From positions 1 through 64,000 of the forward strand of contig PUDQ02000013.1 in assembly GCA_002964805.2 (NCBI GenBank): DNA of 64,000 nt, in the 5' to 3' direction. Shown one piece after another: positions 1 through 64,000 of this stretch (positions are counted from its first letter, which is position 1; every line of letters starts with the position of its first letter). The translations under genes and the position numbers were made by a program. This DNA is from Trametes villosa. Taxonomy: Eukaryota; Basidiomycota; Agaricomycetes; Polyporales; Polyporaceae. The notes beneath the pieces were generated by a model. It was not told the DNA's origin. It did not search any database and saw only the letters and a list, made by a program, of their open reading frames with translations.

Positions 1-312
1 AACCGCAAGATGCGACCACGGTACACGGGTCCGCTGGTAGTGATCTCGCGCAACCGCGGCGGGGCGTATGCCCTGTGCGAACTCGATGGGACCGTGCTAC
101 ATCGCGCGGTGGGCGCGTTCCGCCTGATCCCCTACGCCGCGCGACGCACCATTCCGCTCCCCGAGAACTTCGCGGACATCTCGCAGAAGAGGCTAGCGGA
201 GCTGACGGAGGGCGACGACGACGGCCTCGATGACCCGGAGCCTGAGCTACTCGATGGCGCGCGCAACGTAGACGGCGACGTCGATAGCAGCGGCTCTGAG
301 GACGATGAGTAA
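1..312 (+). CDS. Retrotransposon polyprotein, C-terminal fragment (integrase end)
   Basis: The frame is open from base 1 and ends with TAA at 310-312, giving about 103 residues. It begins within a motif of the type MRPRYTGPLVVISRNRGG followed by YALCELDG, which I recognise as the region after the integrase core of basidiomycete Ty3/Gypsy polyproteins (RNA-protein and DNA-binding tail, GPY/F-like). The last 40 residues are acidic (Asp/Glu-rich), typical of these tails. The upstream protease, reverse transcriptase, RNase H and integrase core lie outside the window. Nothing in this part looks frameshifted, so the copy could be recent. Confidence 0.85.
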   Translation, partial: NRKMRPRYTGPLVVISRNRGGAYALCELDGTVLHRAVGAFRLIPYAARRTIPLPENFADISQKRLAELTEGDDDGLDDPEPELLDGARNVDGDVDSSGSEDDE

Positions 313-780
313 TCGGACCCAGTGTTACGTGTACGATACCTCTACGACGATGGACCATTCTTACCAATACTAGTCTCTCTTTCTCTGACCCGGATTTCCC
401 GTTTAAGACCATACCCCACTTCCTCTTCAAACGCGCGCGCGCGAGCCCTTTGTGTGCGCCTACGTTTCGCTAAGTCCGCGCCTGGTCTTTCGGGCTCGCG
501 AAGTACGCGCGCGTGCGAACGGCGCGCGGTTGCGCGCGTTTTCTGGGCCTCACACATTTGTTTGCCAAGAACTATACAGTTTTCATTGGTTTTCTCTATG
601 TACCTTTACGAACCAGCTACTATGGACGAGGGACACGGACTGGGGGGTGATACATGCTAACGCGAAGGTTACAGGAGTGAGGCGAGCGACGCGGACGGGA
701 GCGGATACGTACAACAAGACTTCGCGTCCGAGGCGAGCCAGCCCGCCCGAGCGCGCACCAAGAAGCGACCCTCTTGCCCT

Positions 781-3322
781 CTACTCAGCGCGCGACGCGC
801 CGGAACCCGACGGCTCCCCTGCGTTGGACGACGCGGCCTCAGCGGCGAGAAGCGGGAGGGGGCCGGCCATGTCGTCAGTCCACGACGGGCTGTACACCAT
901 TCCGAGCCTCTCCATCGTCACCGCGCGCATGGCCTGCATCGCGGACGCGTAGCCAACGATGTGGGCGTCGGCGGCGAGCGAGGCGTCGCGGTGCGCGGCG
1001 CGGACCAGCGAGGACCCAGCAGGGAGAGGCTTGAGCGGCTCGGATGGCTTGCCATCGCGCTGAGCGCGCAGGTGGGTGCGTGCGGCTTGGCCAATCTGCG
1101 CAAGGAGGTTGTCGACGATGGCGTCGATTGTGGTGTCGCTGAGGGCGCAGGACTGGAGCGCGGAGGTGAGGAGGGAGACGTCGGGAGCGGGCTGGAGTCC
1201 CTCTGCGTCCACGGAGGCGAGCGCGGAGGGCGGGGCGGGGACATAGACGGGCGCGGGACCGAAGGCGGGCAGGCGGCTAGTAGCAGCGGTGGGGGAGAGG
1301 TCGGCGGCAGAGGTGGGAGGAGGAGAAGGCGAAGGCGGCGGCGCCAGCTCAGGCGCATTGCGGAGGGAGAGCGCGGAAGCGGCGCGAGAACCACGACCGG
1401 GCGCGCTGGCGGCACCGGAAGCAACAGACGCGGCGCGCGAGGGGTCCCGCGAGATCTACAAGGCGGTTTAGCAAGATGGCAGCGAAGCGAAACGCGACTA
1501 CTCGCCTCGACATGAGACAAGACAGCGCGCGCGTGGCGGGGAACAGCACTGGCGCGCTGCGAAGAGCTGTCCGCGAGCGGGTTGGGCGAGGGCGGCGCCG
1601 GGGAATCGTCCTCCTCCTCGTCGATCTCGGTGACGTGACTTACCCGGTCGTCGTCCGAGCGCGCGGCGGCTTCAGTATCGTCGTCGGCAGTCTCGTCGTC
1701 CTCCTCCTCGACCTCGTCCTGCCACTGGGCCGCTGCCGCCCGCGAAGGGCTCACTATGGCGCCGACGCACGCGTCACACGGGAGCGTCCGCGTCCACGGT
1801 GGCGGCCACCTCCTGGATGAACGCGTCGCGCTCTTCTACCGCCCACTTCGGGACGGGCAGCCGCAAGCGGTTGAGCAGGATCAACAGGATCGTGCCGTCC
1901 GGGCGGATGGCTGTAGATGCGGTCAGCAAGGCGGGCGAAAGGGGCGAGAGCGGACGCGATACGCACCCCGAGTGAAGCCCTTATCGTCGTACCACGCCGC
2001 ATAGCGGGTGGAAGTGGGGAGGCCGGACTTCGCGGCGAGCACGTCGTTGATCAGGCACGCCTGCTTCTGGTACACGCAGCGCATGCACTTCTTGAACCCG
2101 CGGCGGAGGTCGCACTTGCCCTTGCCCACACACAAAGCGCACTGCGGGAGGATGGTCAGCGCGCAGACGCGAGTCGAGCAGAAGGGCGTACCGCGGTGCC
2201 CTTGGGCGGGAAGTAGACGTTGACGGGAGGGAAACGCGGCGGGGTTAGCTTGTTCTTCCTCAACGCCATCTTCTGCTCGGCGTTGAGGGAGTCGATGCGA
2301 ACCCCACACTCCACCTCCTCCAGGACCCACTCTTCCTCGTCGGCCGGCTTGGCCTTTCCTTTGCCCTTAGCGCGCGAGCGCGTCCGGCGAGCCTTCGGCG
2401 TGGCGGGCTCCTTCTTCGCGGCGGTGGATCGACGTGTGCGCCGCGGAGTGGGGGCGGCGGGCTCCTCGCCCGCGTCTTCGTCGGCCTGCTCGCTGGAGAG
2501 CTCGATCACGTCGGGTTCGGCGATCGCAGTGGCGCGCTTTTTCGGCGCTGGCTTCCTCTCTGCGGCCGGCTTCACGGGTTCGGGCGAAGAGTTGCCGCGC
2601 TTGCGCTTCGTACCCTCGGACGGTCCAGCGGTGGTGGAGGCGGCTGGCGTGGCCTTCGGAGCGCGCGGAGCCGACGCGCTACTGGCGGACTGAGCCGCCT
2701 GTCGCAAGTCGAGGGTCGCAATCGGCGGGATGAGGTCCGCGTCACGCGGGCGGTAGCCCGGCGTAGTACCAGGGCGCCGAGGACGAGGGATGCTCGATGC
2801 AGCGGGCGCGGGCGGCGCAGCGGGAGCGGGAGGTGGAGCGAGGGCGGGAGCGGGTGCTGGGGGCGCAATGGAAGCGGGCGTGCCGGACACGTCGGCCACG
2901 CTTGCCTGAGGCGGACCGTCAGGGTAGCGGCGGAGGTACGCGGCGCGGTAGAGCGGGTCTGTCCAGACCGTCCCCAAGTTGACGGAGCCCGTCGCGCCCT
3001 CCGCGAAGCGCCAGGTGCGCGCCACCAGGTCGCCCAGGAGCGGGAGGACGAGGCGCTCCAAAGAACCGTTATTCACGATGGCGCGCTGAAGGGTCACGCG
3101 GGTCAGCGAAGCGTGTGGAGCGGCCGAGACAGGACTCACCGCGATGCTGACCGCCTCCGACGCGTAGAAGCGGAAGGCGGCGGTGGGCGCGCTGGGGAGC
3201 GGACACTCGTTGAGGATATGCTGGTCCAAGCGCTGGACCAGCTGCTCGTTAGCGGCAGCGGCGTCATTTCGAGCAGCGGGGGTGACCAGGGACTGGGAGG
3301 CGGTGGGATTGCTAGGATCCAT
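781..3322 (-). CDS. Antisense retroelement gene: Zn2Cys6-like cluster protein
   Basis: Starts at ATG 3322 (protein begins MDPSNPTAS). The N-terminal 130 residues are helical. A Pro/Ala-rich linker and a basic Lys/Arg region with TPRRTRRS and KGKGKAK patches (nuclear-localisation-like) follow. A frame change near 2165-2195 leads into a cysteine motif C-x2-C-x5-C-x8-C-x2-C-x6-C (about 2035-2130), close to a fungal Zn2Cys6 cluster. A further exon ends near 1776 or splices into an acidic Asp/Glu-rich exon (from about 1754), then to a last exon (start about 1465, acceptor TTGTAG) ending at 781. It could be one multi-exon gene or two overlapping ones. DNA binding is inferred from the cysteine motif. 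It lies inside the LTR element, opposite to pol. Confidence 0.5.
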
Positions 3323-3783
3323 GGCGGAGGGCGCAGGGAGGAGTGGAACGAGCAGAGGCAAGCAAGAGAGGAGAAGAGGGGCGACGACGAGCACCGAAGG
3401 ACGCTGCCCCTTATGCGCGCGCAGGCCGCGCGCGCTGCACGACCCTTACGGGGCCGCGCGCGGACCCTAGCCTCAAGGCGCGCGGCCTGGAACAAGAAGC
3501 CTCACGGACGGCGATCTATGACGCGCGGCGAAGTAGAAGTTCGGCGCTCGCGGCACAGGCGGCCCGACGCGACCCTGCGTACTCCCGTGGCGGTGTACAC
3601 GCGGTCACGAGAGCGTGCGAAGCAGACAAGGACGAGCACCTGCCCGCGGGACGCGTCCGCGGGCTCGCGGGCTTCTCCCGCGGCGTGCGGGATTCAGTCT
3701 CGCAGGGATCGCGTCGATCTGACGTGCTACCGGGCGCAAATACAGCACGTACTACCAGCGGTTCTACCTTCTCCCTACTCCCT

Positions 3784-4605
3784 TCAGTCCTCGGGCGCTT
3801 CGGGCCTCTCGCGAGCAAGCAATACCGCCGGGATCGTCTCCGGGTCCGCGCCCATCGGGAGCGGGGTGTAACCGACGAAGAGATCCGCGAGGTCGGCTGG
3901 CAGCGCTTCCGCGGAGGGAGTTCCGCGCGCGGCACGCGGACTACGGGGAGGCAAGGGCGGAGACTCCAGCGGGGGAATCGACTCGGACGAGGTTATCGGG
4001 CGACCGGAAAAGTCGAGCGGGACGATGCCGGCGTGGTGGATGGCTTCGCGCGTGCGAACGTTATCGCGCTGGAGGGCGGCGAGCTGAGCGAAGATGCGCT
4101 GGATGGAGGGGAGCAGGAAGGTAGCGTCGACACCGCTCCGGATGACGACTCGACGCGCTGCCGCGGCGCGCTCCAGGAGTGCGAGGAGTTCTCGCTGTTC
4201 GAAAAGAGCGGCCTCGCGCTCGCGGTCCAAGGCAACCCAGGCGAAGCGGCTCCGAAAGTACGCGAGGGCGGATGGAGGCGCGGCGGGACCGCGTAGGATG
4301 CCCTCAACGCGGTCGGTGGCGTCGCGGAGGTGGTACGAAGTCAGCTCGAGCGGCATCGCGAGTTCCTGAGGCAAGGTTAGCACCCATGAGTGGCGGCGGC
4401 GACGGCGAGGGCTACTCCACCGGGTACGAACGGAGGCCTCTAAGAACCGGTCTAGGGCGGCTTCCCATTCGACAGGGTCGACGTCGGCGCGGCGCGTCAG
4501 GGCTTCGAGCGCACGCGAGGTTCGCTCGATCTGCGCGATGGAGAACGGGATGGCAGCAGCTTGGAGCGCGCGGATGTCGTCGCGCAGGAGCGGGAGAGCA
4601 CTCAT
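3784..4605 (-). CDS. Antisense retroelement gene: helical protein, unknown function
   Basis: An uninterrupted 273-codon frame from ATG 4605 to 3784. The predicted protein is almost entirely helical, with Arg/Glu/Ala/Leu-rich segments (for example RAAAARRVVIRSG and LAALQRDNVRTREAIH) compatible with coiled coil, an arginine-rich patch about 65-72 residues in, and a Pro/Ser-rich C-terminal third ending in an acidic tail. No signal peptide, membrane segment or enzyme motif is visible. It stands between the Zn-cluster gene and another helical gene, all on - and all inside the LTR element, so it is probably element cargo. I do not recognise the family. Confidence 0.5.
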   Translation of the reverse strand: MSALPLLRDDIRALQAAAIPFSIAQIERTSRALEALTRRADVDPVEWEAALDRFLEASVRTRWSSPRRRRRHSWVLTLPQELAMPLELTSYHLRDATDRVEGILRGPAAPPSALAYFRSRFAWVALDREREAALFEQRELLALLERAAAARRVVIRSGVDATFLLPSIQRIFAQLAALQRDNVRTREAIHHAGIVPLDFSGRPITSSESIPPLESPPLPPRSPRAARGTPSAEALPADLADLFVGYTPLPMGADPETIPAVLLARERPEAPED

Positions 4606-4843
4606 GGTTGGCGAGTCGACCGGCGCGAGTCGAGCACCTCACGATCTTAAGGGTCTCGCTAGCGGTGACGTCGGAGGCGTCGCGCTTTGTTCACCCGCTG
4701 ACAAGATCTATTGGGACATCGATACATCGCTCCTCGTGGCCCGAACCCTCTACCCAGCTTCGTGTCTCCTTCACCGGGTGCGGCGGCCCTCCTCCCAGGC
4801 CCTCCTCGTACTCACCGCGGTTATGGCGGGCCTGCGGTCGTCT

Positions 4844-5528
4844 TCAAGCGAAGCCGCCGTCCTCGTAGGCCTCCAGATCTGGTAGCCCGTACCAGATATC
4901 AGAACCGCGACGCGGGACGAGGCTAGCGAGTGCGGGCGCACCGGCGGCGGCGCGCGCGGCAGCGTCGTTAGTCGCCTCTGCGAGGGCCCCCAGTTCGCGC
5001 CGAATAGTTCGCAGGTGTTGGCGCACGGAAGCTTCGACGTCGGTAGCGCGTGCGAGCGCGAGTGCGCCTTCGGCGCCCGCACGGGTGAAGGCGTGGCGGG
5101 CGGCCAGCACGCGAGCGAGTTGGACCTCTAGGCGCATCTGCGCGGCCTCCGCGACACGGGTTTCGATCTCCCTACGGACGGACGCCAGCCGCTCCAGGAA
5201 GTACGGTCGCAGGCCAGCATCCGTCGTTTGGGCTCCCACCGCGCGCTCGATCCGCGCGAGGAGGGGCGTGAGGCGAGCGTCACCGTCCGTCACGATCAAG
5301 TACGACTCCTGCACCTGGTCAGGCTGAGTTCACGAGCAGCGCGCGACGACTCACGGTCGCGAAGATGGTCTCCTTCAGCGCGGCGTACCAGTCCTCCTGG
5401 CTGAACGACATCGCATCCTCCATCTCCTCAAGGTTCGCGGTCTGCCGCTCGAGCTGCTGCAAGGCAAGCGGTTGGGCTTCCTCGCGGAGCGTGGCGACGG
5501 CGTCTTCGGTAGCGCGGAGTCCGTTCAT
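4844..5528 (-). CDS. Antisense retroelement gene: small helical protein, frame broken or spliced
   Basis: The first part starts at ATG 5528 and runs to a stop near 5319 (about 70 residues, Leu/Gln/Glu-rich helix). A second frame, 5314-4844, has no ATG at its beginning and continues with a helical, Arg/Ala-rich sequence ending in an acidic, aromatic tail (YGLPDLEAYEDGGFA). Only about 20 bases separate the frames, too few for an intron, so this is either a one-base frameshift or a short overlapping gene pair. This start region lies about 110 bp inside the polypurine tract and LTR. Function unknown. Confidence 0.4.
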
Positions 5529-5640
5529 GGCGTACAAGAGCTGAAGATCACGGCGCGCCTCCAGTACGCGGAATCCTTAAATACGCCGCGGCGCGGACGC
5601 GATCGCATCGATAGCGACCGAGGACGGTCGGGATTTCAGC

Positions 5641-5650
5641 GAGGGGGAGA
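5641..5650 (+). other. Polypurine tract next to 3' LTR
   Basis: GAGGGGGAGA directly abuts the TGATGC start of the LTR. A purine run at this position is the plus-strand primer expected in LTR retrotransposons. Confidence 0.7.
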
Positions 5651-6408
5651 TGATGCGCACGGTGCCACTCTGACCCCAGGATCCTTCTCCAGGCCTCTAC
5701 GCTCGGCGCACCGCGCGTTATGCACGCGCTCGCGGAAGGGCGCGCGTCCCTCCCCTCAGGTATCCCAAGGGCGCGGTGGTTCCGCTCGCGACGGGCCCGG
5801 AGGCTTCGCGCGCGTTGAGCGGGACTATCGGCCGAGCGGGCGGAGCGCGAGTCATCGCCAAGGGCGGGCGCAGCACGCGGGCAGCCTTATCGGGTGCGGC
5901 CGCCAATCGTTGGGCGGGCATTCGCGAGCGCTCGTGGACTCGCGCGCGGCGGGGCCGCTGTCCTCGCGGTTCGCGGCGCGGGCCTCCGAAGGGGTTCTGG
6001 ATCCTTTCGCTGGTCTAGGCTTGGTAGCTACGATTCATCCATGTACCTACGCGCCCCGGGCGCCGGAGAATCCAGATTCCTTTCCCCCTCACCCTCAGGA
6101 GCTCAATTGCGTCTGCGTCCCCTCTGCGAATAGCGTCCTGCGTTGCGTTGCGTTGCGTTGCGAACTGCGCCCCTGCGTCTTCCCTAGCGTTCCCGCTTGC
6201 GCTCTCACTGCGAAGCCTACCCGCCAGCGCTCCGCGTACGCGTTGCGAGCCGCGCGAGACTTGCCAGCGCATCGCGCTTTCGCCGCAAGGGCACCCCGAC
6301 TCGAACCTCGCGCCTCCTCCGCTTCGCGCTTAGCTTCCCTACAGGCCTCGTCCTCCGAAGGCCCTCGGCCTGTCTCTGGTTGCCCCTAGGGGATAGTTGA
6401 GTGCATCA
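5651..6408 (+). repeat. 3' long terminal repeat, 758 bp
   Basis: Begins TGATGCGCAC and ends GTGCATCA, giving a 6-bp perfect inverted terminal repeat of the TG...CA type. It is preceded by a polypurine tract and followed directly by host coding sequence. It contains a short GCGTT tandem array (about 6140-6162) and no credible ORF. The 5' LTR is outside the window, so identity between LTRs, and hence age, cannot be judged. Confidence 0.75.
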
Positions 6409-6816
6409 TCGCGTTCGAGTCCGCAGTCGGCATTTTCGGGGATGCGAACGAGGGCGTGAGCTTCGCGCTCTCGTTCCTCCTCATCTGCATCGAGGGCGTC
6501 TGCGGCGGGCTCGCGTAGTGCGTATCTCTTCTCTCCCTCGTCGCACCTCCTCTTCCCTCCCGCCCTCGTGGTCGTGGTCATGTGCCGACGCAAGATTCTC
6601 AGCGTGAACGTGTTCTACCGCGTCAACCAGGAGAAGCACGACAGCCCCGGGGCGGACGCCGAACGCGCGAAGCAGGAGCACGAGTTCAAGATCGGCTCGA
6701 TCTGGCTGTCGGACTCGGCCGGCATCCTCATGGCGTCGCTCCTCGCGGTGCCGACGGAGATTGGGCTGTGCAGGGCGCAGGTCGCGCGGGGGAAGACATT
6801 CTGTCAGAGCCTCTGA
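6409..6816 (+). pseudogene. CLN3/battenin 3' fragment, interrupted by the LTR element
   Basis: Two exons, 6409-6517 and 6603-6816, joined by an 85 bp intron (GTGCGT...TTCTCAG), encode the C-terminus of a battenin-type lysosomal/vacuolar membrane protein. Seen: a hydrophobic helix (ALSFLLICIEGVCGGL), then YVNVFYR, then EHEFKIGSIWLSDSAG and a last hydrophobic helix with LLAVPTEIGLC. These match the C-terminal order in human CLN3 and yeast Btn1 (GGAAYVNTF, then EHREFA, then LSGLLALPLHDFLC) as I know it. The first visible codon abuts the LTR, so the retroelement splits the gene. The 5' exons must lie left of the window. CLN3 acts in vacuolar/lysosomal homeostasis. Confidence 0.8.
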
Positions 6817-7704
6817 GCGTCGTGGGCGTGAAGTTAGAGTCGAGTGCGGCTAGGCGTGGAGGGTGCGGTGTGCAACGCTGTGTCCGGTGCGTAGCGATAT
6901 CAGCCCCAGTACGGCTTGTAGTTTTGACTAAAGCTCTCTCATGCAGCGTACTGTTGGTCCTGTATGTTCAAGCGAGGTAGAGGAATCCAATTCATGGCCT
7001 ATGATCCGCTTCGCACAGATCTCCGACGACAAGCACCGTTGTCTGACACGCATGAAGCGCCCGGTCCAGCACGCGACCGTTCCAAATGGTAGTCGAACGT
7101 GTCTGTGCCAGCTACCGCGTGTTGCTCAGGGCGGCGGGCTGGCACTCGTCTCCGCGTATGCATCGACTCAGACGAACAGGAGGGCGAGCACCGGACGCCT
7201 GTTCCACAGTGCGCATCTCATCGTGGCTTGAGCTGGTATAAATCGCACGGAACACGAGGTTCGCAGCCTCGTGTCGAGCTCATAGAACTATGCACTGTAG
7301 ATGAAGCCCAGCACGCACGAGCAATGTGCCAGACGATGGCTCCCCGCATGCATCCCTTGACTGACCCGATATAGATGGCCGTCCACCACGATGAAAGCCA
7401 CGAGGACTCAATGCTCATAGCTCGCCCTTGCCGCACGGGAGCTGTCCAGAGGTTGCAAGCTCGTTGGGCCCTCTCTCCCTCGCTCCGTCCCCCGCTCTCC
7501 TTTCTGCTCCACTCTTTCGCGCTACGAACCTCTGCGTAGAGCCATCTCCGTGGAATCTCTGACCACACTTCAGTCGGGCCCTCTCGCAAGCTTCCTGCAG
7601 TGCTCGAAACATAACGTACGTACGAGGCGTGTTCCCTCTTATTCGTATGCTTGCGTTCCTAATGCTTCCAATAGGTCCATACAAATCCTCTCGCGACTTC
7701 TTGG
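6817..7704. other. Intergenic region upstream of HET gene
   Basis: No gene supported. A TATAAAT at 7237-7243 lies about 460 bp before the HET start codon, probably too far to be its core promoter. Confidence 0.4.
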
Positions 7705-9839
7705 ATGCGGTTGCTTGACACGCAGACTGGACAATTCCGTGAAATTGCCGAGCCGACTGATGTCCCCTACGCTATCCTCAGTCACCGATGGGACATAGAT
7801 GGAGAGCAGACTTACCAAGAGGTTTGCGCTATACAGGCAGAGTACAGACAGCAAAGTATTGCACTGGTAATCCTCAGGTATCTCAGGTACGTGTAATACC
7901 CGCTCCGTGGCAGCGGCAGTATTCACCTATCAGCAGGCTCTTCCCGTTGGGGGTAGTGCCACACAGCCCTCCTTCCTACCCGGCGACCCGAGCTGCCCCT
8001 CTGGCCGCAACGTGCATGGTCCTCGCGATGCTCTGGACGGTTTGGGCTACGCCCCTCGCACTTGCGTGGGCATCCGCCTGGGCTCATTACCCCGCTTTGA
8101 CGGACCATCGTCTGTCGCGGAAGATCCGGGATGCATGCGTCCACGCACTCGCCAACGGACACCGGTACTTGTGGATTGACTCCTGTTGCATCGACAAGAC
8201 TAGCAGCACGGAACTCTCGGAGTCTATCAACTCGATGTATCGTTGGTACGAGCTCGCAGATGTCTGCTTCGCATACCTCTCCGACGTCCCTGGGCCTGGT
8301 CTCGACCCCGCGGCTTTCCGAAACAGCGAGTGGCATGATCGCGGATGGACCCTCCAGGAGCTTCTGGCGCCCGACGTGGTCGTCTTCCTCTCCGCTCGCT
8401 GGGAATTCATCGGCACGAAGTCGAGCCTCGTCGACCATCTGGGGGAGCGGCTGCATATAAACACTTCGGTCCTCACGAAACACACAGCTATACGTGAGCT
8501 CTGCGCGGCGCAAGTCATGGCGTGGGCGGTTCTCCGCAAGACTACAAGGGAGGAGGATATGGCGTACTGTCTCATGGGCCTCTTTGGCGTTCACATACCC
8601 ACACTTTACGGCGAGGGTGGCAGGCGGGCGTTCATCCGCTTGCAACAGGAGATATGGCATGCTAGGCACGACCCGTCCATCTTCGCTTGGAACCATAGTC
8701 AACGCCCCATCCGGGTGGAGAACCTCGCAGAATATGGCATGAGGCCCGGCTTCGACGAGGGCAGCACCACAATCGTTCGTAGCAAGGAGGAGCTGACATA
8801 CTTGCACGACTACGCCTCGCACTATGCAACCCACCCACTAGACTTCCGTATTGGTAGCAGAGTGACCCACTTCTCTTCCGACCTATGCGACTCCGATACG
8901 TTTGCGTCCTCGTTCTGGAATGCGGCCTTCGCTCACTCGGGATGGACCATTCCCCTATCGCACGGCTCACCTAGCCCAGTGCCCCATGCCCCTCTCTCGG
9001 CTCTCCTCCCATCCGACACTCTCCAATCACCTACCCTATCCAACTTCTATCTCGTTGTTCTTCCGTGCTTGTGGGAATCTTCAAGCATGAGCGAGGATAC
9101 GAACGGCCTCCTTGCTATCGTGTGTTCCTTGCGCACCCCGCCACGGCCCACCCTACCGGATACGAAGCGTTTATCGACGGTCCTCCAGCCAGAGACCTTG
9201 CACAGGTCGAATAACTCGCACCCATCCCGCCTAGTCCTCCTCACCGCCCACGACCTTCACAAGCTCAACGAACACATTCTCCTTGATGGATCGCTGTACA
9301 GCGACCCCTTCCATAGCCATCCCCCCCGGTCCGTCGACGTCCTGCGGCGTAGCAAGGCCTATCATACCAACATGACCGCCAACGTGCCCGTGAGGCCAAG
9401 GATACAGCCGCCGGACTGGGTGGTTACTGTACTATCCGCTCAAGGCTACGAGATTACGCGCCCCCTACTGGACCCGCTGCTGCCGGCCGGTATCGCTGAT
9501 GGTTCGGAAGATCACCCGATCTCAGAACTCAAGTTACGGAAAGAACACCTTTCGATCACGATTCAATACAAGCCGCCCTCGACGTTGAGCGAGTTCGGTA
9601 TGGTTTGGTTCAAACTGCCGCTGCGGGTTGGGTTGGAGGTGCTGCATACCGGTCAGGATGACACTGTCGCTGCTCCGGTGGCGTGGACCAAATGGAAGAA
9701 GGTAGAATTGGGCCTCTCGAAGGTTTACATGCTCAAAGACCCTCGCGATGGAAATGTGTTCTTTTGTCGAGTCGCTCTAAGGTTTCATTTGGGCTACGAC
9801 CATAGGTTGATTATCGATGTTTACCCTTCTGACTCCTGA
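7705..9839 (+). CDS. HET-domain protein (heterokaryon incompatibility type)
   Basis: Starts at ATG 7705 with the canonical HET opening MRLLDTQTGQF...YAILSHRWD...GEQTY. A first exon of about 182 nt (donor GTACGTG at 7887) joins a long second exon. The acceptor is at 7936 or 7966, both in phase, giving about 690 residues. HET core motifs are complete: YLWIDSCCIDK, YRWYELADVCFAYLSD, WHDRGWTLQELLAP, then EDMAYCLMGLFGV. After residue 350 the protein is a long unclassified C-terminal region with no visible repeat or NACHT/NB-ARC motif. In filamentous fungi HET-domain proteins trigger programmed cell death on nonself recognition. A helical-family pseudogene on the opposite strand begins 80 bp downstream. 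Confidence 0.85.
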
Positions 9840-9919
9840 GCAATGTAACGCTAGCGGCAGTTATGAGCTTCGCATGTCGCTCCGCGCGCCATTTGACCAG
9901 CCATTGGGAGCTGGTGGAC

Positions 9920-11340
9920 TCACCGCTCGAGGCGCTCTGCGAGCCAAGCAAAGGTCGTCCATCCGACTTCGATGTTGTCTATGAGAAACTGTTATTGCAT
10001 CGCATTAGGAGACATGATCCAGACCGAGAGTCTCAGGACGCCTAAGACGCGCCGGAGAGTACGAGACGCTCGCTTGTTTTGAAAAGAGGCGCAGCTCCGT
10101 TTTCCGCCTGTTGCTCTTCAGGTTGTCACCAATTCCTAGAATCGCCTTAACTCGCGTATGAATACCATATACGTCCGTATAGGTGGTGATTCACCAATCA
10201 TGGAACAACGGCCGAAGCTCGGCTAGGATTTGCCTGCGCTCGTGCAGAGCTGCGGGCATCCGCCCCGCCTAGCTGCGTTTGCGCTATTGCGGTTCAGTGG
10301 GTACCACGGCTCCCCGGGTAGTGCGTGCAGATATCCGCCCTGTTATAGCTAAGAGTTAGTGTCGGACGTAGAACCTGAAATGCGCACTAACTTCTGTGAG
10401 TGATCTCTAGGGCACGTCCCAGTGGAGAGTTGAGACTGAACCTCTCATCGTGGCCGTCAGCGCGGCGCCGGGTGAGAGTGTGCCTACGTGCCTGGAGCAT
10501 TCGGCGCGTCCGCAGCCATCTTCACTAGGAGGCTTGCCTCTGGATGCGTGACCTAAGCTGGTGGTACGTCAGCGTGACAGTCCGAAAAGGCTGCAAGGAC
10601 GCCGAGAGCGCTGTCCTTTTCCAACGAAGGGAGCTGCAAACCTACGTTGCGACTCTCCTCCTGGAGATCTTGATGTCGCTGCAGCCCTTGATCGTGATGG
10701 AGTCAGAGGCGGCTTTTGAAGCGGGCGATGACACGATCGACGATACGCCCGAAGCTGGAGACGCCGTTGACGAGGTCCCTGAAGCTCTCGCGCGTCCTGC
10801 CGGAGGCGAAACCGTGCCTTTCCACCACCTATAAACAGTTCGATTATAACATTCTGCGACAGAGGTAAAGACGCATCGTACTTGCACTAACCTCCTGATG
10901 GCCCCCAGAAGCGCCTGAACATCGCAGGCGGTGCGTCTGACGTCGCCTAGGACCGCGTCGGCATGAACTTCGACCTAATCAGCACGGTACAAGGACGTAC
11001 GCTGCGAGGAAAGACGGTACAAGGACGTACGCTGCGAGGAAAGCCAAACTGACCATACATCGTGAAAGAAGCCACGGCAGCGATATCACGACTGCCGTCG
11101 ACGCATCTCTTGAAGCGCTCTGCGGGTTCAACAGTCAGCGATTGCAGCACGTCTATACTAGGCAGATATCCCTAGCTGAGGACGTCCATAGCTCGGAGCT
11201 CCCGGGGGGTACCCCTCCACCGTACCAGCGATTTCGCGAATGATGTTGATCATCGATATAGCTGCGAAGATGGAATATGTCGAGTTCTCAATAATTGCGC
11301 CGGCCTCAAATTTCCAGAGAGTACAGCTCTTGCCGGCCTA
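9920..11340 (-). pseudogene. psiA1: decayed type A helical-family gene
   Basis: Exons homologous to A2 and A3 can be traced in order on the - strand: the end of exon 1 (about 11250), an intact 64-nt exon 2 (11117-11054, RFKRCVDGSRDI), exon 3 (about 10960, VLGDVRRTACDVQALL), exon 4 (about 10800-10650), the LSPGAAL part of the hydrophobic exon (about 10480), the MPAALHERRQ/ELRPLFHDW exon (about 10260-10120) and the last exon (FLIDNIEVGW, ending 9920). Exon 4 is frameshifted at an A-run. The ELRPLFHDW exon has an in-frame TGA directly after the Trp. No start codon is convincing. It lies head to head with B1, so it was once a divergent A/B pair. Confidence 0.7.
10984..11043. repeat. Two perfect 30-bp tandem copies
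   Basis: The unit beginning ACGGTACAAGGACGTACGCT is present twice without mismatch (10984-11013 and 11014-11043). On the - strand it falls in the intron after exon 2 of psiA1 and duplicates a CCTCGCAG acceptor-like motif. Confidence 0.9.
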
Positions 11341-12059
11341 GAGGATATCAGCTTGATGGATGGAAGGAGAGTTACCTGAGCGCTAGCGCGGGACGAACCT
11401 GCGCGAGGATCGTAGGGGGACTGTGGTCGCGCTCGATCGTCGAACGTTGAAATACCTTTACAAATGTGGTTTGCACAGGAATCAGAACGCGCTGAAAGCA
11501 CAGGGCATGTTGATTGACGATTCTGGGGACTGGGACTCCTAGTAGCCCGCCAGCAAATATTCGCAGCTAAGGCCGAGCTGAAGTGACATCGACTGAGCTC
11601 GAGTGCGCGGGCGAGGTGTGGGGAATAGACGCTCATGCTAGGCGCGAGGTCGCCACGTGGCGGGGTTGTCATTCTCTCCAACGCTGTTCCATTCACTACT
11701 CACGACGACGACCACTAGCTATTTTGCTACTACGGCTGGACACAATAGCTTTGTATACTCATTCAGAACTCTCAAGGAGGAGTGTGTGAAGAGGTCAGGA
11801 AACCACTCGCGACAAACACACAGGATACCGCAGGGGGGCAAGATCGCCACCACGTTCATACCGCACTGTCTCTGCACCACCGTGGCCATTCCTAGAGGTG
11901 AATGCCCACCTTCTCCCCCTATTCACGAGGCTGCGCAGCTAAACCGATATATGCCATCACCCACGAGGTATGTGAGCCAGTACTAATACTCCGACTTCCG
12001 CCCAGAGTCATCCCCGCATTCCCCACCTGACAACTTCTCTCCCTAGCGTCACTCACAGT
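11341..12059. other. Intergenic between psiA1 and B1
   Basis: About 700 bp between divergent genes. It probably contained a shared promoter region. No defined motif was recognised. Confidence 0.4.
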
Positions 12060-13351
12060 ATGCCCCAGGAGCAACCACTCACCGTGTACCACAAAGAGAT
12101 CCGACGCCTCGCGTACTCTACTCGCACGCTACTCCCAGCTCTCCGCTCTATCAAATGGCAGGTCACCACAGTTTTTGAAGACCAGAACGAGCTCGAGCAG
12201 GAATTGGGGCGATGTTACGCGGTTCGTCTCCCCACAGATCCTCTGCTACATCTCGCACATCCCTCAACGTCCTCTGTTCAGGCCTATGAGAAGATTGTAG
12301 ACGACTCCCAGATTGCCGCAGTCAAGCTATCCACGACCATGAACAGTGAGTGTCGCATCACAAAAGTGCTCCCCTTGTCGCTCACAGGAACGCCCAGTGT
12401 ACGCGTCGCTCCAGTACGCGTTCCAGACCGCTAGCAGCGCGGGTGTCATACACGAGATGACGACGTTCAAAAAGGTGCGCATCACCCTCACGACGGCGAC
12501 ACATCCATTGACGTAGCGTCGACGTTCCATGCACGCCTCCTGTCCGTTGTTAGACCACCGATGCAACCGAGTGCGATTTCAGCCCTCGGCTGGACGCTGT
12601 TCATAGCGCTGTAGAACAGTTTCTGAAGTCGTTGCCCCCGTCCACAGCCGACAAAAGGAACATCTCTCCCGAGGGGTACGACAGCGGTGGTCTCCCCGCG
12701 CATAGGACGATTCTGACTAGCGTAGATCACAGACAGGTTGGGTAGGGTCTGCGTCGTCTGCCCTACAAGCAGCGGTGTATCACCTGCTATGGTACGTCGC
12801 TCGCAGAGCTATATATTCTTCCGTGCTCACTACTTCATAGGGCGCCCTGGTTCTATGTCGGGGGTCTGCTGGCTCCGAAGCCCGTCAGGTATTCCCCAAA
12901 CGCCGTCCAGCAACACGGCGAGCACGTTGTCGAAGGATCTATCTTCAACGAAGACGCGGATTCTGCGCCTGAGGTGATCGCGAACATTCGGCAAATACTG
13001 ACCGCCCTCGACGCACAAAGGGCTCAGTTCGGCGTTTTCCAAGAGATCGCGAGCGAGGTGAGTCCGTTCATCGTCTCCGTTCACATATCGAAGCTCTCTG
13101 AATGCCCTTGTGCAGCTTGTAGGGGACTTCGACCGATACTCGGCCGCACTGAAGGCCGCAGAAGGCCAGCCCAAGAAACCAGTGAGCCGCCTCTATCCAC
13201 GCCGACTCAACGTAGCTTAACGCACCGTCTGCTTCCGTCTTCGCAGGCGAAAGTGGAGGCCGCACAACGCGCTCACGCCGCTGCTGCTTCACGAGCGGCA
13301 GAGTGGAAGGAGCTTGGGCGGGTACTCAACGTGGAGTATGCGCGGGCATAG
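12060..13351 (+). CDS. B1: type B helical-family protein, 270 aa
   Basis: Seven exons fit in frame: 12060-12221, 12282-12345, 12398-12474, 12554-12675, 12841-13057, 13116-13181 and 13247-13351. They total 813 nt with TAG at the end. Landmarks are YEKIVDDSQIAAVKLS in the 64-nt exon 2, SPRLDAVHSAVEQFL in exon 4, WFYVGGLLAP opening exon 5, an amphipathic helix with NIRQILTALDAQRAQFG, and the C-terminal EWKELGRVLNVEYARA. The protein is predicted all-helical, with no signal peptide and no clear membrane span. Exon lengths match B4 for exons 2, 3 and 7 and the total. It stands opposite psiA1. Family unassigned. A partner of a type A protein is inferred from gene pairing. Confidence 0.75.
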
Positions 13352-15160
13352 CCTGCTGGACCACCCTCGGAACTCGCATGGCTTTGTAGGCAAGCGAACT
13401 TTCGCTTCTCGTTGTCCCCGTGCCGTCGCTTTGACATGCTCCGCCCACTCGGTATCATGTGGAAATGCTCTGGAGTTCAGTGTGCTCTTTGTTCGACTCG
13501 GCCCCACTCTCGCTCTCTGCCCCGCATCTGGACTGTATTCCTCAGCCGTATGTATCCTACGCCAAGCTCTGCTGTATGGTACCGGTAATACTTCGCATCG
13601 ATTCTCTCGACTCCGGACCAGCGTCGGCCGGAATCATTCGATCGCCCTCCGGCAGTCGACCAGTCAAGACACGCCCACGGCACAGAAGGTGGGCGTTTCA
13701 AGTACGACCACCCCATGACGGGGGAATACCACATGTAAGTAAACTCACTGCAGCTTCAGTGAATCGATGTGCCAGACAGGTGATCGTCGACATCCGAGGG
13801 CGGTAGCCAGGAAGCACGGCCGTCCACAGCACAGAAGCCCCATACCGGTGCACATGGCTAAGCGCACCCATACCTAAGCCGCACCGATGCCGCGCGTCGC
13901 GAGAACTATCCGGAGGCTGCGGTAGCGGTTATACCGGAGCACGGGTCGCAGTCGTATCATGAAGCTACGTCGCCCTGACGTATCTCTCAGCGATGTCGAC
14001 TCATACGTCCGCTCCACCGCCCTTGCTATCAGGCTCGAGCTTCAGCGGCCACAGAACCGGGTAGCTTGACAGGGAACCTGCGCCACGACACAACCGTGTC
14101 CATGCGAAGCAAACCGCTCATGCGGCAAGGCCGACTCCGCCGGCGGTTTGAGTTCCTGCGGCTAGCGTCACGCCGCTCCCACTAGCTGTAAACGCGGATA
14201 TGCGCTGTCCTTCTGCTCCTAGAGTGCCGCAGGCTCCTCGAGATGACGGGAGAACTCTTCCCCCGACCCAGTGCACGCCCGGACCAACGTGTTGTCTTGC
14301 GTCCCAGCCCCACGTAATCGAATCATAACTTGAAGTTACAAAAAACGGAAGACCATGGGTTTACACGCTGCCTTGCTGCTCAAACGTTACCTCGGGATAC
14401 TTGGATTGTTCGGGGTGCCTGCAAGCACTCGTTGCAGGGTGCCTTCGGGAAGGAAACGAAGGAGCGAAAAGCGCGTGCTCGGGCCGCAAAGTATGGGCGG
14501 CACGGTCACGTGGTCGCGCTTCTCCCGCTCTAGCGGCGGTAGTAGCGCTCCGCCCGCAGCTGGACGAACGACTTCTGCGTCTCAGACTGCATCGCCGCTC
14601 ACGCAGGCCGATATACACCCGCAACATGCACAATCGTGTGGACTGGAGGGGGTGGTGTGTCTCATCGAACACTGTACATTGACGGCTCCGCAGATTGGCT
14701 GGTGCAATGTCCCCGGACATTCACTAGGGCACGGAAATCGCCTTCGGAGCGCACCTCTCCACCATTGTCAGGCTCATGTACGTCGCACGGCACGCTTTAC
14801 GGCCGAGAGCTGCTCAGTTACGTGTTTTGCCTGTCAGAGGGAGCGAGGCTATGTCGGGACATCTTGAGCTGGGGCTGCTTCGTAGAGACGAAGCCGACAC
14901 ATCACCGACGTTGAGCCCGTAGACACCAGGGGCAGCAATGGGTCGGACTAGTCGTAATGTCATTGCGTCGTGAATAAGACTTACTTATGGTACAGTAAGG
15001 AGCGGAGGGTCTACCGGAGAAACAAAAACGAGATAGCGAAGAACAATTCAACAAAATCGATCAAACGATAAGATGGCGTCAAGAAGAGAGGGCCCCGTAT
15101 CGGAGGAACGAAGAGACTGCGAGTGTCAGCCGCAGTTGCATGTCTGAGAGCCCGGGTTAG
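13352..15160. other. Gene-poor spacer
   Basis: About 1.8 kb. Several frames of 80-170 codons overlap on both strands, but none has recognisable domains or splice logic. The last 200 bp are A-rich. I see no gene. Confidence 0.4.
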
Positions 15161-16435
15161 TTATACCCTGGCGTATTCCTCGCCAAGGACGCGCGCGAGC
15201 TCCCTCCACTGGCGCGCTCGCGAGGCGGTATCGGCATGGGCACGCCGGATGGCACCCGCGTGATCCTATATGATATCGCTAGGTCAGCAGCGCACGCACA
15301 GGTCAAGAGAGAACGTGCATTACATGGTTCTCCGCGGGGGCCTTCAGCGCCGCAGCATACCGATCGAACTCGAGCATGAGCTAGGCAACACAGGTGAGCA
15401 CCGGACGAGACGCAACCGAGTCCGCTGGCTCGACTCACCTCGCTCTTGGCGCTGTTGAAGACGCCGAAGAGCGTCGTCTGCGCCTCGAGCTCGCGCAGGA
15501 GGCGGCGTACGCCCGAAATCACCTCCTCTGGGGACCTGGCGTCGACCTCATAGGTGCGATCCCCTGCTCTGGGACTCTTCTCCCTGCGATCATCTGACCC
15601 CGATGTGGGCGCCATGATGCCGCCGACGTAGATCAGCGGTGCCCTGTGAGAGGTGTCAGCACTACACTAGAGGGTTCAACTTCGACTAACCATATCAAGT
15701 GATATCCGACCTCCTCAATTGCAGAGAAGACGGATGCCACCAACCCAGCGCGAGACCTGTCCTATGCTGATTAATCGACCGACAAGAGCGCATGAAAAAA
15801 ATGCGACGCGGACCTATCGGGAGAGCGTTCACCCAAGGGCACCTCCGAAACACGAGCTATTCCCGGAGCGCTCAGAAATTCTTCGATGGCGCTTTTGAGT
15901 GTATCAAGCCGGGGCGCCAAGTTAACGTCAATTGTAGAAACGGCCTGCAGACAGAGGTCGGGTGAGTAAGCGAGATCTAGAGCTGCAGTATGGGCGATGG
16001 GCGTTCGACTCGTTGCACGCACCCTTTTCAAGGTCGCCAGCTCATTGATCACATCCTGAGGGCTCGCTTTCGCAAATGCGGTTTGCAGGGATGTATACAC
16101 TGAGTCATCTGCTTCAGTAACGTGGCGATAGGGTTGAACAACATGCCGCGCTCACTGGTGATGGTGGCAGAGAGCCTGGTGGCCGTGGTTCTTGAGTCAT
16201 CCACGATGTCATCGTACGTCTATTCAAATGTCGTCAGTTATATCACCCTTGACCGTAAAACTCGACGACTTGCAGACACATGCGGAGCCCATCGCGCTTC
16301 CAGCTCGTCCGCTGGCTCAAAATGGTCCGGGATTTGGTACCTGACCCAGCGTAATGTTGACGTGGACTCGTTCGTGGATCGTTTGAGGTGTCGTATGTCG
16401 GATTGGATGGTAGAGCAAGGGCTGAGAGGAAGCAT
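15161..16435 (-). CDS. B2: type B helical-family protein
   Basis: ATG at 16435, stop at 15161-15163. The exon plan is that of B4: exon 1 with IRHLKRSTNESTS and DELEARW, a 64-nt exon 2 (YDDIVDDSRTTATRLS), exon 3 (YTSLQTAFAKASPQDVINEL), exon 4 (APRLDTLKSAIEEFL...ERSPDR), exon 5 (PLIYVGGIM...EEVISGVRRLLRELEAQ), exon 6 (LMLEFDRYAAALKAP) and a 105-nt last exon (15265-15161, QWRELARVLGEEYARV). The donor of exon 1 is uncertain. No stops interrupt the exons. It is very similar to B4, so the B2/A2 and A4/B4 modules look like an inverted duplication. Unknown family, all-helical, no signal peptide. Head to head with A2. Confidence 0.75.
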
Positions 16436-17173
16436 GTCGATGGGACTGGTAGATGGTGTACGTTGAGGAGAAATGGGAGGGGCCCAGGACTTAAATACGT
16501 ACCTTCTGCAGTATCGAGAACCTACGAGGGCGGGACAATTCGCGGTCGTCTAGACGGGTTGAGTAGTGGCTGGTGGGAGATGGATAGACCTAGAACTATG
16601 GGTAAAGTGCGGTCCCGGAGAGAGAGCGGACACGACGTGGCTTGAAGTTTGAATGTGGTCCTATCTTATACCGCCCGCACTTGAGGCGCGACAGTGGAGC
16701 ATCTGCCTATCCGAGATGCGTAAACGGATTCCATGCAATTGCAAGAGCCCAGCCGATTTCCGTGGACGCATCGCCCCTCGCTACTTTTTCGCAGTGCCCT
16801 TGAGATGGTTCGAGGTAGCACATAGCTAAGAAGGATACGCACAGCTCGGAGTCGAGTCAGGCTGTTCGTGGGACAGGAACAAACCCTCGCGAGCGCCACA
16901 CGCAAGCTGTTTGTATGTATGTATTTGCCCACCGCTTCTCCTTCCCGGAGCTCGGCGCCTGTTGTGGTGTCGCCCCCAGGATCTGTCCAACGCGGTTGCA
17001 TGCGATCTGCCCCGCCTCGCTGCATCGATCCGGGCTCCTCCCCAGGACGCATGATCAAGAATACCGTGGGTACAGGATATTCCTGTGCTCTATTCGGATG
17101 ATAAAGTTGGATACCCCTCGCGCACCCGCATACCCTCCTCCGTTCACACTGTTCCTCCACATTCACCTAGACA
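16436..17173. promoter_or_regulatory. Divergent intergenic region of B2 and A2
   Basis: 738 bp separate the two start codons, so both genes must be driven from here. No specific TATA or transcription-factor motif could be defined by eye. Bidirectional control is inferred from orientation only. Confidence 0.4.
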
Positions 17174-18832
17174 ATGTCCGTCGGCACACAGGAATCGGGC
17201 CTGGAAGCAGGTCAACTAGACGGGATAAACCGCATTCTGAAAAGCAGCAACTTCGAGGAAACACTCCGACAGGACATAGTCGAGCTGCAGACGAACATCA
17301 CGGAGATCCGTAGGCTGTTCGGTACAGTCCACGACTCGCTGGAGGACTTCGACTACAACCATGCACCCACCAACCCGACCCGCCACCTCGCGCCAGAGTG
17401 GAGGGGCTTCTCTAGCGTATGTTTAACTTTCCAATCATGTTGTTCTTAGCTTGCGTCCACGCTCAGCGCTCTATCTAGCGGTTCGAAGACTGCGTCGACA
17501 AGAGTCGCGAGAGCGCTGTCGCGGCGTCAAGCACTATGAAAAGTACTTTCCGTACTCGTCTAACCGCTGCTTAGGTATCTGATTATCAATTAATGCTTGC
17601 AGTGTACTCCAACGCTGTTCTCGGGAAGGTCGGGGAGGTAGACTGTGACGTCAACGGGTTGACAACCGAGATCAAGAAATTCTTGCGGGTAGGGATTATC
17701 GCAGTATCGCAGCTACCCGCACACCTCACCTTACAATCCTTTGTTTAGGGAGTAGAGCGGCATATACCCGCAGCAAGAAATACCCGCAGCAACTTCAAGC
17801 AGCTCGCGAACGACGTCCGTGACTTTGAGCGCACTGTCGAGCGCACCCTGAGGCAGCTCAGCCTCCCACCATCTGAGGACATCAACCGAATCTGTGGCAA
17901 CATCGATGAGTTGAAGCGGAAAGTTGCGGCGTGAGCGTCCTCCCCCTCCCTCACACACTGCGTCCGCATGAGATTCACGTCGCCTATTTACATGTCAGGA
18001 TGTCCAACGAGGTATGTAAACGTGCCACCACGATGCTCCCCTTCGGACTGATTTGCTCACGGAAAATCAGCTCGTCACTCTAGGTACCGGCTACTTCAAG
18101 TCGGTGGCTTCTCTTGCCCCGCGTGCTGCCGAGCTCCTATGTACTATATCCCCAAGAGCCGCGTTACAAGCCCTGGTGAGCTCTTCGCCGTGGTCGCCAC
18201 CCAATACTTACCCCAGGTCACAGCAGGCCGTCTTCGTCTTGCCTGCGGCACAGGTGGACATTCAGAATCAAGTCGCAGGTACGTCACTCGGGCTGCGTCC
18301 ATCCGGAAAGTGCCAGGTTGACACGCATACCTCCTCTAGCGCAAGCGGAGCTCGAGCTCGCCGCGGCGCAGATGTCCGCGGCGCTGGAGAGCGCACATAT
18401 GCCGCCTGAGGTCCGCCCGTTCTACGAGGCCTGGCGGGCGAACACGCGCGGGGATATTCTCACTGTCGCTACCCGCATCGACGCAATTGCGCAGATCTGG
18501 ACCCACGTACGCCACCCTCCGAGTATATCTCGCATGACGATCGAGGTGCTGATTGACGCTGTCTGCCTCCTGAACGGCCAGCTGCGCGTTGACCTGCTCA
18601 CGCTAGAGTCGAACCTCAGCCTCTTCGCCGGCCGAGATCGCGTTGCCAATTCGAACGTACGTCTCCATTTGCGTGGCCCTATTGTACATGCTCGTTCCTG
18701 ACTGTGACTGGGGCGCAGTTCCTCATGGAGAAGATCGGCGTGAGCCAGATGGTACTCCTTCGACTCGCTAAGTGCCTTGAGCTGTACGTGTACCAGATTC
18801 CGCAGGAGAGCACGGCGCGCGAGACGCCCTAA
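17174..18832 (+). CDS. A2: type A helical-family protein, 367 aa
   Basis: Ten exons fit in frame: 17174-17416, 17479-17542, 17603-17688, 17749-17930, 17999-18011, 18071-18175, 18224-18278, 18340-18506, 18582-18656 and 18719-18832. They total 1104 nt. Landmarks: TLRQDIVELQTNITEIRRLF, the 64-nt exon 2 (RFEDCVDKSRESAVAAS), NFKQLANDVRDFERTVERTL, a 13-nt micro-exon, then a moderately hydrophobic segment (GYFKSVASLAPRAAELL, TISPRAALQAL), the helix TRIDAIAQIWTHV, and the C-terminal FLMEKIGVSQMVLLRLAKCL. No signal peptide. The order, helical bundle then hydrophobic segment then bundle, recalls alpha-helical pore-forming proteins, but sequence identity to them is not evident. Divergent from B2. Confidence 0.75.
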
Positions 18833-19881
18833 GCCTAATTCGCTATGTGGATGGGGTTGCCCATGTGGCAGATCATATCATACGTGTATAAATATATGTA
18901 TGTCTCCCAACGTCGACCGGCTGGCTACGTTCGCGGATGGGGTCAGGCGCAGCACGTGGATTTCTCTCTTACCGTTCAGCTCGTAGCCACCACGGCGGCG
19001 GCCCGATATGGGCGACGCAGTACACTACCACTCAGTACTTGACTCGAGCAACTCATCCATACTGTACAGTCACAGAATGTAGCACGGCCTCGAGAATCGT
19101 AGAAATGTGAAGGTGATGTATATGCTAGTGCACGCATGCAAGTTTGCGGCGGATACCGGATCCTGTATATATATATACTAGGCCACACACAAGTTGCGAT
19201 AAGTCTTTCAATCGGTCCACGAATACACGCATCATATCGTAGCTGAGCGTGTCGACGGGAAGAGACACGAGAAGAGCGGTAAGAGGGCCGAGAAGAAGCA
19301 ATTCAAGAAGGAGACCGGGCGGGAGAAGAGCCTGGACGGATCACAAGAAAGACCCAGGCAGGCCGACGAGGTGAGAACGCTAGCGAATGAGGCAGCGGCG
19401 TCCCCCCGCCCCTCTCCGATGCTCCCTCTCTACCAACCTGTACCATACTGAGCGGTATCCAGGCTGATCGTCTAGACTTGCTACTACGTTTCCCAACGTC
19501 GCCGGAATATCGCCGTTCCCGTGAACGCGCACAGGTGCATCAAGGTAGGATATTTGCGTGCGTACTCCGCAGACGATATCTGCTAGATGCCTCTTGCAGA
19601 GCATAAAGTTCGCTGTGAGGCGTACGCTTTGGTTCAGTCTGAACGATGCGCAGCTTACTCTACAGCGGGTTGCTTCATCCGTCAAAGTAGTGGTAGGAAG
19701 GAAGTTCGCCAGGACAAGCGATATCGGATGTGCTAACACCGACCACGGTCAAGTATCCCACATTCTAGCGAGACATGCTCACTAATCCGCCCCACAAAGA
19801 GTCGCCCGACAAGGCTGGTACAAAAGCCCTGCGGAGGCACCCTCGGCGAAGCATCTTTCGACACATCATCGACTAGCTGAC
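18833..19881. other. Intergenic spacer with short TA repeat
   Basis: No gene supported. A run of TA dinucleotides lies at about 19165-19177. Confidence 0.4.
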
Positions 19882-20869
19882 ATGGGCGACACACCGCACG
19901 TCTGGTTCGTTACCGGGTAAGCAACGTCGTATTCCCTACTACAACAGCGCCGGGAGAACTCACGCCATCCGCTTTTGCAGCGCAAACAGGGGTATCGGCC
20001 TTGAAATCGTCCGGCAGCTCCTCGCCTCGCCGTCTAACACCATCATCGCGACCGCGCGCGATCCCTCGAAGGCCACGGCGCTCAAGGTGCTCGAGCAGTC
20101 CGCGAAGGGCAGAGTGCACATCGTCGCGCTCGATATCAGCGACCGCCAGTCAGTCGAGGACTCCGTCAAGACGGTCGCGTCGATCCTCGGAGACAAGGGC
20201 ATCGACTACCTCATCAACAACGCGGGCGCGGTGAGTGCGACAACGTCGATTCAACGTCATAAACTCAGCTGACATAACGCACCGTTTCGCTAGAACCCGG
20301 GAGGACCGCACGACCAGGCGTTCTCGATGGACATCGACATCATGAAAGAGGTGTTCGCGATCAACGTCGTCGGCGTCGCGCACGTCTCGCAGGTATACCT
20401 GCCCCTCGTGGAGAAGAGCGCGAAGAAGACGATCGTGAACATGTCAAGCATCCTCGGGAGCCTCGGGACCGAGCTGGGCACGATATACTCGTCGTATTCA
20501 ATCACGAAGGCGGCAGTGAATATGCTGGTGCGTGCGCCTTCGGCTCTGAACTGTGCTCCAGCTGACCGGAGGCGTCGTGATTGGGGTGCGACGTGCTGTA
20601 GACGTACAAGCAGTCTAGAGAGCGTCCGGATTTGACCGTTGTCTCGATGTGGCCTGGGCATCTCAAGACAGGTGAGTAGAACGACGTGTCCACTCGCCAT
20701 CTTCGAACAGTCGTACTGACTCAGTCATCATTCTGCAGATATGGGTGGACCAGACGCACCGACCGAAGTGTCAGAGGGCGTAGAGGGCACGCTGAACGTA
20801 ATCAAGTCACTCACCCCGAAGGACACCGGGAAGTTCCTGACCTACTTGGCTACGGAACTGCCGTGGTAG
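19882..20869 (+). CDS. Short-chain dehydrogenase/reductase (SDR)
   Basis: Five exons with clean GT-AG introns: 19882-19916, 19981-20230, 20294-20527, 20602-20671 and 20739-20869. Together they encode about 239 residues, the usual size of a classical SDR. Seen: the NAD(P) glycine motif TGANRGIG created across the first splice, NNAG, the catalytic Ser region (IVNMSSILGS), and YSITK as the YxxxK catalytic pair, followed by WPGHLKTDMGG. The Arg after the glycine motif and the C-factor-like shape suggest an NADPH-dependent carbonyl reductase of the sniffer/C-factor group. The substrate is unknown. It is a cytosolic, single-domain enzyme with no targeting signal. Confidence 0.9.
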
Positions 20870-22862
20870 ACGTCTGCGTGCCGTACGAGATGTAAAATGT
20901 CCTCTGTGTCAATGTATCACATTAGAGCGAGAAGCGTAGAAGGAACACGACGGTATCGTTCACCCAAGTGCTCCCCTTTCATCTTGCGATCAGGTATGAC
21001 CAGGGAGCACGCGGGCGCACGGCTGCGATCTATGCGCGATCACACCCTGCTGGGGCAGGGTACGCTACCGTCCGCGTATATGCGTATGGGACGGACCTGG
21101 GTGCGCCTGCGCGCGCGAACGCTGCCCTGGTGACCGGTGATTGTGCGTCGCCGCGCAGCTCCGCCAGCTCAGTGTGCGCGGTTGCAGCGTATGAGCCACC
21201 GGCTTTCCGCGTGTACATACTCACCTTTCTACCGGCGGCGTCAGCGTCGATGCGCCCGCCGCAGTTTGTCTCATGGAGCAGACCAACGAGCTCGTGCGCG
21301 TGGCCTGGCGCGCGGCCCAGGTCCCTTGAGTGCACAGGATGTGTCACAGTTTGGGGGTATGCGTGAGCCTGACCCAAGGCGGAATCACAGCGTTGGGACT
21401 CACATTTTGGGTGTTCTACCTATGCTCTCCAGAGATTTGTTCGAGGGCACTCAGAATGAAAATGATCAGCCCGCGAGCGCTGCACTGGATGTTCAAATGA
21501 AGCACCGCCTACCTGGATCAAACGTTGCAAGTAAAACCCGTACCATTGCGATACATCGCAAGCAGAAGCAGCCGCGATGTGACTCTTCGGCAATATGAGG
21601 ACGTACCTGAGATTTCGACCGCGGGCTTGTACAAGCTGTGGCCACTTGAAGGCGAGCTGCAGAGGCTCGGCGATTGGAACTACCTGGCTATATGCGGATG
21701 AAAAGCGTCTATGTCGCTCAGAAGCCGAATCACAGTCATCTAGCGATGTGCGCTGTTGAGGTACATGTGCGTACCTTGGCGATGCCAGTGGATATGGGAA
21801 TGGGCGCCATCATCGCGCGCTGCCCCGAAACGAGGCGACCGTACCTCCATTCTTCGGAGTGTCGTATCACGGAGTTTCCATCGCTGCATATTACACCCCT
21901 TGTCAGCGTATGTGCGATAAACGCACCGTTATCAGCCTTTATAAACCCGTTTCGAGGGGAATGGGGTCCCGAAAGACCGCGCACCATCGCGACATCTGCT
22001 GTACAGCATCTAGACGCGAAGAAAGCTGCAGAGCCCAAGGAAATGGGCCGCATTCCGCACAGGCGAGCAGAGGAGTATCGAAGAGTCCGCCGCTCGTTGC
22101 GGTCACCCGAGATAAAGGTGGGGACGGGGTATTGGCATTGCAGAGAAAAACTTGACATAGACCCTTCGGCAGGCTCAAAAGATAAAAGTGCTCGGCCTCG
22201 CAAAGATAAAGCTTTCCGAAGAGACAACTCACCATTCGGAAGCTCCTAGCGGACGGCGCGCCCTTGCGGACATCTCCAGAGGCCTGATCGAGAATGAGGA
22301 GCGGCAAGCAGGCGCTGTTCAGGTCATGGAGAGCTTCCGAGAGACGAGCAGCATTTCACATGTACATAGCAAGGAAGAGCTGGAGGAGGGCCTCGTTTGT
22401 TCCTTGCTGTTGAGCAGCCGTTCGGTGGAGGGAGAGCTCCTTTTGCTGAACTTCTCGGTGTGAACAAAGCTGGAGGCATCGAGTATAGATGAAGGCATAG
22501 CATCTAGCGTAGATGCAACCAGATAGCATGTATGCAGTTGGGATAGCAGCCCAGATTCATTGCGAGCGTCAGCAAAGGAGTGCAGGGACGGGATCAAGGG
22601 AGTCGGAGGACAAGAGACAAAGAGCCCGACACGGCCGAAGCTGGGCGGCGACGGAAGCGCCCGGAGCACCGCGATCACATGACGCGACGCGGTCGATACG
22701 CGGGACGCGAAGTCGAACATCCACGTGGGCTTATGTAAGGTGGCCGACATGCGCGAACCACGCCTTTGCTCTGGCTGACCCGACCGCCCTGCTCTCTCTC
22801 CACGACCTCAAGACCGACACGGACGACGACGACGGAGACATCGACGGTGTTAGGCCTACACG
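20870..22862. other. Long intergenic region before polo kinase
   Basis: Nearly 2 kb. Overlapping frames up to 190 codons (about 21674-22249) carry no known domain and no splice logic. The last 300 bp form the promoter and 5' UTR of the kinase, with CGCG-rich sequence at about 22680-22710. Confidence 0.4.
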
Positions 22863-25800
22863 ATGTCCAACCTCTACACCACCATGCCGCCCCCTCCGCG
22901 CAGACACCCCCTCGCCACCACCGCCAACCACTACGCCGTCAACCAGCACCCGCGCCATCATCTCCCACCCGCACCGGGCACTCCTCCGAAGCCTCAGCTG
23001 CAGGCCGTCAAGCAGCCCGCCGAGCCTCCTCTGCCCAGGCAGAATGCGAAGGTCACCCCGCCCTCACCACCGAAGATCATCGTCGACAAGACTCGTTCAC
23101 TCGAGTTGGTGCGAGTCGGGATGCTTGGAGAGGTACGTTTGCACACAAGGATCCTCCTTCCTCTCAAGTCTCCTCCCTATGTCTTCCTCGTTATCTGCCT
23201 TCACGGTCAATTTCGACTGTTCTCAGCGAGCACATGGTGTGGCTGGGGTGCTATGTCGCCAGCTGCGCACGCCGTGTTCGAAGTCGAACTATTGCCGGTT
23301 GTCCTGTGCGACCGCTTAGCCTCTATTGGAGAATGGTGCTTGTGCAGAGACTTCATTTAACTCTCACTTTTGTGTTCGCTCGCCTTTCTGCTCCGGACAT
23401 GCGCTCGGATTAGCCCAGACCGTGAGGCAGCGGCCCGAACCGGTTGGAGGAGGTTCATCTGTGGCTAGTCTTCGAACGTACTGTGAAATTACCATAGCAT
23501 GATCTTTCTCCGAGTTGTGTGTAGTCTAGTGACCTTGTGCCTCGCTTTCGAGTTATCCTTGCCGTTCGCCAACGTGCTGACTAACATTCATTTCTGCAGG
23601 GTGGCTTTGCTCGTGTATACGAAGTTCAAGACCCACGCGGACAGAGGTCCGCTTGTAAGGTAGTTACGAAGTCCTCTCTCAAAACCAAGAAAGCCAAGAC
23701 GAAAGTACGTTGGGCCTGCAACTCTTCCTGCCCCTAGCCCGTCTAACGTTGCCGGGCAGCTCTACGCAGAAATCAAGATCCACAAGTCCCTGGACCACCC
23801 GAACATCGTCAGCTTCCAGGACTGCTTCGAGGACGATGAGAACGTCTACATGACGCTCGAGCTCTGCCACAATGGCTCACTCATGGACATGCTCCGCCGC
23901 CGTAAGCGGTTCACGGAGCCTGAGGCGCGCTACTTCATGGTCCAGCTCATCGGCGCGTGCCACTACATGCACACGCACCAGGTCATCCACCGCGACCTGA
24001 AGCTGGGCAACATCTTCCTCGACAAGAACATGAATGTGAAGGTCGGCGACTTCGGGCTCGCTGCGCTCATCGAGCAGCCGGGCGAGCGCAAGAAGACTAT
24101 TTGTGGCACACCGAACTATATCGCGCCGGAGGTGCTGTTCGACACCGCGAATGGTCACAGCTTCGAGGTCGACACCTGGTCGATCGGCGTTATCCTGTAC
24201 ACTTTGGTCGTCGGTCGCCCACCCTTTCAGACCAAGGACGTGAAGGCGATCTACAAGTGAGTGCACACTGCTCTTCAGCACGTCGAGCGCCCACTAATCC
24301 GCGAAACAGGCGCATTCGCGACAACGAGTACGAGTTCCCCGCGGACCGTGCGGTCTCGAAACTCGTCCAGGAGCTCATCCAGCAGATCCTGACGCCCGAC
24401 CCTCAACAACGTCCGACATTGCACGAGATCGTCGACCACCCCTGGTTCACCACAGGCATCGTCCCCAGCTACATCCCCGCGACAGCGCACGATGCGGTAC
24501 CAGACTTCCGTCATATTTCCCGCCAAACGGCCGAGACGAATCTCGCGCGGCTGCGCCGGTACGCGCTGCTCGACGAGGACCAGTCAACGAGCATCGCGGT
24601 CCCGAGCGCGCCTCCCTCTAACGCGAGCACGACTGCGAAGGCCGCTCGTAATGCTACCTCGAGCCTCGCGCAGCAGGAGAAGGAATTCCAGAAGGCCGTC
24701 CAGCCCGGGTCGCCTATCTCTGCGCTGCTCACCTCCGCACGGCAGCCGCTCATCGTCGCGCCGCTCGCCCCAGCAGGCTCGCGCGGTGAGCAGCCACTCC
24801 TGCGCAAGCTCCAGGCGGCCAAGGACTCCGTCAAGTCTCCCGGGCGGCCCGGTCGATTGGGGCTGCACGGGATCGCGGAGGAGCAGGAGGACGAGTACGG
24901 GGCACGTGTGGAGGAGCTGCGGAAGAAGGAGCTGGAGAGCCAGAAGGCGCGGATCGTCGCGCAGATGGTGCCCGCGCCCGGGAGCGCGCCGGGCTCGGTG
25001 TTCGGCGGGGACGAGCAAGAGCTGGAGAACTTGCCACCGGCGCGGACGAGGGACGCGGCGCGGACGCTCAAAGAGCGAGAACGACAGCGCGAGAAGGAGC
25101 GCGAACAGGAGCGCGACTTTGTGAGGGAGGAGCGCGAGCGCGAGCAGGAGCGCATCGAGTCGCCGATGCTTGGAGGCTTGCCGCTCCGCCCGAACAGCTT
25201 CGACGTCGTTGCGCAGACGTTGACGGAGGCGCTCGACGCGCAGGCGGCGGGGAGGCTGTTCCGCGACCCGAGGGAGGACGTGAACCTGCCGCACCCGAAG
25301 GTGTTCATCGCGTCCTGGGTCGACTACTGCAACAAGTATGGAATGGGCTACGCCCTCACCGACGGCTCTGTTGGTGTGCACTTCAACGACAGCTCGAGCA
25401 TCGTGCTGTCCGCTGACAAGCAGTACGTCTTATGTCTACACACCCGGTGTCTTTCGCTGACATATCCTCCAGCCACTTTGACTTCCTGTCGTCACGCCAG
25501 AAGGGCGCGGCGTACGTGCGGAAGAACCACACGGTGGCGGACTACCCGGAGGAGCTCAAGAGCAAGGTGTACCTGCTCAAGCACTTCGAGCGGTACATCA
25601 TGGACCGGCTGTATGGCGAGTACGAGTGGACGTTCGAGGACACGGAGCGTACGAAGGGCATGGAGTTCGTGCAGCGCTACCTCCGCATGAAGCACGTCAT
25701 CGTGTTCAAGCTCTCTCATGACGTCCTCCAGGTGCGTTTCTCTGTTTGTCCGCCGTGGCTGCGATGCTAACGTCCCGCCGTCTGTGCGCAGTTCAACTTC

Positions 25801-26139
25801 TACGACCACACGAAGGTGATCGTGTCGAACCAAGGCCTGCTCGTGACGCACATCGACAAGAACTACCGGCTGACGCGGTTCAGCCTCGCGCAGGTCATGG
25901 CGCAGGCGCTCCGGCCGCCGCCCGCGGACCCCGAGCAGGCAAAGTTCCAGCAGCGCCTCGTGGACAAGGTCAAGTACATCAAGGAGGTACTCATCTCGAT
26001 CCGCAACGTCAGTGCGAAGACGAGCGAAGAGGACGCACCCGCGCCCCAGTCTGCTCCGGCGCAGGCGCAGGTGCAGGAGAAGAAGGAGCGGGCGACGATT
26101 GCGCTGAACTCGCGCGCGTCGAAGATGTCGCTGCGGTGA
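22863..26139 (+). CDS. Polo-like protein kinase (Cdc5/Plo1 type)
   Basis: Six exons: 22863-23132, 23600-23704, 23760-24256, 24310-25422, 25473-25731 and 25792-26139. They encode 863 residues. A Pro/His-rich N-terminus precedes the Ser/Thr kinase domain (about 87-345): glycine loop [10 protein letters not shown] formed across intron 1, lysine in [19 protein letters not shown], and the T-loop [15 protein letters not shown] charged linker (REREREQER) leads to two polo boxes. PB1 has [20 protein letters not shown] with the phosphopeptide-binding Trp. PB2 has FNFYDHTK with the His/Lys pincer. All catalytic and binding residues are present, so it should be functional in mitotic entry, spindle and cytokinesis control. 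Intron 1 (467 bp) is much longer than the others. Confidence 0.96.
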
Positions 26140-26802
26140 TCGTACTCATTCCCGTTGAGCGTTGGCGCGCGGTGTAGGCCCGCGTCCGCGTCTGCTCCCC
26201 GATCATACTGTCCTCGTCCTCATCTCCTGTGCCCTGGGACTTTGTCGCAGCGCGCGCACGATGTTAGGTCGTTCGCGTTGGATTCTGTGCTTGCCCGTAT
26301 CCCCATCCTCATTCCTATCCTCGCCCTAGTCTCTGCAATATGTCAATACCCCCTCCTGCCCGCGAGTTAGTCGCGGCGCACCGCACGTCCATCTCTCCGT
26401 TACAGCTCCCTGTTACACGTCGTCCCCTCCTCTAGGGACGGGTATATAGTATTATTCGTCCCTGTCGGTCGTCGGGCGCATATCTCGGTTGCTGCGTCTC
26501 CGGATCCTGTTATTACGATGGCGTATCGCCCACGCCCACGCTTGGCTACGAAATGAATCGTCGTTCATGTCGCTGCTGGTGTGCACGCTCGTTCTGTAGA
26601 TGGACATGCAGTCAGATTGTGTGGGGAAAGTACTGTTACATGCATGGCCCCGTCCACGACGATAAGTACGTCTCGTCGCGTCATCTGCCAGGCTAGTGGC
26701 CTACATTCGAGCAGGTTCGTTGGTCCCCAGATGAGTTACCGTTCGTGACTATACAGCACATGTACGGCATCGTAAACTTCGAGGCTGAATGTATCCGGGA
26801 GT
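26140..26802. other. 3' region between convergent genes
   Basis: Spacer between the convergently transcribed polo kinase and HET genes. No gene supported. Confidence 0.4.
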
Positions 26803-28821
26803 CTACGCTGTGCGACTGCGCCGGTCGTCCCCAACCACCGTCGTACTGGTGGTGAGCTCGATGTGCAGCATAAAGTCCACATATGGCGCCTGCCCCCATC
26901 CCCCAAACGTCCACGCGGGCTCCCTTGGGCTCTGTGGCGTAAGATGCAACGTCAAAACGAACGGCGTTGCGCGACCCGGCGCGCGCAGCTCGAACTCGCC
27001 CCGCGCCTCGCCCTGTCCGGAGAAGGGGACGAACCGCGAGATGCGCGTCGTCGTAGCCGCCGCGGCTGCCGGCGAAGGCTCGATGGCTGCGACCGCGACC
27101 GTGTCCGAGCGCGGATCGCTGCTCCGGCCCTGGCGAACAGTAAACGAGACGCCGTCGGGACGCTCGCCCTGCGCGATGTGCACTTCGATCTCCTTCAGAT
27201 CGATGCGCGCCACAGTGCTCCGGGATGCGCCGCTGTCGTCGGGACACAGGGCGAGCAGGTAGTCGTTCGCGTACTCCGAGACCTCCTGTCGCGCACCAAT
27301 CGTTAGGCGTCGGAGCGAGACCATGTAGCCGTCCGCGTTGAGCGCGGCTGTGCACCACGACTTAACCGCGACGCGGCGAATACGTAGAGGCAGCGCACCC
27401 CCTGGCCCGCCCTCCAGCGGATCGCGACGCACAGTGAGTGGCGCTATAGCGACATCCGGGCGCAGGGCGCGCACCTCAGGGGGAGAGAGCGTCCAGGTGC
27501 GGTAGTAGCGCTTGCAATCGAGGCAAGTATCTGTGCGCGTGCCGACGAGTAGACTAGCGTCGTCTGCATCTGCGGGCGGCTCGCATAGCGGGAGGGCTAT
27601 TACGTTCCCTGCGCCGTCTGTGCATTGCAGGAGCGCGATCTGGGTGCACTCGAATGCGCCGCAGCTACAGTCGCGATATGGGCGATGTGCGGCGCGGTGG
27701 GAGAGGGCGGGGAGCGGATATCGAACTATGGGAAATCGGATACGGAGGGCATGTGGAGAGGCAGGCTCTCCTGTCGGCTCTGGATGACTCGCCGGCGATG
27801 GAGAACCCCAGACCAGCGTCTCAAAGTCCCTGTTGCTGAGGGCCGAAATCGCCCCGCCAGTGCGAAAATCGTGGGGGGAGGAAGCGAAGAGCGACCGAGC
27901 TGGTCGTTGACAGGAGGTCAAGGGGGTGTCCAAAATCGTCATCCGCTCTTCGATGAGGCGTCGCAACACCACGGGAGATACGCTCTCAGGGCTCGAAGAG
28001 AACCGGGGGCCCCACACGAACAGGCTCTGGTCGGAGGGGATCTCCTTCATAATCTTCTTCTGCAACCGTAAGAACGCCTTGTGGCGCTCCCCGTAGTCCA
28101 GGCGCATCCGGACGTTAAAGATGCCCATGAGGCAGTACGCCTCGTCCTCGACGTACAACGTCTGTCGTGAAGACGCCCACGACATGCGCTGTGCGACGCA
28201 CACCGAGCTGAGAGGGACCTTGTGCAAGAGTACGGGTGTTGCGATGCCCGTGATGGACTCCAGGAGCTCGGCCAGCCGCGTCTTGGTACCGAGAAAGCTC
28301 CAGTCCATGGCGAGGAATACGATGTTGGTCGGGGCGATAAGCTCTTGGAGGGTCCAACCGCGCTTGTGCCATCGGCTGGCACGGAAAGCAGAGCCATGGT
28401 GACTGATCTTGTCAGAGGGGGGCACATCAGCGAGGTAGACGTAGCATACGTCCGCCCAGCGGTACCAGTCGTACATCGAACTAAGCGCCTCGGAGAGCTC
28501 GGTATTGTCGCGTTTGTCGATGCAACAGGCGTCATACCAAAGGAGCTCGTACCCATGACTGCGAGCTGCCCTGCATGCCTCCCTGATCTTGGGCGATAGA
28601 TCTCGATGGAAAAGGATGGATCGCGTTGTGGTGGGTGCAGTAGTTGGCCTCGATAGCGGCCCTTGTTCAGGAGTTCCGAAGACATCTCGCTGGATCGCTA
28701 AGATGGCACTGAAGTTTTGTTCGCCGTCGGCTGCCCAAGTGTGCGATATGATCGCGTAACGGGCGTGTTGAGGGTCGGATATGTGCACGAAACGGCCAGA
28801 CGTTGTGTTCAGCAGGCGCAT
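26803..28821 (-). CDS. HET-domain protein, single exon, 672 aa
   Basis: An uninterrupted frame from ATG 28821. The HET domain fills the first 300 residues: MRLLNTTSGRF, YAIISHTWAADGEQ, LLWYDACCIDK, YDWYRWADVCYVYLADV, WHKRGWTLQELIAP and EDEAYCLMGIFNV. It is like the HET protein at 7705 but clearly diverged and without its intron. The C-terminal half is unclassified. It includes a CxC-containing stretch (CSCGAFEC, then CLDCKRYYRTW) that could bind metal, and ends in a region rich in beta-prone residues. Likely role: an effector of nonself-triggered cell death, as known for fungal HET proteins. It lies between polo kinase and the second group of helical-family genes. Confidence 0.88.
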   Translation of the reverse strand: MRLLNTTSGRFVHISDPQHARYAIISHTWAADGEQNFSAILAIQRDVFGTPEQGPLSRPTTAPTTTRSILFHRDLSPKIREACRAARSHGYELLWYDACCIDKRDNTELSEALSSMYDWYRWADVCYVYLADVPPSDKISHHGSAFRASRWHKRGWTLQELIAPTNIVFLAMDWSFLGTKTRLAELLESITGIATPVLLHKVPLSSVCVAQRMSWASSRQTLYVEDEAYCLMGIFNVRMRLDYGERHKAFLRLQKKIMKEIPSDQSLFVWGPRFSSSPESVSPVVLRRLIEERMTILDTPLTSCQRPARSLFASSPHDFRTGGAISALSNRDFETLVWGSPSPASHPEPTGEPASPHALRIRFPIVRYPLPALSHRAAHRPYRDCSCGAFECTQIALLQCTDGAGNVIALPLCEPPADADDASLLVGTRTDTCLDCKRYYRTWTLSPPEVRALRPDVAIAPLTVRRDPLEGGPGGALPLRIRRVAVKSWCTAALNADGYMVSLRRLTIGARQEVSEYANDYLLALCPDDSGASRSTVARIDLKEIEVHIAQGERPDGVSFTVRQGRSSDPRSDTVAVAAIEPSPAAAAATTTRISRFVPFSGQGEARGEFELRAPGRATPFVLTLHLTPQSPREPAWTFGGWGQAPYVDFMLHIELTTSTTVVGDDRRSRTA

Positions 28822-29859
28822 CCTAGTTGGACATTAGCGTAGTTGGAAAACCACCCGCGCAAGCGCACATACCGAGTCAGTGGTGGGTCTTCGTGAAGGG
28901 GACACGGGGTGAGGCCTCAAGCTTCAAGTGCTGGCGGGAGGTGGCATCATGAAGCTAGCCTTGCGGCGCTGGTGGAGTCCTGTAAGAAAGAACCGCGGGT
29001 GACGGTCCGGGTGAGAATGATCCTCTGACACATCGGCCAGAAAACATCTCAGAGCGCACGACTTCCGTGCGATTTCGAGCCAGAATGAGCAATTATCGCT
29101 CGCAGGAGAATAGGACATTATGCACCAGATCATCCCATGAAGTCGTAAGTATTAAAGTAACAATGTTTCGACGTTGGTGCCCATGCCAGGAGACTCGGAC
29201 TCGTTGAACTTCGAGCTTACTGAACGCGGGCGCTTGTCTCGTTTAGGGCAGGGCCCCGTGGTGTGGCACGGCTTGACCCAAATATTGTAGGCTTTGCCTC
29301 TACGACTGCACACGTATTGACATCAACTGGCCTGACACTCGTGCAATCCTACCGGGACATCATATACTCCAAGACCGACAAGTGAACAGATCCCAGAATC
29401 AACACCCCGGGCAGTGCGGACCTTTACGCGCGCGAGCCCACGGCAAGAGCGTTTCTGGGATGCGGCAAGCCGAGGTCAGCGCCGAACATGTACAAGAATG
29501 CCCTGTCCGAGCGTGTCAGCTGGCTCGAAGAAAGTCTCAGGTGGTGCCGTAGCGCTCTCGTAGTCGCCCGTTCATGGGAACGCCATTCACGAGACTCTCC
29601 CGGGGCATGTAGCACCCACCCGTCGCCTGGGCTGTATATCGGTGGGGATGTTTTCTCACCTACCATGGGTCCGTGCTTCTCAATCCGTTATCGCAACTAC
29701 GCGGTATCTTTTGATGTGGTAATCCGCGGAGTCTTCTGTAGCTAGGGCGCGCCGGGTGCGCGTGCAAACCTCGGTGGTTTTCCTCAGCTTCATTCGAACT
29801 CTGACTACCTCCACCGCCGTGTCCGCTCTGGCCGATATCTCATCAAATCTCAGTGGAAG
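28822..29859. other. Intergenic spacer
   Basis: About 1 kb upstream of both the HET gene (-) and B3 (+). No gene supported, and no partner type A remnant was found here. Confidence 0.4.
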
Positions 29860-31432
29860 ATGGCTTTTCAGGCACAGGAACATATACGGGAGATACAGGA
29901 GCAGTCGCCCGACACTATCCCAAACAACGCATTGGTGCCTCGCGAGGGTGGAGAGGTTAATGGAGCGCGCACCAGCTCTACGGTGCGTGAGCCCGCTCGT
30001 GCTAATTCCATCACTCATTGACACAACTTGCTTTCAGAGCCTAGCACTCAGAAGACTACTACATATTGAGCAAACCGTAGAAGACATCTCGGATATGTTC
30101 CTGCGGGTAGACCGTGTCCTCGACGATCTCAGGCCGACGAACGGACCTATAAGAGAGAACCCTTTACTAGAGTCTTGGGACGAGCACTATCAAGTAAGAG
30201 TCGACATCTGCGACCTGGTACGCCGCACTGATATTGTTAACTCTCCTAGGCGTTCTTGCGGATCGCCTCGCGATGTCGGAAGAACCTTCACAGCGCTGTG
30301 GCTATCATGGATGGTGCGTTGCAAGTGTTAAGCACGGCGTAATCTGTGGCGGCCAACGTTTTACGTTCGGTTGCAGTATGCCGAGAAACACTCCTCATAG
30401 AAACTGAGCCTTCGCTACACGAAGACGCAAAGACGGGACTAGAGATTGCAGAAAATGCCGGTTTCCACCTTCGTATCCCCGCGCAGGAAAACTACTGACT
30501 TTCATCGTTCAGTTCGTACGATCCGAGGCCACATGTGCGCGGAGTGCGACGGGCACCCTTTCAATGCTTTCTAAGGACATCATGAAGCTCCGATACCAAC
30601 TAGACGTTGCGCCCGCCGCACCTGCGGTCGCGTCGTATCCTCCAAAAATACACCCCTCCCTCCAGACTGCTCGTTATGTGTTGGGGCTCCTACTACCCAG
30701 CATGTCAAAGTGAGAACCACTACGCGCGCATATATGTAGTCTTTGGCAGTCTCACTGACAAGTTCGCCTCCTATACATGCCGGATTCGTCCGCCGATAAC
30801 CTCCCGGGGTTACACTCGCACCGGGTAACAGCCCCATGTCGCACTCCCAGACAGCAAAGGCGCAGTCCACGGCCCAAACAGCGGCCGCTTCGTCCCCGCA
30901 CTCGCCCTCAGCACCCGACTCCCTTGCCGAGACAAGTCATGCCACCGGTGCGCCACCGCTCGTTGATGAACCCGAGTTATCCTACCCAGAGGCGATGAAG
31001 TACGACATGGAGCGCACGGCGGAAGAGATCGAGCGCTTTGCGGTCAGCTGGACGGAGGTGCGTGTTCCTGTCTGCCACCACAGCCTCGGTACCCGCGCTC
31101 GTCTGTGTGAATTTCGATATGTGTCTGCGGCTCACTGCATGCGTGCATGTTGGTAGATCGCTGCTGAAATCGAGCTATGGGCGGCGTATCTCAGGCGCCG
31201 CAGCGAGATGCTCGCGCTTCGCCCGCAGGCGTCAGGAGACCTCAAGGATGACGAATTGGTGCGTCGTTCTCCTTCTTTCGGAGATATGTAAGGGCGTGAT
31301 GGCGCTTATGACGCTCCATGTCCGCAGGTGCGCGTTGAGGAAATTGCAGGGTTGTGGGACGCGATCATGGATATGCGGCACGCGACACTCGTGAGGATGC
31401 ACGCCCAGAAGCCCGCGGTTGTACTGTACTAG
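29860..31432 (+). CDS. B3: divergent helical-family protein (type B-like)
   Basis: Clear exons: 29860-29982, 30038-30193 (RRLLHIEQTVEDISDMF), a 64-nt exon 30250-30313 (FLRIASRCRKNLHSAVAIM), one starting at 30377, and at the end 31157-31258 and a 105-nt last exon 31328-31432 (VEEIAGLWDAIMDMRHATL). The 64-nt exon with phases 0/1 and the 105-nt last exon tie it to type B. The middle (30470-30830) could not be resolved. A helical exon near 30510-30610 fits, but it may instead be damaged or split into two genes, the second starting at ATG 30836. Sequence similarity to other members is low. No membrane segment seen. Confidence 0.45.
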
Positions 31433-33019
31433 ATCAGTGCGTGCTGTATTGTCGTACTACCGTCTCGAAGTGAGTGTGACCTATTGATATCCATGTTCTC
31501 CGTGAGAGCGACTTGGTTCGTTAGAGAGGTTGGCGAGCCGTGGAAGGGGCGTACAACTCTACTACTACTAGTGATTGTCTTGACTGGGAGATTCTCTAAA
31601 TACCTCTCGACCAATGTAAAAATATCTGGGACTCTCTGACGATGATAGCTCGTTTGGAGAGTGTGATCCGGACCAACCAGGTGCTGTGGACTGAGCGGGC
31701 GAGGAAGGGAAGCGCCCACGTGACCGCGGGGCCTAGTATGGCACTTCGCGGCGCCCGAGCTCGAAAGCTGTCCTCTCGGTCTCCCTCGCGCCCGGGAACG
31801 ATTCTCAAGGTGCTTGGCATGCAGACGTATGGGAATAGAGACAGAAAATGTTTTATCATCTCACGGTCAGACTACCAGACGACTTTCCCATCGTTCCACC
31901 GGTGACTCCAGCACTAGAAAATCTCAAGAGTGACGGCAAACGAGGGGCCACCATGCGGTACATCCCCTAGAACAAGTCCAGATACAGATGTATCTATCAA
32001 AGAAGGCCAGCAGTCCTATCTTCAATCGATAAGAGGAGCGTTACCCTAGCCGCAGGAAGTCGAACCGATGGCGGGGCCCCCTGACTTCACGAAGAGATCC
32101 GTTTCACATGAAGGCAGTGGCCGAAGTGCTTCCATCCCCCGTCGCGCTTCTTTATAATCAACGGCGTGGCTGATTAGAAGTATGATGAGGAATATCGGGG
32201 GTCCGGGATTCGTTGAGAAGAACCTGCCTGGCACGTACCCGTATATCACAGCTGCTACTCACACTCGGGACATAAGAGACCGTGTATTCTGTCACAATGG
32301 CCCTTCTGAGCGGGAAAAGACGTAGACGTATGAATGTGCCGTGTACCTCACGAGAAATGGCAGTTTGTGAACCGCGATAGCTCGCAGGGGGGCGGGGGAA
32401 GGAGGCGCTAAGCGTGTCAGCTGCGAAGAAGGGACGAGTGATTTTGACGGATGCCGCCGTAAAATCAGGGCGTCCAGGAGTACCAAGAATGTGTTGAGAA
32501 GGTCGTGGTTGCGCCGATACTTGCGTGATGGGTGTCCACGCGAACGCGGCGCCTGGAGATGTATCCCGCAATAGTGGAAATGCCGCCTCATCACCTTCAT
32601 CCCCATCCCGGCTGTTGCGCTGCAGTGGTAGGATCTTGAAACAGTCTTCGAGGTCAGCACAAGGGGCAAATGTCACGAGAGATGAGTATGCAGAGTGGTC
32701 GTGTTCAGGTAGTATACGGTTCACATGTCCACGATGACCCTGGAGTGCACGGCGGCTGTTTTGATCTGCTTTCGCACGTACGCCCACACAAGAAGCCCGG
32801 CCATCTGTCACCAGCCTCAGTGGGCGGCTGTTGCGGTTGCGCCCTATCTCCTCAAGTCTGAATGAGAAAGTGTACGTACCACGCGGGCATCGGGGGTTGC
32901 TCACCGGCGGTAGAGACATAGCTCTGATCAGCTAATCATGAATACCTCAGAACCTGGGCATTCGCAGGTATACATACCGCGTCTTTTGTTTGAGCCGCGT
33001 CTCTGCCCTCCACCGCTCG
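31433..33019. other. Spacer with one uncharacterised 253-codon frame
   Basis: The only noteworthy content is an ATG-initiated frame on - at 32919-32158. Its product is basic, without recognised domain or repeat, and a second open frame overlaps it, so coding potential is doubtful. Upstream of A3 there is no opposing type B gene. Confidence 0.3.
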
Positions 33020-34732
33020 ATGTCTCCTGCCACTTACACCACCAGCTCTGCCCGCGCTAAACAGCCGAAGCTCCGCTCCATGATAATCTCTCCAACCTCT
33101 CCTGTGCCCGTGCCTGATCAAGCCTCTCAATTCAACCAGGCTTTGCAGAGTAACGACGTCGGCACGACCATCAGGCTGGAGATTACCCAGCTCGGGGATC
33201 ATATCCAGACTGTAGACAGGCTGTTCAGCAAGGCTCAGGATCCGCTTCGGGAGTTCGACGCAAGGTACCTGGAACTCGATGTCAAGGCTCATCTTGCTCC
33301 TCAATGGCAAGCTTTCCACGAGGTTAGCCTTGCACACAGTCCTCCTCATATGTTGTAAGCATCGCTGAGCGCAGTCGACTTCTCTTCCAGCGTTTCAGCG
33401 AGTGTGTTGACAGCAGCTATACGAGCGCGAAAGAGGCCTCTGAGACAATGAGATGTATGTTCACTTACAATTAGGCTATCCGAGATGCTGATTGCGGAGC
33501 AGTGTACGCCGAAGCCGTTCTAGGGAAGGTTCGAGACACCAAGTGCAATGTCGGGGCACTGATGAGAGAGGTTAACCTGTTCCTGAAGGTAAGCGTCTTA
33601 TTTACATCCCTTGTACCATCGCTGATGGCTCGCAGAGGGTCGAAAGGCACGAACTATCCGCAGAGACGATGCACCGGAGCTTCAAGAGCCTTGCCGCCAA
33701 CGTCAACATGTTCGAGAGCGACACTAGAAGGCTCGTTGAGCAAGTCGCTCGTAGCCTCAACATCCCTCCTTCGCATATCATGTTCAAGGCCTGGGACAGT
33801 GTCACCGAACTGAATGAGCGCATCGCGAGGTATGTGCTTTACCGCGTCGAGCACGCCGGGCTCATGTTTTTCATCTATCCTTACAATCAGGCTCGTCACT
33901 GAGGTAGGAGCGCAACAACGTCAGACTGCCTACGGGGGTTCGAGCTGAGCTACTTGCGTGTAGATGGCGGAGAAAGAAGCTGGCTTTTTGCAGAAGATGA
34001 CAGCGTACACGTCTAGTGCTGCCAGCGCCCTGTGCACTCTGTCGCCCAAGGCGGTGCTGCAGGCCATAGTAAGTGATTAGCTTACAATGTTATCAAACCG
34101 GCGTGGCTTACGCTGAGGATCAGATGTCTGCATACACCGGGCCCGAGTGGGCCATAGATGCGGATACAAGGGGTGAGCAGCTGTATATGTCACCCCCGAT
34201 GTCAACTACGTCTAACATGCATCGTTGGCGTACTAGCCACTCAAGCCCAGCTTGAGGCGTACGCGAAGCAGATGCCCTCCCTGACTGAGCTCTCCGAGAT
34301 ACCGGTTGAGTTGCAATCATTGTATCAGGATTGGTGGTCGAACACCAAGAAGGATATCCGCGGCGTGACCATCCGTATCGGGGCCATTTTCAAGATATGG
34401 CACAACGTGCGTCGCATTCCTGCATTGCCGGAATCCGTCCGGGACCGGCGTCCTGACTCGTTCTTCTCAACAGCTGCGGCATGACTTGCTCGGTTTGCAA
34501 AAGGAGCTGGAACATTGCGTTGAAGAATACGTCGTCTCCGAGGAATTGGTGCGTTGTCTTCAACCTCGTCTGCCCACGGCGCCACGCATCTAATGGCCCG
34601 TCGTATCCTCAGTTTCTCATGGAAAAGATCGACATCAGCCGGACCCTCTGCAAGCGGCTCATCGAGTGCCTCGAGCTGTACGTGTACCAGGTCCCGCCGA
34701 AGTACATCGCGGATGCAGAGGACGCAGCGTAA
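33020..34732 (+). CDS. A3: type A helical-family protein
   Basis: Starts at ATG 33020. Exons follow the A2 plan: exon 1 (TTIRLEITQLGDHIQTVDRL), a 64-nt exon 2 (RFSECVDSSYTSAKEAS), exon 3 (YAEAVLGKVRDTKCNVGALM), exon 4 (SFKSLAANVNMFESDTRRLV), a 13-nt micro-exon at 33891-33903, a hydrophobic exon (MTAYTSSAASALCTLSPKAV), a helix with RIGAIFKIWHN, and a last exon with FLMEKIDISRTLCKRLIECL. All splice sites and frames are intact, giving a protein close to 370 residues. It is more diverged from A2 and A4 than these are from each other. Unlike other A genes it has no divergent B partner. B3 lies upstream in tandem. Confidence 0.7.
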
Positions 34733-35242
34733 AGCGACGTCCACATCGATAGGGAATCGTAAGATCGGCCACCTCGGAGTACCCATGTATGATCGCGACG
34801 CACGGTGCCTATATTATTGTCCTCCTCACACGCAGCCGTGTCAGCGACGCGCCAGCATTTCCCGGCTTTCTGCATTTCACTGGAGGTGTGGGTGTTTACC
34901 CGGTGATATATCTGAAGATGCGCGGCGAGCTGAGTTCGCCGCACTGTGGGCACAATCATCACGACCCGGGTGATGCGGCCCTCGCGAAGATGCATTCGCA
35001 GAAGCGTGCTACACTCGTGTGCCAGGGACTCGGGAGTGCGGTACTTCTCCGGACGCTGCGCGTCGCGACTCGTCGGAGTGTCATGCTCGGAGAACGCCAT
35101 GCCTTCCGCCGAAATCTGAAGGTCCATCTTGGAAGTTTTCACCACCCATGAGATACGGGGTGCCACATTCTATGATCGGCCACTCGGCAGAGCCGATGGG
35201 TTTGCAATTCCCTATTCAGACAGCCCCGCGCATCATCCTATC
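34733..35242. other. Spacer between convergent A3 and A4
   Basis: 510 bp between two convergent type A genes. No gene supported. Confidence 0.4.
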
Positions 35243-36857
35243 CTAAGGGATCTGGCGTACGTATAGCTCCAGGCACTCGGCCAGCCGCAGGAGTACCGTC
35301 TGGCTCACGGTGATCTTCTCCATGAGAAACTGCACCCAGATCGTTCAGCAGCTGTAGCACTACGCGGGAGAAAACGTACGGTTGAGCTCGCGACCCTGTC
35401 CTCGCTGGCGCAGAGGCTAAGGTTCGACTCGAGCGCGAGCAAGTCCACCCGCAGCCGGTTCACGGGCGTGGGGTGCAGATGAGCGCGTGGGGCTGCTAGA
35501 TAGAGGGAAAAGAGGGCGACGCACGTAGTCCCAGATGTGGGAGATCGCGTCAACGCGCGTGGCGACTGCGCGCACGTCCTCGCGCGTCTTCGCCCACCAG
35601 TCCTCGTAGAACGGGCGGACTTCGACTGGGATGTGCGCGCTCTCGAGGAGCGCGGGCATGAGCGCTGCGTATTCCTCGAGGCTCGTTTGTGCTAGCAGGC
35701 CATGTACGTGAGTCCCGCGCGTCGTGCACGATACACGAATTGGAGCACGGACCTTTTCGCTGTGCGGCATCTGACCCAGCACTCCCTACAATGAAGACGC
35801 CTTGCTGAAGCCAGAGTGAGCGTACGTCCGGGACGAAAACTGAGACAGAGAGATGGCTTGCCAAGGCGCGTATCGCAACCCTTGGAGATAAAGTGGACAT
35901 TAGCCCAGCGGTGCGCGGGGCAAACGAGGCGATCGATCCAAAGTAGCCTGACCCTTGGGCCAAGGACTATTTGCGGGAGGCTCAGTACTTTTTAGACAGC
36001 CTACATGAAAGCATGTTCCCATACCTCATCGGGCATCCTGGCATCAGGTATATGGCGTGAGCCTCGCCCTCAACACAGGCACAGTATAAGAGGGAACGCT
36101 CACGTCGCAACCTTTTGCTTAACCGCATCGATATTCCCGCAGACATGGCTCGTGTCTCGCGACGGTGGCCTGTTCAGTTGCTTCAGGGTGCGCTCGATTT
36201 TGCGCGCAATGTCCCGAATATTGTTCGCGAGCTGCTTGAAGTTACTGCGCGCGTGCTTCGTAGCGGGAATATTCCTCTCCACTCCCTGACGTGTGACAGG
36301 TTAATACGCAGCTCAATGATGGGTGTGATATTATGACTGCTACCCGTTGAAAGATCTTCAGCTCGGCTGTTAACGCCTGGACGTCGCAGTTTGTCTCCCT
36401 AACCTTTCCGAGGACGGCTTGGGCGTACCCTCTTGGGCACCAGCAAAGTCAGTAGACCATACAGCTCTGAGTGGAGTAGGAACAGTACAATGTATGGTGC
36501 TTAACGCTGCGGCGGCGCTCTCGCGGCTCCTGTTGGCATACTCATCGAATCGCTGGTACAAGCGTCGACTGTTGATGTAAGCGGCGTGCGACGGCAATCT
36601 TAATTAACACATACTCTGGAAAAGCTGTCCCAGTCGGGTTCGAGACTGCGTGTAGGGTCGGCAGACAAGTATGTGTCGTCAAAGTCCTCGAGCGAGCAGA
36701 GAACCTTCGCGAAAAGAGCACGGATAGACTCAAAGTGTTGCTGTAATTCCGTGATGTCCTGCCTGAGTGTGTCGCCCACGTCGCGGCTTAGCAGGATGTG
36801 GTTTATGCGGGTAGCCTGGCCCGCACCTGCTCCAGATACCTGTGACCCGTTAGACAT
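35243..36857 (-). CDS. A4: type A helical-family protein, possible splice defect
   Basis: The start at ATG 36857 (MSNGSQVSG) aligns with A2. An upstream in-frame ATG at 36932 is also possible. Exons follow A2: TLRQDITELQQHFESIRALF, exon 2 (64 nt), SNFKQLANNIRDIARKIERT, the 13-nt micro-exon (36037-36025), the hydrophobic exon (GYFGSIASFAPRTAGLM, TLSPRVAIRAL), the EVRPFYEDWW helix and the last exon FLMEKITVSQTVLLRLAECL, stop at 35243. The acceptor before the exon beginning LRVDLLALESNLSL reads CCGG where A2 has CCAG. The nearest AG upstream gives the wrong frame. The gene may therefore be non-functional, or it may use an unusual site. Divergent from B4. Confidence 0.6.
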
Positions 36858-37648
36858 GTTCTGGATAGACGACGTTCCGAGGAGGCGCGAGCTGAGCAGA
36901 GGTAGATGTGCGGGGTCGCTTGTAGGCGACATCTAACTTTATCGCCGGGACGGGGAGTGTGCGGCATCCTTTGGGGCAGTTCCAGTATACACACGACCTT
37001 CACGGTCATGAGTCCAGGGGATGAGCGATGTAGTTGCGGTGAATTCAGATAGCAGAAGAAAGCCACGGCAGACGCGCTGGCCCGATGCCGGGATAGAATA
37101 TTAGGTGTACAAATATGAACAAACACTTCAAATATAGACTTCAAGTTCTCGCCCGCCACTCCGCGGGATCCTGGTCGAACAACTTACTTATACAGACAGC
37201 TTAAACTGGATCGCTCAGAGACTCGGATATCCAAGCAACTACCATGGTAAGTGGAATGCGCGCACGAGCGCAGTGCCCCCGGTTAGCTGATACACGCAAT
37301 CCGTTGACGCGCTCCGGGCAGACAGATATCCGTCAATTTCGCATTTCCCCGGTCACGCCGGCACCGCCTGCTGGCACAGGGCGGACATAAATGAGGCGAC
37401 CGTCACCCTCACACCGCCGCGTCCCCTCCCATACCCCCTCCCGTGACCGCACTCTCCAACGGCGCTCCCCCGCCCAGCTGCCACCAGCCGCTGCTCGGTT
37501 GACCTAGAAAAGCGAGTCTCGTCTTCTGGTCTCTGTCCCCTGAAGGAATTCGGTACTTGTTCTGGCAGGTAGGCGCCCAGTCATGCGGGGCTTGTCCCAG
37601 CTGTTCCTTACCAACCGCATCCCAGTTCTATTCCCAAGCCTCACCACC
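36858..37648. promoter_or_regulatory. Divergent intergenic region of A4 and B4
   Basis: 791 bp between the two starts, close in size to the B2/A2 spacer. It must hold both promoters. No motif could be defined by eye. Confidence 0.4.
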
Positions 37649-38948
37649 ATGACCCTCGACAAGCCTCTCTCCAACCTTGCAGCCAGTATACGATACCTCA
37701 AGCGATCTACGAACGATTCTACGTCAGCATGCAGCTGGGTCAGACACCAACTCCCAGACCATTTTGCGCCACCAGACAAGGCTAAGGAACTCGAGGCACG
37801 ATGGGTTCAGCATGCCTCCGTATGTCATCTCATCCTACGCTCAAGGGGGAGTGTATCTCACGACCTTTCAACTAGACGTATGAGGACATCGTGGACGACT
37901 CGAAGATTGCAGCCACAAAACTATCCGCGACCATGACTAGTGAGCACTGCATCGAGTTCGACCTTATTACGACGCCCCCAATCCACATATTCCAGTGTAT
38001 ACCTCTCTCCAAACTGCCTTTATGAAGGCGAAACCCGAAGATGTCGTACATGAGCTGGCGTCTCTGAGAAAGGTACGCACACCGAGTCGAACGACTATCG
38101 CCCACTATCGCAGTCCAAAATTTCAGTTACTCACGCCACCCCTCCTTCCCCTATCCTAAGGCTGTATCTGCGATGGACGCTAGCTTTGTGTCCCGACTTG
38201 ATATCCTTAGGAACGCTATGGAAGAGTTTCTGCGCGCCGCGGAGATAGCTCGCGCCTCGAGGCGGCGTATGAGCAGCGAACATTCCCCTGACAGGTGGGT
38301 TTGACATTCTTCTACGTTCTCCTATAGTTAGTTAACTAGGCTAGCATAGGTCGCACCCTGGATGGGTAGAATCCGCCACGTCTACGCTTCGAGGGGTCGG
38401 ACTTCACTTGCTATGGTTGGTTACCACTTCGGGCCGTAGAGTGGCGCTGACGTTCTCTTCCAGGACGCCTCTGCTCTACGTTGGCGGCCTGATGCTGTCC
38501 ACATCAGTGCACGATGGGCGTGGCGAGAAGGAGGTCAGCGCCGCCGCGGGCGCCTTCGACGAGGACGCCACGTCTCCTGAGCAGGTGCTATCGAGCATAC
38601 GCGATCTCATACGCAAGCTCGAGCAGCAGAAGACGTTGTTTGGCGCTCTCCAAGACATCAAGGATGAGGTGAGTTGAGCCTGTAGATCCATCCGGTGGCG
38701 CCTCGTCCAGCGCTGACATGCTTGGCACAGCTCATGTCCGAGTTCGATCGGTACGCGGCGGCGCTCCAGGCCCCCGGGGATGAACAAGTGATGCACGTTT
38801 CTCTTTGATATAGGCAAGCAATGCTGATGTGTTCTTGGTGTAGAGTCACGCGGAGGCCATTCGGCGCGCCCATGCAGACACGGTCTCGCGGGCTAGTCAG
38901 TGGAAAGAGATCGCGCGCGTTCTTGCCGAAGAGTACGCAAGGGCCTAG
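37649..38948 (+). CDS. B4: type B helical-family protein, 270 aa
   Basis: Seven exons in frame: 37649-37819, 37876-37939, 37996-38072, 38161-38294, 38464-38668, 38731-38787 and 38844-38948. They total 813 nt, the same as B1. Landmarks are ASIRYLKRSTNDSTS, YEDIVDDSKIAATKLSATM, YTSLQTAFMKAKPEDVVHEL, SRLDILRNAMEEFL, PLLYVGGLMLS, SIRDLIRKLEQQKTLFGAL and QWKEIARVLAEEYARA. The protein is all-helical, acidic in the middle and lacks signal or membrane segments. It is the closest relative of B2. It is divergent from A4, whose splice defect, if real, would leave B4 without a functional local partner. Confidence 0.75.
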
Positions 38949-39389
38949 TGCACAGCTGCATTGGCGTCAAGCTCCCGGACATAGACTGTACCCCCGCACT
39001 CGTGTTCTTCTCACGCACATGGCTTGAGCTCTCGTTTCAGCGCTGTCTCATCTTGCCACGATCTCTGCTTCCCTCGTTCTCGCCGCATCGCTATCGCCTT
39101 CTCGACAAATGCTCTGTTTCCGCTTGTATACTACGCTTGTATCATTAATGACGTGATGACAATATCATTAGTCTGTGCATTCTCTACTTGATATCTACAC
39201 ATTGGACCCAGTGCATATCCGGGTATTCTTGGGAAATCTAGGATGTCGATGCACTCAACGCGCTGAGAGTCGCCTCAATTCCAGTGATCTGGGACATGGA
39301 CGTCCTCATGGGCATCCTCGAAGGCGTAGCGATCCTCCGCTGGGAGAAGAAGATCCAGAAGGGGATCCGGGCCGCCGACTTGAACGTTC
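38949..39389. other. Spacer downstream of B4
   Basis: Contains an open stretch at about 39240-39390 (VIWDMDVLMGILEGVAILRW) that looks exon-like but is unassigned. It may belong to the 5' part of the adjacent pseudogene. Confidence 0.3.
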
Positions 39390-40520
39390 TCCGCCTAGGC
39401 TCGTTGCCCGATCCGCAAATGCTCATACAGTAGAAACCGTCCTAACCCATACACCCCATAACCCATAAACCGTAAAAACCCATGGAATTTTGGCCTTCCC
39501 GAGTCGGGAAAGGGGGAAATCGACCCCATACCCCATAATCCCGGGATACTCCATACCCCATGCCTACCTGAGAGAAAATCCCATAGGTATACACTGACCA
39601 CGGCTTTGGCCCTGGGGCACATTTTCAGTATTCCTTCACTTGTAACACATGTGAGCTGGAGGAAACGAGTGTTTACGAGACGACGCAGGCAAATGGGAGT
39701 CGATTGGCAGCCAGATCTGGCGATCTGGTATAATAGGCGCTCGTGGAAGCGCTCAATGGGGCTCGCTCACCTGTTGCTCACTCATGGGTTACCTACAGCG
39801 AGACATACGAAGTACAGAGCTTATGCTAGAACGGCTGGAAAGCCTCCTGCAGGCTGTGAATAATCAATTATCAGCCCGAACATACACACACATGTTGGGC
39901 GCTTACTAAGCGTAGGCGGGCACGCGACGGGCGCTTGATCTGCTAACCCATATCCCGTGAAAACCCATAACATGGGGCCCTTCCCGATAGGTATGGGTTA
40001 GGACGGTTTCTACTGTATCCAGCTTTTCTGACGGTGTCCGAAAGCTCGACGTACCTCTAGAAGGCCAGCGCCGCGCTTTCCGCACGCGTAGGCCGTGTCG
40101 GTGCATTCACCCGCCGAAGTGATGTAGACCACTAGTCCGGAATCGATACAGCACGCACTCGCCCCTCGGAGTAGCCCTCCGAGTCGATATCGTCGTTACG
40201 TATAAGTATAGCGCGCCCGCTCCTACTATGGGACTACCAACACGATATCTGAGCACTCGGCGGTCGAACCCGCCGCAGCGATCAAAGGGTCGTACAGTCA
40301 AAGGCTGTCATAACTCGCTATGCTCACCACTGGCATACATTCTGTCTCGTCAGGTTATATCTCACTTCAGCAGAATGGCACCAACGCGGACACGGACGAA
40401 CTCGACGCTCTCAAAACGAGCAGTGACAGAGTGTTCTTACTCAGGCTACCGTCTAAGCACGTTGTTCTCTAGCATGTCCGAGCCACTGGCTATGACTTTG
40501 ACCAACACGCGCGTGACGAA
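39390..40520 (+). pseudogene. psiB5: truncated type B copy split by a MITE
   Basis: DNA on both sides of the 588 bp insertion aligns with the start of B6. PQMLI lies left of it. To its right are GVRKL, the GATCAAAG end of the 64-nt exon 2 (about 40285), the exon 3 region (about 40370-40440) and the start of exon 4 (GYDFDQHA, about 40490). Stops and frame changes interrupt it, and homology ends before the remaining exons. It lies just downstream of the 3' end of A5. It is therefore a decayed partial duplicate of B6. Confidence 0.7.
39428..40015. mobile_element. TA-flanked MITE, Tc1/mariner-pogo type, 588 bp
   Basis: Perfect 25-bp terminal inverted repeats (39428-39452 and 39991-40015, starting CAGTAGAAACCGTCCTAACC) are flanked by TA on both sides (39426-39427 and 40016-40017). 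No transposase is recognisable, so it is non-autonomous. The TA target duplication and the CAGT ends fit the Tc1/mariner superfamily. Confidence 0.9.
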
Positions 40521-40659
40521 AGTTAGAGATATAGCATGATGTGGTACAAGGCGCCAGGGCGGCGACGCTAAAGCGATACGCAACTATCCAAAACTACAGC
40601 ACTGAGAGAACACGGACACGCATGTCGGACGCGACGGGCTTACCGAATCCAACACCGCG

Positions 40660-42787
40660 CTACCCTTTCGCCCTGTCGGGTTTCCGTGTCGCCGTCGGAG
40701 CCTTGTCGCTCGTTTCATCTTTCCTACGTCCGCCGTCCTTGCTGCCCGTGCTGCCCGTGCTGTCCTTCTTTCCGATCTGCTCCACCTTGTGCCTAGCCTC
40801 ATCGCTCTTCTTGGGTCCTTGCTTGCCGCCATCCTTGTTATTCCTCTTCCCATCAGCCTCGTCGTCCTTCTGGCCGCCCTTCTCGGCCTTCTTCGCCGCC
40901 GGCTTTTCGTCCTTCTTGACCGGCTTTGCGTCAACTCGCCTGTCAGCTTGCTTGTCGTCCTTCTTCTCGACCTTGCCGTCTTTCCTCTCGAATTTACCTC
41001 CCCCACTTCTACCCTCATCCTTCTTCACTGCCGCGGGGCTATGGTTCTCCGATGTCGGTCCTTGTTTACCATCCCGCTTATCAACCTTATCCAGCTCCTT
41101 CCTCCAACCTTTCGCATCAAGCTTCTGTACTCGCGCAGGCTCCACCGGAGAGAGGCTCTTCCCATACGCTTCAAGGAGCGCGGAGAGGTCCAGGTACAGC
41201 TCGCGCGCAGCTTGCAGCTTTGCGCTGAACCGGCTCTGCGCAGCGAACGTCAGCATGCCCCCACAAAGAGCCCGGGCAGGGGAGACGCACGGTGATAACC
41301 TTCCCCTTCGTAACGAGCTTCAGCTCCTCATGCAGCATCTGCATGTCCGCCTTGAGCTACGCACACGCATCACTCATCAGTTCCAGAGAAACAACGCGAG
41401 AGAGGTCGGACGCGCGCTCACCGACTGCCAGATGTTTGCGATCGCGTCGATCTTGTCTGCGAGCGTGCGGATCTCCTTCTGCGCGCCGGCCAGCGAGCGC
41501 TGGTACTTCTTGAACAGCGCTTCCTGCGCCACGAGCTGCGCGATATCCTCTTCGCATTGCTTGATGTCCGCTCCAAGAGCTACGTTCGCCGGAGTCCCAA
41601 AGTGAGAGGGCGGAAAGGTTGGAGGCGAGGACTCATGCTTACTGCTTGCCTCCCGTCTGCTGCGGACGTAATCGTGCCCACTGCTGACCGCCCCTACGAC
41701 CGAACCCTAGAAGACAGATGAGTATCAAACGCACCGCTCCATGCAAATGAGAGGGAAAGCGACGGTGCGCACCACGGCAACACCCAGAGCGGCGGGACTT
41801 AGCGTGAATATGGTTATCGCGACGGCGGCAGCGCCGACCGCGAGGTGCGACACGCAGGCCACGCCCATGCCGTGCATCTGGGCAAACAGCTCGTCGGTGC
41901 GCGTAACTGAGAAGAACGGCTAGCACGCATACCTTCTTGGTCACGCTGTAGGCCTGCGGTTAGCAGGATTCAGAGTGGAACGGCGAAACGACGTACACCT
42001 TGAGCTTCTTCTCCAGCTGCGCGAGACGCGTCCGCGCATTCTCGAGCGCGATGCTCAGGCGAGCGCCGGCGCGCTCCAGCGCACTCTCGATCACGGTTAC
42101 GAAGAGCCGGAGGTCCTCCGCGAGCTTCTTGAAGCTGTTTTGCGAGGCCAACGCCTGCTTCTGCTCCGCCTCCACCTCCTATGCCCGCAAAACGTGTGAG
42201 CGCCTTCTCCGAATTCGATCGCGAAACCCTTCTCTTACCTCCATGAATCCCTTTAGCTCATTCTTGATATCGGGTATCTCTTCCAGCTTAAAGTGCGACA
42301 GCACGGCACTGCGATACTCTGGGCCGACGGCTGTCAGTTTTCACAAAGGGGTATAGGTTATTGCGGGACATACGTTTGATCATCGCGGAGGCTTTCAGCG
42401 CATTTCTCCGACTCTGCTCCAGGATGTTCTTGAATCGCTAGTCCCCAGCACAATGAACTCTAGGAAGACCGAGGATGGGGAACGGCAGCTCACGCTATGG
42501 TGCTTGTTCCAATCCCGCTGCAACAGAATGACTTTCCCGTCCCCGTCGAGGAACTTCTCCTTGTCGAACCTATACAGCTCCGCGCTTATGTGCTGGAAGT
42601 CGTCATCGATGTCCTGTATGTGCGCGTTCAACTGCCGGATCTCCTTGAGGGACTCGCTCTTGACGTCCTTCCGCAGCGCGTCCGCGAAGCTCCGCGTGAC
42701 GACGTCGCGCGTCGACTTGTCGCGCAGCTGCTTCTTCAGTGTGTCAGGGAACGTCACCTGCGCTGTGACGGTAGTGGTCTTCGACAT
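40660..42787 (-). CDS. A5: type A-like helical protein with Lys-rich tail
   Basis: Starts at ATG 42787 (MSKTTTVTAQVTFPDTL). It follows the A plan: EIRQLNAHIQDIDDDFQHI in exon 1, a 64-nt exon 2 (RFKNILEQSRRNALKAS), YRSAVLSHFKLEEIPDI, NSFKKLAEDLRLFVTVIESA, a 21-nt micro-exon (AYSVTKK), then a strongly hydrophobic segment (CVSHLAVGAAAVAITIF, TLSPAALGV), a helix with DKIDAIANIWQS and an ELYLDLSALLEAYGKSL helix. Unlike other A proteins it continues for about 150 residues of Lys/Asp/Glu-rich sequence with KKDDK, KKDE and KKAEK repeats to the stop at 40660. The membrane-like segment is the clearest in the family. Tail function unknown. Divergent from B6. Confidence 0.65.
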
Positions 42788-43954
42788 TGCACCGGGCGTG
42801 AGATTAGTTGGCAGCTGGCGGGCAGAGGGAAGACACCGCGCGGGGCGATCAACGTCGAGTACTTATCTCACAGGAGCAGCTGACTACACGACTCGGCCGC
42901 TCTATCGAAGGAGTACAGTCATTGGCATGCGGCGATGTCTTCTGATGCGACTCCTGGACAAATGCTCCAGGGAATGCGGCATCAATGCTGTTCAGAGGCG
43001 CTCATTGCGGTCGACGAGGCGGTACCGTGCGGCGTGGAACGTGCACGATCCCTCGCATCGCTTTGCGTAGCGAATGGGCTGAGGAAATCCGCGGATGAGC
43101 AGCACATCTAAACGATAGAGTCGCGTGAGCTTACTTTCTACCATACATGAAGAAGAAAGCCTCTCCAATATACCTCTGCAGTGTGCCGCGGCTCACGAAA
43201 AGTTCAAGATAACGAACAGTTGAGCAATTCAACTTCTAACAGCCGCTTGTTGTCATTTCAAGTTCATTTCTATGCCAGAAAAAAGCATGTATTCCAGATG
43301 CTCTAGCTAGGCCGCAAGTCGATGGCGATCAGGCTTCGCCAGAGTAAAAGGCGCAAAGAACAAGCTCGTCTGCGGTTTAGCGCCAAGTGGCGTAGTGCCA
43401 TATTGCTGTTTGCACCTGTTTGCATCACCGCCCTTCCACGAGCCAGGTTGCCTCGCTGCACTTTCAAGAGTACCTTCACTCCAGTAAGTGTCTACGACCT
43501 CTCATTTCGCTTGGTTCGACTCACACCGCCGCACTAGAATATACTTCACCTACCCTGGGCTGCGGCACGCCCAGGAGGAACGCTCGCTCGAATTCCCTAG
43601 TCCAATCGCGCCGTATGCACGCGCCCTTGCGCGCGACGCCGATAAGCCTGCATTTGGTGTAGCACCAGCGACATCCGGTGTTATGCATTCCAACACTGCC
43701 CCCTCCGAGGAGCGCGCAGGATCTGCCCAGCAGCATAACCAGTGCAGCTGCGGCCGAACGTCAAGAGAAGGTTCAGCTGATCCAGACGACCCGGACAGCC
43801 TCGACCCTCCACGACCACACTCCCACCGCACACCCGCCGCACCACGACCGTCGCTCCATCAAACCTCGGAGTGGTTCCACGGTCTGGCAGGTGAACTTGA
43901 CTCCTTCCGCCCCGACTCGGAGCAGCCTGTGTGTGCTTGATCTCTCTGCGCACC
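42788..43954. promoter_or_regulatory. Divergent intergenic region of A5 and B6
   Basis: 1.17 kb between the starts. A helix-like open stretch (ITSAAAAERQEKVQLIQT, about 43740-43790) could be an upstream exon of B6. Otherwise no gene is seen. Confidence 0.35.
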
Positions 43955-45520
43955 ATGTCCTCGTCGAATCCGCACATGCTCATAGCCAGTTGCGCCGAAG
44001 GCGTCCGCAAGCTCGCGAAGACGCAGGCATACTTGCAGAAGGCCTTTGCAGCACTCGCCGCCCGTTCAATCCGGATCGATGCGTTCACCCGCCGGAATGA
44101 CGCAGACCAATGGTCCGCAATCAGCGCGGTATGCATCCGCCCCTCCGCGATCGGCTGCCCATGTCGACGTCACTGATGCATAATGCTCATGTGTACAGGA
44201 CTATCAACATGTCGTTGAGCAGTCCGAACACTCGGCCGTAAAACTCGCTGCAGCGATCAAAGGTTAGCCCTATTCTGCTGTGTTATGAAGCTCGCTGAGC
44301 TCTGCGCATACACTCTTCCACGCTAGTTTATGTATCCCTTCAGCAGGACATCACAGATGCGGAGACAGACGACATGATAGTCGAACTCAGCGCGCTCAAG
44401 ACGGTACGTATCGGGATGATTTACCTCGCGCTCTCGTCTGTTAATCGTCACCCCCAGCATGTCGCCGGATACGATTTCGAACAGCATGCTGCGCTAGCAA
44501 GCCTCATCGCCCGAGCAATACGCCTCAAGCAGCAGAAAGAGCAGTCCGTGGAGACGCGGCGCGCGTCTGTAGGCCTCAGAATGCAAGACGCCAGCCGCGA
44601 GGTTGACGCTTGCAAGGCGCGATTAGAAGAGTGAGTCTCCTCCATCGCTACCACCGACTACATTCTAACGTCCTTGCCAGATTGTACCGCGAGGTATCGG
44701 CGAGATCCTCATTGACCGCGGCGCCGACTGAAGGTTTCGTAGCACGCGGCCGCAAACGAGGCTATACTCAGTGAAAGCAAACCGACCATGTCAACCTACT
44801 TCCCCGGTCGCCGAAGCAATTCGCTTCCGCTCCCCCAGGCGTCTGGAAGTTCTGGAACGCAGGCGGATTCGACTGGGCAGCGCCGCAAACAGAGTCGCAG
44901 TCAGAATTCTCTCGACGTGCAAGCTCAAGTCTCGGCCCACAAGAAGAAAAGCCGGGATCTAGAAAACCAGATGGAGCGTGAGCGTCCCTCCCTCACCTTC
45001 CTGTGCCTTCCCTCTGATAAATGCCCGCTCTAGTGCTCCGAGGCGCACTGGCGGACTCACAAGATCGGCTTGCGAAGGCGAAAGCAACGCTACAGATGTT
45101 CGAGCGCGCGGACTGGGAAACGACACGCGACACCATGGAATCAGTCATCGTGTGCCTCGCCAAGCACGACAAACGATCGGGTGCTTTGGTGGAGCTGCGG
45201 AAACAGGTGCGTTCATACACAGACTCCTCGTATCGTCTCTACGTCCCGATCGCTGACTGGCACCGGTACTCCACGCGATTCGTACGGCGCAGCTGCTTAA
45301 CGAAGTGGACGCGTACCAGCTGGCTTTCCAAAGTATGAAGAACTATCCAGGACCGGTATGTCGTCCGTCTTTCCATCGACGCGCGGGTCAACGTCTGAAT
45401 CGGGTGTAGACGAGGCAGGCTGCGCTTAGCCGGATGCAAGAGCGGGTCGGCTCGACCGCCCCGGCATGGAAATCAGTAGCAGCATTGCTGGCAAACGAGT
45501 ACGCTAAGGGGAGAAAGTGA
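43955..45520 (+). CDS. B6: type B-like helical-family protein, extended
   Basis: ATG 43955 is chosen because it opens the exon aligned with other B genes. An upstream exon cannot be excluded. Exons 1 (43955-44128) and 2 (44199-44262, exactly 64 nt, YQHVVEQSEHSAVKLAAAI) are firm. Exon 3 (YVSLQQDITDAETDDMIVEL) matches B4. Exon 4 holds AGYDFEQHAALASLIARAIR and a long charged helix. Two further exons add a Ser/Gln/Lys-rich stretch (KKKSRDLENQME) absent from B1, B2 and B4. The last exons give DSQDRLAKAKATLQMFERAD and AWKSVAALLANEYAKG before TGA 45518-45520. It is an all-helical protein, unclassified. Divergent from A5. Confidence 0.65.
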
Positions 45521-46191
45521 GCTCGATGTTTTGATGTTCGCTCTTACTCTATACGTGTGATACCTCGAGACATATCTCATAGCGAGCGCAATATTTTTCA
45601 GGCGCAGAACGAGCGGGACGGACTGAGACGATGATAAGCTCCAAGCGGTCACCTGGCTTGCTGTGCCTCTGTCGGCGGTGCTTTGCCTAGACATGGAAGA
45701 TAGCCAACTTGCCTCAAACGCTTGCCTATCCTACGTAGCTGTTGCGGATGCGGGTTGCCGTTGAAGTCCGAGGCGTGTGGCGTAAGTCAGCCTGCAGCTG
45801 TCCCATATCCTGTGGGGATCATTTTGCGCTGTCTTTAGGATATGATGGCTAATACAGCCCCTATGTGTCCCCGGTACTCATTTTACCGTCAGCCTGAGGT
45901 GTTTCTGCTTTCAATTCCCCGGGTGTACACCTGAGCCGTCCTCGACGCGTCGCGCGACTTTGAGGACGCGCCGGGCACGTGATCGCGGCGATGGACGTGG
46001 CACGATGGGCGTCTACAGACCCCGGACGCAGCGGAAACCCATGCGGGAGTCTTGGCTGCGCACTCCTCTCATCCCTCCCTCCTGCCCTCGTGTCTCGCTT
46101 GTATCTCTCGTCTGCAAGAGCCTGCGCTACTAGGGGACCTCTAGAGTACCCTGCTCGCTAATTGCTAGGCTATCTAGACGGCTGCCGGTCT
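45521..46191. other. Intergenic, upstream of UGGT
   Basis: No gene supported. It should contain the UGGT promoter. Confidence 0.4.
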
Positions 46192-49100
46192 ATGCTTCGC
46201 GCTCTTCTTCCGCTTCTCGCATGGCCCGTCCTCCGCACATACTCTGCCAAACCCTCCGTCAACGTTGACCTGAGGACATCATGGCCTGCCGCTTCTATCT
46301 TGCTTGAGAGCATGTGAGTAACCACTATGGTCTATCTGAGATCGAGAGAAGCATGAGGGCCGGTGTGAGGAATGGTACGGGTAGCCCGTAAGGAAGTCTG
46401 AGTTATACCTGCTGGACCCGGGCCTACCCGTGACCCCATATGGGTATGGGACGGCACGTACGGCTACCCCAAGTTTCCAGGATACTCGGGGGAAACCTAG
46501 GGGAGATAAGTTGCAATGCTGGGCAGTCCGAGGTGCGTCCACGCCGTACTTGCGCCGTAGAGGCGCTGTGACTGCCTTGGACATGCAACGTATCAAGAGA
46601 CCGTTATTGCGTTTCATATGTCAGACGGGCGACGTCTATGCCCCTCTACATGGAGCCAAGGTGACACCCCCAGGATGTTGGTACAGGACAGACACCCCCC
46701 CCCCCCCCATACTACGCCTCCACTCGACCCCGCACAACCCGTATTTTGACCTGAGCGGGGGAATCCCACCCGTGCATCTCCCCATGCTGGTACACCTCTG
46801 AGGCCTGCTTTGCCTTTCTATCTCTTTAGAGCCCTCAACGACACCCTTCCTCGTGAGCTGACCTGTCTGTTTTTACAGAGAATCCGTGTCTATCGAAGAG
46901 CCTGATGCCTTCTTCCCCCTCCTCCACGCCGTGACCGACCCAGCTGTCTTCCCTCTCCCCTCCGAACGGTCCTCCTCTGCGCACGCGCACAAGCATGTTC
47001 TAGAAACCGCGCTTGCCCTAGACTATCTCGCCGAGCCGGGCGCGTACGTCTCCGCGGAGATGCACGTAGCGCTGCACTCTGCCAGCCCCAAGTTCGAGGC
47101 GTTCTACCAGTACTACGCCGACCATCACGCGGCACGGGCAGAGGCTGCCACTTCTTGCGGGTCGTGGGTCGACTGGTACGGGGAGGTGGTGTGCGACATC
47201 GAAACTCTCGCCCACCTCGTCCAGACGGCGACCATAGACGGGCCCGAGGTCGCGGAGAACTACACGTGAGTCTACCTTCGATTCGGGTGTATCATTTCAC
47301 GTATCGCCTACTAACTCCTCTCAGGCTCCCTGCTTCCCCGAAGCTCTTAGCGTTCGACCATATCCTCCCGGACCCCGCGCGCACCGCGACCGCACCCCCG
47401 CACAACGCGATCCTCTACGCCTCGCTCGATTCGCCTAACTTCCGCGCTTTGCACTCGTATCTGTACGCTGCTGCGAGCGCGCCTTCTCCCCGCGTTGCCT
47501 ATGTCTTCCGTCCGGTACCTCCTGCCAACCGCGACCCTGCCGTTCGGACCCACCTTTCTGGGTATGGAGTCGCGCTCGACTTGAAGAAGATGGACTACCT
47601 CGCGGTTGATGACCGGTTACAGGGTGGTAGCCATACCGCCTCGGAAGAGGACTCTATCAGCAGGGAGGAAGAGGATGAGGAAGACGTAATTGTCACGCGT
47701 CTGCAGCAGTACCCCGCGGACGATGCCGTAGACTTCACTACGCCGCTCACCGACGCAGAGCTTCTCGGTACGCCGCCTCGCCCATCTCTTTCGAGTACCC
47801 CCGCTGACACGCAGCAGAGATCGGCTTGCAGGCGACGCAGCTCATCTACGACGCGGAGGAGCCGCTCGAGCGGCTGAGGACGCTCAAGCAGCTCGCGCAG
47901 AACTTCCCGCGCTACGCGGGCGCACTCGCGCGCCGCGTGACGGTCAACGAGAGCCTGCTCAACGAGATCGCGGGGAACCAGCAGCTCGCCCCGGGCGGCG
48001 CGAACGCGATCTGGCTGAACGGCGCCGCGCTCGAGGATAAGGACATGAACCCCTTCGCGTAGGTCACCTTCACTTCCCAGCGGACTCCAGTCGCTAACCT
48101 GCATGCATGGGCGCAGACTGCTGAAGGCGATCCGCAAGGAGCGCGCAACGATGCTCTCACTGATGGCACTCGGGCTGTCTCCCGCACAGGCGGTTGAGCT
48201 CCTGACGCACCGCGCAATTGCACAGGCGCAGTCCAGCGGCGGCGTGCTCGACGGGATGTTCGACGCGAGCGACCGCGCGGAGGGCGGCGACGTGATCGGG
48301 TGGCTGAACGACATCGAGAGCGACGAGCGGTACGCCGGCTGGGGCCCGAACCTCAAGATCGTGCGTCCCTCCCCGTTTACGCCCACGTCCGCTCACACGT
48401 AGGAACGCAACTGACGCCGCGTTTCTGCAGCTCCTCCGCCAGCTGTACCCGGGCCAGTTCCCGACGGTGCGGTACAACCTGTTCAACATCGTGCTCGCCG
48501 CGGACCTCTCGCAGGCGAGCAGCATCGACTTCATCGGCGGCACGGTGAACTCGCTCATCCGCCGCGGCCTGCCGTTCCGCTGGGGCGTCGTCCCGCTGGT
48601 TGAGACTGAGGATGGTGCGCGTATGGCGCGGCTCTTCTACTACCTCATCGAGGTCGTCGGGCCTGAAGACGCACTTGCATTCCTGCTTTCGGTGAGTTCG
48701 CTGGAGTAGATTCAAATGTTCTAGTATTGATGCACGTGGCTCCAGATCTCGCAGCGCGGCATTCCGATGGAGGAGGTCAGCCCGACCGTGGTGTGGTCGC
48801 AGGTCCGCGCGAACTTTGCCGACCTGCTCGCCTCGAAGGAGGCGCTCCCGGAGACGATCGAGACGGACCTGGACGCCATCCTCGAGGGCAAAGAGGGCGA
48901 CCTCGACGCTGCGCGTGCGTATGCGACGCGTCTCAGCGCGACCTTGGCTTCGGCACCCCAGGGCCACGCGTTTGTGAACGGCAAGCACTTCGATCTCGAC
49001 GATGTACGTTACATGCCTTTCGGAGCTGCGTGCCGCATACTGACTGCAATGCGCTACAGGACTTCTTGCAGTCGCTCCAAATCGAGTTCACTCCACAGCT

Positions 49101-52100
49101 CCAGCACTTGCAGTACAAGGTCCGTGCCTCCGCCCGTACGACGTACCCCATGTGTTTGACGGCAATCGTCTTTGCAGATCTACAAGAACGAGCTCACGGA
49201 AGAGCAAGCCGCGCAGCTCTCGACGTACTTCTACGACCTCCCGACGACCGCGAAGCGGCGGAACACCTACATCTACCCAACCGGGAAGACCGGAAGCCTG
49301 CGAATCCACAGCCTCCCTGAGCTCATCGAGCGGAACGGCCTCAAGAGCAGCCCAGGGGCGTTCGTGTACCCGGGTGAGTTTTCTACTGTCGTGGAGGGTG
49401 CACAATCATTGATGCTGTTAATAAAGCCGGAACCGAGCACGTCCCGCTTACGACGTACATCGTCGCTGACTTCGACAGTGCGGAGGGCCGTGAGTTCGCC
49501 AAGGAGGCGTTGAAGGCTGTCGTGAGTACATCAACTTACTTCAACCCGCTCCTGTGGAATACTCACCCGCGAGTTACAGACACCCGGATCTCTGAGCCGC
49601 CTTTCGTTCATCCACGCACCCTCCCCTCAGTCCCCCGGAAGCACTACGAACGCAGCAGCACCGTCCTCAATCCTTGCCCGACTCATCGCTTCCGACGCTC
49701 TCCACACAGTCACTCCGGAGCATCTTCCCTCCATCCTCGGCCTCAACGATCCCGTTGAAGACGCCGCGCAACAGCCGCTCACAGACGGCACTGACAGCGT
49801 ACTCGCCAGTCTCCCCGAGGATGCCGAGGCCTCCCAAAAGTACCTCGACGCCTGTCGCCTCGTCGTGCGCCAGCTCGGGCTCAAGCCGGGCGAGCACGCC
49901 GTGATCGTGAACGGAAGAGTACGTCTCGTCCCTCGTTCTCGCAATGACGTGGCTGACAGGGAGTGATCCCCGCAGGTGGTTGGGCCGATCAAGCCTGGCG
50001 ACTTTATCGCGGGCGACTTCGAGACGCTCGCGGCGTTCGAGCATAACAAGCGTGTACAACCCGTGCATGAGGCTCTCCTCGCGATCCACGAATCTGCCCA
50101 GAACGCAAGCAGGTTCGTAGAGGTCGCTCTGCGAACGGCTATGCAGCGCGACTCACTCATTGATACAGGGAAGACACCGCGGAGCTCACGTCAATTGCCT
50201 CCTCGATTATCTCGTCCATCCAGCAACCCGACCCTAGCGAAGCGGGCCTCTTTAACGCGCCTCAGAGGCCGCGCCTCAGGAACTACGGCAAGCTGAGCGG
50301 GGCCTATACGTACGTGCCCCCATAAGCTTAGTAACCAGACATGCTAATTGGTGCGGGCTCCCTGTGCAGTGCGTTCACCATCGGCGAGGAGGAGACTGCA
50401 CTGTTCCAGATCGGCGCACTGATAAATCCGCTGAGTGAGGCGGCGCAGAAGTGGACGAGCTTGTTGGAGGTGTGTTTGGCTTATATACAAAGAAAAGGAA
50501 GTACAAAATCTGACCTTTCGCCTGCAGTGGTTGTCGGAGATGCCGGGTGTGCACATGGAGATCCACGTCAACCCTACCAGACATACCGAGGTAGGGGAAT
50601 CTGCCACCACGTCATGCGACCTATGGTAAAATCCATGTACAGCTTCCCCTCAAACGCTTCTATCGCTACAACCTGCTACCGCGGCTGACGTTCGACGAAA
50701 ATGGGTAAGTGCATCAATCTCTTACTCGGCCACTCTTCCTTATGCCGTGCAGGAACGAGAGCCACGCCAAGACTCAGTTCACCGGCCTGCCTACTGAGCC
50801 AATCTACACCCTCGCCATGGACGCACCCCAATCGTGGCTCATCCGCCCTAAAGAGGCGGTCTACGACCTCGACAACATTCAGCTCGGCCTGCTCTCCGCT
50901 CAGGACCGCGCGACTGGCCTCAAGGCGGTCTTCGACCTCGACACGCTTGTCGTCGAAGGACACGCTCGCGAGAGCGAGACGAGCGCGCCGCCGCGCGGGT
51001 TGCAGATGCAGCTCGTCACGAGCGACGCAACCCCAATCGCGGACACGCTCGTCATGGCGAACCTCGGTTATTTGCAGTTCCGCACGAAGCCTGGTGTGTA
51101 CCGCTTGGAGATCCGTCCTGGACGTGGGAGGGAGATCTTCGAGATGGAGAGCGCAGGTAATGAGGGATGGAACAGCCCAGCGGTCGACGAGGCTGGAGAC
51201 GTGGTAACGGTGACCAGCTTCGAGGGCGTTACGCTCTATCCGCGCCTGGCGAGACTGCCCGGCAAGGAAAGTGAGGATGTCCTGAAGACCCACATCGACG
51301 CTGCCGAAGAGCACTCTGGCGTACTTGACAACCTGGTGTCCAAGTGCGTGGCAGCTGATCTGTTCGAGATACCGTTACTAACGAGCGCGCAGGGTCTCGT
51401 CGCTCTTTGGTGGCAAGAAAGAGGAAAAGGCTCTTGTACCCGTCGATGACGGCCAGGCCGAGATCAACATCTTCACCGTCGCGTCCGGTCATCTTTACGA
51501 GGTGCGTCGGACAGATTTACTCACGGAGCTGGGCTAAACCTGGGGTACAGCGTTTCGCCTCCATCATGATCCTCAGCGTCCTCCGGCATACGAAGAGCAG
51601 CGTGAAGTTCTGGTTCATCGATAACTTCCTATCGCCTTCGTTCTTGGTACGGCATCCAGGTTATCATTTCACATAGCATACGCTTACCGCTACTCACAGG
51701 AATTCCTTCCTCACTTCGCCGCTGAGTACGGGTTCCAGTACGAGCTGGTGACCTACAAATGGCCATCGTGGCTCCGCGCACAGACGGAGAAGCAGCGTAT
51801 CATTTGGGCGTACAAGATTCTCTTCCTGGACGTGCTTTTCCCCATGGACCTCAAGAAGGTCCTCTTCGTCGACGCCGACCAGATCGTGCGCGCGGACCTG
51901 AAGGAGCTTGTCGACCTCGACCTTCGTGGCCGCCCGTATGGATACGTGCCGATGGGCGACGACAATCCCGATACCGAAGGGTTCCGTTTCTGGAAGACGG
52001 GCTATTGGAAGGATTTCCTCCGTGGCACGCCGTACCACATCAGGTTAGCATATTTCGCCAGCGCTCGGGTTATGGTGTTGAATTTCGTGTAGTGCACTCT

Positions 52101-52864
52101 ACGTTGTGGATCTGGTGCGGTTCCGCCAGGTAGGTCTATCATTTCGCGTGAATGGCCCGGGTTGCTGACTCCATACTCGGTAGCTGGCTGCAGGTGTAAG
52201 TTGTCCCGCCTCCAGAAGACATTGAAGGCAGTGTCTGACTTCTGTCTTAGGATATGTTGCGCGGTCACTATCAACAACTATCCGCGGATCCGAACTCGCT
52301 AGCCAACCTCGACCAAGGTAGGATGCTCTGTCGCCGCCCCGGCACTCATGCTCATTCGATACCTTTTCAGATCTCCCCAACAACCTTCAGCGTGAAGTGC
52401 CGATCGTGAGTACATGTGGCTTCCGTGCGTGTTTCCCAACGCTGACGCCTGCTATAGTACTCTCTCCCTGAAGATTGGCTCTGGGTAAGTTTCAATGAAG
52501 TGCCTCCAGAGATAGTCGGAGACCTGACAAATCTCCTGACCCGTAGTGCGAAACATGGTGTACGTAGCCTTTGCGCTCGTTTCCGAGGCTAAGCTCACCG
52601 TTCTGGCTCATATAGGCAGCAAGGATCGTTTGGACCGTGCGAAAACGATCGACTTGTGCCAGAACCCGCTCACGGTCGGTGTTTGCATCATCTCCTCTTT
52701 GCTATTCTGTGGCTCAACGAGTACTACAGAAAGAGCCGAAGCTCGACCGGGCGAAGCAGATACCGGAGTGGGAGGTTTACGACGGGGAGATCTCTGCGTT
52801 CGCGCGTAGGCTCAAGGAGTCGGAGAGCAATACGGAGAAACACCAGCCGCGCGACGAGCTTTGA
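46192..52864 (+). CDS. UDP-glucose:glycoprotein glucosyltransferase (UGGT, GT24)
   Basis: The start at ATG 46192 opens a signal peptide ([19 protein letters not shown]). Intron 1 (46314-46878, 565 bp) joins it to [20 protein letters not shown], the conserved UGGT N-terminus. The central exons match the thioredoxin-like folding-sensor region. The C-terminal GT24 catalytic domain is complete: [47 protein letters not shown] with the DAD metal motif, [27 protein letters not shown], and WLWCETWCSKDR assembled over a 13-nt micro-exon (52547-52559). The protein ends RDEL, an ER-retrieval signal. It re-glucosylates misfolded N-glycoproteins in the ER lumen. About 20 short introns. I saw no frame damage, but not every central splice site was verified. 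Confidence 0.93.
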
Positions 52865-53041
52865 GCTTGTCCTTGCAGTTGGATATCCTAATCGTAGACG
52901 AGGTGTGTTTGTCGTAAATTATACAACGTATTTTGCCATCTTGGGATCGACATGCGGGTGTCACGATGCGCCACCGGTACACTAGTCATTGATTTTTGCA
53001 TCAGCTCTCAATACCTGCAACTACTACTATGCGTATGGGCG

Positions 53042-54929
53042 CTAGTCGAAGGGAGCATACACGGAACCTGTCGGAGATTCGGTCGATTCGGACCCCTCGC
53101 TGCCATACGATATGCCGTATTCCTCGTAGTATGTCATATACCTGGGCCGAGCGTCATGGGGGTAAGTCATAACTCTGAAAGCGCGACTTCTCTCCTGCCA
53201 CCGTATGTTGACGAACTTCTTATGCAAGTCCCGCATCGTGAACCTGATCCCGCCCCCAAGACCATCCACTGACGATAGGTGAGGGAGCACCAACGACAGG
53301 AACGCAGCCAATGCGAGCGAGTCGCCCGACCGAAAGACAGACCCCGAGAGATCGAGGGTAGTGACGCGAGACGCGGCGTCTGCGCGGAGAGGCACTGGCG
53401 GCTGCCTCTCAGAATCGAAGCGCGGGATGTGGTGCGCGGTGATGGCAAGTACAAGAGAGTTCAGACCGGGACAGGAGCGTGCGAGCTGGAGTACGCCATA
53501 GAGCGTCGCCTTCGGATAGTGAGCGTCTTGGGGTCCCCGCGGTTTGACGAAGCCCGAACGGCAGCTTCGGCCGCTAAGCCAGAGATGTTCCATGTTCGGC
53601 CACCTCTGGGACATGTAGAAAAGCATCGTATCGTCGACGATAACTTGACAATCGCCTTCGATTTGCAGCCATTGCAGCGCAGATAGACAGAGGAGGGGTG
53701 CAATGGTCTGCGATGAGTACACCTGTACTACCTCCGGTGTTCGTGGAGGAAACGTATCCTTCTCTCCACATGCGATATTCACGACTCGGATGACTGCGCG
53801 GGAGGGAAGTGCGCCCAAGGAGTTGCAGAGCGCCTCGAACAACATGCCGTGCGCCGCGGCGTCTTCATTGGAGGAAAACCTCAACCGGGAGAGGAAGGGG
53901 GACGAAACCACGTCCAGGAACGCAACGCACCACTCCAAGGGAATGTGATGAAGTTCAAGATTTTCGAGGGCGGGGAAGTAGCCTCCGCATCTCTGGAGGG
54001 GGAAGACGCTCCAGTCGTAGTCTTGTGTCGGATTGACATGAAGCGCGAGTACCTGCAGGCTCGGAAGATAGGCCAGCCCCAGGAGCGCGTCCGCTGCAAC
54101 GCTTACGCCCTCTGCATCGAATACGACGAGGTGGCGGAGCGATAATGTTTGGTAGCCAAGCAACGTCGGTTTGGTCCAACCCGGACTTGGGAAGCAGTAC
54201 GCGCGATCGTAGAAGACGAGGCTCTCGACGAGCGGGGAGATGTGGGATAGCGCCTCGACGATCTCCGTCGGGCGACGTTCGTCGTGAGGCCAGCCGCCGT
54301 GGTCGATCTCCACTTCTTGCAGCATCGGTCCAAGCAGGAGCTCCGAGAGGTAAGCAGGACCTGGCATCGGTCGTCGTCCCGGCACGGAGGGATCGTAGTA
54401 CATCTCCACGTGGCGGAGGTATTGGATGTTTGGTAGCAACGGTTTGGGGCCGTGACGGAGTAGCCTGGCCCATAAGTCTGAGGATATCTTGTACTTGGAG
54501 AAGCACACCACGCCGATCTGGTGGGTGAAGGCAACGACGCGGCTAGCATACGCCGAGAAGCGCGTGAAGTCTTCGGGGACTGGATCGCGAAGGAAGACCT
54601 ACAAGTCACGTTCGTCAGTATGCGGTACTCGCAATCAACAAACTCGCCCTTACCACCAAATGACGGATGGGCGAACTAGCCTCAGCCTCTGTGTTCGGAA
54701 TCACTGCACATAAGTCCGCTGGGAGCGTATACGCCACCAAGGGGACCAGGGACGCTAGTGTGTGCCATAGGACGTCAAGGGCCGGTTCGCTGAGGTATCT
54801 GCAGGTGACGACAAGAGCCGCTAGCGATGACTGCTTTGGAGGGTGCTGAGGGTTAGGCGGCTTGAGGAGGATACGGCAGATATGCACGACGGTGTCGCGA
54901 GGTAAGGCTGTGATAGACGTTACAGACAT
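53042..54929 (-). CDS. F-box protein (tandem paralog 1), 610 aa
   Basis: Two exons, 54929-54654 and 54598-53042, with one 55 bp intron right after the F-box region. The N-terminus has ITALPRDTVVHICRILL and LAALVVTCRYLSEPALDVLW, the fungal F-box with its SEPALDVLW extension. The rest is a leucine-rich-repeat-like array (for example HLVVFDAEGVSVAADALLGL and PNMEHLWLSGRSC) and an acidic Ser/Tyr-rich tail. Such proteins bind Skp1 in SCF ubiquitin ligases and present substrates. The target is unknown. It is the last of four same-strand paralogs that share the intron position. Confidence 0.85.
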
Positions 54930-55490
54930 ATCGGTCAGACGTCCTGGGAGCAGCGGCGAAGAGTAAGCCCATTATACCTGTGCGGCTCGATGCTTCGTCT
55001 AGGGTCGTCATCAGGGTTCCTGTCAGGGACCGCAAAATGAGCAACCAACGGGGAACATACATCAGGGAAGCAAATCACTCACGTATCCCGCCGCTGCCAC
55101 AGACAGGGCACGATCTGACCCGTCTCCGAAGACCGTTGTCCGGCAGCAGAAGATTATCAGGTCTCAGTATCGATCGCACACGATGTTCATAGCATTCGAG
55201 GCACAGGATCACATTCTACAAGTGGTCTGTGAGACTCGTGAGTACATGGTACGCTGCATCCTTTGAAAGCAAGTACCTGTACGCTGACCCGTTTGGCTGA
55301 CATGATTGGAATGAAGCAGCAGACATCCTAGATAGACTATCAATGAGCGGAAGGTTATAACCGAAGTTCGTACCGATCGGACATACGCTCACCGTCCATC
55401 ATTCCCAGCGACCGCCGCCAGCCTCCAGCATACGTGCCGAGCCTCTCCTCAGGCTTTCACCTTGAACGCGACGACCTCGAGCCTCGCAGA
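54930..55490. other. Spacer between F-box genes
   Basis: Promoter side of paralog 1 and 3' side of paralog 2. No gene supported. Confidence 0.4.
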
Positions 55491-57331
55491 CTAGGCCCCG
55501 ACTCCGGTAACCCTCTCTCCTTTCACCACTGTCTCGGGTTCTAGCCGAAGACGCAGTCCGTTCTTCAGGGCCCACGCCCTCTCCTGCCGGCGTAGCCGCA
55601 CAAGACCGTCGAACAGGTTGAACGGCTCCTGCCAAGTCGTAACCGGGAAGAGCCCAATGGGTACAAGCCGCACGCGCGGAAACAGCATCGCGCAGAACGT
55701 GACGAGCGCCAGCGCGTCGCGCGGCCGTCGTGGATACACTGTCGCTGGGTTCTCGGGCATCTCGAGCGTAAGTTCGGTGGGTTCCTCGAGGGCAGCAGGG
55801 GGATACGGCCAGGCTTCCAGGCCGGGAATGGTCCGCAGGTCGAGAGCCACAGAAAGGAAGGAGAGGTACGGGCAGCGGCGGGCTAACAGGAGGGCGTCCA
55901 CTAGGGTAGCCTTGGGGAAGCTGGCATCCGCAGGCTTTCGGTAGTCGGGCTTGTGGGTGTTGTACGCGCATTCAAACTGGATGCTGTTGATATTGGGCCA
56001 TGCCTGTGCCATAGTCTCCATCATAGCGTCGCCGATGATCACTTCATAGTCGCCTACGACCGATATGTTTCGGAGTGCGGGTAGGGAAAGGAAGGGGGCG
56101 AAGTGTTGCGGCTCGTATACGTAGAACTCCGGTGATTCTCCGTGGGTGCGTCTTGACGTTACGGGGGTCGTGACATGGAGTATCTGCAGGGTGTCGCGAG
56201 AAGGATGGGTTGACAGGGAGACGCCCAGTCTTTCAAAAAGCATACCGGGCATCAGAGTGGCCTCGCGGGAAGAGTCGATCTCGAAAGTCTCGAGAAAGGG
56301 GGACGTCACGGCACGTATGAAGGCAACGCACCACTCGCACGGTATCCCGTGCAGCTTGAGTTCCACAAGGGCGGGGAAGAAACCACCGGGCTTCTCGCTT
56401 GACCAGAAATCCCAGTCGTAGGACGCCGTGTCTACACGCAGGCGTAGATTCTGTAGACCCGGTAGAGATCCTAGGCCAGTCAGGGCATCGGGTTCGACAT
56501 TAACGCGGAAAGCGTCGACTTCGACAAGGCTCTGAAGCTTGCCTATCTCCGGACAAGATAGACTCGCGATCTTCCTGAATGCATGTATGCGGTTGGGAAC
56601 ACTTGGTACTGCGTAAGTGATGCTGAGATTCTCGAGCAGCGGCGCGGTGCGGCAGATAGCTCGTACGAGCTCATTCGGTCGGTGCTGATCGCAGGGCCAG
56701 CCGCCGTAGTCGAGGCGCACCTTCCTCAGGTATGGTCCTAACAGGGCCTCCGCGGGGTAGAAAGTGCCTCGTGTGTGGCCGCGTTCATCTACGCCGACGT
56801 GATTGGCCTCCTGATGCACGAGTGTCTGGATGTTGGGAAACAGAGGCTTGGGACCGAACCGTAACAACTCGGCCCACACTTCGACGGGCACGTCGGGCTT
56901 ATCATACCAGTGCGAGAGCACCTTGACGCGGCTGGCGTACGTAGAGAAGCGCACGAAGTCTTCGGCCGTCGGAGCACGGAGGAGAACCTGACGAAGTCTC
57001 AGTACACCTTGCAATCGCAGGACGCACCCAACACCCCCGGACTCACCACCTGATACTGGGGCAGGGAAGTTGGGCGCAGTTCCTCGTATGGGATTGCCTG
57101 GCATAGGTCTTGGGGGAGCATATGTGCCAGTACCGGAGCTAGATGCGTGACTGTGTGCCAGAGAACGTCAAGCGCGGGATCACTGAGGTAGGTGCAAGTC
57201 GTCGCCAGCGCCACTAGAGCCGGCTGCTTCGGAGGAGGCGAGTGACCGTAGAAATTGGCGTCGAATAGAAGGCGGCAGATAGACAAGATAATGCTGCGGG
57301 GTAGCTCAGCAATGAGCGGCCGCCGAGGCAT
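55491..57331 (-). CDS. F-box protein (tandem paralog 2), 593 aa
   Basis: Exons 57331-57047 and 56987-55491 (59 bp intron). The F-box is seen as LIAELPRSIILSICRLLF and LVALATTCTYLSDPALDVLW. LRR-like repeats follow, with the family signatures YASRVKVL, FGPKPLFPNIQTL, LLGPYLRKVRLDYGGWPCD, and FPALVELKLHGIPCEWCVAF. An in-frame ATG about 54 bases upstream is an alternative start. It probably acts as a substrate receptor of an SCF complex. It differs from paralogs 3 and 4 more than these differ from each other. Confidence 0.85.
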
Positions 57332-57759
57332 CGTCGCGGCACTAGCAGGGGAGGAAGCAACCCTAGCTGCGTCGAGCACCATATCGCACCCGTTCAGCGT
57401 TCCGCTAGCTCGAGCTGTTCCTTTGATATACTGTCGATACCTTTCGTGTAATTGGCTTGAATCAAAGCTGGCCAGGAGGATAGTCGCCACAAGCAGCCGC
57501 AGAGTTAACGCGAGAGCAAAGCATGCGATGTAAGTACACCGACTGCAAGCGCCCACCCGTGTACAAAATCGGATCTGGCGCACTGCTGGGCGCTACATGC
57601 ATGTGCCATATGATCGCAGTCCTCTCCGGAATTCGTCCCAACATATCGTATTATTCCTCAGGATCCACGAATCAGATAATCGCCTAATTTTACGTGAGGC
57701 TGGGAAACAAGATGAGAATCAGCGGAAGAGTCGCTACGACATGCGTCGTTGTCATCCAC
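57332..57759. other. Spacer between F-box genes
   Basis: No gene supported. Confidence 0.4.
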
Positions 57760-59560
57760 TTACCACGGAAAGCTGTAGTAGACTGGAGGTCCTTGCGTCC
57801 TTCGGCGAAAGTGATCCCTCTCCTCCCGTCGAATGCGTCGAAACGTCCGGCAGAGAAGCTCAATAGAGGGCCACGCCCCGATCAGCACGCCGTCTACCTC
57901 ATCTAAGCAGGGAAAAAACAAAGATAGCAGCGTGGCGAGGGGCAGCGCGACATCTCCTTGCCACACGGAGCCGTTGAGAACCAATTCCTCGAGAAGAGGC
58001 GCGTCTTCGCTGCGAAGAGACACGGGGGGTGATGGCCACAGATCAAGGTTGGGGATACGCCGCAGATCGACAGCGAGTTCAAGAGTGGTGAGACGCGGGC
58101 AGGACCATCCGAGGCGGAGTACCCCGTCGAGCGTCGCACGGGGGTGATCGGCATCCCCGGGACTCCGTATAGGCTCGGGAACACCGTAAGGAGTTGGCCA
58201 ACGGAATTGGAGTTCAAGAGTCTCAAGGCTAGGCCATGCCCCTGAGATTTGGTCGAGCATGTAGTCGTCAATGACGACTTGGCAGTTGCCGCCTATAGAA
58301 AGGCAGCGCAGCGTGGGCAACGAAAGCAGAGGGGTGATGTGTTCGGACCTGTAGACCTTCGGCGGAATGGCTGTATGGGATTTGCCGATGTAGAGCTTGA
58401 GCACTTGGAGCGTGCCGAAGGACGGATGTTCCCCCAGGGAGGTGCAGAGAGCCCTGAGCAGGACGTCGGGAGCCGCCTCATCCTCGTCCTCTGTGACGAT
58501 GACTTGGCAAAGCGAGGAAGACGTCACGAGGCGAATGAAAGCGATAGACCAATCGACAGGAATATGGTAGAGCTCAAGGGCCGTAAGAGCGGGGAAGAAG
58601 GGTCCGCGCATCCCGTGTGACAACTTGGAATCCCAGCCGTAGTGCGCTGGATTGACGTGAAGCCGGAGATCCCCGAGGATTGGGAGAGAAGCGAGACCCA
58701 CAAGTGCTGGAGGTGTGACGAATACAGAGTAGGCGTCGAGTTTGACGAGGTGGTGAAGCTGTCCAATTTCTGGACAGGATAGCAATGCGGTTTTGATGAC
58801 TGCCGTGATACTAGTGCGATGTCCACGTATGCCATCCACCAACCTGAGAGTCTCTATCCGCGGGGAGGCATACGACAGCGTTCTGATGAGTTCACTGGGT
58901 CGGTGTTCGTCCGATGGCCAGCCGCAGTGGTCGATATGCATTTCCTTCAGCCACGGCCCGTATAGTAGCTCCGAATGATACACAGGGCCGCGGTCGAGGC
59001 TATGCTCCCGTGGGTAGTCGTAGTCCGTCTCCCTATGACGAAGACTCCGAATGTTTGGAAAGAGGGGTTTGGGGCCGTAACAGAGTAGTCGAGCCCATAG
59101 ATCAGGAGCGATCTGGTACTCGAAGAAGGGCGTGACGCCGCTTTCGTACTTTAACTCCTTGATCCGGTTGGCATAGAGGGAGAAGCGACCGAAGTCCGCC
59201 GGGAGCGGGTCGCGTAGAAGCTCCTATGGTGGCTGGCTTTAGTATACCGTAACCCGTCACCGAGCTTAATGCAACACTAACCAATCGGTATCGAGCGACG
59301 GACCCCAGCCGAGTGTCTACCACAGCGGGAACCATAGTCCACAGGTCGGTGGGTAGCGTATGTACCACCAGCTGAACCATGGTCTCCACAGTGTACCATA
59401 GCACGTCGAGGGCGGGATCGCTGAGGCAGCGACAGGTCACTGCAAGCGCAGCCAAACAAGGCTGTGTTGGAGGAGAAATGATGTTGGGAGGTTTGCGAAG
59501 CATACGAAAGATCCGCACGATAGTCTCGCGGGGGAGAGTGGTGATGAACGACTGAGCCAT
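57760..59560 (-). CDS. F-box protein (tandem paralog 3), 580 aa
   Basis: Exons 59560-59282 and 59223-57760 (58 bp intron), in frame throughout. The F-box is ITTLPRETIVRIFRMLRK with LAALAVTCRCLSDPALDVLW. The LRR-like part carries FGRFSLYANRIKEL, YGPKPLFPNIRSLRHRETDY, LLYGPWLKEMHIDHCGWPSD, and FFPALTALELYHIPVDWSIA. The closest relative is paralog 4 (same RHRETDY and same spacing). Likely SCF substrate adaptor. The ligand is unknown. Confidence 0.85.
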
Positions 59561-60293
59561 AGTTGCGCGCGACGAGGTCGAGGGGGCAGGAGCGACGAAG
59601 TCGAGGGGGCAGGAGGTAGGTCGTCTTGTCCAGCACGATCCAGCCCAGACCCCGTGTTCGCCTCTACGCATGAATGCCGGCGGCGCCGCGGCGCCGAGCG
59701 CTGAGTACTGTGCTGAGCGCTGGACGCTGGACGCCGAGAGAAGGAATGGACTGCCTGTACGTGCACCCGAAATCGCCGGTAGTGCTGAGCGCGCGCATGT
59801 GCCCGGACCAGGCTCAGCGAGAACTCGGACCTCCCGTTCGAGGGCTGGAGTCGCAATACAGAGTACTCGCCCGAGTAGTCCCATAATCTGACCGTTGGCC
59901 ATGGCGCACTTCTCTGTTATGTCCCGCGACATGCGGATGGAACGTCTAGGCACAGCGGGAGGCCACTGCACGATGCGCACGGCTGCTTCGGAGGAGGCGA
60001 CTCGGGGCAGACGCAGCCGGGTTGGAGACTCGGATGTGGTATATCGACAAGACAAACATCTCGCGGGGGTAGGTAGTGGCAGCATTGAGCAGAGAATGTG
60101 GATTGAGTTATGATATGCATGGAAACGGCGCACTCGAGCCCAGCGACCATACACATACCAAGCGGGGCCCGACGTACAAGATCAACGTGAAGTCGAACTT
60201 GAATCTGCCGTGCTCGGCGCCACGGACGCGGTAGCCATCCTCTCCGAAGACGTCAACCCAGCTAGTATCGCGTCGTCCATGGGAAACTATGCC
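59561..60293. other. Spacer with F-box exon relic and tandem repeat
   Basis: On -, about 60090-59930, a decayed F-box first exon is recognisable by ESPPPKQPCAS, which matches HSPPPKQPALV of paralog 2. The DNA GGCTGCTTCGGAGGAGGCGA is common to both. Two 23-bp tandem copies (59570-59592 and 59593-59615, one mismatch) lie directly upstream of paralog 3. Confidence 0.5.
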
Positions 60294-62151
60294 CTAGGGA
60301 GCAGGCAGAGACTCGGCGGAAGAGTCGCTGCGATATCCGTCGTCGCTGTCCGCCGCCCTCGGTATGTAGGGCTCGTGTTCTCGCGGACGAGTCGGTCGGC
60401 GCAGAAGGCCTCTTTCCTGCGATCGGAGGCGCACGAATCTCCAGTAGTGATCCCCCACCGCGGGCCACATCAAGGTGCCGAATGGACCCCGCAGTTCCGC
60501 CATCCGAGGGAAGATCAGGGAGAAGAACGCGGCGAGCGGCAACGCGTCCCCTTCTTGGAACACAGAGCCGCTGGGGTCGAATGTCGCGAGAGGCGGCGCG
60601 TGCTCGGCCCGCAGAGAGATGGGGGGCGAGGGCCATGCGTCGAAGTCGGGAATCCACCGCATGTCGACGGCAAGCTCGAGGGTAGTCAGGTATGGGCAGT
60701 ACCGCGCAAGGAGGATTAGGCCGTCAAGCGTCGCACGGGGGTGATCAAAATCTCCAGGCTGCTGCATAAGGTTTTGGAAGCCTGGGCCGGTGCGCCGCTT
60801 GAAGCTCAGCTTGAGGGTTTCGAGGCTGGGCCATGCCCATGATATATGGTGTAGCAAGTAATCGTCGATGATGACTTGGCCGATGCCGCGTATAGAGAGC
60901 ACGCGCAGGGCGGACAATGAAAGTAGAGGAGCGATATGCTCGGGCCTGTAGACCTCCGACGGAGTGACCGCGAGGACCGGCCCCCCGGTGTGGATGCTGA
61001 GGAGTTGGAGAGTGCGGCAGGATGGAAGTTCCCGGAGAGAGGCGCAGAGAGCGTAGAGCAGAACGTCGGATGCCGCCTCGCCCTTGGCATGTGATACAGC
61101 TACTTGCCACAGCGAGGAAGACGTCACGACGCGAATGAAGGCCACGGTCCATTCGAAAGGAATACCGTATAGCGTCAAGATCGTGAGCCCGGGAAAGAAG
61201 GGACCGCGCCTCCGATCATGCGGCAAGGCGTCCCAGTCGTAGTGCACAGGGTTGACGTAAAGCTGGAGTTCCTGAAGGCTCGGGAGGGAAGCGAGACCTG
61301 CAAGCGCTGCGGGCGCAACCTGAACTTTGTAGGCGTCGAACTTGACGAGGTGGAGGAGCCGTCCGGTTTCGGGGCACGACAGCAACGCAGTGTCAGTCAT
61401 ATCTCTGCAATAGGCCTGTCCATTCGCGCCAGCCCCCAATGTCAGGGCCTCCACGTGCGGAGAGGCATGCGACATTGCCCGGACGAGCTCGTTAGGTCGC
61501 TGCTCGTCCGATGGCCAGCCGCCGTAATCGACGTCCACCTCCTTCAGTGCCGGCCCCAGTAACAGCTCCGCGTGATACACAGGGTCCCGGTCGAATTCTT
61601 CTAGGCGTAGGTACTCATAGTCGGTCTCTCGGTGACGAAGGTCCTTGATGTTTGGAAAGAGGGGTTTCGGGCCGTAATGGAGCAGCCGGACCCATAGATC
61701 AGAGGGGATCTGGTACCGCAAGAAGGGCGCGGCGCCACCATTGTACGCGAACTTCTTGACCCTGATGGCGTACGTGGAAAAACGCGTGAAGTCTTCTGGG
61801 CGGGGATCGCGGAGAAACTCCTACCAGCCCGAGCGTAAGCACCCTATATGCCTCGACTGAAAGTCGGATGCTTACCAGCCTGTACTTGACATAGGAAACC
61901 CTCCGAGTGTCCGCCGCTGAAACCACAGTGTACAGGTCTTTGGGCAGCGTGTACACCACCAGCGGGACTAGAGACGCCAGGTTGTGCCATAGAAGCTCGA
62001 GCGCGGGCTCACTGAGGTGACGACAAGTCCTCGCGAGGGCAGCCAATGCCGGCTGTCTTCTCGGGTGTCGGCTTCCAGGGGGTCTGAACAGGAGACGACA
62101 GATCCGCTCGATGATACCGTCTGGTAGAGTGGTGAGAGATAGCGGAGCCAT
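60294..62151 (-). CDS. F-box protein (tandem paralog 4), 600 aa
   Basis: Exons 62151-61876 and 61820-60294 (55 bp intron). The F-box is LTTLPDGIIERICRLLFR with LAALARTCRHLSEPALELLW. The LRR-like body has FTRFSTYAIRVKKF, YGPKPLFPNIKDLRHRETDY, LLGPALKEVDVDYGGWPSD, and FFPGLTILTLYGIPFEWTVA. The C-terminus is charged and Ser/Tyr-rich (YIPRAADSDDGYRSD). It is the first gene of the tandem array. Expected role: substrate recognition in an SCF ubiquitin ligase. Confidence 0.85.
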
Positions 62152-62979
62152 GACTCTACGAGTGCTGGTGGAGGAGCGGGGGATGCGAGGACGTCCGCTG
62201 AGGCTAACACCATCCGCCGCCTACCTCTAACTCGGGCCCATGCATGGATAGCGGCGCCTGCGGTGCGCAAACAGCTGTGGAGGGAGATGGGCCTTCCGTA
62301 TTCGCACACAGTCGCCTGTGCGGAGCCTGTGCCTGTGCCCTACACATCATTGAGGCTGTTGACGCGCACGTCTGGCATTAACGTGCGAGTGAAATGTCGA
62401 GGCGCAGCGAATGGCCCTACCCTTCAGCTTTGGCTTGCAGACCGTGCGCTCTGAACGCCGGCACGAGTGTCGCGGAGTACTTGTCAGCTTCAGGTGTTCC
62501 CGTTGAATCCCGACAGGAGCCCGCTGCAGAGTTTGGCTGGATGCGTCCGAGCAAACGACTGAGGCCTCTTCGTCGGCAACTCCTCGCGCAGGGGGACGCG
62601 CAAAGGATGCGATCTGACCGAAGTTGATACGCCACTGTACAGTACTGAAGCCGGTGGTTCGCGTCTAAGAAAGAGGACGTACAAGGAACGGCCGAAATGG
62701 GCGAGCTCCGGGGGACGTTAGATTGTATAGATTGTGCTAATGATATTTGCATAGCCTTACTCCTTGATGAAAGGCAATCAGATGGATTGTAAGCCCCTCA
62801 TCAGCACCGTTCAACGCTAGCCCGCTTGATCAAACATCAAATGGGAACTTGTCTGCATCAAATTGCTCGCAAAACTGGTCATCATCTCCCTCGACGTGCT
62901 GGACGCTGAGCTCGACGCTGCTCACGTCTCCGACGTCGCCCGCCGCCCAGAGGACCCTCGCGCAGCCGCTCCTTAACCC
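62152..62979. other. Divergent spacer between F-box array and unknown gene
   Basis: No gene supported. It serves as promoter region for genes on both sides. Confidence 0.4.
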
Positions 62980-64000
62980 ATGTCAAACCACGCGCAGTCC
63001 TCCTCTCCCTTTTCGCGGCTCTCTCGTCTAGCTTTCCCGTTCAAGTCGAATCCGTCTTCACCCCTGGCCACTGAACCCCCGTCTGAGGACTGGTACATTC
63101 CTTACCACGGACCGATCGAGCCCCCCAAAGAGGAGCGGGCTACGGAGGAGCGGAATACGGACAGCTGGGGACATCTCGTTAGCGGATGGCTGATGGAGAA
63201 TGACGGGCGGACGGAGCGCTCGCCTCGCATCCGCGCGATGTCGAACGCGTCCCGGGCGGCGGCGGAGGAGCACAAGCGCAAGGGCTCTCGCACCCAGCCC
63301 TCGTTCGTCAAGCTCGACCAGGCGGGCGGCGTCGGAGACACCCCAGCCCCTGCGCGCCCGCGGCGGTCACAGGAGGCACCGCTGCATCACCGCTCGAGCC
63401 TCGCCAGCATCCTCTCCTTCGGATCCAAGAAGGCGCACAAGCTGCAACACTCGTCTTCCGCGGGCGACCTGCGCAAGGAGCCCGTCCCGCCCGTGCCCCA
63501 CGGCGCCACGCAGGATCCCAGCCCGCCGCTGACCTTCCCTCGCCGACATCCATACGCCCTCGCGACGCCCGCCCCGTCGGCCCCGCCACCTCCACCTGTT
63601 TCTAGCCCGGTTGTCACGACAGCCCCACGCAAGAACCCCACCACTTCGCGGTTCTCCGTCCGCCTTCTCGACCCCCTGGCAGAGAAGCCCACTGCGCCTG
63701 CGTACCTCCTCCCCTCTCGTCGACCGTCGCGCATCAGCATCAAGGCCTCCATGTCCACCCCCAACCTACGCCAGGCCACAGGTACCGCAGCGGTGCTCCC
63801 CAAGGGCAAGCAGCGGTGGCTCTCCGCAGAGACCTGGTGCGATGCTCTGATTCTCCCACGTCCGCGCTTCGCTATGCGGCTTCTAGACGGCGAGGAGGGT
63901 GCTAGCGGTAGGATCGTAAGTCCCCCCGGCAGCCCTCTATGGCCCCCCGGCATGGAGCCGCCACTGGAGGCAGCTGGCGGGAAGATATTGAAGAAATCCC
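62980..64000 (+). CDS. Ser/Pro-rich protein of unknown function, 5' part
   Basis: ATG 62980 opens a frame that stays open for 340 codons to the window edge. The product begins MSNHAQSSSPFSRLSRLAFP, then has ESEDWYIPYHGP-like aromatic/acidic sequence (actual residues EDWYIPYHGPIEPP), several basic Ser/Arg stretches (SSLASILSFGSKK, SRFSVRLLDPL, SRRPSRISIKASMSTPNL) and a proline-rich segment. It appears disordered, with many possible phosphorylation sites. No catalytic motif, signal peptide or membrane segment is visible in this part. The sequence RRPSRISIKAS is repeated in spirit by SILSFGSKK, suggesting kinase targets. The family is not recognised. Confidence 0.7.
   Translation, partial: MSNHAQSSSPFSRLSRLAFPFKSNPSSPLATEPPSEDWYIPYHGPIEPPKEERATEERNTDSWGHLVSGWLMENDGRTERSPRIRAMSNASRAAAEEHKRKGSRTQPSFVKLDQAGGVGDTPAPARPRRSQEAPLHHRSSLASILSFGSKKAHKLQHSSSAGDLRKEPVPPVPHGATQDPSPPLTFPRRHPYALATPAPSAPPPPPVSSPVVTTAPRKNPTTSRFSVRLLDPLAEKPTAPAYLLPSRRPSRISIKASMSTPNLRQATGTAAVLPKGKQRWLSAETWCDALILPRPRFAMRLLDGEEGASGRIVSPPGSPLWPPGMEPPLEAAGGKILKKS

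Follow-up and report, generated by a model that had tools for sequence, protein, structure and literature searches.

An array of related genes in the genome of Trametes villosa (GCA_002964805.2, PUDQ02000013.1, positions 1–64,000; the window, i.e., the whole stretch of 64,000 nucleotides analysed, whose contig is called C13 below) contains two main gene types, A and B, which recur as head-to-head pairs on this and other contigs. The A proteins are remotely related to the alpha-xenorhabdolysin A (XaxA) family, and the A and B products might be the partner subunits of a fungal two-component system resembling the alpha-helical pore-forming toxins XaxAB/YaxAB and Hbl/Nhe, an explanation to which about an even chance can be given.

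Structure and organization of the array

The window harbors four A genes, four B genes, one gene of a third type (C), one degraded A gene and one B fragment. The first-pass annotation had counted eleven copies of one family in two types; repeated related genes of these types do lie at the places it indicated, but A1 is degraded, B5 is a fragment, the gene at 30038–31432 is of type C, and the models of B1 and A4 are imperfect. Clean models were obtained for A2, A3, A5, B2, B4 and B6. The A and B genes are rich in introns, being composed of 7–10 exons.

Three pairs are arranged head-to-head. B2 (15161–16435, reverse strand; type I B, 264 aa, seven exons) faces A2 (17174–18832, forward strand; type I A, 366 aa, ten exons, which were also matched individually), and all the introns of both spliced models are GT-AG. 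A4 (35243–36857, reverse strand; type I A), reconstructed from spliced alignment and frame reading, with one intron for which no GT-AG solution was found, faces B4 (37649–38948, forward strand; type I B, 270 aa, seven exons, all GT-AG). The third pair is formed by the spliced models A5 (40660–42787, reverse strand; type II A, 535 aa), in which a core of about 384 aa with a mid hydrophobic segment is followed by a charged tail, and B6 (43955–45520, forward strand; type II B, 357 aa, nine exons). A fourth divergent pair had been proposed, and A1 (9878–11009, reverse strand) is indeed divergent from B1 (12060–13351, forward strand; type I B, about 275 aa); A1, however, is degraded, being recognized from a blastn block against C121:38860–40041 (68.7%), with only scattered exon matches and no clean model, while in the spliced model of B1 one uncertain internal donor was picked by homology. 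A3 (33080–34732, forward strand; type I A, 372 aa, all GT-AG) is unpaired. B5 (40049–40506, forward strand) is an N-terminal fragment of a B6-like gene, identified by blastn against the B6-like gene of contig C121 (69.9%), and its spliced alignment reaches only approximately residues 29–114 of the B6-like query. The sizes initially expected, about 370 aa for A and 270 aa for B, hold for A2, A3 and the 264–275 aa of B1, B2 and B4, but not for A5 and B6.

The type C gene (30038–31432, forward strand) is a third, divergent member of the family; its 64-nt exon 2 lies between a phase 0 and a phase 1 intron, its start and some exon borders are not fixed in the model, and a counterpart exists on C121 at about 21.1–22.6 kb. 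Its product matched no NCBIfam model.

Free-intron spliced alignment reached best scores of about 51–92 on unrelated DNA (eight tests), and a score of 122 was once obtained on a stretch taken as chance, so that low scores were not counted. Chance can be excluded for the family as such, since exon-to-exon matches reach 1.25e-26 within the window and the match between B6 and the corresponding gene of C121 stands at 3e-106.

Common ancestry of A and B, and the hydrophobic segment

The comparison of A and B profiles gave E values of 9.8e-8 and 2.5e-7, and a second exon of 64 nt is present in all 21 models (12/12 A and 9/9 B). Judged from these sequence data, A and B are a single family with a shared ancestor. 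In the alignment, the short B genes of the window are devoid of about 80–90 mid-part residues that are present in B82, B10 and B6; these 270-aa genes look like shortened forms.

A mid-protein hydrophobic segment had been described for A and denied for B. The best 19-residue Kyte-Doolittle mean, compared with 1000 shuffles per model, ranges from 1.68 to 2.51 in seven A5-type models and from 0.87 to 1.95 in five type I A models. In 11 of the 12 A models, the start of the window with the highest mean falls within residues 195–236, the twelfth being the truncated A4 model, and in the B models the maximum is scattered and low, all nine lying below most shuffles (852–997 of 1000 reach their value). 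The segment is weaker than implied, being clear only in some A5-type proteins: no more than 50 shuffles in 1000 reach the observed value in only three of the 12 A models (A5, Ah4 and A10), against 236 for A2 and 917 for A3.

Head-to-head pairs at other loci

Five further head-to-head A/B pairs were found on contigs C121 (three), C82 and C10, which brings the intact ones to eight on four contigs, with intergenic regions of about 0.6–1.7 kb. An earlier search for B genes beside the A genes outside the array had found none, too little flank having been covered, and a diverged C121 B protein used as query on C82 gave only weak traces (E 0.05 and 0.10); the idea that A genes outside the array are devoid of a B partner was discarded once the reading of the flanks disclosed B partners on C82 and C10.

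In a mirror-tree analysis of the eight pairs, in which (as in the trees) A4 was represented by its first 231 residues only, A and B distances co-vary (r 0.922), a correlation as high being reached in 42 of 40320 permutations. A1, B5, Ah3, Bh2 and two A-like pieces on contig C24 were omitted from the trees, the mirror-tree and the NCBIfam scans because they are degraded or partial; A3, Ah2, A82b, A82c and B1 were omitted from the mirror-tree for want of an intact partner, and B82 and B10, found afterwards, are absent from the trees. It had been anticipated that A and B occurring unlinked would speak against a joint function. In this one genome, eight pairs are linked and co-diverging, but A3, Ah2, A82b, A82c and the C24 pieces are unpaired A genes. 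Whole A/B pairs are proposed to become duplicated, to diverge and to decay.

Similarity to the xenorhabdolysin and Nhe families

The NCBIfam scan covered nine of the 12 A models (all except A4, Ah2 and A82b) and eight of the nine B models (all except Bh1). Five of the nine A proteins matched the alpha-xenorhabdolysin A model (NF033928) at E < 1e-3, i.e., A82a (1.8e-12, 47.2 bits, residues 26–336 of 371), A10 (2.7e-10), A82c (4.8e-8), A5 (5e-8, 32.6 bits) and Ah4 (6.7e-4); at this threshold A2, A3, Ah1 and A5h (0.026) did not match it. The A82a match is nearly full-length and takes in the hydrophobic segment. The NheB model was matched by A10 (2.3e-6, 27.0 bits), A5 (1.1e-4) and A5h (2.7e-4), and weak matches to NheB or NheC were found for A10, A5, A5h, A82a and Ah4; overall, the related toxin models matched by A proteins are XaxA, NheB, NheC and MakA. 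All these scores lie far under the curated family cut-offs (125 bits for NF033928, against a best score of 47.2; 500 bits for NheB and 420 for NheC, against a best score of 27.0, that of A10 with NheB), so that A is regarded as a remote relative rather than filed as a member of XaxA/YaxA. On this sequence evidence, the A proteins are remote homologues of the alpha-xenorhabdolysin A/Nhe pore-forming family.

For B, the likeness to toxin families is weakly supported at sequence level: seven of the eight scanned proteins had no toxin-family match at 1e-3, the only NCBIfam match of B82 was to the alpha-xenorhabdolysin A model (7.5e-5), and no XaxB-named model occurs among the matches listed for the eight, in a library that may lack one.

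None of the eight reversed or block-shuffled controls matched the alpha-xenorhabdolysin A model at E up to 1; among the reversed ones, those of A5 and B4 were exact and that of B82, which matched the toxin model MakE at 0.34, carried one wrong letter of 350. In six of 14 control genomes, the alpha-xenorhabdolysin A model found matches when E values of up to 1 were admitted. Searching the T. villosa genome itself with the XaxA model retrieved no family member, supposedly because the exons are short, and of 48 pattern matches for bacterial relatives none was confirmed by tblastn.

The Pfam matches of A and B are mainly sub-threshold ones to coiled-coil families, and no ClyA- or Hbl-type family occurs among the matches listed. 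A4 passes the cut-off of PF19493 (Trypco1; 7.6e-6, residues 69–126), a match not seen for A2, and one family member matched PF07342 (TscT) at 0.011. Sequence searches of solved structures retrieved no pore-forming toxin of the XaxAB/Hbl/Nhe kind.

The XaxA, NheB and NheC matches, the controls free of XaxA matches, the head-to-head pairs at independent loci and the co-divergence of the partners strengthen the initial suggestion of a two-component alpha-helical pore-forming system; for B, on the other hand, no XaxB-named model is among the matches listed, the hydrophobic segment is weaker than had been implied, and pore formation is putative.

A second version of the region

The region is present twice in the assembly, on C13 and on C121, partly inverted and with different A/B sets. 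Between the two versions, dS is about 1.1 for A5 and B6 and 0.39 for the adjoining kinase gene, and dN/dS is 0.22 for A5 (379 codons) and 0.17 for B6 (356 codons); this purifying selection supports the coding nature of the genes. Two HET-domain genes, placed here by their open frames, were also found, one flanking the array (7761–9836, forward strand; PF06985, E 4e-12), with a second copy on C121 (dS 0.79), and one inside it (26806–28833, reverse strand; PF06985, E 1.8e-12), with two counterparts there; for the HET genes, dS is about 0.8. The array region is a fast-changing one adjoining genes of a type that triggers fungal cell death.

All 17 STE3 pheromone-receptor matches form one cluster on a single contig (C10), and the KN homeobox (PF05920) has one match in the genome, on contig C49. 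The assembly may therefore come from one nucleus only, with the two versions as possible duplicates of each other, which weakens the idea that the C121 version is the allele of the other nucleus.

Proposed mechanism and alternative explanations

According to the two-component reading, one ancestral helical gene would have given rise to the A and B subunits. The A subunit, with a helix-bundle body and a hydrophobic tip, might bind the membrane, and the longer B proteins (B6 type) might join A to complete the pore, head-to-head transcription keeping the pair as a unit while whole pairs duplicate, diverge and decay. The system would act inside the fungus, as a membrane-permeabilising effector of death or defence, and not as a toxin exported by the classical secretory route; intracellular action appears most likely since no evident signal peptide was seen. 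Secretion or release of a toxin aimed at competing or grazing organisms, be they bacteria, nematodes or insects, is decidedly unlikely: it fits the rapid gene turnover, as in an arms race, and the bacterial relatives, which act on foreign cells according to portions of PMC5935710 and PMC6086661, but no strongly hydrophobic N-terminus emerged when the first 45 residues were crudely scanned, although the true start is missing from several models; other routes of release are conceivable. It is also rather unlikely that A and B are coiled coils with an ordinary structural or scaffolding role, whose toxin match reflects a general helix and heptad composition. Many unrelated coiled-coil families are matched weakly, also by reversed controls (down to 8.8e-5), the solved structures yielded no toxin match, and in most models the hydrophobic segment does not stand out from shuffled sequences; however, the xenorhabdolysin match disappears in reversed and heptad-block-shuffled sequences, extends over nearly the whole of A82a and is accompanied by matches to several related toxin models. 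As the sole explanation, such an artefact is rejected by these controls.

Two other alternatives retain the pore former. In a scenario of low probability, A is the pore former and B its dedicated antidote or regulator (poison-antidote or executioner-sensor), which restrains A until a trigger arrives; selfish behaviour of the pair, as a gene-drive element, would then also be conceivable. It is on the A side that the hydrophobic segment and the robust match to the toxin family are found, the pairs are co-inherited, and for fungal gasdermins it is known that a pore former and its controller can be clustered as two genes, as parts of PMC10197012 report; but B shares the ancestor of A, as toxin co-subunits do, and unpaired A genes persist, which would be costly unless they are inactive. 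The array might instead be a non-self recognition (somatic incompatibility) locus, whose A/B sets and HET genes differ between nuclei and whose incompatible mixing leads to pores and death of the fusion cell. In favour of this unlikely possibility are the two highly divergent, partly inverted versions in one assembly, their dS values (higher for A5/B6 and the HET genes than for the kinase), the two HET-domain genes in the array, and the fact that each contig carries one version together with a separate flank, the picture expected of an unresolved bubble; against it are the STE3 and KN matches and the wide occurrence of HET-domain genes among fungi. It is quite unlikely, in its specific form, that this is a polymorphic basidiomycete recognition locus in which XaxA-like pairs are the executioners, co-inherited with HET genes in inverted, anciently diverged versions in two nuclei.

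Comparison with known systems

In basidiomycetes, the HD1/HD2 mating-type pairs consist of dissimilar genes that are divergently transcribed, duplicated and highly divergent. The A/B genes share this arrangement of duplicated, strongly diverged, divergent pairs of dissimilar genes, but no homeodomain is included in the listed Pfam matches of either protein type and the KN match lies on another contig, so that a homeodomain mating-type array was rejected. Fungal gasdermins (rcd-1, het-Q1) and HeLo proteins (HET-S) are membrane-permeabilising death factors that can serve allorecognition and are partly encoded by two-gene clusters, as sections of PMC10197012 describe; A and B differ in that neither a gasdermin nor a HeLo family is among the Pfam matches listed (for one listing, 25 of 49 families). 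The mechanisms of basidiomycete somatic incompatibility are called "completely unknown" in a passage of a 2021 review (PMC8229728), and titles and abstract openings in the literature searched named no identified locus; if tied to non-self recognition, the array would be a concrete candidate.

With Bacillus Hbl/Nhe, the array shares the weak NheB/NheC matches and paralogous subunit families, here too including a third type (C); it differs in scores far under the cut-offs, in gene order and control, and in that no Hbl-named model is among the matches listed. XaxAB/YaxAB are two-component toxins of the ClyA type. XaxA/YaxA is composed of a five-helix-bundle head, a coiled-coil stalk and a foot, according to portions of PMC5935710 and PMC6086661, in whose main text the word stem "fung" is absent. 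In this family a hydrophobic tip lies mid-protein between two long helices; in A the hydrophobic maximum is likewise mid-protein in 11 of 12 models, whereas it is scattered in B, but it exceeds most shuffles clearly in three A models only. The A proteins show remote matches to the XaxA model, which in A82a span most of the protein, and the partner genes are adjacent, as in the xenorhabdolysin binary toxin, in eight pairs, some A genes being unpaired. Unlike the bacterial genes, the present ones are fungal, intron-rich, head-to-head and arranged in a multi-copy array, the matches remain under the family cut-off, no XaxB-named model is among the matches listed for B, and the short B proteins of the window are devoid of the middle part found in B82, B10 and B6. 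Two-component helical pore-forming toxins have been described from bacteria, and no fungal one was found in the searched part of the matching literature; a native fungal pair, if confirmed, would add a new class to the pore-forming proteins of eukaryotes.

Structure and origin of the A and B genes

The comparison of all open frames against each other revealed two sequence families, A and B, encoded on both strands between 12 and 45 kb of the window, which comprises the first positions (1-64000) of contig C13 in a 46.7 Mb assembly of 140 contigs. A purpose-written spliced protein-to-DNA aligner yielded models for A2, A3, A5, B1, B2, B4 and B6 and a partial one for A4, with introns mostly of about 45-75 nt. 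Such short introns, the HET-domain (PF06985) genes and the clustering of about six STE3-type receptors on a single contig are as expected for a basidiomycete. Type I comprises A2 (366 aa), A3 (372 aa), the partial A4, B1 (about 275 aa), B2 (264 aa) and B4 (270 aa), while type II comprises A5 (535 aa, with a core of about 384 aa) and B6 (357 aa); the sizes proposed by the first-pass annotation (about 370 aa for A, 270 aa for B) hence describe A2, A3, B1, B2 and B4, but not the type II proteins. Its count of eleven copies has to be lowered, since B5 (40049-40506) is a fragment, A1 (about 9878-11009) is degraded and the gene at 30038-31432 is a divergent third family member, type C. As for the four divergent pairs, the models bear out B2/A2, A4/B4 and A5/B6, which are head-to-head with intergenic regions of 738, 791 and 1167 bp, respectively; A1/B1 has the same arrangement, but its A member is the degraded one.

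Every A (12/12) and B (9/9) model of this genome, like type C, has a second exon of exactly 64 nt flanked by a phase-0 and a phase-1 intron; homology guided the models, so that the phases are not fully independent, while exon lengths and splice sites were read from the DNA. In profile comparisons, the first halves of A and B align with E 9.8e-8 (2.5e-7 when only type II-like members are used), which, together with the common exon, indicates that the two are old paralogues.

The right part of the window harbors four tandem gene copies on the minus strand (53144-62181), each composed of a main open frame (about 480 aa) preceded by a piece of about 100 aa; the main frames are 39-58% identical and have no Pfam match at 1e-3.

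A second version of the region

In order to compare the window with contig C121, positions 1-51637 of the latter were tiled (566 bases absent). C121 6056-15487, containing a dehydrogenase, a kinase (Pkinase) and a HET gene, is collinear with window 19416-28846, and the kinase gene, lying mid-array and in our reading polo-like, is 90% identical in the two contigs. The A5/B6 pair is inverted on C121 and lies on the opposite side (3224-4910 and 554-2127), as do the left HET gene and the degraded A1 (C121 38860-43702 versus window 11009-6401). The inner block is thus inverted relative to the outer parts, and the A/B sets are unlike: C121 carries the head-to-head pairs A5h/B6h, Ah1/Bh1 and the much diverged Ah4/Bh4 (46-50.5 kb), the unpaired Ah2, and the degraded Ah3 and Bh2. 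Beside B6h, C121:1-197 resembles the tail end of a further A5-like gene, so that tandem copies of the A5/B6 unit may continue past the contig end. For the HET-domain gene located at 26.8-28.8 kb of the window, C121 has two copies (13444-15474 and 17721-19748), which share 88% protein identity with each other at a dN/dS of 0.42. Window 46.9-49.9 kb, with a Thioredoxin_12-domain gene, was found once.

A5 and its counterpart share 62.0% of amino acids (dN 0.25, dS 1.11; 379 codons), and B6 and its counterpart 68.5% (dN 0.185, dS 1.09; 356 codons); the resulting dN/dS of 0.17-0.22 indicates that both genes are translated and constrained. The long charged tails of the last exon are mutually dissimilar, K/D-rich in A5 (window 40660-41110) and R/D/Y-rich in the counterpart (C121:4890-5700). 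Between versions, the HET genes are 61.5-68.4% identical (dS 0.79-0.84) and the kinase 98.9% (dN 0.008, dS 0.39; 353 codons of the gene). In 500-base steps along the collinear block, nucleotide identity amounts to 87-95% over 22.8-26.3 kb, where the kinase and the sequence upstream of it lie, and to 69-85% to the left and right of this. The limits of this island (22801-26300) are sharp: at each edge, identity falls to about 75-78% in the adjoining 500 bases. The island might reflect gene conversion, a local recombination event or constraint.

Whether the two versions are alleles or duplicates is, in our judgement, about evenly balanced. A kinase gene of this kind is expected to be single-copy, and its presence as two very similar copies speaks for alleles, as does the fact that each contig has one version with its own flank, the pattern of an assembly bubble. 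However, an assembly of two nuclei should show divergent mating loci twice, whereas the STE3-type pheromone receptors (about six, clustered at C10:124824-167349, the only site found with E up to 1e-4) fall on one contig in 17 of 17 matches, and the KN homeobox match is found in one place. The left end of the window lies in a multi-copy element, a natural contig break: 2100-5400 has copies of 98-100% identity on C1, C24 and C3, and others of lower identity are present elsewhere. C13 begins inside a GC-rich stretch (1-6400, 67-69%), whose first bases we read as the probable end of a retroelement polyprotein.

A/B pairs elsewhere in the genome

Protein searches of the same genome disclosed three additional A genes on C82, one on C10 and pieces on C24, as well as weak B traces on C82 (E 0.05 and 0.10, with the diverged Bh4 as query). 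Reading of the flanks revealed a full B gene, B82 (C82:275578-274035; score 317, B6 query), head-to-head with A82a, and B10 (C10:1612896-1611338; score 1140, B82 query), head-to-head with A10; no B was found in the flanks examined of A82b, A82c and the C24 pieces. Eight head-to-head pairs are thus present on four contigs. A10, A82a and A82c end without a charged tail.

The A and B distance matrices of the eight pairs are correlated with r = 0.922, a value reached in 42 of 40320 relabelings (for six pairs, r 0.967 and 12/720). Trees built without B82 and B10 recover the type I, A5/A5h and B6/B6h groups, much else being unresolved.

Relation to pore-forming toxins

In NCBIfam, the alpha-xenorhabdolysin subunit A (XaxA) model matches A82a (1.8e-12), A10 (2.7e-10), A82c (4.8e-8), A5 (5e-8) and Ah4 (6.7e-4), i.e., five of the nine scanned A proteins below 1e-3; A5h follows at E 0.026, and A2, A3 and Ah1 have no match. 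Some of these proteins also match the XaxA-related NheB, NheC and MakA models. Among eight scanned B proteins, only B82 matches XaxA (E 7.5e-5, its sole match); B1, B2, B4, B6, B6h, Bh4, B10 and type C do not. With E up to 1, XaxA matched none of eight controls (reversed A5, B4, A82a, A10, A82c and B82, the last one letter off exact reversal, and two heptad-block shuffles) and had matches in 6 of 14 control genomes; reversed B82 matched MakE (E 0.34), and a different coiled-coil family was matched by reversed A82c (E 8.8e-5). Since every toxin-family score is below its curated cut-off, the A proteins are remote relatives of the XaxA family rather than filed members.

Among the Pfam families listed (the best 25 of 49 in one scan), matches were sub-threshold, apart from PF19493 (Trypco1), whose cut-off is passed by A4 residues 69-126 (window 36557-36650 region; 26.9 vs 24.6 bits, E 7.6e-6) and which is not matched by A2; this match may be fortuitous or may genuinely point to a conflict-system domain. 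Sequence searches of solved structures added nothing on the family, and the literature matches listed (open literature; preprints and most subscription papers lie outside) included no fungal XaxA-, ClyA- or Hbl-type protein.

In YaxAB, the A subunit attaches to the membrane through a hydrophobic foot that terminates its coiled-coil stalk, and it recruits B; the lining of the pore is provided by amphipathic helices in the foot of B. XaxAB has a similar architecture (PMC5935710, PMC6086661). The fungal proteins had been described as having a mid-protein hydrophobic segment in A and none in B. Its position is consistent, as 11 of the 12 A models have their most hydrophobic window starting at residue 195-236, and in all nine B proteins hydrophobicity is below that of most of their own shuffles, but the A maximum is clearly above shuffles only in A5, Ah4 and A10. 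The alignment with B82, whose mid stretches we read as small-residue and possibly amphipathic, shows that the B genes of 270 aa in the window are missing about 80-90 mid residues.

On this basis, a pore could be formed by pairs of the type II-like kind, while type I pairs, with a weak A tip and a short B, may, speculatively, be regulators, decoys or decaying genes. A crude scan, in which some models were without their true start, gave no evident signal peptide, which points to an action inside the producer.
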